Positions 1-64,000 of a stretch of DNA of 64,000 nucleotides are shown here, piece by piece. Under the pieces are notes generated by a model. That model ran no database searches, was not told the origin of the DNA, and was given only the letters and a program-made list of their open reading frames with translations. The stretch is from contig NC_092706.1 of NCBI RefSeq assembly GCF_964275005.1, forward strand, positions 6,610,064 to 6,674,063, read 5' to 3'. Position numbers and translations under genes: made by a program. The first letter of the stretch is position 1. Every line of letters begins with the position of its first letter. The stretch is from Diadema setosum. Its lineage: Eukaryota; Echinodermata; Echinoidea; Diadematoida; Diadematidae.

Positions 1-1003
1 GAGAGAGGAGGAATACGCCAACATTCAGACTCATCTAATGAGAAGGTCTGCACGTTATTGGATGCCACTGAGACCAGAGAGAAGACAAAATGAGGCGTAC
101 ACTTGTAATTCGAGTCAGATTATGCATTACCTTTCTTCCATATAGCATTCGAAGTCCCATCTCGGTATTTGCTCATTAAAAGGATCAAACAACAACAACA
201 ACAACAACAACAAAAACCTGAGGGGTAATGTTTCAGGTTGTAATAACAGAGAGAGAGAGTGAGAGAGAGAGAGGGGGAGAAGGAGAGAGTGAGAATAGAC
301 GGTGTTACAACTTTTTATACCTCGCTTGCAGAAGTAGGGAATATTCCCTTAAAAAAAGCGATAGAGCATTTACAATTACCATACACACTTGGTTACCCTC
401 CTCTGAAACCGAGTATTACAGTCCCCTAGAAGCGACCTATATCTATCAAGAATATAAAAAACACCCTTCTCCCCAAACATATTGTTTGGAATACCATGTA
501 AATCTTTAAGCTTCTTAGAACATTACGACGACAACAACGACAACAACATCACAGAATCCATCCTGGGGGAGGCAAAACGACCAGGCGAGGAAAATGCACA
601 ATGCACTCATTGAATTATCTGCTTTCACAATCTTCTCTGAAAAGAACGATCACATGAAAACAAGATTTGCATCACTTGCATAGCGCCAGTATCCCTTTGA
701 GTATACTCGCACTCCCACCTAGTTTCATCCGGCAAAATCATTCATGTTGGCACACGACGATTCCAAAATGTTACAGGATATGGCGTGACTTGGTAAAATA
801 TGGAAGAATTCTCGGTACCAGTCTTCCGTTTGCACAGGTGCCATTGTGGCAGAGTTAAAGAACTACATTGGAATACCCATCACGTATGGCATGGGAAACG
901 CGTATATCCGGTGTGCAGCGTTCAGGGAATGATGTCATGTCACATGACATACGAAATTTGACAACGAAGAAGTCGGAACTTGAGCATGTTGAAGTGGTGT
1001 ATA
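1..1003. other. Gene-free stretch with simple repeats
   Basis: No coding region is recognised. A CAA trinucleotide run lies at about 188-214 and GA-rich sequence at about 248-295. The short open frames here are low-complexity or lack any family signature. Confidence 0.5.
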
Positions 1004-1252
1004 TGAAGAGTTTGTTTGCAAAAACCGATAAGTCCATATTTGCCAAATGGAGATATTTGCGATTAAAGGTCAAGAAAAATAAAGAGAATAACAAGAAAAT
1101 ATTTGCTTCTTTTGACCATAACTTCAAAAATATACCTTTATATTTAGTGACCAACATATCATTTAAAAGGTATTATGTTGTACTTTATGACAGAGGCCGT
1201 ACTTCAAAATCTTCAAAAATGGACTTATCGGTTTTTGCTAACAAACTCTTCA
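1004..1252. mobile_element. Palindromic MITE, family 1, copy 1
   Basis: About 249 bp bounded by 32-bp terminal inverted repeats (1004-1035 and 1221-1252) that differ at one position when compared by eye. The left end begins TGAAGAGTTTGTTTGC. The flanks are TA-rich, which suits the TA target preference of Tc1/mariner-type MITEs. A second copy lies at 31,200-31,440. The element is open in frame on both strands, so its two copies give similar peptides. That is a by-product of a conserved repeat, not evidence of a gene. Confidence 0.85.
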
Positions 1253-2384
1253 TATATACACGTCGTATGTCTCTGTTACTTATCTGTTACTATCGCTCAT
1301 GATTTAACTTGTTCTTTGATTGAATTGTACGCTCTCTCTACTCTGCACAGCAGATATCTGTTTTACTTTGTAACTCATTTACTTGTTTTCTTTTATGAAT
1401 TAATCCTTCAATCCTTTTCCTTGACTTTGTTTATCATTTATGTATTTTCTTGCGGTTTTTTGTTTGCTACCTATAAAAACTGATATTGCTTTAACTTCTG
1501 TAGCTCTATCGTTGAGTTGTCTTTGAATTTTTCCTCACTCATTTTTAAAAATCTTTTTTTATTTATTCATCATTTATTTATTCATTTATCTTTTAGAGAT
1601 GTGCAAGTCAAAATGAATACATTTTATGGCTTTATGATCTTTTTCCCCCAAGCTGCAATATACTAGTATCCGTATGTTGGGTCCTCATCACTGCTCAACA
1701 AGAATCCAGTAATTTGAAGGTCAAACATTTACGCAGTGTTTCGAGGGGAGAAGGAAAAAAAAATGAATTGTCGAGTAAGAATGATATAGCCGATGTGAAA
1801 GAGGAAAAGAGAGGGAGAGGAAGTGGAGGATAGATGGACAGATAGATAGAAAAGAGAGAGAGAGAGAAAATGGCGGGTGAGATATATGGATGAAGGGACT
1901 TAATGAGAGTAATGGTTGTACGGCCACGTAATTGTTTTTAAATCTGCGCAAATCATCCTCAGCGGTTTCGGCGAAGCATAAATTAACCTTTTCTACCCGC
2001 ACAATAACACTTCTGGCCATTACCTCTACGACATCAATGGCCTTATAAAGCGCTTTCGTCAGTACGGAATATCCTGTCATTTATTTATTTTTTTTCTTGG
2101 TGGACTTCAATAATGGTCAGCTGAATCTCGAGTAGGAGGGGCACGGTGAAGTGCGTGCAATAACAGGCGTTTAATCTCTGTGCATTGGCTGCTACCCTGT
2201 AATTATATTGGGCGGCCTGTTTATATGATGTATCACGCGTTTGAAAGATGTATAGTTGTTCGTGAGAGACCTGAAGGTCATTACCTTCTGTTCAATATCC
2301 CTCCCCATTTTCTTTTTCTACCATATCTAAGCGTTATGCATGGAAAAAAAAATAATGTACACTATCAACTCTACTATACCACTT

Positions 2385-2472
2385 CAATTCAATTCAGTTC
2401 AGTTCAATTCAATTCAATTCAATTCAATGCAATTCAATTCAATTCAATTCAATTCAATCCAATTCAATTCAA
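2385..2472. repeat. (AATTC)n pentanucleotide repeat
   Basis: A near-perfect run of the 5-bp unit CAATT with a few CAGTT and CAATC/CAATG variants. Shorter runs of the same unit occur at about 7,935 and 19,377. Such runs often mark the 3' tails of LINEs, but no LINE coding sequence adjoins this one. Confidence 0.9.
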
Positions 2473-2745
2473 CTCCGATGTATCAAATTAGATTAAATCA
2501 AAACAAAACAAAAAAAAATTACGAAAACGAAAAAGTCACGCTTGAAAAATGGAAACGTGATGAACATCAAGATTACTATTTTAGCAACGTGCACAATAAA
2601 ATCTGGCAAACATCTCAAACATGCCAAAAATTGCATGGCTAGGTGACGGCCATCAATCTTCGACATTACCTCTTTTCGGGGAAAAATGTATGAAGTTATC
2701 ACCACCGCTGTCAGGTCCAACCTTGCCAATTACCATGTAACGAAA

Positions 2746-2795
2746 AACAAACAAACAAACAAACAAACAAACAAACAAACAAACAAACAAACAAA
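2746..2795. repeat. (CAAA)n tetranucleotide repeat
   Basis: About 12 uninterrupted copies of ACAA followed by a C-run and A-rich sequence. The opposite strand encodes an artefactual Cys-Leu-Phe-Val repeat, so open frames here are not genes. Confidence 0.92.
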
Positions 2796-3371
2796 CCCCC
2801 CCAAAAAACCCCCAAAACGAAAAAAACAACAACAAACAAACATCGATACAAAACTACACAAGGGCCAAGCAGACACAAATGAGCAAAAATCTTGAATATT
2901 ATCTCACATCTTTTTTTCAACTTAAGGCCTCTTAATAATCTTCTTTATTGGGGAACGGCAAATCAGAGATGAGCAACATTACGATTCTAGAGTGAGTGGC
3001 AGGTCGTGAAACATCGCCACCTTGGAGTGACATTTCAAGATGCAAAGAAGTTGTCGCATAGGACATTCTAAGCACCTGTCTAACGAACGAGAGTTGACAA
3101 GCTTTAGATTGAGTGTTTCTTCTTGGCAAACACAGCGTCCTAGCTGTCTGACACTAAGGAGATATTCGCCCTCGCTGTGCGTTTGACTTCAGACATTTGT
3201 TTGATTTCTACTTAATGAAAGAGATGATGATATACAATCGAGCTCCCCTATCACTATACCTCACAATTTTGACGGAGATACGATATGTTAATGACTTTCC
3301 GTGATATTCCCTTTTCGCTGTAAATGATCCGTCTGTGGCTAAGCTTAGGAAAAAAGGAAAGTGATACAGCG

Positions 3372-3408
3372 TTCACGTCTGGCGTAAACATTGCGCCAGA
3401 CGTGTGAA
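3372..3408. repeat. Short imperfect hairpin
   Basis: The arms at 3372-3384 and about 3394-3408 share TCACGTCTGGCG with its complement around a loop of roughly 9 nt. It is not followed by a U-tract. It may be the remnant of a small foldback element. Confidence 0.6.
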
Positions 3409-5355
3409 TCCAAATGTAGTCATATTCTCTATTGATAATGAATCAAACTGAAAACGACACCATTCAATCCAGTCTACTATATTCCGCAATACTTCGAAGA
3501 TGTAAACAGGTATAATATAATGAGTTTAAAGGTGGCCATGTTGATCTCGAAATGGAGAATCAAACTCAGTAAAATATCAAGTAACAGCTCGTGATATGAG
3601 TATATCAAAACGAGACAACGCATCACATTCACTCGATTTATTTTCACATTTATGATGGAGCATCTTCCATATACCACTATAGGGGTTCAACGAAATAGAA
3701 AGAAACCATTCTTGTTTACTCTTAACCATCATAATCTTTAGATAGAACTCAGTGAAATAATAGTGGAATCAGTGAAATAATACGAAATATATTTTTTTTT
3801 GGGCCAAGGTGCTTTTGGTGTCAATAGTTGTGATATAAAGCTTTGACTTCCATGTGTGAAGAAGGTTGCTGGCTTTTTTCATATGTTTTAAAGGAAGGTG
3901 TTGCTTAACGCCTGCATCTAATGCGTGTGCTTTGAACATCACAAAGTCGGATCGATAAAACGTGTTTGCAATTTGCTCCGGGCATATTCGGTTTAATCGA
4001 TCGCAGAAGACGGAGAAGTTTATCGAATCATGAGAGCACATTTTTTTTTCTTTCCTCCAGTGAAAGAAAACTGTGGTGTCCCAGTTCTTTTTTCTCTCTT
4101 GTAATCACTTTTTCTCACGGAATGAAAAGATAAGTATTTTCAGCCATAAGCTTCCAAGAAAATATAAGTTATGTGACTCCGCAAAAATGTTGTATGACGA
4201 CAACGAACAAAAAGAAAAAGGCTAAAAAAGCTACCTCTTTGCAGCCTGGGAGTTTGTTCCTTTTCGTAAAATACTGACATATACAGTTGTCATGAAAACG
4301 ACCTCTAGGTATATGTGAAGATCTATTTTAGTTCTATCGCTTTGCAGAGTTGCAGTCTTGGTCGCAGTTTTATCGAGGAGAAGTGTCAAAGGTTACCGGA
4401 GATGACACAAGAATGATAAATCTTCTGCTTGTCTCGAAGGAACGGATATGTTCTCCTTTATATCTGTGTTTTCTCTTTACGTTGGTTTTCAGACGATTTG
4501 ACTTGGGAACAATAAAGCATGAGTATGTTCAAAGACATACCAACGGAAATATAAGAGGAATTGGAAGAAGGAACAAACAATTTAATTCTACCAAAGCTTA
4601 GTTTACCACTTCATTTCGTAAGTCTACCTGAACATTTAAATCCACTTTCAATGCTAGTGGCTATATCCAATATAAGGCCTATTTGAATCAATTAGAAAGT
4701 AGTCTTCTCGGTTTGGACTTTACATGTCGGGCTAGCAAGCATATCGAAGAAAGCGGGGCTAATCAACCGTACACGATCTTTTCGTATAATGACATATGAT
4801 TTACCATAATCACATAGTGCATCATTTACTGCAAAGTGATAACCATCAACCTCCCTGTGTTGAAATTGCAGCTTAGAAGTCAAACCGAGCCAATGAGCAA
4901 ATGAGAATTCTGTCTACGTATTGCTCATCAACAGACAATGAATTGACGTCATAAAGTCAGGAAAATTATGTTTTAGGAGAAACTGACATTTCAGAAGACA
5001 CGTGCGAGGTTTGAGAATAAAGTGAACGGAACCATGAAACCCACTTTCGTGATGTAAACCCAGGAATCATGGCAGAAATCTTGAGCTTGTATCATTATGC
5101 GAATTCAGACAACAATTATAGATGATCTCCTAGCGGTAGATTCAACATCCGCACAAGATTCTACGAAATAACTTGGGGTAATTATGTGTCGACTTGAGAC
5201 AATGACAACTCGAACTCTGCAGGCAGATTTAACCACCAGGTGGTCAGTCTAAAATCACTAGGCGGAAAGAAGAGACCATGAGAGGTATAACGAAAAGAAA
5301 GAGGATCGCAGGAACGAGAAAATTCGATGCGGCGGAAAAACAAAGAGTGACTTAC

Positions 5356-5763
5356 CGGACTACGCGGGGGAGAGATGGTGCGATGGCTGGTCGGCAATTT
5401 TCTAGCACTACAGTTGCGACGACGTTTTATTCTCGCTCATCTCAAAACCTTGACTGATCATGTAGTGCGCTCGAAGAGATGCAGGCATCCTCCCGACGAG
5501 CCGTGACTCTCCTATTGCCATGGCAACGAGATTAAGCGCCGCTCCCTCCTCCTCCTCCTCTTCCTCTTCCTCCTCCTTCTTTCCCCCCTCCTGAATCACG
5601 GCAAAAACATCCTTCCGTAGATGGAAAAACAGTTGCAGCTGTATTGAGCGAGGGACGCAGCCTAAAAAAAGAGAAAAAAAGTCTAAAAGACACCACCTTT
5701 CCACTCGCCTGAAGACTTGCGCAGACGTTCGCTGATCAGCGAGCATTACATATGGCATACCCA
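5356..5763 (-). other. Possible non-coding first exon of a minus-strand gene
   Basis: On the minus strand a TATAAAG lies at 5794-5788. About 400 nt of locally GC-richer sequence follows and ends in a consensus splice donor, TCCG|GTAAGT (exon end 5356). A CCT-rich run inside it encodes poly-Glu on the minus strand, and the open frame stops before the donor, so the segment would be mostly 5' UTR. An internal pyrimidine tract ending in TAG near 5,664 is an alternative acceptor. No downstream exon is recognised, so this is tentative. Confidence 0.22.
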
Positions 5764-5787
5764 CTCGGTCTCACTTGTACGTGTAGC

Positions 5788-5794
5788 CTTTATA
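5788..5794 (-). promoter_or_regulatory. TATA-like motif, minus strand
   Basis: TATAAAG on the minus strand, about 25-30 nt upstream of where the candidate first exon at 5,356-5,763 would begin. It is a sequence match only, with no transcript evidence. Confidence 0.2.
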
Positions 5795-6465
5795 CGAGAA
5801 CGTTAATACGCAGTTTGTCATGTACGTCGAACAAGATCTTTTCATCCCTTCCCTATTGATTGGCGGCCGGACTATTGCTGCTCACAATGCCTGGAGAGAT
5901 TCCTTTTCATAAAGTACATCGGTATAAGAAGCTGAACGGTAAACAATTCGATGGATTCAGCCGAGTACAGTCTTTTTCCGCTATGAAAAACAAGAGTAAT
6001 CGCCTGGAAAGGTTCTGTTTATGGATTTGTATAAGAGTTTCATACTGTTCTACAAACCATAGTCGTTGATAACGCGTATACTTAAATTTGAAAGATCACT
6101 ATTGTTTCGGAAACTGCATGTGTCACCATGGGAGATAGGGAAGTACTTTTTTTTTTCTTTTTCAAATAGGTTAATCCTTTCTCGACATAAAGAGTTCTTG
6201 CTGTTTGATCTACCTATTAGGTTAACATACTGTCTTTTCGAAATGACAATCGAACGCATGTTATTCACGTTTTTAGCTTCATTTTGATGTAAGATAATAA
6301 AAAGAATAATTCAGTCATTCAATCTGATATGCAAAAGCTTCGTGAATTTGATTTATCCTTGACTTTTGGTGTTCAATAAATCATGCGGAAGCATCGGTTT
6401 TCAAAATGTTCAGGTAATCGAAAATGTTGCTTTATACGCTATCGAAAACCATTAAAGAGAAAGAT

Positions 6466-6469
<4 letters not shown>

Positions 6470-6512
<43 letters not shown>

Positions 6513-6548
6513 GGGGGGGGGGAGGGAGAGAGAGGGAGGGAGAGAGGA
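6470..6548. repeat. (GA)n microsatellite with G-run
   Basis: A GA dinucleotide array grades into a G-run and then GGGA/GAGA-rich sequence. The open frames on both strands are low-complexity artefacts. Confidence 0.92.
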
Positions 6549-6699
6549 AGACGGACAGACAGAACGGAGACATTTGCTTCGCACATCAGTAATCCTGGCA
6601 ACAACATCCACTTTCCCAACATTTTTACAGGTGAATACTGGAAAAAAAAAAAGATATTTCACCTCCAATTATCGTTAACATGACAAAACGCACTGAAAT

Positions 6700-7389
6700 T
6701 AAACTCCATGACATTACCATATGATTACGAGATGAGCTGAGATTCCTTTTATTTTTATTATTATTGGTTATTTTATTTTGCTGGACCAGCTAATTTGCTA
6801 ATTTCCTGGACCTACTTATTCTATTTCGCGTGATCTCCTGCGTTAAGATTTTTCATCACAAAATAAATCCAGTTTGCCGAAACATTACCGTAGATGCGAA
6901 TCCATCTAGAATGAAACGATTGAGAGGAAACTCGTGTCCAAAAGAGGCAGAACTTTTTGGGAGCGTATACAAAGGAAGCAGATCAAGCGTGACCTCACGC
7001 AGATAAAGAGATGTGAGTGTGCACATTCAAAATGTCGACAAGTTGGTTAAGATGTTCTCTTGTGCCGTCAAGACAACAACATCAACAGCAGCAGGAGCAA
7101 GTATGGAACAACCCAGAAAGTCATGGCGGTGACGTCATTCATTTTATGTGATGCTTCTCATCCACTTTGGTATATAGACGGCTGTTATGTCACTCTAAAT
7201 TCGTTCACTATCAACAGACAAAGGGCAACCATTACTAGTTAAATGTCAAGAGTATTGTAAAGCACTGGTACTGAGAAAGTTGATTACATGAGACCTCTTT
7301 CTCTAGATCCATACTGTATCTAATTAGGAGCTTTGTACATTCATTTTCTCTATACAAAATGTACTTTCATTTACTTGCAATTGTATGTC
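6700..7389. other. Gene-free stretch
   Basis: No coding region, clear repeat or RNA gene is seen. Confidence 0.4.
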
Positions 7390-7625
7390 CTTTATTGGAT
7401 AATATTCGTTATCAAGGTTCGTTAATACGAATCTTATTCCGAAGCTCTTCTTTCTGAAATATACATATCCTCTATACCTAGATGTTCGTTAACTAAAAAA
7501 TTGATTAGAGTTCGCTAATTGGGACATTTGTGGACTTATTCCGAAGATTCGTTAAGGTTTGTTAACCTGAAAATGCTAAGCGTACCAACGAACCTTCGGA
7601 ATTTTATACGAACCTTATTATCAAT
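7390..7625. repeat. TTCGTTA/TTCCGAAG dispersed repeat, copy 1
   Basis: Diverged copies of a ~16-bp unit (GTTCGTTATTCCGAAG) lie in one orientation on the left. The complement (CGAACCTTCGGAAT) lies on the right. A core reading CCTAGATGTTCGTTAA is shared with the better preserved copy at 40,040-40,325. A foldback arrangement is likely. Confidence 0.7.
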
Positions 7626-8299
7626 TTGTTTTTACTCGTCAAAACAGCGCATACAGCGCCATGCTCAAATCAGCGACCCATAAACGGGCTGAAAATGTTT
7701 CAGAGCCATTATGCTATATACACTGAACACAGTACGAATAATATAGCCGCAACAACAAAAACAACACGATCAATCACAACGAACACGACAGCAACATCTG
7801 TGGCATTGGTTTTATTTCCATCATTCCTGTTTACTTACGTCAATAATCTTTCATTGAGATAAGTTCATAAGAACAATAACAAAAGTACCCTCGAAAGCTC
7901 TGCTTCAAGTAAACTAAAAACAACGATCTTTTTCAATTCAATTCATATTTTATTCCATTTATTTCATATACATATCACCGTCTTTGGAAACAGAAAATAA
8001 GGTAGGCAAAACTATGTGAAATGACAAGAGTAGACAGTAAATTGTGGAACCTTATGGTAATTACACGTTGTCCTGAAAACTGAAGTGATCAAAGTGAAGT
8101 TAACTATACGCAAAATGCGAAAAACTGAGGGAACTACTAAAAAGATAAAGCTTGTATAGACAGGCGTTTCTTCCACGAAACTTAGATTTCCCCCGCTCTT
8201 TGTTTCTTGGTGAAGAAAACAAGTTATTGATGTAAGATTTGTCAAATGACAGAACAGACCCCCCTCTCCTGGGTCATCTCACAAGCTAGATCATGTAGA

Positions 8300-8690
8300 T
8301 ACCCACGAGTCATACGGCCCACGAGCTAGAGTCATGCACCCACATGTCACGAGCCACGAGCCACGAAAACAGACCAACGAGCAAGACATTAGTGTATGGC
8401 TCGTGGATCGTATAGCTCGTGCGCCTATTTTACCTGACACCGAGCTCATGGGCCTTGTGCGTGTAAAGCCTGCCGCACACTATTACTCACGACTATACGA
8501 CCGACAGACTTTGGATCTGAAGTGAACAAGCGTGTTTACTCTGAGGCTTAAATACAGTGATTTATTTCGGATTCAAAGTCTGTCAGTCGTAAGGTCGTGA
8601 GTCGTATGGTGTGCAGTGGGGTTAAGGTCTAGCTCGTGGGCTGTACGACTCGTGAGCTGTATACGACTCGTGGCTGTATGACTTGTGGGA
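8300..8690. mobile_element. Foldback element rich in CACGAG/CTCGTG
   Basis: The inner arms at about 8,474-8,521 and 8,566-8,615 pair over some 45 bp (for example GACAGACTTTG) around a ~44-bp loop. The outer arms are irregular strings of CCACGAGC-type units on the left and their complement on the right. Termini are not sharply defined. Short open frames within it are incidental. Confidence 0.7.
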
Positions 8691-8882
8691 GTCTGGCGTG
8701 CGCCCAAACCCCTCTCCCTCCGCCTCCCTCCTCTCCCTTGTTCCTGTTGTGGTTCTCTCACTCATTTGTATTCTCACGCCTGTCAACAGGAGAAGTGTGT
8801 GTGTTTGTGTGTGCACTTGTATTATGTGTGTGTGTGTGCATTAGGGGAGAGAAGCGGGTCGGTGCGTCCTTGTCAACACTCA

Positions 8883-9057
8883 CAACTTTGCACCTGCAGT
8901 GTCACAGTGGGAACATTGATGAGGGTGTATAACGTTGTACCTTTCAGACCTGTGAGCATTTTTGAAGGTGCAACTTTGCACCTTTCTGGTTCTGAAAGGT
9001 GCAAAATTTCACCCGTAAAGGTGCGCCCAGTGTGACACTAATAAAGGTGCAAAGTTG
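8883..9057. mobile_element. Small foldback element (CAACTTTGCACC ends)
   Basis: About 175 bp bounded by inverted repeats. The left end begins CAACTTTGCACC and the right end is its complement. An inner pair, GTGTCACAGTGGG and CCCAGTGTGACAC, is also inverted. AAGGTGCAACTTTGCACCTT inside is itself a palindrome. A GT microsatellite lies just to the left (about 8,797-8,842). Confidence 0.75.
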
Positions 9058-9867
9058 AACCTACTCCCACCCCCATTGGCTCATCCTGCGCGATAGGAAC
9101 TCGGTTGATGGCAAAAGATGAGTCTACAAATCCAAGAGTATTGTCCCGGGGAAAGTACCAAGGTCCTCCCTCAATGACTTACAAAAACCAAACCAAAGGA
9201 AAAGATTGAAATCAATTCATAGGTTGCAATTAATTCACAAAAGGCAGAAATGGATGGGAAAATTGATTGCACACCAACGTCGAGATCTATTCAATGGTTT
9301 ATTTATTCAAATTCACTCTCGCGCCTCAAGGCTGAATAATGCATTCTAATGATAAGCCTCGGGGCATCTTCCTCAGTCATCCTGAGCAAATCTTCAGAGG
9401 AGAAGCTGAATAGAATTCACTTGTCTTTATTTCTGCAAAGAAAAATACCTGAAATATACAATCATCTTGAAAATAATAATCCATGATCTTGCACGGGTAA
9501 CACAAAATACGTAAATCTATGACATTGCAATAAATGTTCATAACATAAATTGCTATTAACGAATATTCCTGCACATCATTAATATGGCTTTTCGGGATTA
9601 TAGGCAAGGCACTGCAATAAGCAATTATTATTCCTCCAAAGTTTGCTGCCTCTTAAGGAAAAAGAAGAATAAAGGTATGACGAATTTATGATAAGATAAA
9701 GTATAACCTTCTGAAAATTATTTAGAACCCGAAATAAGAGTCTTGAGATTATTTCTTGACTTACCACTGGATGAAAAGTTCAATTCTGTTCCCGGAAAAT
9801 GGAATGTTCTCACTACTATGGCACGAATGAACAATGAAATACAAAACTAGAGGGGCCGTCAAAGGCG

Positions 9868-10495
9868 GCAGACCCACGCCTTTGCGGCGCTACAGAGTAG
9901 TTGCAATACTATACCATGGGGTCAAAACTACAAGCTCACATAGAATTTCTTACGTCACTTCCACCAAAATACTCTATAACGAAAAAGAGTGCGAAGCGGT
10001 GTTCTTAAAATATTATGGTGCTGCATCCAAATTTCGCCCAAGACTTCAAATTTCACCCAGTGAGATAGTGCACTACGAAATGGAAGCATACGCACTGCAG
10101 CAAACTTTTTTTTATTATTATTGAGGAATGATACTTCTACGAAAAAAAAAGAAGAAAGAATCAATATTGATGTGAAAAATCGCCAAATACGGGCCATTTT
10201 GTGACGACAGAAAGCGAACTTCCACAAAATTTTTACCAATTCAGAAGGACTAGACCCTCAAATAAACGTAAATTTCGGAATTCTTTCGAACATTTGAGCA
10301 GCGAAGTCCGTCGTCTGGGAGTTCTGTTTTCGTATCAAAGAGCGTAGAAGCGCACGCACACACAGCGCGCACTTCGTGCACTTCTATACTCTGTGTTTCG
10401 TATAGTAGCGGAAAATGTAACGAGAAAAATAATGTTCGGAGTGGTCACCCCATGGCGGTGAAAACTACAAGGTCACACAGAATTTGCAGGGGTCA
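9868..10495. repeat. Region bracketed by a ~35-bp diverged direct repeat
   Basis: ACTACAAGCTCACATAGAAT near 9,929 recurs as ACTACAAGGTCACACAGAAT near 10,465, both in the same orientation and both preceded by a CCATGG. The sequence between is AT-rich and shows no coding signature. It may be an undescribed dispersed repeat. Confidence 0.4.
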
Positions 10496-10597
10496 ACCGA
10501 TTATCACCAAAGTCTAATCGATCCTTTCCTGTCACTATCCAAACATTCCCAGAACATTTTGTGCAAAGTCGTTCACCCGTTCTCTTGTTATCTTGTA

Positions 10598-10672
10598 CAC
10601 AAACAAACAAACAAACAAACAAACAAACAAACAAACAAACAAACAAACAAATAAACAAACAAACAAACAAAC
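10598..10672. repeat. (CAAA)n tetranucleotide repeat
   Basis: About 18 copies of ACAA with one variant. It immediately precedes the 196-bp tandem duplication. Confidence 0.9.
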
Positions 10673-10684
10673 GGAAGCCTTTTC

Positions 10685-11076
10685 ATAACCCCTTGCCGAT
10701 TTTCATCGGCGTGTGTAAACAAGACTGATGGCAGGGAGCTACCTGAAACGGAAAATGGGACATAATCATGCTAATTCCGTGTTCTAAAAGTCTATGCTGA
10801 TACAAAGCACAAAAAATTACTTATTTACGGCAAGATACATTCACTCTGATAACATCACGGAAATGCTCTTCTTCCTAAACATAACCCCTTGCCGATTTTC
10901 ATCGGCGTGTGTAAACAAGACTGATGGCAGGGAGCTACCTGAAACGGAAAATGGGACATAATCATGCTAATTCCGTGTTCTAAAAGTCTATGCTGATACA
11001 AAGCACAAAAAATTACTTATTTACGGCAAGATACATTCACTCTGATAACATCACGGAAATGCTCTTCTTCCTAAAC
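10685..11076. repeat. Exact 196-bp tandem duplication
   Basis: Unit 1 is 10,685-10,880 and unit 2 is 10,881-11,076, both beginning ATAACCCCTTGCCGATTTTC. Read line against line they appear identical, which implies a very recent duplication or gene conversion, or an assembly artefact. No coding signature is present. Confidence 0.9.
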
Positions 11077-11124
11077 AATTCACCAAATAAATACTGGTAT
11101 CTGATCAACAATTGAATTTCCAAT

Positions 11125-11557
11125 AGGCGTGTCTTCATCAGCCCGAAGTTTCAAGATAGCGCGCTATCTTGCGGTTACCAAACTAGTCCGATGTCAAAAT
11201 AGCGCGCTATCTGTGTAGTGAAGACGCAGATAGCGCGCTATTTGATCGGGAAAATTTCCCCCAAAATCTTGGTCTAGTTCGTCAACTAGAGCGCTAATTC
11301 GTGAAATAGCGCGCTATCTTGGGTGCGTCTCCATCAGCCCGAAATTTTCTCGATCCCTCCACGCTTCTGGTTAGCCAGCTGGCAATGGAAAGCGCATGTA
11401 CAAGCAGCTAGTGATTGTGTATAGTACATTACACGCACGGTGTATTCAAGGATCACATATTGTGTGTACTATAGGCCTACTGTTGTTGTCATCTTTAAAA
11501 CCAGGGAGGTTATTTCTCTCACCTCCCTATTAAAACTCAGTGCCGTGCATGCTAGCT

Positions 11558-11591
<34 letters not shown>

Positions 11592-12002
11592 TCTTCTTCT
11601 GGTCCACTCTATTCATACCTTAGCTGAAGATTCTTGCAGATTGTGTGCATTTTGGATTTGTTTAAACATTGCAATTCGTTAATTTCATATAAGATGCCTC
11701 ACTGGACAGAAGAAAGAGTAGCGTTATTAATATCCCTTCGGAGAGAATTTGCTGTACTGCTCACCTCCCTGGTTGTAGAATCGTACATACGGTGATATAG
11801 GAGATTTTGAGCGGGGAAATCCACTTTCGAACCGCGAGCCAGGCAGAGTAATATTGCAAAGTGCGCATGCGTCAATTTTCGGACTAATTTCCCGAAGCAG
11901 GCTGCTCGAGCTGATGAAGACGCACATTCGCTGTATCGGGCTATTTTCTAAGACCGCAAAATGTCCCGCTAGTTTGAACTTCGGGCTGATGAAGACACGC
12001 CT
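11125..12002. mobile_element. Non-autonomous TIR element with TAGCGCGCTA palindromes
   Basis: About 878 bp bounded by 26-bp inverted repeats that match perfectly by eye (11,125-11,150 and 11,977-12,002; they start AGGCGTGTCTTCATC). AAT lies directly outside both ends and could be a 3-bp target duplication. Within the first 220 bp the palindrome TAGCGCGCTA occurs four times. CTTCATCAGCCCGAA recurs internally near 11,330 and its inverse near 11,910. A poly-T run lies at about 11,560-11,586. No transposase is seen. Confidence 0.85.
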
Positions 12003-12395
12003 AATGCCTACCCTCGGTGGAAGGTTCTGTACCACTGCGAGATCACGGACGCCTTCATGACCTTCATGACCTGACCTGTAAAGTTCCAACGCATTTTATC
12101 TCCAAACAAAATGGTAAAAATTCGTGAGGCTTTCGTGTCTCATTTTGGTTAAAATCTGTAATAAAATATTCACATCTTCGTGTAGCCTTCGTGTTCGGTT
12201 CGGCTTCCATCTTGTGACGGTCTGTAGGCTTTGTAGTTGCTTATAAGCTGTTTTTCGGGTGTCGATCAATTCGGGGCCTACCTGAAAATTCCATTTTCGT
12301 GTATCCATCTTTATCCATCAATTCCGGGACAATGTGGCACCAGCACCAGAGGGTGCCTTTTTTTTTTGGGAGGGGGGCCCAATTTCTGGAGATAA

Positions 12396-12447
12396 TGCCT
12401 GCATAAACAACAACAATAGCTAGTACTTATATAGCGCATTTCAGACT
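12396..12447. repeat. Left part of a dispersed repeat split by a foldback element
   Basis: CTTATATAGCGCATTTC, followed after the inserted foldback element by TGCGCTTTACGGACTACTATTACCCCGGTC at about 12,698-12,729, resembles a repeat module widespread in marine invertebrate genomes. Identification rests on memory of that motif. The interruption at 12,451-12,683 is visible. Confidence 0.45.
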
Positions 12448-12450
12448 TTT

Positions 12451-12683
12451 TAAAGAAGAAGTCCACGCCAAAAATAAATAAACTTCAAAAGAAAGAGAAA
12501 ATGTTACCTACAGAACGATACAAGAATTACAAAAATCGGGGAAAAAAATAAGGAAGATGTGACATTTTGAAATTTCACTTTTTTTTCAAAAATAATTTCT
12601 TGACCATTTTTGTATCATTCTGTAGAGAATATTTTTTCTCTTTCTTTTAAAGTTTATTCATTTTTGCGGGTGGATTTCTTTTT
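12451..12683. mobile_element. Foldback MITE nested in another repeat
   Basis: The arms at about 12,451-12,523 and 12,610-12,683 pair along most of their length (for example AAAAGAAAGAGAAAA and CAGAACGATACAA with their complements). The short loop is T-rich. It sits between the two halves of the repeat described at 12,396 and 12,698. Confidence 0.8.
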
Positions 12684-12824
12684 CAATTTTCAATTTCACT
12701 GCGCTTTACGGACTACTATTACCCCGGTCAATGGATGAATTATTTCCAAACAGCACTGACAGTGCTCACTCCGTGGGGGAGCATTCCAGCGATCGTTCGC
12801 CATTTTACAGACGCGCACATGCTG

Positions 12825-13391
12825 AAAGGACAAGTCCACCTTCATATACATGTGGATTGAGAGAATGCAGCAATATTCGTAGAACACATGAGTGAAAGTT
12901 TGGGGAAAATCCGACAGTCCATTCCAAAGTTACGAAATTTCATAGTTTCTGCACAGTCACTGCTGGATAAGAAGACTACTTCAGTGTATGATGTCACATG
13001 CGTACAACGATACAAGGAAAATAAAAGAAGAATTTCACAAAACTTTACTTTTTGAATAAAGTGCACATTTCTTCGACTTGTTACTAACATATATATGTTA
13101 AGGGTAATAGTATTCGCCCTGCTTTCTGAAAGAGACAAGTCGAATGTTCTTTTGTTATGCTAGAAAAGTGAAAATATGTTGAATTTTCTTCATTCTTTCT
13201 TTATATCGTTGTACACATGTGACATCACAAGCTATAGTAGTCTTCTCATCCAGCCGTGTCTGAGCAGAAACTTTAAAAATTCATAACTTTTGAATGGAGT
13301 GTCCGATTTTACTCAAACTGTCACTGATGTGTTCTACTAATATTACTGCATTCACTCAACCCACATGTCTATGAAGGTAGACTTGTCCTTT
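12825..13391. mobile_element. Foldback element, family F, copy 1
   Basis: About 567 bp. The ends are inverted repeats starting AAAGGACAAGTCCACCTTCA, and the arms continue imperfectly inward for more than 150 bp (for example GATGTCACATG and TAGTAGTCTTCTCATCC with their counterparts). A second full-length copy lies at 63,020-63,587. No transposase is encoded. Confidence 0.88.
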
Positions 13392-13556
13392 ATCTACCAA
13401 CATAAACATTCTCATCCTACCGAGTTACCCAGAGAGCAGCAGTGTGGACAAAGTGCCTTGCTGAAGGGCAAAAGTGTCGGGCTCCGCATGGGGCTCGAAC
13501 CAAAAAACATGTAATTCAGAGACGAGCGCTCTTATCCGCTCTGCCACGACGACACC
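13392..13556 (-). mobile_element. tRNA-derived SINE
   Basis: On the minus strand the 5' end is tRNA-like. An A-box-type sequence, TGGCAGAGCGGATAAGAG, lies at about 13,545-13,528, and a B-box match, GGTTCGAGCCC, at 13,501-13,491, spaced as in a tRNA gene. The body follows with CCTTCAGCAAGGCACTTTGT and CTGCTGCTCTC. The tRNA part cannot fold as a full functional tRNA without a complementary acceptor stem and CCA context, so a SINE is the better call. It abuts the right end of the foldback element at 12,825-13,391. Confidence 0.75.
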
Positions 13557-13716
13557 TCATCACTATGGATGCACATTATGAATACACAATAATGTGCTTT
13601 ATGCATGTGTGTATGCATATGCACGCACCTACACAGCTAATGCCTGTACAGCAACCAGACGCCATCCCCATTCATGACCTTTCATTGAATTCTGTTTTTT
13701 CCACAGTCGCAATAAA

Positions 13717-13720
<4 letters not shown>

Positions 13721-13771
<51 letters not shown>
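13721..13771. repeat. (TA)n microsatellite
   Basis: About 25 TA units, followed by a degenerate TA/CATA stretch and a GT run at about 13,809-13,830. Tyr-Ile repeats in translated frames are artefacts. Confidence 0.95.
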
Positions 13772-13780
<9 letters not shown>

Positions 13781-14374
13781 CATACATATACGCATGTATT
13801 ATTTTGTATATGTGTGTGTGTGTGTGTGAGTTGTGTTGTGTTGTGTGTATACATGAATTACAGGGGCACTTCTTCACGAAGATAAGGTCTATTTTTAACT
13901 CTTTATAACACAAAATACTCTGAACAATGATGAAGGTTGAAATGTCACGTATACATGTACTTACTTTTACAAAATGAAAGAAACAAAAACAAGACATCAG
14001 ATCACAAAAATAGGAACGGTATAATGAGATCCCTTGATTTCACAAGTCTCACGGCTGCCGTAAGTTCCGGATAACGTTAATGTCTACTGCATTCATTTCC
14101 GGAGGAAGGACGGGGGGGGGGGGGGCGTCTCAGTGCTCCTAAAGAGTCAAGGGGCACACTGATTCAAGCAGTCAATACGACCGTCTAGCAAACTTGTCTG
14201 GCAGAAAGCATCACTCAAACCTATCATGCTCGACATCTGCTATTTGATGCTATTTTGTAATAAAAAACGACAGTTCAGAACTGGTTATTCTTATTCACTA
14301 TTTCCTGTGTGCTTCTTACAGATCTCCCCTATTGTGTGCCTGTATACTAAACGGTAGCATTTTAATGAATTTGA

Positions 14375-14620
14375 TGCTACATGTTTGACCCATTTCGGTG
14401 ATATGAAACTTGCTCCTGCGACAATAATTGCTTCCGTCTTTTTTTTTTCTCCAAGGACTTATGGCTAGGGTATGAAAAAGGATTGTGATAGAGTTTTAGG
14501 TTCAGTTTGTTCTGAGGATGAGGATCAGGGTTAAGGTTACGTTTGTGGGTAGGTTTTATGTTTGTCTTAGCGGGAAGATATTTCATTGGAGCAATTGTCG
14601 CAGGATCAAATGTCACGGAC
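14375..14620. mobile_element. MITE family G, copy 1 (intact)
   Basis: About 245 bp with imperfect inverted ends. The left carries TTGCTCCTGCGACAAT and the right carries its complement (ATTGTCGCAGGATCAAATG). A central core reads TTTAGGTTCAGTTTGTTCTG followed by GGTAGGTTTTATGTTTGTC. The same core, split in two by a retroelement, is found at 35,215-35,321 and 39,909-40,015. Confidence 0.75.
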
Positions 14621-14629
14621 TCCAAATTT

Positions 14630-17390
14630 CCTCTGCATGCTAACCTCTCATCCAGCTATAATTTGTTTTGATTTGTCTATTTATCTATCTATTCTTTAAT
14701 GTATTTGCCTGCTTATATACATATTCAGTACCTGATCATCCCCCTCTCTGTCTTTCTCTCTCTATCGTTTTTGCTATCTATTTATTTCAATTTCTCCATC
14801 AAATTATCTGCCTATTTTTATTTACTGGTATATTACATGAAGATATTCATGTCCTTCATTAAACACTATTCTTAGTTTCCCTACAATTATCTAAACTCGT
14901 AAAACCAAATGAAATGAGGAGACATCTTTTCGGGAAGGGGGTGGGGGGAAATGTAAATATTTTGTCTAAAGAGCCCGTGCTCAGTGCTCTCAAATGCAGA
15001 CCGAACGCAAACCTTGATTACCACCTGTTCGGTACTTGACGAACTTTGCGGAATGCATCGATCTGACCCTGCAGTAATCATATCTACCATATATAATTTT
15101 TCTCAGAGAGATTTGAGGAATGTCTTAAAGCACTGACTCATGCTTAAGGAAATTGCCAAATATGAAATGTACGATGAAGTATTCATAAAGATATCATACA
15201 ATCATTTCAAAGACAGTATGAAACATTAATCAGAATTTGAATCAAATACTCCCAAACAAAATAATGCATCATCATTTTACTAAAGCTAGAAGGTACTTCA
15301 ATCTTAGATCACAATCATATTCATCTTTTTCTAAATTCGTCTATCCCTGTATTTACAAATTCCATGTTTGCAAGAAAACGAGATTTCTTTCATTATTTCA
15401 TTCCTTTACTTTTAGCTAGCCTAGCAAATCCCTTTACACTGTCTAATGTGTTGCTTTTCACCAACTGCGTCAAGTAAATTCAATCCACATATCTGTACGG
15501 TCCAATCTGAACCAATTTATCACATTTTTATCTTTTTTTTTGCCTAAATTGCAGGTCGTCTTTAATTCCATCGCCACCATGAGCAACATGCCCTGAAATC
15601 TAATAACGTCAGCGTGGATAAGCGAGCGGGCGGAAGAAGCGGCGAAACGTGAGCACCTAGGAGCGACATCGCCCGGCCTCGCCAGTATCGGATTTGCCTG
15701 AACGAGGCGAAAACGGACCGACTTTGACATTAAAAGATGTCATCGGATTACGCGCGAAGTTGGAGTTAGCATTAAACGCCACCTCTCACCACTGCATGGT
15801 TTGTAACCCTGAGCGGTGAGGCAAACCCAAATAGAGTTTGACGCCTTATGAAAGACGTCGAACCTGCTCTCTTTTTTCCGGCACAATCTAAATATTTTCT
15901 ACTCTGGAGACATTATGATGCTGGTCGTGTCGTAATCTTCTCTTCCTCGATGATAGTATAAAGCTTCCGAAATGTCCTGAACTGAACGGAGAAATACACA
16001 AAGAGGGCACACTCTTTCCCCTAAAAACAACAAGAACAACAGAACAACAACAAGAACAACAACAACAACAACAAACCATGAAAACAATAAGCTAAAAACA
16101 AAAACAAAACCAAAAGCTAAACAAAACAAAACATAAAGTAACAAAAGCAGAGAAAACGAAAGGAAGATAACCATATACTCTACACTTGTCTTTATTAAAC
16201 AAAGCAATCCTTAATCACTTGGGCATTGAAAAATTTAAGAATGCTTATCGCCGATTCTTTAGCGGTTGCGAACTGAAACATAATTATGGCTCATTTGTGA
16301 ACAGGTAAAGAGATGACACTAAACTTTTCGAAGAACGACAAATGGAAGTTGCCAATCTGTGGAGTCATGGTAATGGGGAAGGTGGGAAACATCAGCGTTG
16401 CAAACTGTGGGAGCACTAAAATAATTATGCTAACGCGTTCATGTCTACAACCGCACCTGATCATAAAGGAGAGAGCATGAAAATGCATATTCATTGTGTG
16501 TAAAAGAAATTCTGAAAGATTTAATAAAGACACAAAGATATGAAAGAGATGCTTGGATTCGTGTAATTATCTCCAGAATCCATTCATCTTTTTTTCTTCA
16601 TAATAATTGTATGCAGTGGTTAGTTTTTTTCCTTCTAAAAAATGTGTTTTTGGTATAAAAATCCATTTCATGCATGTCATGATAGGTTGTACTACCGCCT
16701 ATAGACTGAATACACAGCTCAATGAGAGTTCAGAATAGATTTCAGTTCCTTTGAAATAACTTCTGACATAAACGGGATCTCGCATCCTCTCCGCTGTCAC
16801 GTGGAGCTAGCATTTTGTATAGAAGAAGCTGTATGCTGGCGAGTCATAAACAGATAATTATTTTTACTCGTAATCACCATTACCATTCTAGAAAATTAAC
16901 GTTAAGAATGTCTGCTGGAACATAGACGGAAAGATATAGGTTTTTTTTTTTTTTTGGGGGGGGGGGGGTGCGTCTTCATTTGTGACAACATGACTTTACC
17001 CTTACTGCACAAAGACCTTGGACAGTTGCGTACAACGATATGCATGTTTTCTCTGCCAATCGGCTCTCAGAGCACATTAAGGCATAAGTGGAATGATTTT
17101 CACTTTCGTAGTATCTTTGGCCATTGTTGGCTATGAGCTATTTCCTCGTTGACTACGGCATTCTACTGAATGCGAAAGTATGAAAGAGATAAAAACGAAA
17201 TGCCGAAACACTCGACAGCCAAAATTCTCAAGTCGTCCTTTTTCAGTCGCGTATGGTTTGAGCTTCAGCCATTAGCTAACTCAGTAATCAGACTTGTTCC
17301 ACTGCTGCACGACATTGCAACCCACTGAACTTGTGTCACTCCGGCAGCTGCCAGTCGCTCTGGGGATGATAACAATCCTAACAGGTATTA
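14630..17390. other. Gene-free stretch
   Basis: No gene recognised. A CAA array lies at about 16,022-16,076 and a T-run with a G-run at about 16,940-16,966. A GC-richer patch at 15,600-15,740 has no coding signature. At 15,565-15,596 a pyrimidine tract plus AG and a good Kozak ATG open only a five-codon frame. Confidence 0.45.
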
Positions 17391-17400
17391 CTTTCAAGCA

Positions 17401-17590
17401 CACTCTAAAAACACAAATGTTGAATTAGCATTTAAAAGGGCCGAGGAGTGACAACATTTTCAAAGTGTTGGTTTTCCAGCTAGATTCAACATTTAAAATG
17501 TTATTTTAAAAGTTGGATGCAACACTTCAAAAAATGCTGTCACTCCTCGGCCCTTTTAAATGTTGATTCAACATTTGCGTTTTTAGAGTG
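17401..17590. mobile_element. 190-bp palindromic MITE
   Basis: The inverted repeats at 17,401-17,453 and 17,538-17,590 match at about 50 of 53 positions by eye. They start CACTCTAAAAACRCAAATG and contain AAAAGGGCCGAGGAGTGACA. The centre carries a second, weaker pair of AACATTT/AAATGTT motifs. It is a typical small non-autonomous DNA element. Confidence 0.88.
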
Positions 17591-18369
17591 CAGGTTAAGC
17601 CAGTAAGAGCCAGGGGTTAATACAGTCATGTTCTCAATACCAATGAAAATTGCAGACATCGGTTTTGAGAAGGCTAAAGCGAACTGTATTTAACATTGGG
17701 AGCAGTGATTGTTCGAATCATAACATTTGATGCATATACACCGTTCATTTGTATCACATATCACCCTATAAGGTAGAACAAATTCGCAATAGCGAAAGCC
17801 GTAATTATAATTATTCTAGAAACGGTTTTTTTTTTAAATTTTATAAAACTATAGTTAACAATTTGTATATTTAACAATACTTAAAATAATATTGACTGCA
17901 GTCACTAATATTTCATGTTGGGTATTATTATTCCTAATTAACAATTTTGAACTATTTTGAGGCACTATATAAGGCTGTTTTTTTTTTTAATCCACAAAAT
18001 GTTAGCAAGGGACTTTAACTAATTCTCATTCCAAAGAGCTTGCTTTGTTCTTCCTATGTAATACACCTGCTCTCTTCCAAGAGCCAATGCCAAGGCTACA
18101 GAAGCTCGATTGATGACGTTGACATGACTGAAGCGGAAAAGCATTGTGTACCAATTTTCCTCTCAAAACCCAATTCTGACCTATTTTGACTATGAACTTT
18201 GCTATTTGTAATGAACAGCTCCCGCTCTTTACCTGTTGCACAAAGACTGAAAAGTGACCTCCCTCTTGTTCTCGTGCAGGTTCTCAAACGCCAGCGCATT
18301 ATGTTATTCTATTTTAGCACCAACGGAAGCCACATGCGACTTATCGGCAACCGCACTGCGCAGGCAGCG

Positions 18370-18377
18370 TATAAATA
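18370..18377 (+). promoter_or_regulatory. TATA-like motif on plus strand
   Basis: TATAAATA preceded by GC-richer sequence and followed about 20 nt later by TTTAGTCTTTC, an initiator-like sequence. The first downstream ATG frames are under 35 codons, so no target gene can be named. It may be chance. Confidence 0.2.
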
Positions 18378-19376
18378 CCTAGTTTGGCTTTAGTCTTTCT
18401 GGAGAGAATGCAGAGTTACGATGAATAAAAGAAAAGCCCAACAGGGAAAAAAAAAAGAGAAGAAGAAGAAAAGAAGGAGTGGTTTGAAAGTTCAAGAAAT
18501 CTTCCGCAAAAGCAGAGGAATTAATCGCATGTTTTGTTTAGCTCCTATTGCTGCGTGTTGAAGGATTACCACAGCTGTAATACTATACTGAGTGCGAGCA
18601 CTGGCATTAGGAAGACGTAGTTATTTTGACGGAGAAGTTAAAACAATGTAGGTACGTCGCTGAACATAAGACTTTTACAAGAAAAAAAAACATGAAAAAG
18701 AGGCCATCTATGAGAAAAAAAGAAGAAGAAACGATTAAGTGAGGGAGCTGGATTGCTCTTAACAATTGAATAATTATAATAGGAAAACATAATTCAACAA
18801 ATATTTCTTGTTTGTTCTTAACATTGCTTAATGCTTATCTTGGTGAATTCTATAATGGCGTTATCGAGCGATAATAGCTGAGATTTAAAAGAGACTAAGA
18901 AAGTGAAATAAAAACAAATTGCAATCATGTCCGGCAAATTTCATGTCAACGAAGACATGGTTAAGGCGAACAGGGTTGAGAATTTTCTTGTTCTCAGACG
19001 TTCACCGAAATCTTTCAGGATCTTTCTGCATGATATTCAAGCACATATTCGATAGTAACTGTTATCATCCCTTTGAAAGCGTATGAACCACTGATGCACT
19101 CAAATTTTATCTCGTTCATTGAGCACTTCAATAATATTACACATGTATTACTTGTCATATCCACTATGCATTATAATCATGTACTTTCTATAATTTCACT
19201 TGCGCAGTAGTCTATTTGTACATGACAGCTAGGCGATAATAATAACTGTCAAATTAATTAACAAAAATGATTGGTTTTATTATAGAGACATTTTATTTTT
19301 GTCGGACAACGACAGATTTGAATATCTACCATAATTTCCATGCATGATTTACTTTGCACTAAAATATATACATATT

Positions 19377-19597
19377 CAATTCAATTCAATTCATTTATTT
19401 TTCATTCTTCTTTTCCAACAAAACATAACGCATAATAAATCTGGAATTACATCATAAACATAAACATAAACATATTTGAGGTATGAAAATATTTTTACAT
19501 AAATTTGCAGGAATTCTTTGAAGTTCTGCTCTAAAAAGATAGTAAAAAATACTCCTAAATCTTTCGCACATTCAACTGACGTGATGATGACAAACAA
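19377..19597 (-). mobile_element. Possible LINE 3' tail ending in (AATTC)n
   Basis: On the minus strand an AT-rich segment ends in AAATAAATG followed by GAATT pentamers, a pattern common at 3' ends of CR1/L2-type LINEs. No RT coding sequence adjoins it. A similar short tail lies at about 7,930-7,975. Support is weak. Confidence 0.3.
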
Positions 19598-19611
19598 CAG
19601 AAATCCTCATG

Positions 19612-19613
<2 letters not shown>

Positions 19614-19657
<44 letters not shown>

Positions 19658-19722
19658 GATGAAGACAAACAAGTTGACATAATGCATTAATGCTCTTATT
19701 CCAACACGCGGATAATAATACC

Positions 19723-19774
<52 letters not shown>
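19614..19774. repeat. Two (TA)n microsatellites
   Basis: TA arrays at about 19,614-19,654 and 19,724-19,772, separated by 70 bp of unique sequence. Confidence 0.93.
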
Positions 19775-19777
<3 letters not shown>

Positions 19778-20105
19778 AATAAATCGGCTGCATCATTTTC
19801 GAACATCAAGTATCAGGAGGCCGGAGCTTGATCAGTTGTTAGCTGAAATCATAATTCTTGCATGCTTAATACAATGATATCGCACTTTGTCAACGCGATT
19901 GTGATTGATATCACTATTTCGTGACTAATCGTGGGAAATATCTTTCACAGGCTGTTTATCATTAACCTGTTTTGTGTCCGATTTTGTCCAGTCTATTTCA
20001 ATATGACTAATGCCTTTATCATTGCGTGACATTCCAATTTCACTGTTGTAAATATGTTCTATCTAATGCTTAGATTGTATGTATAGACACACGATCACAT
20101 ATGCT

Positions 20106-20108
<3 letters not shown>

Positions 20109-20178
<70 letters not shown>
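20109..20178. repeat. Compound (CA)n(TA)n microsatellite
   Basis: About 16 CA units run directly into about 15 TA units. Confidence 0.93.
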
Positions 20179-20179
<1 letters not shown>

Positions 20180-20344
20180 GAACATACTAAGCATATTCAT
20201 TCTGAAGTGTGTACTCATCTTTATAACAGATGCCTTCTTTAAAGGCGACGAAATGTGTCATTTCCATTCCCAAATGCCCACTCCTCCTCTCTGATTTACT
20301 CTTCTGTGTAAAAACATGAATCTTAGGGAGATATGAAATGATCT

Positions 20345-20690
20345 CCACTATAAGGGAGCTTATAGATTTTCGCAATGCGGACGTTAGGGAAAAAAAAGAA
20401 TCTGTTCTGCGCATGCGTATTTTTTTTAATCAAAATCATTTTCGCGTTGTCTGAGTTTTCACTTCTCGTTCTGAGCCATGTTTGCGTCCTCTCAAATCAC
20501 TACGCAGAGAGCTACTTGATCCAAAAACATGGGGGCGCCTTTTTACTTTGTAGAGGCTGCGTCCTCCCGTACCTGGGTTAAGGGTAAAGCTACTTTTCAA
20601 CACGACGCAGGGAGAGAGGAGAACGGCCAACGCAATCGTCGTCTTTAACGTCTGCGTCGCAAATTTAAAGTTCCCTAATAAAGGAATCGT
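20345..20690. mobile_element. Foldback element with GCGGACGTTA arms
   Basis: The left arm near 20,352-20,392 (AAGGGAGCTTATAGATTTTC then GCGGACGTTA) pairs imperfectly with the right arm near 20,645-20,688 (TAACGTCTGCG then AAAGTTCCCT). The inner parts share GACGC/GCGTC motifs. It is a non-coding foldback repeat of about 345 bp. Confidence 0.65.
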
Positions 20691-21026
20691 GTGAATCTCT
20701 GAAGTACAGAACAGCCAACACTTCTTTTCATGACCATCTTGAATGATTTCCTTTAATGATATGCGTGTTTTTATTTTATTATTATTATTTTTTGCTAGGT
20801 CTGTGTATCGGTTTGCACATCCAGATGTAACACAATATCCTCTTCATATTCTTATCATGTGTTTTGACGTAGAGGGGTCATCGAGAAGAAAGAAAATCAT
20901 CATAATTTTTATTCTATGTGGTAGAAAAGTTTTGCAAGCAGACCTTCACGAGGATTAGAGGCTCTAATAAATGATAAAGGTGCATTTACAGGAATTCAGG
21001 CAATGACAGCGACGTACAATCCTGTA

Positions 21027-21432
21027 TCGATGATTGTACAGTTTTGGTTGAGATGGAGATGAAAATTTCATCTTTTTAACTTATCAAAAATAAAATTTGA
21101 ACTCAGGAAATATTAAGGAGCATACAATAATTCTAAGAGGATGCCAACGTTTACCTGCGGAAAATCGGTTTTAAAATGGCTGAAACATTCAAGGGCAAAG
21201 TAAAACAAAGAGATCTTTACAATAGGTGGGTCCCATCTTTTATTAGATCCTCTTCGTTTTGGGATATATCAGTCGTTTCAAAATCAGTTTTAATCAAATA
21301 CGTTTAGATTGCTCTTAGAACTATATGTTATGTAACATTTCATAAGATTTTTTTCATTATGTCACAGAAAAAAGGAAAAGAAAAAGAATGGAAACCTGAA
21401 GCCCATCTCAACCAAAACTACATCGCTTTAAG
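21027..21432. mobile_element. Foldback element, family H, copy 1
   Basis: Ends carry ACAGTTTTGGTTGAGATGG on the left and CCATCTCAACCAAAACTACA with CGCTTTAAGG on the right. The interior holds inverted pairs such as AAACAAAGAGATC and GATCCTCTTCGTTTT. A second copy lies at 41,523-41,940. Confidence 0.75.
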
Positions 21433-21795
21433 GCTTTTTTCCCATTACAAGGAGAAATCCCTCTTTTTCTTGCTGCTTGAGTACGCTTGGTCCTGTAGAG
21501 CCAATCCTAATCGCAGTTTCGAGTAAATCCGTCTACATTCTTTAAAGGGAGCGATTAAAGATTAAAAAAAAAAATCCTGTTTGGTGTGTCTTAACCATTC
21601 CTAAATGCACCATGTGTATGTTTTTTTTTGGACATGTTCCTTATACCCAAGCAAATAGTACATCAAAATACCCGTCAACAATATCTCTCTGATATCATAT
21701 AACTCAAATAAACCTTCCATGCACATTTCTTTTGTCTTGTAGAGATGAGACTTAATCAATTGGTGTAGGTTCTGATTCATCCAGGTTACGTTCAA

Positions 21796-21925
21796 TAAAG
21801 GTGCAAAATTAAATCAAGTAATCTGGACTTACTGTTTCACTGTTTATAGCAGTCTGGACTTACTGTTTACATAGTATATACCAGTCCAGATGACATGGAT
21901 GAATTGATTTAATTTTGTACCTTTA
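21796..21925. mobile_element. 130-bp palindromic MITE
   Basis: The ends TAAAGGTGCAAAATTAAATC and its near-complement GATTTAATTTTGTACCTTTA bracket a centre with an inverted AATCTGGACT/CCAGTCCAGAT pair and a short direct repeat of CTGGACTTACTGTTT. Confidence 0.8.
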
Positions 21926-24900
21926 TAGAGAATATAAGACTTTGTCGGTTTTATGCTGTGTATCAGTTGAATATGTGTACAATAGATCTATGTTGTGAAG
22001 AAACTAGTCATGAAATCGTATGTTTTATGTGAAGGGGAAATACGTACTTTAATAATTCCTCACGATTCTTATACATATTTTTCACCTTCTAAGGAATTGG
22101 TCACAGAATAGAACATGTGGAATGTGAGCTGTACATCAGTGTAAAATAATTGCAATGTTAAAAGTAAAAGGCAAAACCACTACATTACTATAATGTCGCC
22201 AACTGTCACTGTAACATCGAAACACATCACCCTCGCGGCAAATCCATCAACTTGACACCCTCTGGTCCAAGTTGTCAGACATTAAGTGTGAACAAACGTA
22301 CCTGCGACTCTTTACTTTACAATTACAAACCTTTCATTATTTCCACGACATGAAATGAAATATCATTTCTAAACGCATGCAGTAAGATCCTTTGACATTT
22401 TCCCACTAATAATGGTTATCGTGCAATAGAGTGGATGATTATGTACACGTGGTCCGCCCTCATTTCGCCATTTTAGGCGAGTATGGGAATGAGCGTACTA
22501 CGGCTGCAGTGCTCGCCCTCCTTGTGAAATAGTAGCTGCTGGGTGACAGATCGGCGATGTTATGTAAACGAAATCCTATCTTCTAAACTGAACGTCATTT
22601 CCTATCTCTGAGGCGTGGCTGATCACGTTCCTCGCCGGGCAAACGTCACAAAATTCATTAACATAATATTATCTCTCTTGGGGAAGATTTGTGCCCCAAC
22701 ATCGCTGTAACCATAATGATCCATTTCCTTGTATAAGAAATTATCATTTGATAGGTAATTGTGACTTTGATCCTTCATCGAATCAAACATGGAACAGGTT
22801 TTGGTGAATTTAAGTATAAAATTATGTTTAATAAAACAAAAATGCTGTTAGAGGCATATGGGTGTTTCGAATTCTCAACAATAATCTCTCGACATCGATA
22901 CTATCATAAATGAGCAATTTAATGGGCGATACCTATTACACGCTCTGATTCATCCGCAGTTCTACAATTTCACAAATTCATAAGCGAAACTAGTTCGCTC
23001 TACCTGAGAGGTATCACAAGAGACAAATGCACTTTGTCGCAGATAATTCTGCTCGACAGTATTTGGTATTACATGCATTTCTACCTTTGTGTTTCCGCGA
23101 ATAAGATTCATTGAATTCTTTGTGAACTTTGTACTTCTTTGCGAGACATAATGATGATGTATGATAGAGTAATGAACCGCTTCCTACGAGATGTGTACGT
23201 GGGCAACACAGGCGTTCTTTAGAAGAGAATGAGATGACACGTGTGACAGAGGCCGCGTTTATAAGATTTTGCGTGCCAAGAATCACTATTTTGAAACACT
23301 AATTTGAAACACGGTTTTGTCAGGAGAGCGTTTATAAGATTTTTTCCCCAAGCATGTTGGGGCTCTCGCTCAGACTGTGCCATTGCGCAACTCACTCTGC
23401 GCAGTTTGTTCCTCAGTAAAAGGTCAAACAGGGCGCGCGCAAGGCATTGTGACGTCATGTAAACAGTGTTTGGGATCGCGGATGCGTTTTATATTTGAAA
23501 CACTGTTTCTATGGAAGAAGAAGACGAAGAGAGACGGGGGGGGGGGGGGGTCAGAGAAAGGCGAGGGATAAATGAGGGCAGAATCTTCACACCGATACGA
23601 TCTCAAAGTCAGTGAACAATGTTAAACAACATGAATGAAATGCATTCGCCAGTGACATTTGACACAGCTGCGATTCAGCTCTATTCCGTATGACGTTGAA
23701 ACCCTTACTTTAAAGAAAAATAGCAAAATATACACCCACAAGAAAACGTACGTTCGAAAGTGAGATTGATAATCATTATTCCGAAAATTAGGTATAATCT
23801 AAAAAACGCAAACTTCGTAAGATGGAAAATGATAAAGGGTTCATTGATCGGAAAACAAAAATGTTACAGGGATTCCAAGATTTGTTATTCTGAACATGCG
23901 TTTCTCCAACGTCGAAACCATTTCCGGATTTACTCCGCAGGCTCATTTATCCAAATCGGTAATGAGGTTTTATAATCCGAAAACGACATAAGACTCGTTA
24001 TTGCAGTAGTGAAAAAGGATTCCTAATCGGAGAGTGAATTAGACTCTTTATCCGAAGATGTAACTAAATGAATTAATAAAATATCGTTAATTCAAAATAT
24101 AACATAAAAGAAAATCTAGTTATCTTTTGTTCCGAAATGGAAATGAGAAAAAACAAACAGATCTACTGTTTAATGTATTTCATATTTTGATATATCTATT
24201 TATTCATGAATCTGTTTCTTATTGTGCGACCTTTGTGACCTCTAATTGGCCTGATAAATCGTATCCAAGTCATCCTCCGTCCATGATTATGACGATGAAG
24301 AGGAGAAATAGGAGCAGGCGGTGGTGTTTGAGGAAGAGGAGGAGGAGGAGGAGGAGGAGGAGGAAGAAGAAGAAGAAGAAGAAGAAGAAGAAGAAGAAGA
24401 AGAAGAAAAAGAAGAACGGGGTGCTTTGATGAAAACAAAATCAACACCCTTCTTGAGTCGAGAACCCATGAAAGGCACAACATCAAAATATGATGTATAG
24501 CCCTGACACACGAATCATCCCTCCCTGAAACTACATGCCCAACATCATTAAAGTCATACATGCATCTGTATATACTATGATTTTGAATAAATGCTCAGCA
24601 GTTTTCACCGGAAGTGCCTTTTAGAGATATGAACGCTACTTCAAACTCTAGTACATTTCGGATTAAAGAACCTATTTTAATGTACGGAAAATGGAAGACT
24701 AGTTATAACAAACATTTGGAAAAACGAGGAGTATTGACGGAAAATGTTGCAGTGTCCGATAGCAAAGGTATCAAAGTTCATAATAAATATCCGTGAATTA
24801 AATTGCAACATCTTCTTAAAAATGCAAAGACAAGAGTCTGTCATCATTTTGTTATATATGTTGGGCTTACCACGTGTCTTCCATCTTTTAATAGGCAACC

Positions 24901-25274
24901 CATAAGCATGATAAACTTTGCATGATAGATTTATAGTGTTTATTGCCATAATAAAGAATGCTGAACAAGAAACGAAAAAAAAAAGCCTACACCACACATG
25001 TTATAAAACATATGAAATTCTTTTGCTTTCCATTGTAAAGTGTACAACTATATAAAACCTAGACCTAGACCTAGACCTCTGTTAGATTTTCCTACCACAC
25101 ACATGATTTACAAACAAAAAGAGAAGATTTGCTTAAAATTACAAAACTTATGTAACTTTATCCTTGGAAAGTCTAAACAACTGATTTGTCGTCGTATTGT
25201 ACTAGCAATGAGAACTCCAGAATAAAAAAAAAAAACGTTAGAGTTATTACATTACGTTATATTATATAGCACCT
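21926..25274. other. Gene-free stretch
   Basis: No gene recognised. GCGTTTATAAGATTTT occurs twice at about 23,253 and 23,329. A G-run lies at 23,538-23,550, and a GAG/GAA array (about 24,330-24,420) yields artefactual poly-Arg/Lys and poly-Ser frames. At about 23,770-24,060 the sequence has scattered TTCCGAA/TCCGAAAA motifs, which could be a badly decayed TTCGTTA-type repeat. Confidence 0.45.
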
Positions 25275-26576
25275 AAATAGATCCTCGTCATTTGATTGGT
25301 TGTTTGATATTGTCCCATTTTACTATAACGTCATTATTCACGCAATTATGGCTCCTTTTTTTTTTTTTTTTTTGATCCATGCGATGTGCTCTATTTGCAC
25401 GCACGCTGAGAGCCCGGCACACTACGTGGGTAAAACGCTTGCGTTTGCAGTATGTATGCGACCAGTAACGCACACCAAAAGGTAAAGGCCGTGTCACATC
25501 TTTCCGGGCGACTTGCGAAGAACAAGTTTTTACTACCCGGAGGTCCCCACAGATTACCCGCACATGACAGTACCTAGCATGTATCTCACCCGTAGTCGCC
25601 CGGAGGTGCGCACGTAGATCTTTTTATCCGCAACCATGTTTAGGCCCTGTCACATCACCTTTCCGGGCAAACTACGCCGGCTTGTTGCATGTGGGGATTT
25701 TCCAGCATACCGGACAATTTCTGAGGGCCGACAAGGATTTAGGCGAGTAAGTGCATGTGTCTTACTTGGTGGACGCGTTCTACTTAAGTCCTATAATTGC
25801 GGGCATTTTGTGTGACCTGCGTGCCAGGTGCGTGGAGGAATGGCATAAGTCCCACATAATGTCATTATCTTGGCCGCATACGGGGACTGCGAAGTACCTG
25901 CGTGGGAGTTGCCTGCGAGGTGCTGCCGCTAAGGACCTCCTACTGGCGTTTTGCGTGGACCTCTGCGGGCAATCCCCGCGACTCACCCGAAAAAACAGTT
26001 TTGGTCATCCTCAAAACTTGCCTGCGGGTAAATCGCACTTGCGTGAGCACCTCCGGGCAACTACGGCTAGGTACTGTCAGGAGTGGACCAACTGCGGAGA
26101 GCTCCGGGTAGCAAATTTGTTTCCCCGCAAGTCAACCCGTAAAACTTCCCCAGATACGGTATGAAAAGGCCTTGAGCATGCTCAAAACTTGTTCCGAGTG
26201 AGTCGCGGGGGTTTACCCGCAAAGGTACAAGAAGACCCTTACCGGCAGCACCTCGCAGGCAACTCCAACGCAGTACTTCGCAGTACCCGTAAGTCTCTCG
26301 TAACAGAAAACGGATCGGTTTCAAAGCTCTCACGCAGGTCATACAGAATACACGCAAGTTTTAAAAAAAAAGTAAGTAGCACGCGTCTAGCAGGTAAGAC
26401 ACAAGTGCGAAACTCGCAAACATTCTTGTCCGCCAGCAGAAATTTCTCCTGCGTGCTGGAAAATCTCTACTCGCAACAAGCCCGCGTAGTTAGCCCGGAA
26501 AGGTGTGACACGGCCTCTGTAGTCCCTTCTCTCTTTTTCCTAAATTCATAAAATATCAAATGACGAGGATCTATTT
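25275..26576. mobile_element. Outer inverted-repeat element hosting a second foldback
   Basis: AAATAGATCCTCGTCATTTG and the two bases after it at 25,275-25,296 are perfectly inverted at 26,555-26,576. Partial pairing extends outward (TTATATTATATAG against GTTATATAA). The outer element is AT-rich, includes a T-run at about 25,359-25,375, and encloses the GC-rich inner foldback. The contrast in base composition suggests the inner element was inserted later. Confidence 0.65.
25486..26516. mobile_element. 1.03-kb GC-rich foldback transposon
   Basis: The 24-bp ends (25,486-25,509 and 26,493-26,516) start AGGCCGTGTCACA and differ at one position. Pairing continues inward: GAGTTGCCTGCGAGGTGCTG near 25,908 is inverted near 26,245. 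CCCGCGACTCAC near 25,976 and TCAAAACTTG near 26,011 also have inverse partners. A variant of the terminus (GGCCCTGTCACATCACCTTT) is repeated directly at about 25,643. Open frames on both strands share residues because the arms are palindromic; they are not genes. Structure resembles sea urchin TU-type foldback transposons. Confidence 0.85.
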
Positions 26577-26604
26577 GCAGATGTTATATAAACCAACAAA
26601 TAAA

Positions 26605-26755
26605 TGTGTGCGTTTTCATTCATGCAATGGACGGAATATTTCATTTGGTGAAAGATGAAATTATTGATCCTTTCAACTCGGCTGCGCCTCTTTGAATGGA
26701 TCATTTCATCTTTCACCTCATGAATTATTCTGTCCATTCCGCTCATAAACATTCA
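26605..26755. mobile_element. Palindromic repeat around 26.67 kb
   Basis: TTCATTCATGCAATGGACGG and GGTGAAAGATGAAATTATTG on the left pair with CATTTCATCTTTCACC and CTGTCCATTCCGCTC on the right, around a GC-rich centre (CAACTCGGCTGCGCC). About 150 bp, non-coding. Confidence 0.75.
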
Positions 26756-27074
26756 TTATTTTTATAATATTCATCAGGTCTAAGGAGTGTGAAATGATAT
26801 CGAAAAAAAAAGTATACATATTTCATGAAATTTGATGGTATATTATTAGACTCTCCTTTAAGAATTGTCCTACTATCAGTAATAATGGCCCGTCAATCTT
26901 ATAAGATATCCAGGTTTCCAAGATCACCATTGCGTCAAGAAATACTATCATAGCAACTTTCTATAAAATGCTGTCCTGATCGCCAAGCATACTATACCTG
27001 TCCATCAACATGTCACTGCCTCTGCCTAATAGTGCCATATGACCGTATCTTTTACAAGCTCAGCTCTTGAACAA

Positions 27075-29912
27075 TTAGAGAGGTAAGACTCCATTCATTT
27101 TCTTGTTTCTCGTCAACGTTTTTGTCAGTCCTTCCCAGAAAAGCATTTGCTGGTATCTTTCTTCGCTCCATTGGAAGTAGGGTTTATTCTTGCTGAGAAA
27201 CAGTCTTACCAAATAGGGCAGCTGGTTGTCTGGAATGTCCTCTCGAAAAACCATCACAACGTTTTCTAGTTGAACGTCGTTCATGTGCGCCACAGCCATT
27301 TGGAGCATCATCAGGTAGTTGGCATCGTTGACGGAATCATTGCTGACGACCACAAGGTTCTTAAAGCTGTTCTCAATGATCCGATCAATGGTGTCAAAGC
27401 GCATACCTCCCAGGGGCAAATCGTCGTCGCCGCACACGATTCTGTTTCGCTGGAAGTCTGGAAGATGAACCTGGAGAGCTATCATAAACTTTTCAAGTAC
27501 CCAACCCTCGTCTTCAATTGGGAAAATAATGTTTAGGTCGTATCGGTAATCCTGCCGCTCGCGTGCGTCCTGCAACTCGTAGTATCCAATGATTAGAAGC
27601 CTAAAATGGAAACATTTGTAATTCAGCCACCATCGGTTTCGCCAAGCCAGAACTGATCCAATAATGCACGAAAAGGTCAGCACACTTACAGATATATAAA
27701 TGGTCAGGTTTGGTCCACAGACCGTATCGGGGTTAAAATCAAAAATTGATTTCCCCACAAATTGTGAGATTGACTGCGGTGAGCAAACAGTAGTCTGGGG
27801 GTTTGCCAAAGTCAGATTGCCTTGACTCAGAAAACGTCTAAACCAAGAAAGGTTGCATGTGCATGACAGGTGGTTCTGAGATATATCAAAACGCTTCATT
27901 GGAAGGAAAGTGTTTTTCTCAATGCCAATGAAAGCATTTTGATATAATGAGACCATGTACAATTGCTTGTTCTGTCTGAATAAGTTCTTATTAACGTTTC
28001 CACTCAATTTATTTGTACCTAAATGCAAGTAGCGTAAAGAAGTCAAATACTGGAAATGGTCAAAAGTAACAGAAAGGATATTGTTCTTGTCGAGAAACAG
28101 TTTCTCTAGAGACGATAAATTAGCGAATAATTGTTTGGGAAGTCTAGCAATTCCACATTTTGTAAGATATAATTCTCTCAACTTGAAGAGGCCATCAAAT
28201 GTTCTGGGATACAAAGTGGTGAGCGGGTTATTTTCCAAATGAAGTACTTCAAGATGAGACAGTGCTGTTAGTACAGGACCAGTTTCTATTACTAGCTTAT
28301 CTTGAGTGAGGTCGGCATACTTGAAATTTAATCTGCGAAGTGAAGTTAGCCCATCAAATGACGCACTTCCTATTCCAAAGTTGTTATGGGATAAGTCAAG
28401 GAATGACAGCCGACGAAGGTTTTTGAAAGGTGCTGCTAACTCTTCTAGAAATCCCAGATTTTGTAAGTCCAACTTTTCTAGCGTGTCCAAGCCTGTAAAA
28501 GTGCCGGAGGACATTGTACGGATTGGATTTGATTTGAGTACTAGGTATGTCAAGTTGGACAGAAAAGAAAGTGGGCCGGAGGTCAAAGAAAATATACGAT
28601 TTCGGGAAATATCTAATGTCACCAGCGACCTGATCCGAAAGAAAATCTTTGGAATCGCTATCATTTGATTCGACGATAAATTCAACAAGTTCAGATTTTG
28701 GAGATTCTCAGAGAGGTGAAAGTCCAAGCGTGAAATGTTGTTGCGGGACAGTACCAGCTTCTGTAGATTTGGAACATGTTGTAGCACTGTTTCTGCGATA
28801 GATGTTAGGAAATTTCCAGTCAGGTCTAAGATTTCCAAGGACCCTAGACCCTCAAAAGTGCGATTCTTTAAGCATAATATCCTGCATGATTGAAGACGTA
28901 ATGACCTTAAAAGATCCAGACCTTGAAAAACACCCTCAGATAAAGATGATATTTGGTTCATAGAGAGATTCAAATTTCTAAGGGGAGGGATGTGTAACGA
29001 GGAATTTGTCTTATCAAACTGGAAGCCTTGTGTCCAAACAATCTTACAAAGTACAAGGCTCAGATATTCCAGCGAATCCATGCCAAGAAATGAATTGAAC
29101 GACAAGTTTACTAGGTTATTTCGTCCAAGGTCCAGCCCTCTGACATGTTTCAAACGCTGAAATGCACCATACTGAATATGTGTGATGTTGTTATTAGATA
29201 GTTTTAGCAGGGTAATGTCTGCTATTGACAACGGCTCAAAATCATTTGCATTGAATCGCTTGATGTTATTCTTCGTGAGGTATAATTTGTAGATTTTTGA
29301 AAAGAGCTTTCCTGTAAAGCGAAATTGGTTCCCGGCATTGTCATCAAAGTTCACCTTCACCGAGGGAATAAGTTGGTTCAGAGCAGTAAGGGGAATCGCA
29401 GTGAAATCATTATGCCCAAAATCAAGGAAAAAGAGCTTCTGATTCATTGAAAACATGTCGGCATCCAGGTTGATGAGATGATTGTAACCCAGGATCAGCT
29501 GTTCGAGGCACCGAAGTGGATAAAAAGTTTCCTTCATTATATGCCTCAGCTGATTTCTCGACAGTTGTAGTTTCTTCACTGCAGGCACATCAACGAATGA
29601 CTCATTTAAGAGGATTTCGAATTTGTTGAGAGTCAGATCGAGAATCGTTATGTCCGGCGGTAGATAAGATGGAACTTCCCGAAGGCCGCGATTGCCACAC
29701 CTTGCCACAAACTGCTGACCTTCGTGCCAGAACGTGCAGGGATAACTGGATGGAAGCCTGATCAATTCTCTGGTAAATTTCTGGGATTCTTCTTTGCGCG
29801 CAATCGCAGCGTTACAAAGGAAGGGGAGAAGACTGACCACGACTACCAATAAACTTAAGGAAACCATGACGAATACTTGTCGACCAAGTCCTTTAGCGTG
29901 TCGTGACATCAT
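27075..29912 (-). CDS. Toll-like receptor A (single-exon, 945 aa)
   Basis: Type I membrane receptor for innate immune recognition; TLR TIR domains recruit MyD88-type adaptors. Residues 1-36 are a signal peptide. Cys59 and Cys72 sit in an LRR N-terminal cap. A long run of leucine-rich repeats (LxxLxLxxN, roughly residues 85-680) follows. One C-terminal cap has Cys684, 686, 710 and 732, so this is the single-cap, vertebrate-like TLR type. A membrane segment covers about 736-757 and a TIR domain 789-935. TIR box 1 reads YDLNIIFP, box 2 VCGDDDLPLGG and box 3 has FW at 925-926, so boxes 1 and 2 are unusual while the BB-loop proline region remains. The second codon is also ATG; the first was kept. 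No stops or frameshifts. Paralogue B lies at 42,452-45,289. Ligand is unknown. Confidence 0.95.
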   Translation of the reverse strand: MMSRHAKGLGRQVFVMVSLSLLVVVVSLLPFLCNAAIARKEESQKFTRELIRLPSSYPCTFWHEGQQFVARCGNRGLREVPSYLPPDITILDLTLNKFEILLNESFVDVPAVKKLQLSRNQLRHIMKETFYPLRCLEQLILGYNHLINLDADMFSMNQKLFFLDFGHNDFTAIPLTALNQLIPSVKVNFDDNAGNQFRFTGKLFSKIYKLYLTKNNIKRFNANDFEPLSIADITLLKLSNNNITHIQYGAFQRLKHVRGLDLGRNNLVNLSFNSFLGMDSLEYLSLVLCKIVWTQGFQFDKTNSSLHIPPLRNLNLSMNQISSLSEGVFQGLDLLRSLRLQSCRILCLKNRTFEGLGSLEILDLTGNFLTSIAETVLQHVPNLQKLVLSRNNISRLDFHLSENLQNLNLLNLSSNQMIAIPKIFFRIRSLVTLDISRNRIFSLTSGPLSFLSNLTYLVLKSNPIRTMSSGTFTGLDTLEKLDLQNLGFLEELAAPFKNLRRLSFLDLSHNNFGIGSASFDGLTSLRRLNFKYADLTQDKLVIETGPVLTALSHLEVLHLENNPLTTLYPRTFDGLFKLRELYLTKCGIARLPKQLFANLSSLEKLFLDKNNILSVTFDHFQYLTSLRYLHLGTNKLSGNVNKNLFRQNKQLYMVSLYQNAFIGIEKNTFLPMKRFDISQNHLSCTCNLSWFRRFLSQGNLTLANPQTTVCSPQSISQFVGKSIFDFNPDTVCGPNLTIYISVSVLTFSCIIGSVLAWRNRWWLNYKCFHFRLLIIGYYELQDARERQDYRYDLNIIFPIEDEGWVLEKFMIALQVHLPDFQRNRIVCGDDDLPLGGMRFDTIDRIIENSFKNLVVVSNDSVNDANYLMMLQMAVAHMNDVQLENVVMVFREDIPDNQLPYLVRLFLSKNKPYFQWSEERYQQMLFWEGLTKTLTRNKKMNGVLPL

Positions 29913-29988
29913 TTCAGATTTTTGATTCGTGGCAAGTTAACTTATGAATCATTGAAGTCTGCTATCACTCTTCCCTTCACTGCTGTAG
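29913..29988 (-). other. TLR A 5' leader with predicted splice acceptor
   Basis: The 76 nt before the TLR A start. Immediately upstream the minus strand reads CGTATATTTCAG|CTACAGCAG, a plausible acceptor (AG at 29,990-29,989). The leader is homologous to that of TLR B (CAGTGAAGRGAAGAGTGA shared). It contains the end of a conserved upstream ORF, whose stop lies 37 nt before the TLR ATG. Confidence 0.5.
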
Positions 29989-31164
29989 CTGAAATATACG
30001 AGAAATTGTTGCAGAGAAACAGAAGGATCTCATTAATGTTGGCCACTATAGTCGTCCTTATACAATATACAAAAAGTGCACATGGAATTCTGCTACTTCC
30101 CAAACAGGCTTGCAAGTGCCGACCCGAAATCATTGGATTTCAGCCCCCCCCCCCAAAAAAAAAAAAATCTCTTCAAATTGTTTATAATTTTGATACCATA
30201 GTCAGGAATGACCAGAACGTCTAGAGCAAAAAATAGAGAGCGAGAGATCGAGGTATGATAAATTGATGACACCTTTCTTTCTTCGTGGTAAAGCGAGGTG
30301 ATTAACTCGTATACACCTTAATACGGGTATATCTGGTACTAAGATTCAAGAGTCATGTTCGTCCATTTTCAACGGTGTCGTGTTGACGCAAAACATACTT
30401 TTATGTTAACAAAAACAAATGTGACCCTGCATCACAAAACGCACAGAAGGTCGCCAGACATGAAATTTTAGTTAAGAGCATAATCTAAAAAAGCAGACAT
30501 TAAGCTTTAAAATGATGTATAACTCCAATCCAATGGACTCTCCTAACCTACCTAAATATTGGAAAGAAAACACACACTCAGGAAAAGTGAGAACTGAGAA
30601 AAGAGACTCTGAAGTGCAGTGTCTATTCAAGCGCTAAATCTTTACCAAGCCGCGCTGGCTGTGCAACGAATGGGACAAAAAACAGGATGTAAACCACCAG
30701 AGTAACAACAATGAAGGGATTATCAAATTAAACCGAAATTGAGCGTGCCTTATTAACACATTCTGTTCATAATTGATGCTAACTTTCAAAGCAGTAGCAT
30801 TATCCTTTCAAAAGTTATTAGAGTTGAAAGTGAGGAGTGTGTACAAGGTTTTTAAGAAATGAAAAAGGGACTCTAAAAACACACCTAATCACACCATTCT
30901 ACCAAAAAATGTTCAAGATAAACTGCTGAAAAACACACTTTCCTTCCCGTTTAATGATCCCAAATTTTAGCATAATGTAGAAGAAGACTTGCTCTTCAAG
31001 AAAATATGAAAAAGTCAAGATCGCTTAGGTTGACCCATTTCACCTATTTTCAGTCCTCACACAAAATCATTGTGTGCGACTTTTTGTTCGTTTTGTGGTG
31101 CACGGTCACAAATATTCATAATACGTTCTTACCAGATATATCATTACATTCCATTCAACATATG

Positions 31165-31165
<1 letters not shown>
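29989..31165. other. Predicted 5' UTR intron of TLR A, proximal part
   Basis: No independent gene. The 100 or so bases next to the acceptor resemble the matching segment upstream of TLR B (for example CATTAATGTTGGCCACTATA against CATTAGCATTGCCAACTAGA). The rest is AT-rich and unassigned. Confidence 0.4.
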
Positions 31166-31203
<38 letters not shown>

Positions 31204-31435
31204 GAGTTTGTTTGCAAAAACCGATAAGTCCATTTTTGAAGATTTTGAAGTACGGTCTCTGTCATAAAGTACAAAATAATCCCTTTTAAATGATATTTCG
31301 GTCACTACATATAAAGGTACATTTTTGAATTTATGGTCAAGAGAAGCAAAAAATTTCTTATTATTCTCTTTATTTTTCTTGACCTTTAATCGCAAATATC
31401 TCCATTTGGCAAATATGGACTTATCGGTTTTTGCA

Positions 31436-31470
<35 letters not shown>
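31166..31470. mobile_element. MITE family 1, copy 2, embedded in (TA)n
   Basis: The element proper is 31,200-31,440 and matches the 1,004-1,252 element in opposite orientation. Its left TIR starts TGAAGAGTTTGTTTGC and its right TIR ends TCGGTTTTTGCAAACAA, with the last bases replaced by TA repeats. TA arrays flank both sides (31,166-31,199 and 31,441-31,470). A T-run and G-run follow at 31,471-31,492. TA microsatellite growth from the TA target duplication is a likely origin. Confidence 0.85.
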
Positions 31471-31477
<7 letters not shown>

Positions 31478-31492
31478 TTTGGGGGGGGGGGG

Positions 31493-32390
31493 CGGGCGGA
31501 AACAAACAAACCAGACCATCCAATTTTGGATGAAAAAAATTGTAGATCTGAACATTCTTATATTCAGGTCCTTCTCAGATGAAACCGATCGTTTCTATAT
31601 TTATGTTTTCTTGATGAAACCAATCCTCATATCGTGCAGAAATGTACGCTAAAATGGGGATTTTCATAAAAGTGAATATTATGTAAATTGACATTAGGGT
31701 GTGTATTAAATAGACTTATAGTATTACAAATACATTTTTTTTTTTTTTTGTCGATCACTTTCAGCATTTAACCACTCATGTACGTTACCAACGTTATCAC
31801 ATTTTACCGAACTGGTATTAATCATGTTTCGGCTCTTATAGGTTTTATTAGTGTTGAAATGAGCGGCATTGACCCGAGTGACACAGATATGCCAAATGAA
31901 ACATCAGTGCTGTTTGTTGCTGCAAACTCTTTCTTGGACTGATTTTTCTTTATTTTTTTTTCTAGGTCATAGAAGTTCTAGTCAAATTCCGGAAAATGAA
32001 ATGAATTATCGAAAAAAATAAAAACGTCTTGAAAATAACCTATTACACTTAAGTAAGAACAATATGAAAAGTCAACAAGATCCAAAAAGAAAATCCATCC
32101 TCATTCTTTATTGCTCAGTATGAAAACAGAAAATCGGGAGAACTAGAACAATAACTTTTTTTTTTTTGAAAAATCGGACACTTAAAAAAAAAGAGTTATG
32201 AAATGTTCAAAGAGTAAGACAATTTGGCAAGTCTGTGAAGTTCTCGATTCGGCTTGCACAACACTTAACAACAACTTTCGATTTTCTTCAGACGTATATT
32301 CTATTCAGAGTTTTTTTTTTCTGGGTATGTTAAGTAATTGCAATAATATTTTTTTTTTCCCATCGCCCTATAAAAAGCCGAAAAGATCTG
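31493..32390. other. Gene-free stretch, predicted intronic
   Basis: AT-rich, with several T- and A-runs. No coding signature or recognisable element. It would lie within the predicted 5' UTR intron of TLR A. Weak similarity to 56.22-56.39 kb starts near 32,200. Confidence 0.4.
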
Positions 32391-32496
32391 TCTGTGCCGA
32401 AATATTTGAGAAATATGAAAATCAGTAATGATTTTGTGTACAAAGTAAATGGAGAGCTACTCACAAAAATTCTTGCAAACTACAAGATATTCCTAC

Positions 32497-32860
32497 CTTC
32501 TGGTGTCTCACGGTATGTAGAATATGGAAGGAGCAATTCATTTTGCTGTTGGATTCTACAACACATGTGCTGTAACTAGTGGACTCCGATGACGGTGTTT
32601 TCACTTATATCAATCGCCCTTGTAAACCTAGGGCTAATTAATGTCTAGTCCATTGTTAACTCTCTCAAGTCCAACTCTTTCGCCCCGTCTCTGTCATGGT
32701 TTACAATCACAATAACCATGTATGTAATGGTATCATAAGGGTTAACTTGCATGAGCTTCACTCCATCTTTGGTCGCGGTTTTTGTCAAGCGGATCTCGCA
32801 ATGGCGACCGTATCGAGAGTAATAACACTTTCCATTTTGGATTGTTGTAGAGTGTCATAA
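32497..32860 (-). other. Predicted 5' non-coding exon of TLR A with uORF
   Basis: Homologous in the same order to 56,650-57,059 upstream of TLR B. The minus strand ends in ACACCAGAAG|GTAGGA, a good donor (exon end 32,497). A short ORF starts at ATG 32,566-32,564, preceded in frame by a TAG, and runs 23 codons plus one base to the donor. Joined to the acceptor at 29,988 it continues to a 38-residue peptide. Its first codons read MCCRIQQQ and those at the junction RETPEATAVKGRV, closely like copy B. The intron would be about 2.5 kb. The 5' limit near 32,860 is estimated from the TATA-like motif. Confidence 0.5.
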
Positions 32861-32886
32861 AAAGCCAAAAAATGTAAACTTGCAAG

Positions 32887-32894
32887 TTTTTATA
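32887..32894 (-). promoter_or_regulatory. TATA-like motif upstream of TLR A exon
   Basis: Minus strand CACTATAAAAACTTGCAAG. It lies about 30 nt upstream of where similarity to the TLR B leader suggests transcription starts. The matching site by copy B is altered (GACTTTTAATTCA) and separated from the exon by a LINE. Confidence 0.3.
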
Positions 32895-33074
32895 GTGCGC
32901 ACAGTATTGCTTGGAACTCTACAGTGAATACATGCCTTTGTTCAGTGTCTGCTTTTTGTATCGGCGAATATCATTACAAAGTTGAATTTTAAATTTCACG
33001 TCAATTACTTCCTTCTCGATGTTAAACTCTACTACTCTCTCCATGTATATATGTATGTTTGTCCGGGTACGTAT

Positions 33075-33290
33075 ATTTACCTCCGCCAAGGAAGGATGTT
33101 ATGTTTTCATCGACGTTTGATTGTTTGTTTGTTTGTCTTTGTGCAAAATAACTAAAACAAATTTGTTGACGGATTTGGATGAAACTTGCAGGAAAAGTTC
33201 ATTAGGACACAAGAAACAGATGATTAAAATTTGGTATTGATCCGAGATCTTTTAATGGAGTTTCAATCTTTTTGCAGATAGGGTCAGTAA
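33075..33290 (+). repeat. Dispersed repeat fragment (CTCCGCCAAGG type)
   Basis: ACCTCCGCCAAGGAAGG, then GTTTTCATCGACGTTTG, a GTTT run and GACGGATTTGGATGAAACTT, resembles a repeat module common in marine invertebrates. No termini identified. Confidence 0.45.
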
Positions 33291-33316
33291 ACTTATAGGA
33301 GTTCAAGCAGTGCGTA

Positions 33317-34439
33317 TTCAGTCAGTCCGCAGCACGTATGCTAATGAGCCGATCCGGCAAGATTTATTCAGCACTCTCGTTGACGATCTTTGCGTTCGAA
33401 AGGTGTCTCGTCGTGCGAGATTTTGCGAGACTTTGATAGGGCTATGGTTTTCACAGTGTAGCGACTTGTACATACATTCGTCATGGCTACAAGTGACGGT
33501 AAATTGTTTTCCAGACTTTGATCTTTATTTTGATACTAAATTTGCCTATAACATCGGATCTTATCATGACTATAAAATCAGTTGAATTTGCGTAAATTTT
33601 ACCTGCTTTTCACGGAAGATTTTGTCATCTAAAGTTCTTTTTTGGTTCCTGACCGGATTAAGAAATTGTTGTTTCTGATTTTGGTTTTTTCGTAGAGAGG
33701 AAACTTAGATACTCATCATATATTGGAGTCAAGGAGACGCAAGCATGATTTATACTAGTTTTTCCGTTTTGAAATGTCTGTAAAATTCACTCCTAAGCCA
33801 GAAGTATGCTCCGCACAAAGTGTACAGTGGTGCGAAAGAGCTCTCTCATTGGACAGTGCGTGCGTTCAGCGCTTGAACTACACGCGTGCCAAGAAACCGC
33901 AAGTGGCATGAAACCGTTATGAGCAGCGTAATGACGTAATGCAAGCGCTGAGTGCAGGCGCTGTCCAATGAGAGAGCTTACTCTTGAGATTGCACGGTTT
34001 CAAGCTGATCAGCACTGACATCGATGTATACTTTACTGGTTCCTGACCGGATTAAGCAACAAATTGTCAAGATATTTACATGGATACAAAGATTAGGAGA
34101 TGGACTACCAAATAAAGCATTTTCATTGAGACGCAAGGTGAATTTGGTATATTTTTGACGTCTTGAAAGTGTACTGCACGAATTACTTTTTTCATCATTT
34201 TTCAAGTTCAGATTACGCTATGATATTTTTCATTTACAATAATTTGAGTAACATGTGACGATAGTTTACATATTTTCCTTGAATTTGGTACCAAATTTGT
34301 GAACATAAGGTGTATTTCTGTAGCCGAAAGCCCAAGGACAAAATCCCCTTACGCAGCTCATTACGTATGCAAGCCTAAAGCGGGCTTGCATACGAGTTGA
34401 ATAAATACGAGCAAATTATCGGGTGCTGCGGACTGACTG
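33317..34439. mobile_element. 1.1-kb element with inverted ends
   Basis: CAGTCAGTCCGCAGCAC at 33,319-33,335 is inverted at about 34,421-34,437. GGTTCCTGACCGGATTAAG occurs twice in direct orientation (about 33,645 and 34,039). A perfect 12-bp hairpin (CGTATGCAAGCC) lies near 34,365-34,395. No transposase frame is seen. It lies upstream of TLR A and has no counterpart near TLR B. Confidence 0.6.
33836..33982. repeat. Inner palindrome
   Basis: AGAGCTCTCTCATTGGACAG and GCGTTCAGCGCTTG are inverted as CAAGCGCTGAGTGCAGGCG and CTGTCCAATGAGAGAGCTT. About 147 bp. It is nested within the 33,317-34,439 element and may be a separate MITE. Confidence 0.75.
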
Positions 34440-35100
34440 TATTATTATATTTTAGGCTTGCATACGCGCGTCAAACTGCTCGGGCGATGCGCCGCTCAGC
34501 TGGAAGCTGATGACGTAAGCAAAGGGCTTCTATTTTGGGAAATTGGACGATTTTTCTGCATGAGTGCATGGATGGAAAATTGCTGCTTGGCGAAGGTTTG
34601 CGCTCTAAGAGTGTTTTTCCACTTATATAATTATGAATGTAGGTTCACTTTCACACACACGCATGCAGACTCACACACATTATATGTGCGTAATATTTGT
34701 AACGGCATTTCATATTATCTATACAGATTACGCGTGAACAGCTGGTGAATTTGACCGCAAAGTCTTTTATCCTACTCGACTTCACTTCATATCTTATTAA
34801 ACTTTTCATGTAAAATGACGCTTACTTGTTCGGAAACTATTAGAGGTTATGTGATGCACCCATTCAGAAAAGTGATTCCAAGAAATACAAGCTTATTTCA
34901 GAAAAAAAAACAACAACAAGAATACATGTCCTATACTGTAGACTATTTCATGTATAATTATGTAATGTAACTGGTCAAAAACAAAATAGAAATAAATGAT
35001 TACACTTTCACACAATAGAGACTCATAAGGACTGATACAATGAATAGAAACCGAAGTGGTTATAGTGAAAAAAATTATATTAATCTGTACATGTTCTTTT

Positions 35101-35135
35101 TGACAACAATGCTACACATTCCATACAATGACAAA
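35101..35135 (-). other. Upstream anchor of the TLR duplication, copy A
   Basis: GACAACAATGCTACACATTC and the following bases match 62,102-62,135 at about 29 of 34 positions by eye. Order and orientation relative to the TLRs are the same. Supports a duplicated unit reaching at least this far. Confidence 0.45.
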
Positions 35136-35214
35136 GCATGACCGCACAGAGGCTTAGCTTTTAATACATACGAGGAAAGATGTGCACCACAAACGAGACA
35201 TATCTGGTCAGTTT

Positions 35215-35321
35215 GGCGTTATGGTGACATGACATTTGCTCCGGTGACAACTGCGCCGGTGTGATTTCCTCCAAGAACTTGGTTAGGGTGTGATAGGTTT
35301 TAGATTTAGTTTGTTGTGAGT
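35215..35321. mobile_element. MITE family G, copy 2, left half
   Basis: Begins ATGACATTTGCTCCGGTGAC and runs through TAGATTTAGTTTGTTGTGAG, matching the left half of the intact 14,375-14,620 copy. It then stops where the retroelement begins. The right half resumes near 39,909. Confidence 0.7.
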
Positions 35322-35727
35322 TTTAATAAATTTTATCGTACTTTAGTGCGATATAAATGGTTTACGTTGTCGGTGACAGCGGTTGTGCGCGGCGACCTCC
35401 TTTGATTTAACCGCTGAGCGGCAGCTAGTTATATCAAGGGCTTGCCGGCATTTTTCTTAGAGGTTGCCGCGCGTTCCTCATGTGTTAATAGCGCGGTGTG
35501 AAAGAGCGCGCATATTTACTTGTAGCCTATACTTAGCAATGCAGATTAGCGAAGAATAGGCAAATTCCCACGGTTGACGTTCACATGCACATTTTGCCTG
35601 CCGATTTGATGGTGGATGGTTGTGTTCGCTGTTAGCTCTCGCAATTTTATTAAATCGTTAGGCATTAACACTTTAATTACGTTGAATTTCCGACTATACG
35701 TGTTTACTGTGATACTGAGCGTCGACT

Positions 35728-36481
35728 ATGCCGAAGGCAAGGCAAAAGACGAAGGGGGCTACGCCTCGTAGGTCTCGAAGAGGGGTGGCACCCACTCCCG
35801 GATTGTCAAGTGATGCAGCACCTGGACCGTCTCGGCCGTCGGTTCTGCCCATTCCCGGAACGTCCAGCACTCAGCGATGCATCAGCTGGCGCGCCTGGGC
35901 CGTCGGTTTTGCCCATCCCCGGACTGTCTACCAGTGCAGCAACGGAGGAACCTGGGCCGTCGGTCGTGACTACCCCCGGCATCTTGGGTGAGTGTAGGCC
36001 TACTTCTCAACCTTGGCCAGTAGTCTGCGTGGCTCCAGATAGTGATATTGATAGGGGCATTGTCGAATTGAGTGCCGGCCCTGGCATGGCTCAGCAAGGG
36101 CCGGGTAACGCTCCGCAATTGTGCGCTATGCCTCGGGAGGCGCTTGGGTCAACTATAAGCCGCGCGTTGCAGGTGAAAATTTGGAACTGCGAATATGTGG
36201 AAATGGGAGCATTGCTCAAGAATATTACAGTTTCGGAGAGCAATGCTCCCATGGTTTTGGCCTTATCGGGGTCTACTTTCCACTTGCAACCTCAGCGAAA
36301 TGTACCGCGCATAACATCGATTGAACAGTGGACGAGTGCCTTTTTGGTTTATGCATCAGTGTTTGTTGAGAAACACGTGGCTCGCGCGTCGGAAATGTTC
36401 AAGTACATGGACATTGTCCGCGTACCGCGGCTCGGTTTGGCGGCTACGGCTGGCGTGCATATGATGTTCAGTTTCGCCTGA
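35728..36481 (+). pseudogene. Gag-like ORF region of the DIRS/Ngaro-like fossil
   Basis: The region begins with a basic N-terminus, then has Pro/Gly/Ser-rich imperfect repeats (PGPSVLPIPG type), then a helical segment with EQWTSAFLVYASVF and EMFKYMDIVR. The latter resembles gag-like proteins that precede pol in DIRS/Ngaro elements of marine animals. It is part of a broken element and not a host gene. Confidence 0.45.
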
Positions 36482-37379
36482 GGCAGGAGAGGGAGCCTAC
36501 GCGTTCTTGGGCCGTCGTTGATATGGAGCTATGGCTCATGACGGCTGCGGCGCATTACGTGCCCTCCCCTTCCTCCTCCAGCGGCCGAGCCTTAGGCGCA
36601 GGGCGCACTCCGGCAGGGGCCGCGCCGGGTTTGCGCTACTGATACGCGTTCAATGGAGGCAGATGTATCCGTCGGCCTTGCCTGTACGCCCACCGATGCC
36701 AGCGTTGTGACCAGACCTCTCACGGCGCTTCCCAATGCACACTCAAAGACCGTCAGCCTCAGGAGTCGTGCACCAACTCCAATTAAACTGGGCCACATGA
36801 TCCCCTTTCTCAAGAGTTATGATAAGGAAGAGGCACAGTTCTTATGCGATGGTATCGCTGCAGGGATATGCGGCTTTTACTATCATTATTTATGTAGCCG
36901 GTGTATTATTTCGTTTGAGGACAGAAGGGATGTTTGATGCTATTAAACATTTTGTCATAAGTCGCTTGTTGGTTGGTTGTCGCCGTAGGCATTCTCGGGC
37001 TGATATGCGTTGTCCGATTACTATGGCTGTATTGTTCGACACATTTCAGCGATTACTGTGTATAAGCTTGATGAGCAGTAATTGTTTTCAATAATATATA
37101 TATACCATAAGGAATCCCGAACGTAATTTCTTATTGTATATCCCAATTTCGGTGATCCATCAATGGGGGCAGGTCTCATTGAGTCATACTGATTATCAGG
37201 GGCTTTTAATTGCCTTTCATGCAATAGTAAAGTATTATTAAGTACATTGTATTCATATACCTGTTAATGGGCTTTATTGGACTATTTAACATGAATAAGA
37301 GGTCCCTACGAGTAATTTTTAGCTGTGAACAATAGGCTGCCGGAAGATTTTTTCGTTTTCAGTTGCAGGTTGCCAGCCA

Positions 37380-37724
37380 CGCAGGATCCTGCTGGTGGGG
37401 GATTCCTTGATTCACTGGGTAGCCGTCCATGCAAGGTGTTCCGGGGAGCTAGACTTGGGGCTATCAGCGTCCGTCACTTGGAGAGGCCGCAGGGGGCTCC
37501 GCTTGGGTCAGCTCGTCGATCACGTCTGGCAAGTCCTCTCCCCTCTCCCAGAGTCGTGCCTGTCCCACATTTTAGTGCACGTGGGGACAAATGATGTGGG
37601 TCGAGGCAGGAAGCGTGAATTGATGTTGCTCCTGAATGCGACGCTTAGTGGGCTGCATGATCTCTTTCCCAATGCACGACTCATCTGGTCCAACATTTTG
37701 CCTCGCAGGGAATATTACCCGTAG
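37380..37724 (+). pseudogene. SGNH-hydrolase-like ORF of the fossil
   Basis: A GDSLIHWV motif (block I serine) is followed by LVHVGTNDVG (block III GxND). These are hallmarks of the SGNH/GDSL hydrolase fold. Such domains are carried as an accessory ORF by some Ngaro- and CR1-type retroelements. It is part of the broken element. Confidence 0.5.
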
Positions 37725-38289
37725 AGCGATGACGACCAGCCAAGGATTGACCGTACACGCCTCGCATTGAACAAGTGTGCCAGGTCCATATGCCGCAGAA
37801 TGGGAGGCTATTTCGTGGAGCACCCGGAAATCAGGCATGAGCACGCAGCGCTCTTTCGCAGGGACGGAATTCACTTATCTCCAGACGGTAATGAACTATT
37901 CCTGCGCAGTCTTTTTTCGGGTTTGGCAAATATTGTCTAGATTTTGTATGGGGGTGATAGTATGGCTATTATAGTTTGTAGGTTAATATTGACAGTGTTT
38001 ATTTCATGGTATCCTATAGTTCTAGACACGTGTGTAGGTGCATTTGGATCTCATTTGTCAGGTCCCATGATCCCCCCGCAAAGTATGTGTTTTGATAAAG
38101 AATGGTACATACACGGGTGAGAGCCTTGCTATTAGAGTTTCCCAGAGACATGAAGTTTGACTTCACCTTGTTATTGTGTTAGCCCTTTTTTTAATAGTAA
38201 GTGTTATTGTGTTAGTTTTTAGCTTTTAATAGTAAGAATTGTTATTGTGTTAGCTCATTTTTAATAGTGTTGTAGTTGTATTTATTGCT

Positions 38290-38840
38290 CATCAGCATGA
38301 TTGATTGGTTAAGCTTCATTATTGCCAGGTCATGTATGTGATTGTTATTCAGGAACATGTTATGCAACATAGGTGGTCAAGCTCCGCTATGGCCAGGTAA
38401 CTGATTGTGATTGTTATTCAGTTCACATATATCTTACATAGCTATTGAAGCTCCATTATTACCATTGCAAGTGATTGACAATTTTAATTTTTCCAATTTA
38501 CATTTGATATTATGTAATATGATTAAGCTTCATTTTTCATTTGCCAAGTAATCAATGATACTGGTAATGATGCAATTCACATGTGATCCTAAATGTTTTG
38601 TTAGGTTTCATTATTGCCAAGTAATTAACGCTGATTGGCATTATTCAATTCACAGATGATGTAAGGTACTTAGTTTTGTAAATTCCATCGCTGCCAAGTA
38701 TTTGATCGTCAGTCAATTCGCATAAACTCATAGCTACGGGGTACTGCAAAGATGGTTAAGCTTCATTATTGCCAAGGAATTGACTGTTGGATGGCATTAT
38801 TCAGTTTACACATGGTATACATATACATTGTAGCTTACCA
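38290..38840. repeat. Degenerate ~75-bp tandem repeat
   Basis: Seven diverged units are each marked by AGCTTCATTATTGCCAAGTA-like sequence, at about 38,312, 38,380, 38,449, 38,525, 38,603, 38,682 and 38,758 (spacing 68-79 bp). Each is followed by ATTGTTATTCAG...CACAT. A further weak unit may lie near 39,090. It lies inside the retroelement, after its coding parts. Confidence 0.75.
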
Positions 38841-39908
38841 TCTGGAATTGTATAAAAGGTTATAAAGGAAATAACGTATATCGAGTATGTTGACATGTCA
38901 TATTTCATTTGATGTTTAATATGTAGACGTAAGCAGCACATTGCAATTGCTTCGATGATGGTAGAAAACTTAATGAGTTCACCCTTTTTTAGTGAACAAG
39001 AAATTTGCTATTCATTTAGTTTGTTTTGACAGGTTGCCATTACATAATAGCCATATTGTTTTGATTGGTCGTCAACTGGTTATTTGGGTGCCTTTGTGAT
39101 TTTGTCAAGTAATTGATCGTCGTAATTATTCAGATCACATACCATAGATAGCTAGGCAACAGAAAGGGTAAAAGGTGTTACCAGATATCCAGTATTTTAG
39201 TATGTAATAAGTCGTTAATATATTATAATTAAGCCCATGCTCAGTGGCGGCGGGCTATGCCCGTGTGGCGGAAAATTGTCATTTTTTTCGCCCCTTCGCA
39301 TTATTTGCATTTGTGGCACACCACAGTAGATTGCCTCATGGGAAGGTTGACTTTTGGAAACATGATTTGATTATTCTAATTGGCCATTGTTTCTTTACAG
39401 CACCAAGTGGTTTACCAGGCAGTTAAGTCCTGATGGCGGATAACCTGTACTCGCTGGTCGTATTTCTGTTCGCTTGTGTTTATTAAAGGCAGGGAACATT
39501 AGTGCAGGGACTCTATTACTCAATGGCCAGGGGGGGGGGGGGGGCCGGAAGTACTCGACTGTTGGATGCAGTGAGTATCATGGTACGCACATGATGGTAA
39601 TTCCATGTTGCGCATATGTGTAGGTGCTGAAAGTTACAGAAAATAATTTTAAGAATGAAAAGATGATTTGGAAAAAATTTACCCGGGTCCTTCCCTGAGG
39701 GTAATCGTGGTAGTTTATATTCCGTACTTAAAATGAGTTAGGACAGTCATGCCAAGGATATGAGTATAACTTGGTTGTACCATGTGAAGTTTAAGTTGAA
39801 AATTGCTGATATTGTGAAGTTGATATGCACAAAGATATCCACCATTAAATCGTAGGTAAACGCACGAACATTGTTCTGTGTCATTTGTCACTGGAAACGT
39901 AAATTACG

Positions 39909-40015
39909 ATTAAAGTTATTTTTGTAGGTACAATTTATGTTTGGCTTAGCGTGCAGATATTTTATGAGGGCAATCGTGACTATTGTAGCAGGAGCAGATG
40001 TCATGGAACCTGATG
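39909..40015. mobile_element. MITE family G, copy 2, right half
   Basis: Starts TTAAAGTTATTTTTGTAGGT and ends GCAGGAGCAGATGTCATGGA, matching the right half of the 14,375-14,620 copy. Together with 35,215-35,321 it shows the 4.6 kb between is an insertion. Confidence 0.7.
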
Positions 40016-40039
40016 GCATACATACATGACATACTTTAA

Positions 40040-40325
40040 ATACGGGTGCTGTTCGTTATTCCGAAGGTTCGCTATTCCGAAGGTTCGTTATTCCGAAGGA
40101 TCGTTAATCCAAAACACACGATTTCCCTTAACCTAGATGTTCGTTAATCCGAAAATGAAAAAGGGTTCGTTAATACCGACGAACACTTGTGGCGTTATTC
40201 CGAAGGTTCGTTATTCTGAAGATTCGTTAATCCGAAAATGAAATTCGGAACAATGAAACTTCGGAATAACGAATCTTCGGACTAAAGAGCCTTCGGAATA
40301 ACGAACCTTCGGAATAACGAGCTGT
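40040..40325. repeat. TTCGTTATTCCGAAG repeat, copy 2
   Basis: Tandem 16-bp units (GTTCGTTATTCCGAAG) on the left and at about 40,195-40,230 are inverted on the right (CTTCGGAATAACGAA three or four times). The core CCTAGATGTTCGTTAATCCG is shared with 7,390-7,625. It is a foldback-like dispersed repeat. Confidence 0.85.
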
Positions 40326-40329
40326 AACC

Positions 40330-41522
40330 TGTAAATACATACTAGTGAATAACAAGGAAACGTCAATGCAGCAGAAATGCTGTGTTTTATAGGACTTTTG
40401 ATAATGAAAATTTGTGTTTGGCATGTTTTCTTTTTTTGCGTAACAATGAAGATATCAGACAAGTCTGTTTGTACGAGGTGAGTGTATTAAACTGCCCATA
40501 TGTCATCAAGTGTCACGTTTTGAAAAGAACAATGAAAGTTAAATCCCCTTTCGCTCTTAATCAGGTGTCACTAATCATATAAGTTTTTCATTCATATCGC
40601 GTTCGTTCTATATAGGCAAAAGGACACAACCAGCATGGCTGGAGAAAGCAGCTATTGTGATTGGGATCTTTGAAGAGGTCACCGTGCATGTCTGGCATGG
40701 CTACAAAGCAGAAAAACACCCTAAATCATCGAGCTGCAGTTTTGTTTGTGTGGATCTCGGGGAGATTTTTAATGGCTGTATTTCGAAATATGTAAAACTG
40801 TTCAGGCAGCGCCACGATCTCATGAATTAATAAGTCCTTATCCCATAATTATCATGGTAAATTAAGGACGTTCAAGATACGTTTCAAGGAATTCATGATG
40901 GACGATAGGTTTTATATCAAACTCTTGAAAACAAAGTTATGAGAAATATCATGGAAAATAAATCATAACAATGTACCCATAAAGCTTTGATTCAGAGTAA
41001 AAATCGCGTCAGGATTTTAAAGACATGCTCTTTGGTGATATAGTGAGGGACTGCTTGCTTGATTGTAATTTTGTTCTGCAAAGGATCACCTGGTACATTC
41101 AAGACATCTGTGAACAAAAGACTGGAACATTAACAGTAATTGAGTAGGAGACGGTTACAACTGACACTGAGCAAACCACTTTTCTTCAAGTTTCTTCATC
41201 TCATACTGCAGCTTTCGCGTATCGGTCTAGTCAGTGCACATGGTGATGATAAGTCTGATTAGTAATAATTAGGACTACACAGATCACGATAGTAACTGCA
41301 AAATAATGATAGACCGGTAATGTCACTATTTAAAAACATGACAAGTTTATTTCTTTACACAGCTCGTATTTTCTCTCCTTTTGAGTTCAGATGAGGCTAT
41401 TTATCCCATCATTGAGAATGTGCAGCAAAACTTGGTGGATAACCATCGATCACTGGAAGGTCTGAATATTAGTAGTATTGTTCAAACCTATTACACCAAA
41501 TTTATTTTGGGACATTGCAACT
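40330..41522. other. Gene-free stretch
   Basis: No coding exon, RNA gene or recognisable repeat seen. Confidence 0.4.
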
Positions 41523-41940
41523 CTTTAAAGGGATGGTTTAGTTTCGGTTGAGATGGGGTTTGAGGTTTCCAACATTTTTTGCTATTTTTTTTTTGTAAGA
41601 TAATGAGAAACCTGTTACGAAAATATGAAAGAGCATAATAATGCTAAGAAGTATTCATTCAAAATTAATTTGATGACTTTTTTTCTTTGATATATGAGAT
41701 ATCCAGAACTAAGCAATCCTAATAAAAGGTAAGACCCAACTTTTATTCGGATTGCTTTGTTTTACTTCTTTTGTTAATATCCCAAATACAAAAAAAAAAA
41801 AAAGATTTTCACTAAATAAACTTTGAATTGCTCTTCAAATTGTATCTTTTACAACTCACATAGTGATTTGTAAGTATCTCACAAAAAGTTAAAAGGTGAA
41901 TTTTCACCTCAACCAATACTATAACCCCATTCCTTTAAAG
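41523..41940. mobile_element. Foldback element, family H, copy 2
   Basis: The ends CTTTAAAGGGATGGTTTAG and CCCCATTCCTTTAAAG are inverted, as are CGGTTGAGATG and CACCTCAACCAA. The interior pair AGCAATCCTAATAAAAG and CTTTTATTCGGATTGCT forms a central stem. Related to 21,027-21,432. Confidence 0.8.
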
Positions 41941-42451
41941 ACACAGCCTTTTGAACTTTGTAGAGCGAGAAAATTTTTTCACACAAACCTTTTTCCAGGA
42001 GAGTATGGTCAGTTTTCCTGTACCATTTTGATTCTAGTGTAACTCGTTTCAAAGAAGTCAACGAGAATATTAGAAATATTTACATTCTTCTTTTTCACAC
42101 ATGAATAGTTTCACACACGGGTTTTGTCTAGGACTCCTGATCAACTTAGCATTTAAAAACAAAATCTAGGATTGATTAGGAAAGTGTAAATGAAAAGTAT
42201 GTACTTTTGAATATCTAAAAGATTAACTGGTATGATAGCGAAACCTATAAGAAGGTACATTAATAAGGCTTAATGGCTAATAATTTCAATTTTCTTCTGT
42301 ATCGAATGTCATTATTAGGACGTCTTTACACTCAGGATAAACATTACTCTGCTAAATATTCAGATTGTATGATTTCATGATCAAGCATACTGTAGCATCA
42401 AGGAGCCACTGATAACTAGGTTTCGTTTTCTCTGGCTAAATTATCGGTCAT

Positions 42452-45289
42452 TCAGAGAGGCAAAAGACCATTTATTTTCTTGTTTCCCCTCAACGTTTTT
42501 GTGAGTTCTTCCCAAAAAAGCATTTGCTGGTATCTTTCTTCCGTCCATTGGAAGTAGGGTTTATTCTTACTGAGGAACAGTCGAACCAAATAGGGTAGCT
42601 GGTTGTCTGGAATGTCCTCTCGAAAAACCATGGCGACGTTTTCTAGTTGGACGTCGTTCATGTGCGCCAGAGCGAACTGGAGCGTCATCAAGTAGTTGGC
42701 ATCGTTGACGGACTCCTTGCTGATGATCACCAGGTTCTTAAAGCTGTTCTCAATGACCCGATCGATGGCGTCATAGCGCGTCCCTCCCAGAGGCAAATCG
42801 TCGTCGCCGCACACGATCCTGTTGCGAAGGAAGTGTGGAAGATGCTCCTGGACAGCCACCAGAAACTCTCCAAATACCCAAGCTTCGTCTTCATCGGGGA
42901 AGATGATATTAAGGTCGTAACGGTAATCCTGATGTTCGCGCGCGTCCTCTAGCTCATAGTTTCCAACGACAAGAAGCCTTAAATGAAAGCACTTGTAAAT
43001 CAGCCACGATCGCTTTCTCCAAGCCACAACTGATCCAGTCATGAACAATAAGATCAACCCGCTTGCAGAAATGTAAAGAGTCACGTTTGGCCCACAGACC
43101 TTGTCAGGGTTAAATTCTAAAATTGATTGCCCTACAAATTGTGAGATAGACTGCCGTGAACAAACAGTTTTATGGGGGTTTCCCAATGTCACATTTCCTT
43201 CACTCAGGAAACTTCTAAACCAGGAAAGGTTGCAAGTGCACAAAAGGTGATTCTGAGATATATCTAAATATTTCATTGGAAGAAAAGTGTTTTCTTCTAT
43301 GCCAGTAAAATCATTTTTACTTAATGACACCATGTACAATTCTTTGTTTTGGCTAAATAAGTTTTTGTTAATGTTTCCACTTAACTTATTTGTACTCAAA
43401 CGCAAGATATGTAGAGAAGTCAAATACTGAAGGTGGTCAAAAGTAACAGAAAGAATATTGTTCTTATCAAGGAATAACCTCTCTAGAGACGATAAATTAG
43501 CGAATATCTGCTCTGGAATACTAGAAATTTCACATTTTGTGAGATGTAATTCTCTCAACTGGTAGAGGCCATCAAATGTATTGGGAAACAGATCGCCTAT
43601 CGGGTTTTTTTCTAAGAGAAGTACTTGAAGTTGAGACAATGTAGCAAGTACTGGAACACTATTTACTACCAGCTTTTCTCCGACGATGTTGGCAGAGCGC
43701 AACTCTAGTTTGCGTAGAGACGTCAGCCCGTCAAATGCTCTGCTTCCAATCCCAAAGCTGCTATGGGATAACTCAAGGAATGACAACCGGTGAAGATATT
43801 TAAAGGGGTTTGTTAATTCTACTAGGAATTCTAGATATTTTAAGTCCAAGCTCTCTAGATTGTTCAAGCCGATAAAACCACCGGAGGACATCATGCGCAT
43901 CGGGTTTGATTTGAGTATGAGATATGTCAAGTTGGATAGAAAGGAAAATGGACCGGATGCGAGAGAAAATATACGATTGTTTGACAAGTCTAACGTTTCC
44001 AGAGACTTAATCCGAAAAAACGTCGTGGGAACCTCTGTAATTTGATTTGCTGATAGATTCAACAAGGTCAGATGATGGAGCTTCGCTGAAAGCTGAAAGT
44101 CCAAGCGAGATATCTTATTTTTAGACAATATCAGCTTCCGCAGATTTGGAACATGTTGCAGCACCGGTTCCGCGATAGTAGACAGAATATTTCCAGCGAG
44201 GTCCAATATTTCCAGGGACAATAGACCTTCAAACGTGCGATTTCGAAAATTTCTTATCTTACATTCTGAAAGGCTTAATATCCTTAACAGATTTAAACCT
44301 TGAAACACCCCTTCTGGTAAAGACGACAATTTGGGCGATGAAATATTTAAACTAATTAGGGGAGGAACTTGTAAAGTGGAATTTGTCATGTTAAATTGGA
44401 AGCCCTGGATTTGGGCAACCTTACTAGGTCCTAGCTTTAGATCTTCCAGAGAATCCATACCGAGAAATGAATTGAGTTTCAAGTGTATGATCTTATTTCC
44501 CTCAAGGTCCAGCCCTCTGACATGCTTCAAACGCTGAAATGCGCCACACGGAATATATTTGATGTTGTTTTTAGATAGTCTTATTAGGGTGATATTTGCC
44601 ATTGCTAACGGTGTAAAATCATTTGCTTGGATTCTTGTGATGTTATTTCTTGTGAGGTATAATATGTTTATGCTTGTAAGAAGATCTCCAGTGAAGCGAA
44701 ATTGGCGTCTACAATTCCCATCAAAGTTCACGTTCGTTGCCGAGGGGAGTTTATTAAGTGCTGTAAGGGGAATCGCCGGGAAATCATTCTGCGCAAGATT
44801 AAGAAAACGAAGATTGGGATTCTTTGAAAACGTGTCTGCATCCAGGTTGATGAGATGATTGTAACCAAGGAATAGTTCTTCCAGGCGCCGAAGTGGATAA
44901 AAAGCTTCCTTCATGATATGCTTTAGCTGGTTTCTCCATAGTTTTAATATTGTTACTGCAGGCACATCAACGAATGACTTATTAGAGAGGATTTCGAATT
45001 TATTCGAAGTCAGGTCGAGAGTCGTTATCTCTGGCGGTATATCAGACGGAACTTCTCGAAGGCCGCGGTTGCTACACCTGGCCTCAAACCCTTTGCCTTC
45101 GTGCCAGAACGTGCAGGGATAATTCGATGAATGACTTGCAGACTCTCCGGTCAATTTGCGAGATTCTTCTTGACGCGAAATCACGGCGCTAAAGGGGCAG
45201 AAGAGAAGACTGACCAGGACTCCCAATAAACTTAAGGAAATCATGACGAAGGTTAGTCGAAAGAGTCTTTTGCAGCTTTGTGAGTTCAT
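42452..45289 (-). CDS. Toll-like receptor B (single-exon, 945 aa)
   Basis: Paralogue of the receptor at 27,075-29,912, with identical length and domain order. It has a signal peptide (about 1-36), an N-terminal cap (YPCTFWHEG then ARCSNRGL), about two dozen leucine-rich repeats, one C-terminal cap (LCTCNLSW, then two further Cys), a membrane helix (about 736-757) and a TIR domain (789-935). By my count 128 of the last 157 residues equal copy A; the ectodomain varies more, as expected if it binds ligand. TIR box 1 is YDLNIIFP, box 2 VCGDDDLPLGG, box 3 FW. No stops or frameshifts. The start is supported by the signal peptide and a leader homologous to copy A. It is likely a functional immune receptor; ligand unknown. 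Confidence 0.95.
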   Translation of the reverse strand: MNSQSCKRLFRLTFVMISLSLLGVLVSLLFCPFSAVISRQEESRKLTGESASHSSNYPCTFWHEGKGFEARCSNRGLREVPSDIPPEITTLDLTSNKFEILSNKSFVDVPAVTILKLWRNQLKHIMKEAFYPLRRLEELFLGYNHLINLDADTFSKNPNLRFLNLAQNDFPAIPLTALNKLPSATNVNFDGNCRRQFRFTGDLLTSINILYLTRNNITRIQANDFTPLAMANITLIRLSKNNIKYIPCGAFQRLKHVRGLDLEGNKIIHLKLNSFLGMDSLEDLKLGPSKVAQIQGFQFNMTNSTLQVPPLISLNISSPKLSSLPEGVFQGLNLLRILSLSECKIRNFRNRTFEGLLSLEILDLAGNILSTIAEPVLQHVPNLRKLILSKNKISRLDFQLSAKLHHLTLLNLSANQITEVPTTFFRIKSLETLDLSNNRIFSLASGPFSFLSNLTYLILKSNPMRMMSSGGFIGLNNLESLDLKYLEFLVELTNPFKYLHRLSFLELSHSSFGIGSRAFDGLTSLRKLELRSANIVGEKLVVNSVPVLATLSQLQVLLLEKNPIGDLFPNTFDGLYQLRELHLTKCEISSIPEQIFANLSSLERLFLDKNNILSVTFDHLQYLTSLHILRLSTNKLSGNINKNLFSQNKELYMVSLSKNDFTGIEENTFLPMKYLDISQNHLLCTCNLSWFRSFLSEGNVTLGNPHKTVCSRQSISQFVGQSILEFNPDKVCGPNVTLYISASGLILLFMTGSVVAWRKRSWLIYKCFHLRLLVVGNYELEDAREHQDYRYDLNIIFPDEDEAWVFGEFLVAVQEHLPHFLRNRIVCGDDDLPLGGTRYDAIDRVIENSFKNLVIISKESVNDANYLMTLQFALAHMNDVQLENVAMVFREDIPDNQLPYLVRLFLSKNKPYFQWTEERYQQMLFWEELTKTLRGNKKINGLLPL

Positions 45290-45368
45290 TTCAAATTCTT
45301 TGATACGCTATAACAAGATTGCACCGGACTATTGAAGAGTTCTCTCACTCTTCTCTTCACTGGTGTAC
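45290..45368 (-). other. TLR B 5' leader with predicted splice acceptor
   Basis: The 79 nt before the TLR B start, homologous to the copy A leader. Directly upstream is a long pyrimidine tract ending GTTTTGTTTTAG|GTACACC (AG at 45,370-45,369). Joined to the donor at 56,650 it extends an upstream ORF whose TGA overlaps the TLR ATG as ATGA. Confidence 0.5.
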
Positions 45369-45689
45369 CTAAAACAAAACGCAAAAAAAAAATAAAAATA
45401 TATGCAGAGAGTCAGAAAACTGCATTAGCATTGCCAACTAGATGTCCTTTCACATCAATTAAAAAGATATATGCTCTGAAAATGTTGTTATTGCCCTAAG
45501 AGGTGTGCACTGTGCCATCTTGAGATCCACAGCTGATGTCAAAGAACAATATTTTCTTCTTACTCATTATTAAGGGAAATGAAATGGAAGTCAAAGGAAG
45601 TATCATTTTGATGATATTTTCTGTCTTATAGACATGTACGCGATTACAAATTGTTTTATAAATTTTATTTTCAAGTTTGTTGTTTTTGG
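45369..45689. other. Predicted 5' UTR intron of TLR B, proximal part
   Basis: AT-rich, non-coding. The first hundred bases are similar to the matching stretch upstream of TLR A. A LINE fragment follows. Confidence 0.4.
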
Positions 45690-46400
45690 GGAAAATTCTA
45701 TAAATAAGGATTTAGATCTTGTCAACAACTGGGTACAAGAAAATGGCCTCACACTTAACCCTAGTAAGACACACTTCATTATTTTTGAAACGCCTCAAAA
45801 ACTAGCTGCTATCCCAAATCTCGTCAACATAAAGCTGGAGAGCCACACACTCTCCCAAGTAAAGTCTTACAAATATCTTGGGGTACACTTAGACCCAGTT
45901 CTTAACTGGAAGGAACATGTATATCATACAAGTAAGAAAATAAGTTCCAGATTAAGTTTGATGAGTCGTCTGAAAAAATCCCTACCTCTGAATTCACTAA
46001 AACTCCTTGCAAACTTTTTAGTTCTCCCATTGTTTGACTACTGCAGCATCGCCTGGTCAAAATGTCCCTCTACTAAGAAATATATTATTGTGAGACAACA
46101 CAAACGAATGGCCAGAATAGTCTTAGGGGTAGACACACGTACATCTACTGACTACGTACTAAGTCAACTAAACTGGACCACGATTGAGGATAGGTGGAAG
46201 CTTCAAAGGTGCAAACTGGTTTATAGGGCACTAAAAGGGGATGCTCCAGAGTACCTGTCACTCTTGTTTCAAAAAGCTTGTAATACGCACAACTATCCGA
46301 CTAGATCAGCAGTCTCTGACGGGCTAATAGTAACTAGAGCTCAAACTAATGCTGGGAAACAGTCTTTTTCATACACCGGAGCACTCGAATGGAACATTTA
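45690..46400 (+). mobile_element. 5'-truncated LINE fragment (RT thumb and C-terminal region)
   Basis: An open frame carries LVNNWVQENGLTLNPSKTHF, then YKYLGVHLDPVLNWKEHV, then FDYCSIAWSKCP and NYPTRSA. These are typical of the end of RT and the region after it in CR1/Jockey-group LINEs. The catalytic YADD region is absent (5' truncation). The frame breaks off at ALEWN, just short of the expected WNSLP-type end, where the minisatellite at 46,404 begins. The ORF's apparent first 20 residues are flanking sequence. Confidence 0.8.
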
Positions 46401-46403
46401 AGG

Positions 46404-47010
46404 CTACTTTTACAAAGTCGCCAAGGCGCCTTACTTAAGGCAAGGCGCTATGTTTAAGACGTCAAGGGGTGAAGGCGCCTTAATTGTTTCGGCCAAAAAG
46501 GCAAAAGGCGACTTTTACAAATCGCCAAGGCGCCTTGCTTAAGACGACAAGGCGAGAAGGCTACTTTTACAAAGTCGCCAAGGCGCCTTACTTATTAAAG
46601 GCAAGAAGGCGAGAAGGCGACTTGTACAAATTCGCCAAGGCGCCTTGTTTCAGATAAGAAGGCGAAAATGCGACTTGTACAAACTCGCCAAGGCGCCGTG
46701 TTTAAGACAAGTCGTGAAAGCGACTTGTACAAAGTCGCCAAGGCGCTTTGTTTATGACTACACGACGAGAAGGCGATTTGTACAAAAGTCGCCATAGCGC
46801 CTTGTTTAAGACGAGGAGGCAAGAAGGCGACTTGTATAAAGTTGACAATGTGCCTTATTAAAGACGAGAAGATGACTTGTACAAACACGTCAAGGCGCCT
46901 TATTTAAGACGAGGAGGCGAGAAGACGACTTGCGCAGACTCGGCAAGGCGTCTTGTTACGACCAAGAAGGCGAGAAAGCTACCTGTAAACTCACAAAGGC
47001 ACCCTTTTAG
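46404..47010. repeat. ~52-bp minisatellite (GCCAAGGCGCCTT type)
   Basis: About 11 diverged tandem units carry GTCGCCAAGGCGCCTTGTTT and GACGAGAAGGCGACTTGTAC. Core positions are near 46,421, 46,524, 46,576, 46,635, 46,688, 46,738, 46,792, 46,845, 46,890 and 46,942. Predicted frames across it are artefacts. A single related copy lies in reverse at about 54,716-54,757. Confidence 0.88.
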
Positions 47011-47387
47011 ATATGTCTATAAAATTGATGGCTTGGTATACTCTCGAAAACAAATGAAGTAAAATCATTATTTACAAATAAAGCTTACGATTATTGGGAG
47101 GGGTCTAGAGTTATTTTATGTCATTGATAAATCACGTAATTCTTCCGCAAGCGTTCTAAATATTTCAGCTGTCCTCAAATATAATGATACCAAAATTATA
47201 TGAAAATCTATAGAAATCAGTGCAAGCGATCCCCAAATGTTTGTAATTTACAACGCCTAACAATATTCTTACACATAATTTATTGGAAATATCACCATGT
47301 CATCTATCACATCATGTTTGTGGGACTATTATGGCTTAGGTTTTGTAAGTGACAATCTATATCAATGGCGTAAATCCGTACTGAGGA

Positions 47388-47495
47388 GTGGGGGGGGGGG
47401 GGATGATCGGCGATAGTCACCATCATCACGTTTACAAGCCCATAACCTGTCCGGCGCAGCCTTGGGGGGGGGGGGGAGGGGGGGGGGGGGGGGGA
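47388..47495. repeat. Poly-G tracts
   Basis: G-runs at about 47,390-47,402 and 47,465-47,494. Potential quadruplex-forming and difficult to sequence, so lengths are uncertain. Confidence 0.85.
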
Positions 47496-47925
47496 AGAGA
47501 GAGAGAAAGAAGCTTGGTCCCCCTCCCTACACAAACACACTTTACAGGGATCGAATGTCCCACTCTTTTGCATGCAAATTTTTGCATGCGGAATATCAGA
47601 CCTTAAAAGTATGTAGACTTTTATGTTGATGCTTCGCTTGTCTTTTGATGTTCTTTCTTCTTGACTGACACCCCCCCTTTCAAAATCATAGCGCAGCACT
47701 GAATAATGCCCAAATAAATTCAATTAAATGGTAATATGGATATTCTTTGTATGCAATAACGTAGTAGATATTTTCCTGTGGCTATTAATTGCATTCTTCA
47801 ATTTTCTTGATTTACGTGAATAAAGCAATCACCCCAGGTGCATCGTTCCGTTTTGATGATGGTGGGTGGGGGAGGGACTTGGAGTTGGAATATCTGTGCG
47901 AAGGAGCGGAGCTACCTGGTTTCGG

Positions 47926-48436
47926 TGTAAAAATGGCAGAGGTAAAAATGGCAGGAGTAAAAATGGCAGGGGTAAAAATGGCAGAGGTAAAAATGGCAGA
48001 GGTAAAAATGGCAGGGGTAAAAAATGGCAGGGGTAAAAATGACAGGGGTAGAAATGGCAGAGGTCAAAATGGCGGAGGTCAAAATGGCAGCGGTAAAAAT
48101 GGCAGAGGTAAATAACTATGTGGTAAAACGTCAGAGGTAAAAATTTTTACCCCTGCCATTTTTACCCCTGCCATTTTTACCCCTGCCATTTTTACCTCTG
48201 CCATTCTTACCCCTGCCATTTTTACCCCTGCCATTTTTAACTCTGCCATTTTTACCCCTGCCATTTTTACCCCTGCTATTTTTACCTCTGCCATTTTTAC
48301 CTCTGCCATTTTTACCCCTGCCGTTTTTACCTGCGCCATTCTTACCTGTGCCATTCTTATCATGGCCATTTTTACCTGTGCCATTTTTACCTCTGCCATT
48401 TTTACCCCTGCCATTTTTACCTCTGCCATTTTTACC
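47926..48436. repeat. Inverted 15-bp satellite array (giant hairpin)
   Basis: Fifteen-bp units GTAAAAATGGCAGAG (variants AGG, GGG, GGA) run rightward from 47,926 to about 48,142. The same unit runs in the opposite orientation from 48,143 to 48,436 (about 20 units). They meet at the perfect palindrome GTAAAAATTTTTAC. Both strands give Val-Lys-Met-Ala repeats, artefacts of the 15-bp unit. AGCTACCT lies on both sides (47,910-47,917 and 48,444-48,451) and could be an 8-bp target duplication. Long inverted repeats built of 15-bp units are described for sea urchin TU foldback elements; whether this is one is unproven. Confidence 0.88.
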
Positions 48437-48453
48437 TGGCAATAGCTACCTAG

Positions 48454-49200
48454 CGGGGGGGGGGGGGGGGGGGGGGGAGGATGTGGGAGGGCGGTATCCC
48501 CCCTCCCACACGAGAAAGAGTTTGTATTTTCAGGCCTGAAATTCAGCGGTCTGGTGCACACTTTAGGTGAAATTTGGGATTTTTTTCCTATAAAAAACAA
48601 TTAAGAAAAAGAAATATTCATAGATAATTGAATGACTACATCGTGGTATTTCAAGCTCTTGCTCCGCCTGTGTGACATCACTCTGAAGGCCTACTAAATA
48701 GTGGGGCCTATCACCGGCGTAGCCAGGATTTGATCTTAGGGGGGAGCGGTTAGATGCGAGGGAGCAAAGCGAGAGAGGGTGTTTCTTCCTCCCTCTCCCG
48801 CAGTAAGAACTTTTTGCATACTGATATTGTAAAATGTGCAATTTGATGCATTTTTTGCGTGTTTTATCGACTTGAAACAGTCCCACATGTTTAAAGTAGC
48901 AGTAAATTTAATGTAGATTATTATTGAATAATTTTGCCTATAAAATGGTATCATTTAAATAAACTTCTTGTATTAATTATAACACTGAATATCATTTACG
49001 CGAATGAGCCCGAGCGAGCGGAGCGAGTGAGGGAGGGGGGGGGGGGGGGTGGGGGGGGGGGGTGGGGGGTTGGAGGGGGAGGGTGTGGGAGGTGGTGTTC
49101 CCCCTCCCACGGTGAGATTTTTTTTTTTTTTTGCATTTTGATGTTATATATGGTGCAATTTGATGCATGTTTTTGCGCGTTTTGTCGACTTGAATACATT
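48454..49200. repeat. Three partial copies of a G-rich dispersed repeat
   Basis: Three segments (about 48,454-48,530, 48,727-48,880, 49,005-49,200) share a GAGCGAGCGGAGCGAG/GGGGG start. Then come a CCCTCCCAC block and, in the last two, GTGCAATTTGATGCATKTTT with GACTTGAA. All are in the same orientation. Long G-runs lie at 48,455-48,477 and 49,027-49,062. Confidence 0.7.
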
Positions 49201-49773
49201 GTGCACATACAGAAGAGAGTAGGGAAAGAGAGGGCGGGAGGGGGAGAGGGGGAGTAGAGAGAGCGAAGGGCAGGTCAACATTCTCGATACAGGGTGAAGA
49301 AAAAAGAACAACAATTCCAAACAGTCAAACTAATCATGGGGTACATATGAGCTAATCAAATATTTCTTTAAATTATTAGAAAATGATTTCAAACTAATGG
49401 AATCTTTTATATTTTTCTCAAGGGAATTCCAAAATTTTGGGCCACTGTAGATAAACGTGGATTTTGTAAATAGAGTTCGGGTAAGGGGCAAACGATATTC
49501 ATCTTATTAAACATATTTTCAAAAACTGAAGGAAGTGACTTATTATACAAACTGTACATAAATTGACCAAGGTAATAATAATACAAATCCCTTACTTTTA
49601 AAACCTTATTCTCCACAAATAATCCGTCAGTATGGGAATATTTGGAGGTATTACATATTACTCGAAGTGCTTTTTTTGTAACAAAAATAATCTATCCAAA
49701 TAAGTTTAATGTGTATTTCCCCATACTATAATTCCATACGTTAAATAAGGTAAAATTAACGTTGAATATAACA

Positions 49774-51162
49774 TTAGCAACTTTTTAACAGAAAACAAAA
49801 CTTTACTTTATTAATTACACCTATGTTACTGGAAATAGTGCGGCATATACAATCTATATGCTGTTTCCAAGAAAGCTTACTGTCTACAGTTACACCAAGA
49901 AATCTAACAGAATAAACCTGTTTTATCACTTCATTTTCAAAAATTATATCATGTGGCAATTTATCAAGGGTATTACTAAACAACATCACATTTGTTTTCT
50001 GCAAATGAAGCGATAATCTATTTGCTCTTAGCCATTGCATTATCTTGTTCAATTCTATATTCATGACATCAACTAATGTATGAGGATTTGAATGAGAAAA
50101 GAAAAGATTAGAATGATCTGCAAATAATATAAAAGAAAGAACATTTGAAGATTTTCGAAAATCATTGATGTAGATAATAAAAAGTAACGGCCCTAGTATA
50201 CTTCCTTGTGGAACTCCACAATCAACTGAGCGCAAAGAAGATTTTTCATTGTTTATACAAACAAATTGTTTTCTGTCTTTCAAATAGCTTCTGAACCACT
50301 CCAAGGCCTTCCCACGTATACCATAATGATTAAGTTTATAAAGAAGAATGTCGTGGTTAATCGTGTCGAAGGTCTTGGAGAGGTCCAGGAAGATTCCTGC
50401 AGTATGTTGAAACTTATCAATTGCTCGAGATACTTTTTCAGTGAAAGATAATATTGCATGTGCTGTGCTATGTTTCTTGCGAAATCCAAATTGATATTTT
50501 GAAAAAATGTCATTTCTATTTAAAAAATATATAACTCGAGAATATATTATCTTTTCTAATATTTTAGATATATTAGGCAAAAGAGAAATAGGTCTGTAAT
50601 TATTCAATTCTTCCCTATTACCCTTTTTAAAAATTGGAACTATTTTTGATATTTTCATAACATCTGGTACCTGCCCTTGTGATATTGATAGATTAAAAAT
50701 GTGAAACAAAGGATCAACAATATAAGGTATTATATTTTTTAACAGTATATTATCAATATCATCACAACCAGAACTTCTTTTAGAAGGTAAATTATGAACA
50801 ATATCTAAAATCTCATATACTGTTACTGGGGAAAAAAAGATTGAATTTTGATTACCTACGTCCAGATAATCATAAAATTCTTTAGTAGACAACGGAATAT
50901 TTGCACAAAGATTCCGGCCAACAGTTGAAAAATGTGAATTAAATATTTCTGCCATCATACGTAAATCTTTTATTTCAAATCCATCATTCTTAATTTTAGA
51001 AATAACATTTCTTTCCTTATGCTTATTCAATGTTTCATTTATCAATTTCCAAGTATTGCGCATATCATTTTTAAACAAATCTAATTTTCTCATATAATAA
51101 TTCCTTTTTTTCTTTACGCAATACCATAGTGAGAGTATTTTTATATGCAGTATACTTATCAC
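49774..51162 (-). pseudogene. LINE reverse transcriptase segment
   Basis: An open 462-codon frame inside the LINE covers the linker and RT. The apparent start is internal; the true frame continues from the previous segment. FADH in place of FADD (Asp lost) and a frameshift at the end (LLKSC, then the thumb region in another frame) mark it as dead. Confidence 0.85.
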
Positions 51163-51556
51163 GGGATTGCAGTGTTTTTTTTAGCCTTACTTACATAATA
51201 CAAATTATTTTTACGATTAATTGAACGTAATAATGACTTTGACACCCATGGCAATCTTGGATCACGTTTATAACTACCCAACTTCTTTTTAAGTAATGGA
51301 ATATGTGTATCTAACAAAATAACAATCTTATTTATAAAAATTTCATAAGCTACATTCGTATCTTGCACCACATAAAAGTCAGACCAGTCAATTTCCATCA
51401 AAGATTCCTGAAACTGGGCTATATTCTGAGGTGTAAACTTACGCCTTCTTTCATAATTCTGAGGTATTTTCGTCTTTAACTGTAAAGATGAACACATATA
51501 AATAGCATAATGATCAGATATATCCGTAAGTATAATAGCAGAATCAGGAAAAGGGT

Positions 51557-52381
51557 TTACATTACAAAAAAAATATTATCTATTACAGTGGCAGATTGTT
51601 CTGTTACACGGGTTGGTTTTGAAATCAAGGGTGAGAAATATGCAGAGAGCATAATATTGAGAAATTCCTCGGGATAATAAGAATCATTACATTTACTTAA
51701 ATCAATATTAAAGTCACCCATTAAATAACATTCCTTATTCAAAACTGAAGATTCTTGTAATAATTCATTAAAATAATCAAAAAATAATTTTATGTTAGCA
51801 TCAGGGGGCCTGTATATTACGCCTAATAAAATATCTTTCCGATTAGGCACTTTGATTTCTATGAATAAGGATTCAACAAAACTTTCCATTCGACAGATAT
51901 CTTTTCGAATGAAAAAATCAAAATTGGATTTAACATAGAAGGCAACACCCCCACCACTTCTATTATATCTGTCGTTATTTATCAAATGATATCCTGGGAG
52001 ATTAAATAAAGAGGCAGTATTATCAGTGAGCCATGTTTCTGTAAGCCCAATTACAGAAAAAAATGAGTCTGTAAAATTATCTAAAAAAATACGCAAATTT
52101 TCAAAGTTTTTATTTAAACTTCTTATATTCATATGCATCAGGGAGAACTTTTCGCTAACATCTTTGGACTTTAATTGATTAACAGTGACATATGGCGAAG
52201 AAATATCTTGAAATTTATCATTAAAAATATCATTTGTATGAAAATTAATATCTTTGGATATTAGGTTGTCAAATGACAGTGAAGCAGTTACATTCTGATT
52301 ATTTGAATCAAATACGAATAAATCATGAAAATCCTGTTCATTCAAACGACTGAAGTCAAAATCAAATATCGAATCAGCCAT
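51557..52381 (-). pseudogene. LINE endonuclease segment
   Basis: A 274-codon frame holds an acidic, Asn-rich leader and most of an apurinic-type endonuclease domain (Asn, Glu, Asp and Asn catalytic motifs listed with the LINE). The final SDH motif lies just beyond a frameshift. Confidence 0.85.
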
Positions 52382-52400
52382 TAAATCGATTCAATGCTGG

Positions 52401-52914
52401 AAGACCCTGACGGTCGTAACAAAACCACCGCACGTCCTGTATTGAGGAATCTACTGACCTGTTGAAAGAAGAAGAGGGAATGAAAAGAAAGAGTGTACAT
52501 ACATTCACACACATGGTACATACAAACACATGCATACAAATACACAAACATACACGCAAACACGCACACACGTTCATATACAGACGCACACACATACAAT
52601 GTACTCATACACATCAACGTCATAAGGGGACTTACACATCTATCAGTTTAAGGAGTCACATCGGTCTCTCCAAAGGAGCACAGGAGTAAAATAACCATAT
52701 GTTCAAACTGCAATCTTAGAATTTGTACCGTTCACTAATTTCATTGGTACTTTCATTACCTATCAATAACTATCACACACAGAAAAAGTTAATGTACCAT
52801 TATTACGTACAATTATTAATAACAGATCTTTCCTGGAAGCAACGAAAAGAAAAAAAAAATGTTGAAAAAAAGTTTGTAATTAAATTTTCGACGTATCTAA
52901 AACCTTTCAAATGG
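52401..52914. other. Gene-free stretch with CA-rich sequence
   Basis: Degenerate ACACA/ACATA repeats at about 52,495-52,615, which could be the start of the LINE's 5' UTR or flanking sequence. No coding signature. Confidence 0.4.
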
Positions 52915-53235
52915 ACGTTTTAAAAAGTTTTTAAAACGTTTAAAAAACCAAAAAGAAACTTTTCGGAATTTTTAAGGACGTGCAGAAAACCTTTTGCACG
53001 TGATAGACGTCAGTAAAACCTTTAAAGAATATTCAAGACGTTCTGTGGACGTTCTGCGGACGTCCAAAAAACCTTTGAAAACCGTCTAGCACGTTCAAAA
53101 AATGTTCAAAAACAAAAAATGTAAGAACGTCTAAAAAAGTCTTATGACCCGTTCCAGAACGTTTAGAGAACTTTTCATATCCGTCTAGAACGTCCAGAAA
53201 ACCTTTTAAGAACGTCTAATGTTTATTTTTATTGG
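52915..53235. repeat. AACGTTTT/ACGTC-rich degenerate repeat
   Basis: About ten scattered variants of AGAACGTCTAGAAAACCTTT. A similar AACGTT-rich block lies at 54,380-54,710 and ends AACGTTGTGTGTTTGCTGGG. It looks like a decayed tandem repeat family. Confidence 0.55.
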
Positions 53236-53355
53236 GCATTTAAAAAAAAAAGTATAGTTATGAGACTACACAGGCACAATCTGGGATTAATGTGCCCTAA
53301 TCCTAATCCCATATAATCCTATCCTAACCTATTACTAATGTCCTATTACCTATAC

Positions 53356-54001
53356 CAAGGAGGTTCGAGAAATGGAGTCACAACAGTCTTATTCGGCTTG
53401 ATCCCATGCTCGAAGCCGCCACTCAAAAATATTTCAAGTATGTGTCAAACTGGATCTGCGGCTCAGATGCGAAGACAATTGACTCGTGTCTCATTGCACG
53501 ATCACCTGCCACTTTCCAAGGAAGATATGTCTTTGTGATGGTAATTACTTTTCGCTATCCCTACTTACAAACAATGGGCGGTAGACAATGGTAAAGGCAC
53601 GGGGGTGCGCGAAATAGAAATTGCTCAAATATTGCTGAAATAGATATCAAAATTACTCGACTGTACGTGTCTGTACGCTAATCTGACATATTAATTTACA
53701 AAGAACTAAACTTGAAGATGATGCCATATTAGTTTCATTTGGCGGAAATAAGGAGAAAAGTAATAAAACCGGCTTTCCATGAAATTTCATTGCATTTGAT
53801 ATGTAAACGAGCAGCATATTATACCCAATATTATGATAGCGCTAAAAAGGAATCTTCAGATTGCTCAGAAAGATGGCGGCTTCAAGCATCGAACATCAAA
53901 GGCACTAATGCACCTGTGGAATTCTTTTGTCCATCCATAGAAAACTGACAGCTGATTGAATAATTATAATCAGTTGTAACTCCATCTCTCGAACCTCCTT
54001 G
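53356..54001. mobile_element. TIR element with 7-bp target duplication (hAT-like)
   Basis: The 29-bp inverted ends start CAAGGAGGTTCGAGA and differ at two positions. Inner pairs (GCTCGAAGCCGCCA and TGGCGGCTTCAAGC) extend the symmetry. CCTATAC lies directly outside both ends (53,349-53,355 and 54,002-54,008), a 7-bp direct repeat. End sequence and duplication size are near those of hAT elements, which usually give 8 bp. About 646 bp, no transposase. Confidence 0.8.
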
Positions 54002-54379
54002 CCTATACTGTACCTATACTACATCCTATTCCTAATTGATGAATCTGTATCACATTATTTATATACCATCAAAATGTTGTTATGCATGAAGACATGGTTA
54101 CTAAAATTGAATCACACATACCTTAATTAGGCCTATCAACATATGAAAATACCTCTTCATAACACAATTTGAAATGGTGAATAACTGAACAATAACGTAG
54201 GTACAATTTTTAACACAGAAAGTTTGAAACCTGCATATATCTTTAGATGTCAATGTCTTGTATCTAAAACTATTATCTCTAGATTTCAAATCTTATATTC
54301 TCTTATTTGAATATTCATGAATATGCATGAATATTCATGATATAGAAACCAATGACGAACACGTAGAGGACCAAATAAA

Positions 54380-54757
54380 AACATTTTTTTAATGTTCATT
54401 AAGGATGAAGTTGACGTAGCAGAGCTAATAAAAACGTTTTGTGGACGTTTATAAAGGACGAAGACGTAGCATACATAATAAAAACGTTTTGTAACGTCAA
54501 TTGACGTTTTTAAAACATTTCCAAAATACCCCTGTGCTTTGCGGTAAATGCTAAGTCCCAACTCTGACGTTGTAAATATGCTGTATGTACATTTTAAAAA
54601 CATTCATTTCATACGAAGACGTACGGAACCTAAAAAAAAAAAAAAACAACAACAACAACAAAAAAAAAAAACGTTTAGTAACGTTCTGAAAACGTTGTGT
54701 GTTTGCTGGGTAGTGAGTTTGTAAAAGTCGCCTTGTTGCCTTTGTGGCCGAAACAAG
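54380..54757. repeat. AACGTT-rich repeat with adjacent minisatellite-like unit
   Basis: Several AAAACGTTTTGTGGACGTTT-type units, an A/CAA-rich run at about 54,632-54,671, then GTAACGTTCTGAAAACGTTG. Directly after it 54,716-54,757 is the reverse complement of one unit of the 46.4-kb minisatellite (TTTGTAAAAGTCGCCTTG and GGCCGAAACAA). Confidence 0.6.
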
Positions 54758-54799
54758 TGTGCTATGGGGGATAATGATGCTTCCCTAAATTTGTTTAGA

Positions 54800-56030
54800 T
54801 ATCTGCAGTTCCTCATTTTTTACAACATAAAAATCTTTCTCCTCCGAAGGATGTGTTTTTCTGTCACTGAGGGGCGAGAATTCACTTATTTTTTTTTTTT
54901 TTTAATGTGACGGTCCTCCCGTCCTTAAAGCATATGATTCTGTGCATTTTGCTTTCTCTTTGATGTGCATCTCACCTTTTCACCTGAAACAAAACATTTG
55001 AATAGTAAATTTGGGGAGACTTAGCAAAGTAGTTCGAATTTGTTTCGCCTTTGTGTCTATAACAAGTGGTCAAACAAACCAAATTGCCTGCATCTTTGAG
55101 AACCAAGCCACTTATTGGACCACACCTGCCTATTTTGTTGCTTGCGTTGCCTCCTCCAGGCAGCAGTATACTTATTTAGGTGCATGTTGACATTCTGCAG
55201 ATTTAGACATGCCTGCATTGATGCTGCCTGTATCGATAGCTTAGAGCCGGTGTCTCTTGATAACGACAGAGAGGCATTGTTTGAGAAGGGCGAGGCCCTA
55301 CGACATTTTTATATACATGTCATGGTTTGCAGAAGCCAGTTGTAGCAAGGCTGGTTTATATTCGTTAAACGTCAGCTTCATTTCGTGCTCATATACTGTG
55401 GATTTGCTGTAGATATCCTGTACATATGCTGTAATTATCGCATATAGCCTCCTGTCCGTTTGTCATCCGTAATTACACGCGTTTTGCCTGGTAGTTATCA
55501 TGTGGCTATGCCGTGGATATGCGTTTGATGTGCCGTACATAGCCGTTCAATCCGTTCCATCTCTTGCAGCAACGGACTAATTACAGGAAGCCTAGCGGAT
55601 GGAAACGCGTGGTAAACGACAAAGTATAATACAAATACAGGAGAAAACGTGCAACTATAAGACAAAGGTCGGATCACGCTATTCGTTTTTGGCGAGGAAA
55701 AACTTTGGGCATGCTCAAATTTTTCTGGCCGCTCTGACGAACATCACCGGAAGATAAACGTCCGTCCAAAGGATAAGAAGGACACGAAACGCATTTTAAC
55801 GGATATCAACGGACGCCAAAAATCGACATTATAGTTTCTAATGCGTTTGCCTTATCCGGCAAAGTGTGACAGGGGCATTAGTCTAACTGCGACCAGCCCG
55901 AGCGCGAAGCGTTCAAGTTCAAGTTTGGCCACCATGTGGCCAAACTTGATCATGAATTATTCATGAGCAGTTAAAATCGATTTAGACTGCAGTCTATTTC
56001 GGGTTTAATTCAAACCCGAAATACACTTTG

Positions 56031-56034
<4 letters not shown>
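54800..56034. other. Gene-free stretch with hairpins
   Basis: No gene recognised. The segment at about 55,850-55,880 ends TGTGACAGGGGCATTA, resembling inverted ends of the GC-rich foldback family at 25.5 kb, but no matching left end is seen. CAAGTTTGGCCAC with a 3-nt loop forms a perfect hairpin at 55,920-55,948, and TTTCGGGTTT one at 55,998-56,022. Confidence 0.45.

Positions 56035-56081
<47 letters not shown>
56035..56081. repeat. Poly-A tract of about 47 bases
   Basis: An uninterrupted A-run. It may be a retroposon tail, but no retroposon body is recognised to its left. Confidence 0.9.
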
Positions 56082-56084
<3 letters not shown>

Positions 56085-56649
56085 CGCCAGCAGAATACAA
56101 AATTAAACTTTGCGTTCCGCTAAATCATGAATGAGTCAAAATTGTGTTCAAACCTTGGTCTACTGTAGAATACAGGCCAGAAAAGTAGAACAGTAAAAAC
56201 AGAAGCACATAACAAGTTGTGAAAGTTTACGGAGTTTGGAAAACAAGGCAACTCTGTGTGATCTAGGGGTTGAGCAGTTCTGCATAGGTTTGTACAAAAA
56301 TCTACACCATATTTCTGCAGAAATATTATCTTCAGAACTGTTTTTGATATATTTTCAAGTGATATGTTTTTTTGAGTGTCTTTCTCAGCGGAAATCTTCT
56401 GTCATGCCCAAATATGTGAGAAATATGAAAATCAGTGCTAAGTATGCGCATTAGTGGTAACTTTGAGTTAACTTGGAGGGCGGCTCAAGAACCCGCAAGG
56501 CATTCTGTGCCGTTCGTCCAGGTATCCTGTACACCATTTCATCCCAGCATGGACCTGTGTCTAAAGAAACGTTAGGGGTAAGGCATTTTGTCTCAGGATA
56601 TACGGTAAGTTAATTTACTACACCTTTATAAACCATATGAAATTCTTAC

Positions 56650-57059
56650 CTTCTGGTGTCTCCCTAAATGCAGAATATGAAGAGGCTTCTGAAAGTTGCT
56701 GCTGGATTCTACGGCACATGTGCTGTAATTATTGGACTCCGGTGACAGTGTATCCAATATTATATCATTCATCTCTGTATATGATCTTTATTGGACGGAT
56801 TAAACGCCAGCCCACTGATACTCTCAAGACGAACTCCTTTCTTTGTTTCCTTGTTTTACTATCACAATGACACTGGTATCGTAACCGTGAAACCAGCACC
56901 GACTTGGGGAAATCGACACCTTTGTCATTATTCGTGGGACTGGGCGTCACTTGCATTTAACTAGTTGCGGTTAATCCCAACCGGTTCTAATAGTCGCAAT
57001 GGTATACATATCGAAAGTCGTAATCTATGCCATTTGGGGTTGCTGTAGTGTCATGAAGT
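56650..57059 (-). other. Predicted 5' non-coding exon of TLR B with uORF
   Basis: Homologous to 32,497-32,860. The minus strand ends ACACCAGAAG|GTAAGA, a consensus donor. A uORF starts at ATG 56,719-56,717, is preceded in frame by TAA, and runs 23 codons plus one base, exactly as in copy A. Across the junction to 45,368 it reads on to 50 residues, starting MCRRIQQQ and reading RETPEGTPVKRRV at the junction. Its stop overlaps the TLR B ATG. The intron would be about 11.3 kb, inflated by transposons. The 5' limit is set by the LINE at 57,075. Confidence 0.5.
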
Positions 57060-57074
57060 AAAGAAAATGTAAGC
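57060..57074. repeat. Target-site duplication, left copy
   Basis: AAAGAAAATGTAAGC, repeated exactly at 61,750-61,764. It brackets the L1/Tx1-type LINE. Confidence 0.9.
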
Positions 57075-60000
57075 ACTTTGTACATCCAACATGTCAGACG
57101 GATTTTATGATGAAGATCAAATATTTTGGCTTTTAATGTTAGCACTAGACTGTGATACTCCTTCATTATGGCTTTAAAATTGAATACTTTTAACTGTCGT
57201 GGATTACAAAACTTTTTTAAAAGAAAGAAGATTTTTCATTATTTGAAAAGCACTGGTACTGATATTATTTTCCTGCAAGAAACACATTCAGATAAAAAAG
57301 ATGATATGCTGTGGAAAACTCAGTGGGGTGAACTAGCTTTTTTTTTTCAAGCTTTAATTTTGCTATTAGGGGAGTAGCCATCCTTGTTAGAAAAACTGTT
57401 TCTGTTCAGATACTTTCGTTATTTAGTGACCCTGAAGGTAGATTTATTATATTAAAGGTAATTTTAAATGAATTACAAATGACTTTGGTTAACATATATG
57501 CCTCAAACAGAGATGAACCTGATTTTTTGTTAAAAGTCTTTGCTGAAGTTGATAAATTAAGCAGTCCCATCTTATTTATAGGTGGAGATTTTAATTTAGT
57601 AATCAGTCCTCTTGATTATCAAGGTATAAAACCTCAACATTCAAATAAAAATTCAAGTGAAATGCTGTGTAATTCAGTGGAAGAAATTGGACTTGTAGAT
57701 GTGTGGAGACACTTTCACCCTAACTTAAGACAGTATACTCGTCACCAGAAAAACCCAAGGGCCTTATCCAGACCTGATTTTATTTTAGTGTCTAGTAATT
57801 TTATAGATAACTGTGTAAGCTCTAAGATATTACCTGGAATTCCATCAGATCATTCTATTGTACAAATTTCATTCAATGACAATCAACCCAAAAGGGGAAG
57901 AGGTTTTTGGAAAATGAATTGTCACTATCTTCATCATGATTCAGATTTTGTTAATCTTATCAAAGGTACAATCAGTGATTTTAAGGAAGACCATAAAAAT
58001 TCTGAGTGCAATCCTAATATATCATGGGATTCTTTGAAGTGTGTTATTACAGATGTTAGTATGGAATATTCCTCCAGGAAGAAAAAAGAAAGAAATAATG
58101 AAAAAAAATAAGTTATTATTTGATATTGATGAAACAAAATTACAGATGGCTAATGCGGGCCCGACTCCGGATGACAATTTCCTTTTTACAAAGTTATAAG
58201 AATTTGAAGAAAAACTTAATAAAATGTATGATTTTGAGACAAAAGGTCTGATTACTCGATTCAGAATAAGATGGGTAGAAGAAGGGGAGAAAAGTACGAA
58301 ATATTTTTGTAATTTAGAGAACAGGGGCTGGCAAAAGAAAAAATATTTCTACATTGAAAAACCATGAAGGTAACTTGATAACAGACCCAGTTGGAATTCT
58401 AAGAGAAATTCAATCCTTTTACGGTGAATTATACTCTATTAGAGATAATGTCCAAGAAATAATTGATGGAAATGATATTAATGAATCTCTCTTTGATAAA
58501 ATTGATATTCCACAATTATGTGAAGATCAAAGACAATCTTTAGACTCTCCCCTTACAAAACAAGAACTGTTTAATGTCATTAAATCCATGAATACGAACA
58601 AAACCCCTGGCTTTGATGGTTTACCTGTAAAGTTTTACATGGTATTTTGGCTTGACATAAGTGACATGTTGATAAATTCTTTGAATTTCTCCCTACAAAA
58701 TGGAGTTTTGTCCCCCTCACAAAGGAATGGCATAATCAATCTTCTCCCTACGAAAGACAAAGACCCTTTTTTAATTAAAAATTACCGTCCTATTACACTG
58801 TTGACAACCGATTATAAAATTGTGGCCAAGTGTTATGCGAACCGTCTCAAGCGCTGTTTACATGATATTATTCATCCGGATCAATCTGGTTCTATGAAAG
58901 GTAGGAGCATTAGCCACAACATTCGTTTAGTTTTGGACATCATTGAATACACTGAAAAAAAAATGATCTTCCAGGATCTATTTTGTTACTTGACATTCAA
59001 AAAGCTTTCGATAGTGTCTCCCACAAGTTTTTATTCCTTATCCTAGAAAAATTTAATTTTAGTACAGATTTTATTGATTCAATCAAGACCTTATATACTG
59101 ATCGACAGTCATATGTGTTGAACAATGGTTTTCTTACAGACCGCATTCCAATGAAAAGATGAATTTTTCAGGGATGTCCAATCTCCCCTTATTTGTTCTT
59201 GCTTGTAATAGAGATAATGGCCCTTTCGATAAGACAAAACAACTTAATTAAAGGTATCCCAGTTAAAAATCAAGAAGTTAAGATCTCTTTGTTTGCGGAC
59301 GATACTGTGTGTTTTCTAGATGGTACAGATAATTCCTTTTCTCAACTTTTTAAAACTTTGCTCATATTTGGTCAGTTTTCTGGGTGTAAAATCAATTTCA
59401 GTAAAACTGAAGCCATTTGGATTGGCTCAAAGAAAGGAAACCAGGTTTTTCCATATATGAATCGTGGTGTTTCATGGTAAAAATCTCAATTCAAGTGTCT
59501 GGGAGTTGTTTTTTCTGTGAATGTTGCTTTAATTTATGATTTAAATTATAAAGAGAAATTGAAAAAGATAGAACAAACTATAAACTGCTGGAAAATAAGA
59601 AATCTTTCATTAATTGGCAGAGTTTGTGTAATCAAAACCCTTGTGTTGCCCCAACTAATATATCTCTTCTCCGTTCTTTCCATTAAATTACCTTCTTCCT
59701 TTTTTAAAATTTTGAATAAATTATTCTTTAAATTTATTTGGAATGGAGGTATAGACAGAGTAAAGAGAAAACTAATGTGTAATAGTTATATTTAGGCAGG
59801 TCTTAAAATGGTGGACCCCTTTTCTTTTGCAACTGCCCAAAAGATGATGTGGGTAAAATGGTTATTGAATGATGATTTTGATGTTTTATGGAAATGTATT
59901 GAGCTATCCTTTTGGAAAGCTTTAATCAAGACGTTCAATTATTGTGGAAATCCCATGCTCCCGAGAGTGTTTTAAATTCTCTTGGTAATACGCAATTAGC

Positions 60001-61749
60001 TGAAGCATTACGAAGTTGGTACTTATTTAGAGAAGAAGCTACTATTGAATTTTATGGTAATAAATTTTCAGAGCTAAGTGCATATCAAGTTTTGTGGTAT
60101 AATAGATCTATTCGTTCGAAATCTAAACCTTTCTTTCTTTATCCATCTTGGTACAAAAAAAAAATACTTACTTTATCTGATTTATTTAATCCACCCCATT
60201 CTGGCCATAAACTTTTTGAAGAAATTACATTGGATTTTGGTATCCCTATTACAGATAAGAGGAAATATAATTTATTGATCAAGAATATACCAGAAGAATG
60301 GATGAAGAATTTCGATCCTGATATAGTTGGAGTTCATGAAACAATTGTTTATAAACTAGTGAACACTGAAAGAGTCCCAAAAAGTACGTACAACTTGTTA
60401 CTCGGTTCCCACACCCCGGACAAAAGATATGCATTTTGGAGTGAAATTTTGTCTGTACCAGTAGATACGGATGGGAAAAGGTACACAATACTATTTTTTT
60501 TTGGGTACTATTGATACCAAACTAAGGTCTTTTTATTTTAAGATTTTCCACAAAGCTATTGCATTGAATGATTTTCTTTTTAAGATTAAACGGAAGGAAT
60601 CTCCTAATTGCTCCCTATGTGATAAAAAGGAGGAAACATTATTGTTCATTTATTCTGTGAATGTGAAAAGGTTACCCTAATTTGGCAGGACCTCCTTGAC
60701 ATAATTTCACGGTTTAACAGTTCAATCATTAATGTAACCAATTTCGATTTTTTTTTTTTGGATTTTGTAATGATAAATTTGTTTCATATTTATTTCTGTT
60801 AATGAAATATCATATCTACAGTTGCAAGTTTGGTAATAGTCTCCCCAATACAGTAGCATTTAAATCTTTTGTTAGAAAACAGAAGGAAATTGAATAGTAT
60901 ATAGCAAAAAAGAAAAATAAATTAACTTCCCATTTCAAGAAATTGCGTTTTGAGATTTAACTTCTCCATGCAATCCTAAGGCCATTGTAATAGACCAGGT
61001 ATGTTGAATGCTTATTGGTGCCATATTTTATTTGTTTGTTTGTTTGTTTTTTGTATATATAGAAAGCCACATTGCGTTATTCATTGTAGTCGCATGTAGT
61101 GCATGTAGTACAATATACATTGTAATGTACTAGTAACGCTGCCATTTGTTGTCGATTTTGGCATTTCGGGGGCGATTTCTGAGATGGTAGCCTTCTTTGG
61201 CATTGACGTGACCTGACCTCCCGTGAATTGATAATAAGTGTTTTTAAACTTTATCATCGGATGTAGGGTTTGCAGGACATCTTACAGAGTGCATTGTAGC
61301 TGGATTGGGCCAGGTCGGGTGGTGGGATGATCTACATCTATATATGTACAGGGTATGTGTGTGCATGGGGTGTGAGTGTATATGTGTTGGGATGAGGATG
61401 TGTGGGGTGTGTGTGTGTGGAGGGGGGGGAGGGAGGTGTAGTTTATGTGGAAGTTCAAGTTATGTTTGGGTAAGGTGGATCTTCTCGCCCCCTGGTTTGG
61501 CTTGTTCCAGTCTCTGCAGTGCACACACTTTTTTTAATTGGCCACACATTAGTTTGTTTACTTGTTTGTTTGTTTTATTCTCCTTCCCCATCTCGGAATA
61601 TCGCTCTTGAACAAGATCTGATTTGTATATGGTAACTTAATGTTCTGCCATTTTTGTTGTTCTTTTTTTACAATTCCTCTGCGTTGTTCAGTGATTGTTG
61701 TAAATAGTGTGATTCTGTATAATTTTTCAATAAAACATTAAAAAAAAGA
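57075..61749 (+). mobile_element. L1/Tx1-type LINE, ORF2 only, decayed
   Basis: Flanked by a 15-bp target duplication and ending with AATAAA (61,729-61,734) plus an A-rich tail. The endonuclease starts at 57,168 with LNTFNCRGLQN, then DIIFLQETHS, GGDFNLVIS and SDHSIV; a frameshift lies in the T-run near 57,345. The RT has NTNKTPGFDGLPVKFY, NYRPITLLTTDYKIVAK and, after a frameshift near 58,965, LLDIQKAFDSVSH. The GCPISPYLF region follows an in-frame TGA (about 59,160). The catalytic FADD (LFADDTVCF) is intact. A C-terminal CxxC zinc-knuckle region (CSLC) is frameshifted. The insertion begins 93 bp before ORF2, so ORF1 is missing. The 3' UTR is about 850 bp. Confidence 0.9.
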
Positions 61750-61764
61750 AAAGAAAATGTAAGC
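61750..61764. repeat. Target-site duplication, right copy
   Basis: AAAGAAAATGTAAGC, identical to 57,060-57,074. Confidence 0.9.
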
Positions 61765-62254
61765 TGAATTAAAAGTCGCATATTTCTACAATATTGTATG
61801 TGCATAGCCAATATTCTTATTCTTATCGAATAGTAACAATAACTGCGCCAGTCACGGACTATTCAATGTACCTACATAATTTAAAAGACAACAAGCAAAA
61901 AAAAAAAACAAAACAAATGCACCCCCCAAAAACCCCCCAAAACAAACAAACAAACAACACACACACACACACACACACCAAAACAACCCCCCCAAAAAAA
62001 ATAGCCAAACTGCCAAAAAAGATAGACATAAGAAATTATACAATGTATGAAGTTAAGCTTTCTGTGGAATCAAATGTATACTATTCATCAGATATTCATT
62101 TCGACAACAATGTTAAACATTGCACACGATGACAAAATAATTGACGCCAAAAAAAAAAAAAAAAATGCAGCATCGATTCATGAAAATGATGTTATGATCA
62201 TGATGACTACATATATGAATTTTATACTCCACTCAATGATCGGTCGTCATATGT
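61765..62254. other. TLR B upstream region beyond the LINE
   Basis: No gene. A/C-rich low complexity at about 61,897-62,000, including a CA run. GACAACAATGTTAAACATTG at 62,102 matches the region near 35,101 upstream of TLR A. It would be the distal promoter side of the duplicated unit. Confidence 0.45.
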
Positions 62255-62257
62255 TGC

Positions 62258-62395
62258 GGCACAAAGTGTCGCCCCCTGAAACGGGCGACAAATTGTGCAG
62301 GGAGCTGACGGCACAAATTGTCGCCCCTGCACAATTTGTCGCCTGGCGACAATTTGTGCAGAGGGCTGACTGCACATTGTCGCCTGCCCTCAAAT
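62258..62395. repeat. Cluster of GCGACAATTTGTGCAGGG palindromes
   Basis: The 13-mer ACAATTTGTCGCC or its complement GGCGACAATTTGT, with close variants, occurs about six times in alternating orientation within 140 bp. CTGACNGCACA spacers separate them. The segment can fold into several alternative hairpins. Probably a small foldback repeat. Confidence 0.8.
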
Positions 62396-62529
62396 CATAT
62401 TTCGACATCTAGGCATTAGAATACCAATTTACATATAACTTATACGGCATTATCCATGCAAACAAGCCATGTAAAAAGTCACTCGAGGAAGTGTTCATGT
62501 GCGCTCAAATGATAAGTGAATGTTTGTTT

Positions 62530-62795
62530 TTTTATGTGTGAGTTTGTGCGTGTGTATGTATGTATGTGTGGGGTGCGCGTGAAGAGGAGAGGAGTGGATA
62601 GATGGTTGTGGGTTTGAGGGACGGTTGTGGGTGTGTTTGTGTGTGTAGAGTGGGTGGATGATGGATGAGTGAAAGGGAAATGCGTGTGTATATGTGTGTG
62701 TGGGGGAGGGGAGGGGGCTCGCGCGCATGTGTGTGCGCGTGAGGGATTTTATTATGTGTATATAACACTTATGTGTGTGAGTCTGTGTGTGTATG
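62530..62795. repeat. GT-rich degenerate microsatellite
   Basis: Irregular GTGTGT/GGGTG sequence over about 260 bp. Thr-His-rich frames on the minus strand are artefacts. Confidence 0.85.
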
Positions 62796-63019
62796 GTGTT
62801 CTGAGTCAGGACAGAAAGGCGCCATAAAAAAAAAAAAAAAAACATTGACTTCTTCCTGTGACCTTGACCGTGAAGTGACCTCCATGTCTGGTATAATTTG
62901 AAACTTTGAATAACCGCCCTTCCCTCCAAGTTTGATTGAATTGAAGCCCTGGGTATCTTATTCATTTTTTTTTTTTTTTTTTTGTAGCGTTACGGACAGA
63001 CGTCGCAGGTGATCCCTTT

Positions 63020-63587
63020 AAAGGACAAGTTCACCTTCATAAACATAAGGATTGAGAAAATGCAACAGTATTAGTAGAACACATCAGTGAAAGTTTGAGG
63101 AAAATTGGACAATCGATGCAAAAGTTATGAATTTTTTAAATTTTTGTGTTGGAACCGCTGGATGAGGAGACTACTACAGCTTGTGAGTCATGTGCGTACA
63201 ACAGTATAAAGAAAATGTAAAAGAAACTTCAACATATTTTCACTTTTTTCGCATAATAAAAGAGCACTTGACTTGCCTCTTTCTAAAGGCAGGGGGAATG
63301 ATATTACCCATAACATTTGTCGGTAACGAGTCAGGGGAATGTGTACTTTTTTCAAAAGATGGACTTTTGTGAAATTCTCTTTATGTTTTCCTTATATTGT
63401 TGTACGCATGTGACATCTAAGTTATTCATACATGAGTCTTCTCATCCAGCGGGTACTACACAAAAACTTCAAAAATTCATAACTTTTGAACGGATTGTCT
63501 GATTTTCCTCAAACTTTCAATGATGTGTTCTACTAATATTGCTACATTCTCACAATCCTTATGTTTATGAAGGTGAACTTGTCCTTT
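63020..63587. mobile_element. Foldback element, family F, copy 2
   Basis: About 568 bp, same ends (AAAGGACAAGTTCACCTTCA and complement), length and internal blocks as 12,825-13,391. Shared internal blocks include AGAACACATCAGTGAAAGTT and CTTCTCATCCAGC. Confidence 0.88.
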
Positions 63588-63824
63588 AAAGGGAGGCAGT
63601 CCTGAGATTTTTTTACTATACTGATGATAAAGAAGAGTAAAAATTTAAACCTTTCACCAGTTTTTACACGTGGAAATTAACTACTTACTGTCTACGTAGG
63701 CGATTTTTGACAAAAATAAGTCCTGCAAGCAATCGTGTAAGAGCCTGCAAAAAGATGCAACGTCAGTGGTGCCCAACTCGTAAATTGAAGGCCGTGCCTC
63801 AGAAAACCAATTCATTTGTTCAAA

Positions 63825-64000
63825 ATGGTCATATATAATCAGACCCCCGCCACACGTAGTGTGAAGGGGGTATATAGGAATCACCGTGATGTTGGTCGGG
63901 CGGTCGGTCTGTTGCAAAATCTTGCGTCGCGAACTCCTTCTATAGTTTTGAAGCAATTTAAATGAAACTTAGGGTAAATGATGATATTGAGGTATAGATG
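63825..64000. repeat. Dispersed repeat at window edge, partial
   Basis: GTGAAGGGGGTATATAGGAA then GTCGGTCTGTTGCAAAATCT and TTTTGAAGCAATTTAAATGA resembles a repeat module seen in many marine invertebrate genomes. It runs off the window. Confidence 0.4.

Follow-up and report, generated by a model that had tools for sequence, protein, structure and literature searches.

Several described gene systems are close to the Toll-like receptor (TLR) genes analysed here. Human TLR2 is described as having a single coding exon and, upstream of it, two non-coding ones (PMC3095423), and the layout predicted for the genes of the sea urchin array is already known from it: the receptor is contained in one coding exon, the non-coding exon or exons are located upstream, and the promoter is distant from the open reading frame (ORF). 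On the other hand, one non-coding exon is seen here instead of two, and the genes form a tandem array. The likeness between the leader exons is one of layout, and a relationship by descent is without support. In Drosophila yakuba, tandem duplication is described as leading to regulatory shuffling, shown by RNA-seq (PMC5460883). The likeness lies in tandem duplication that can bring a coding part next to different regulatory sequence; this is suspected for one paralogue of the array (L013), which differs from the fly case in being known from sequence discordance only. The Sp185/333 (SpTransformer) genes of sea urchins are described as clustered immune genes with two exons (PMC3091723, PMC5491942). 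They resemble the present genes, as predicted here, in these respects, whereas their proteins are unrelated to TLRs and the exon 1 predicted here is non-coding. The first exon of Sp185/333 encodes a leader peptide. Echinoderm TLR families have reportedly been treated by Buckley and Rast in 2012; none of the titles and abstract openings searched mentions such an exon in the 5'UTR of echinoderm TLRs.

Predicted exon layout of the two window genes

The window, that is the whole stretch of 64,000 nucleotides of Diadema setosum DNA that was analysed, contains two TLR genes (Table 1), in both of which the LRR and TIR domains are found inside a single uninterrupted coding exon (Pfam LRR_8 and TIR, above cut-off). 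A preliminary description had proposed that each gene has a distant, conserved 5' exon, and that the upstream blocks of the two genes are homologous. The homology is confirmed by a comparison within the window (77% over 144 columns, E 2e-21, the alignment ending 20 nt past the donor), and identity across the last 330 nt of the blocks is 66%. The donors, with their last exon base at 32497 and 56650, are borne out; the blocks end at AAG/GTARGA, and in both genes an acceptor-like YAG directly precedes the position where exon 2 would begin (29988 and 45368). The lengths given for the leaders before the ATG (76 and 79 nt) and for the introns (about 2.5 and 11.3 kb; 2,508 and 11,281 nt) were also correct for gene 1 and gene 2, respectively. 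One point is refined for the block of gene 2: its 5' limit, placed at about 57.06 kb, is the site where a LINE has inserted.

Table 1. Features of the two TLR genes and of the LINE next to gene 2 (a slash marks a predicted splice junction)
Feature	Position	Strand	Details
TLR gene 1, one coding exon	27075..29912	-	945 aa, LRRs and TIR
Gene 1 exon 2, 5'UTR portion	29913..29988	-	76 nt; acceptor ...ATATTTCAG/CTACAGCAG
Gene 1 predicted 5'UTR intron	29989..32496	-	2,508 nt
Gene 1 predicted non-coding exon 1	32497..32870	-	Donor ACACCAGAAG/GTAGGA; 5' end approximate, set by assumption from the TATA-like string
Gene 1 TATA-like string, putative promoter	32887..32894	-	TATAAAAA; about 395 nt upstream of donor; chosen by eye from an alignment, as were all such strings
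TLR gene 2, one coding exon	42452..45289	-	945 aa, LRRs and TIR
Gene 2 exon 2, 5'UTR portion	45290..45368	-	79 nt; acceptor ...TTTGTTTTAG/GTACACCAG
Gene 2 predicted 5'UTR intron	45369..56649	-	11,281 nt
Opposite-strand ORF in gene 2 intron	45634-46401	+	Weak RT match, below Pfam's cut-off
Same-strand LINE ORF in gene 2 intron, RT	49774-51162	-	
Same-strand LINE ORF in gene 2 intron, endonuclease	51557-52381	-	
Gene 2 predicted non-coding exon 1	56650..57059	-	Donor ACACCAGAAG/GTAAGA; 5' end not fixed
Target-site duplication, copy 1	57060..57074	.	AAAGAAAATGTAAGC, 15 bp
LINE abutting gene 2 exon 1	57075..61749	+	Opposite orientation; Pfam Exo_endo_phos, RVT_1
Target-site duplication, copy 2	61750..61764	.	
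Possible displaced piece of gene 2 upstream region	61765..61808	-	CTATGCACATA...GAAATATGCGACTTTT

A coding role of exon 1 was rejected for the two window genes, the only ones in which in-frame stops were sought, because such stops lie between the acceptor and the ATG, all within exon 2 (at -27 and -39 in gene 1, at -21 and -42 in gene 2). The assumed leaders contain 11 ATGs in gene 1 and 7 in gene 2. An upstream ORF spanning the predicted junction (38 codons in gene 1, 50 in gene 2) was dropped as a candidate, as its ATG belongs to an ACATGT stretch of gene 1 and gene 2 that is not shared by the 7 other aligned copies.

The upstream block in the TLR subfamily

The closest TLR subfamily, as delimited among the scored candidates, comprises 13 genes: an array of tandem copies, all on one strand of contig C24, and a single copy on C7. 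The comparison of paralogues for the donor motif, which had been suggested as a check, was made, and the block lies 5' of all 13 genes and on the coding strand. A family model (R1) built from gene 1 and gene 2 only matched L020, L017, L018, L014, L016 and L015, and did not pick up L011 or L012. A second model (R2), built from 9 copies with four of the 13 genes held out, matched the held-out L019, L011, L013 (E 5.6e-31) and L027 (E 7e-11). The block of L012 was found by BLAST (E 0.005) and then confirmed by R2, whose training set includes L012. In gene 1, the R2 match covers the last 135 nt of exon 1 (to 32631). Among TLRs of other clades, R2 found no match in 16 loci with 1.5 kb flanks, and a crude test for a conserved donor within 1.5 kb picked up none in three groups (12 loci).

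In the genome (912.7 Mb), a 501-bp query from gene 1 gave 26 matches: itself, the gene 2 block and 24 matches to a dispersed repeat inside the intron. An intronic block common to gene 1 (32376-32426) and gene 2 (56387-56436) was dropped as evidence, as it overlaps this repeat with its 24 other genome matches. The pattern ACACCAGAAGGTAGGAATT occurs at 17 places genome-wide with up to 2 mismatches; the five places with 0-1 mismatch are all in the TLR array and on the TLR strand, as is a single place among the 12 that have 2 mismatches, and the reversed pattern, used as control, occurs at 4 places.

The implied introns of 12 genes measure 740, 742, 761, 1249, 1534, 2152, 2172, 2508, 4607, 8510, 11281 and 28868 nt. 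An intronless, retrocopy-like family was rejected, since the C7 copy, although at a new locus, retains the exon 1 block, the donor, a 761-nt intron and the acceptor.

The splice sites of the two window genes, taken singly, are not remarkable in strength. When scored with splice-site matrices, the two donors are equalled or exceeded at 23 and 6 minus-strand positions of the window, and the two acceptors at 125 and 51, the site itself included in each case. Support for the predicted intron comes from conservation among the members of the family. The donor GT is retained in 12 of the 13 genes and reads AAG/GTA in 11, and an acceptor AG occupies the homologous position in 11 of 12 genes and is also present in L027 (12/13); together with the block itself (13/13), these counts support the distant conserved 5' exon of the preliminary description. 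Of the 214 columns in an alignment of 11 copies, 17 show no variation, among them the six of AAG/GTA. The chance of all six being invariant was calculated as 1e-7, an optimistic figure because the copies were excised around an AAGGTA string. L012 and L015 carry small inserts directly beside the hexamer, which is still intact. In L011, an A-tract replaces the donor and the homologous acceptor reads TTTAA, with AG 4 nt further downstream.

Explanations for the conserved block

It is highly likely that the genes of this subfamily have two exons, with a distal promoter and a non-coding exon 1 located 0.74-29 kb upstream. From the comparisons above we infer transcription, splicing and promoter position as follows. 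The promoter and a first exon of a few hundred nt would lie at that distance, the conserved donor of exon 1 would be spliced to the YAG acceptor shortly ahead of the coding sequence, and the second exon would consist of the remaining 5'UTR and the whole receptor. The ancestor of the array would already have had this arrangement, which would have been copied along with the genes at the DNA level. The introns would have grown unequally among genes, with LINE insertion accounting for part of the growth in gene 2.

Compatible with this two-exon structure, and in itself unlikely, is that exon 1 is real but optional, and that gene 2 and L011 above all now start near the coding exon. The LINE with its target duplication lies directly 5' of gene 2 exon 1, and both the donor end and the homologous acceptor are altered in L011, whereas the gene 2 donor has the top score among the 11 donors scored by matrix and is without decay.

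A very improbable alternative is that the blocks are conserved as promoters or enhancers and not as exons, with TLR transcription starting just before the ATG. Family homology runs past the likely exon 1 on both sides, beyond the donor and the likely 5' end, and therefore homology alone is no marker of an exon. Besides, upstream ATGs show little depletion: the totals for 12 copies are 26 in the final 165 nt of exon 1, where shuffles give 33, and 77 in 330 nt, where shuffles give 87, a slight deficit. However, of the 17 invariant columns six belong to the splice donor, and its partner acceptor persists in 12 of 13 genes while the sequence 5' of the acceptor has diverged (BLAST similarity between the window genes begins 6 nt ahead of the first base of exon 2). 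Orientation and order are identical in all 13 genes, and enhancers require neither.

That the block is a functionless, passive leftover of tandem duplication is scarcely credible: the array genes are duplicates, hence shared flanks are expected, and several members are interrupted, but passive flanks would lose the splice letters, and the donor and acceptor letters are retained although 65 of the 66 exon 1 pairs compared are only 44-67% identical.

Upstream divergence within the array

Five further copies of the LINE at gene 2, at 96%, start at the same base elsewhere in the genome. It is possible, on modest evidence from one paralogue (L013), that the 44 nt beyond it (61765..61808) are displaced upstream DNA of gene 2. 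BLAST of the region beyond the LINE gave weak matches only. In a position-bound test, 3 of 2000 shuffles scored as high as L013, whereas gene 1 was at background. With a simple repeat left out, the L013 score was reached by 25 of 500, the other 10 of 11 paralogues being at background, a result nearly equalled by a control query inside the LINE (against L012, 38 of 500 shuffles). L013, L014 and L018 had also scored high beyond the LINE, but these scores were traced to simple GT- or T-rich repeats and discarded. The LINE and its target duplication are independent of the question of the displaced piece.

The coding exon of L013 is 91-92% identical to those of L012 and L018. In the first-exon region its identity to these two is just 55-58%, against 85% between the two themselves, and its closest match is gene 2 (62%; gene 1, 58%). 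L013 would combine a coding exon from one lineage with a first exon from another. Tentatively, and with more doubt than confidence, the 5'UTR intron may allow cassettes of promoter and exon 1 to be paired anew with coding exons, L013 being the visible case. If true, the ligand-binding repeats of a receptor would come under the control of another member via breakpoints in the intron.

The TLR genes of this array look intronless, yet very probably each has an extra non-coding first exon. If this is right, the promoters of 13 receptor genes would be 0.7 to 29 kb away from the position given by ORF-based annotation, and reporters, motif scans or knock-outs placed just upstream of the ATG would probe intron sequence. 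Exon 1 would also be a gene-diagnostic sequence for RNA-seq in a family some of whose members are more than 90% alike in their coding exons. Finally, the unequal introns, the LINE at one first exon and the mosaic member would make promoter divergence in a TLR array directly testable.

A probable two-exon structure of the window genes

The two TLR genes of the window, which spans 6610064-6674063 of contig C24, share 78% DNA identity between their ORFs. It had been claimed in the preliminary description that each of them possesses a far-upstream block, homologous between the genes and ending in a common donor context, and that a 5' UTR intron would separate this block from the coding exon. The blocks are indeed homologous (77% over 144 columns, with AAG|GTARGA ends), and the sites stand at the proposed coordinates in both genes, with predicted introns of 2,508 and 11,281 nt and leaders of 76 and 79 nt before the ATG in gene 1 and gene 2, respectively. 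BLAST similarity between the genes begins 6 nt 5' of the first base of the predicted exon 2 (29988 in gene 1, 45368 in gene 2), that is, inside the pyrimidine-AG itself, and further 5' the global alignment contains weak patches only. In-frame stops lie between acceptor and ATG in exon 2 of both genes, so exon 1 would be leader only. Within the predicted intron of gene 2, LINE ORFs lie on the gene's own strand and a weak RT match on the opposite one.

Other repeats are present in the window. A 247-bp inverted repeat (95% identity) has one copy inside the predicted intron of gene 1 (31194-31440) and the other at 1012-1258, and about 63 bp just inside that intron (32400-32463) belong to a dispersed repeat matched at 24 other genome sites (80-89%). 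Two elements, each of some 570 bp and related to one another (12825-13392 and 63013-63594; 75-79% identical), also match their own reverse complement and look like hairpin-type mobile elements, and positions 10684-11077 hold a perfect tandem repeat of two adjoining copies of a 196-bp unit.

Taken singly, the splice sites of both genes are ordinary: counting the site itself, 23 (gene 1) and 6 (gene 2) minus-strand window positions equal or exceed the matrix score of the donor, and 125 and 51 that of the acceptor. The case for the leader intron is made by the gene family, not by single sites. A 19-mer spanning the donor was found genome-wide at 17 places with up to two mismatches, against 4 for the reversed-pattern control, and all 5 places with at most one mismatch are located in the TLR array, on the TLR strand.

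Features of the TLR genes (window positions unless a contig or region is named; C24 is the contig of the window, L049 the region holding the distant first exon assigned to L013; sizes of predicted introns cover the 12 genes with both sites)
Feature	Position	Strand	Length	Remark
Gene 1 ORF	27075-29912	minus	945 aa	LRR and TIR domains
Gene 2 ORF	42452-45289	minus	945 aa	LRR and TIR domains
Gene 1 predicted donor	32497	minus		block end AAG|GTAGGA
Gene 2 predicted donor	56650	minus		block end AAG|GTAAGA
LINE	57075-61749	plus		directly 5' of predicted gene 2 leader exon
L013	C24:6692777-6698590			candidate first exon at L049:334-493, 28.9 kb apart
L018 intron			740 nt	
L020 intron			742 nt	
L017 intron			761 nt	contig C7
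L019 intron			1249 nt	
L016 intron			1534 nt	
L012 intron			2152 nt	
L014 intron			2172 nt	
Gene 1 intron			2508 nt	
L015 intron			4607 nt	
L027 intron			8510 nt	worked out from positions
Gene 2 intron			11281 nt	
L013 intron			28868 nt	

The predicted first-exon block in the TLR subfamily

A protein search of the genome (912.7 Mb, 102 contigs) gave at least 49 matches at E <1e-20, with 48 of 275 candidates scored. Matches with at least 60% identity were taken as the subfamily, which comprises 13 genes among the scored candidates: 12 arranged head-to-tail between 6.637 and 6.858 Mb of C24, and a single copy on C7. In-frame stops interrupt L017, L018, L020/L021 and L027, and L019 is split. A sequence-only model built from the two window blocks matched the block upstream of L020, L017, L018 and L014 (E 4e-22 to 1.6e-8), L016 (8e-14) and L015 (1.7e-12), and gave no match for that of L011 or L012. 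A nine-copy model, in which L012 was included by hand after a weak BLAST match, recovered copies outside it, namely L013 (5.6e-31), L019 (6e-26), L027 (7e-11) and L011 (6e-9). Outside the subfamily, the same model had no match in the 16 TLR loci scanned, which belong to other clades (L022-L026 and L028-L038, with 1.5 kb flanks).

The paralogue alignment proposed earlier, in search of a common donor motif, upheld the expectation: the block is present in 13 of 13 genes, on the coding strand and 5' of the ORF, with a donor GT in 12 and AAG|GTA in 11. The alignment of 11 exon-1 copies has 214 columns, of which 17 are invariant, six of these being AAG|GTA; the chance figure for the donor columns (1e-7) is optimistic because the copies were cut out around the AAGGTA string. 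Small inserts adjoin the hexamer in L012 and L015, where it is kept; in L027, which carries a 6-nt insert, the site is ATG|GTGAGA. Eleven of 12 genes carry the acceptor AG at the homologous position, and L027 has it as well. L011, a TLR with an open frame (exon-1 end at L040:2385-2560), has an A-tract where the donor should be, and its homologous acceptor reads TTTAA (AG changed to AA), an AG lying 4 nt downstream. With both intron ends changed, L011 may be a natural case in which the leader intron was lost or moved; the two sites could have been lost together or replaced by others.

Transcription would start from a region several hundred nt upstream of the donor, and exon 1 would then be spliced onto the coding exon with removal of the intron. 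In many pairs of copies, with simple repeats unmasked, homology reaches to a point roughly 400-580 nt 5' of the donor. The string TATAAAAA lies about 395 nt upstream of the gene 1 donor; candidate related strings, chosen by eye from the alignment, stand between -301 and -533 in 8 of the other 11 copies compared, a set without L027, and none was seen in gene 2, L015 or L016. Upstream ATGs are just slightly rarer than in shuffles (26 vs 33 in 165 nt and 77 vs 87 in 330 nt, summed over 12 copies), which counts against a tidy leader.

Intron history, LINE insertion and a possible mosaic paralogue

The ancestral intron may have been short, with a length of about 0.75 kb, and have grown by insertion. 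The C7 copy keeps its intron and therefore moved as DNA.

The LINE next to gene 2 is flanked by the 15-bp target-site duplication AAAGAAAATGTAAGC (57060-57074 and 61750-61764), and five other genome copies, with 96% identity, begin at the same base. It stands 5' of the gene 2 donor at a distance of some 410-425 nt, near the expected start site, and the original promoter of gene 2 may have been changed or lost. A displacement of the old upstream block of gene 2 beyond the LINE is modestly supported by sequence comparison. Earlier high scores were driven by simple repeats; once these were left out, L013 alone was raised (reached by 25/500 shuffles), and a control query inside the LINE gave an L012 score reached by 38/500. 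In a position-bound test of the sequence beyond the LINE, L013 was reached by 3/2000 shuffles and gene 1 stayed at background. The main two-exon explanation is independent of this displacement.

L013 appears to be a mosaic, with a coding exon of the L012/L018 type and a distant first exon nearer to the gene 2/gene 1 type. The coding exons of L012, L013 and L018 are 91-93% identical; the exon-1 region of L013 shows 55% identity to L012, 58% to both L018 and gene 1, and 62% to gene 2, vs 85% between L012 and L018. The L013/L018 similarity ends about 305 nt upstream of the L018 acceptor, inside the intron, and a comparison of the donor-side intron of L013 with five others (genes 1 and 2, L012, L014, L018) gave a match to gene 2 only. 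The coding exon may have come to lie behind the first exon of another member, by relocation or conversion; alternatively, L013 has no first exon and the distant one is an orphan. The roughly 27 kb between the L013 exons (C24:6698400-6725800) hold no other exon-1 block, and no TLR fragments were found in the tested part (6698400-6724200).

Relation to other TLR genes

The large tandem TLR set of this genome fits a sea urchin. In the C11 TLR cluster, which belongs to another clade (L025, L028, L035, L037, L038), an acceptor-like TTTTYRCAG|GAAG stands shortly upstream of the start, and a search within 1.5 kb revealed no conserved donor. The literature matches listed include no report of a non-coding first exon in echinoderm TLRs. 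At least 222 TLR genes are given for the sea urchin genome in an excerpt of PMC10855541. Human TLR2, as described in an excerpt of PMC3095423, comprises one coding exon and two that are non-coding; a leader exon followed by a single coding exon is likewise predicted in this subfamily, and the layout would thus be of a known kind.
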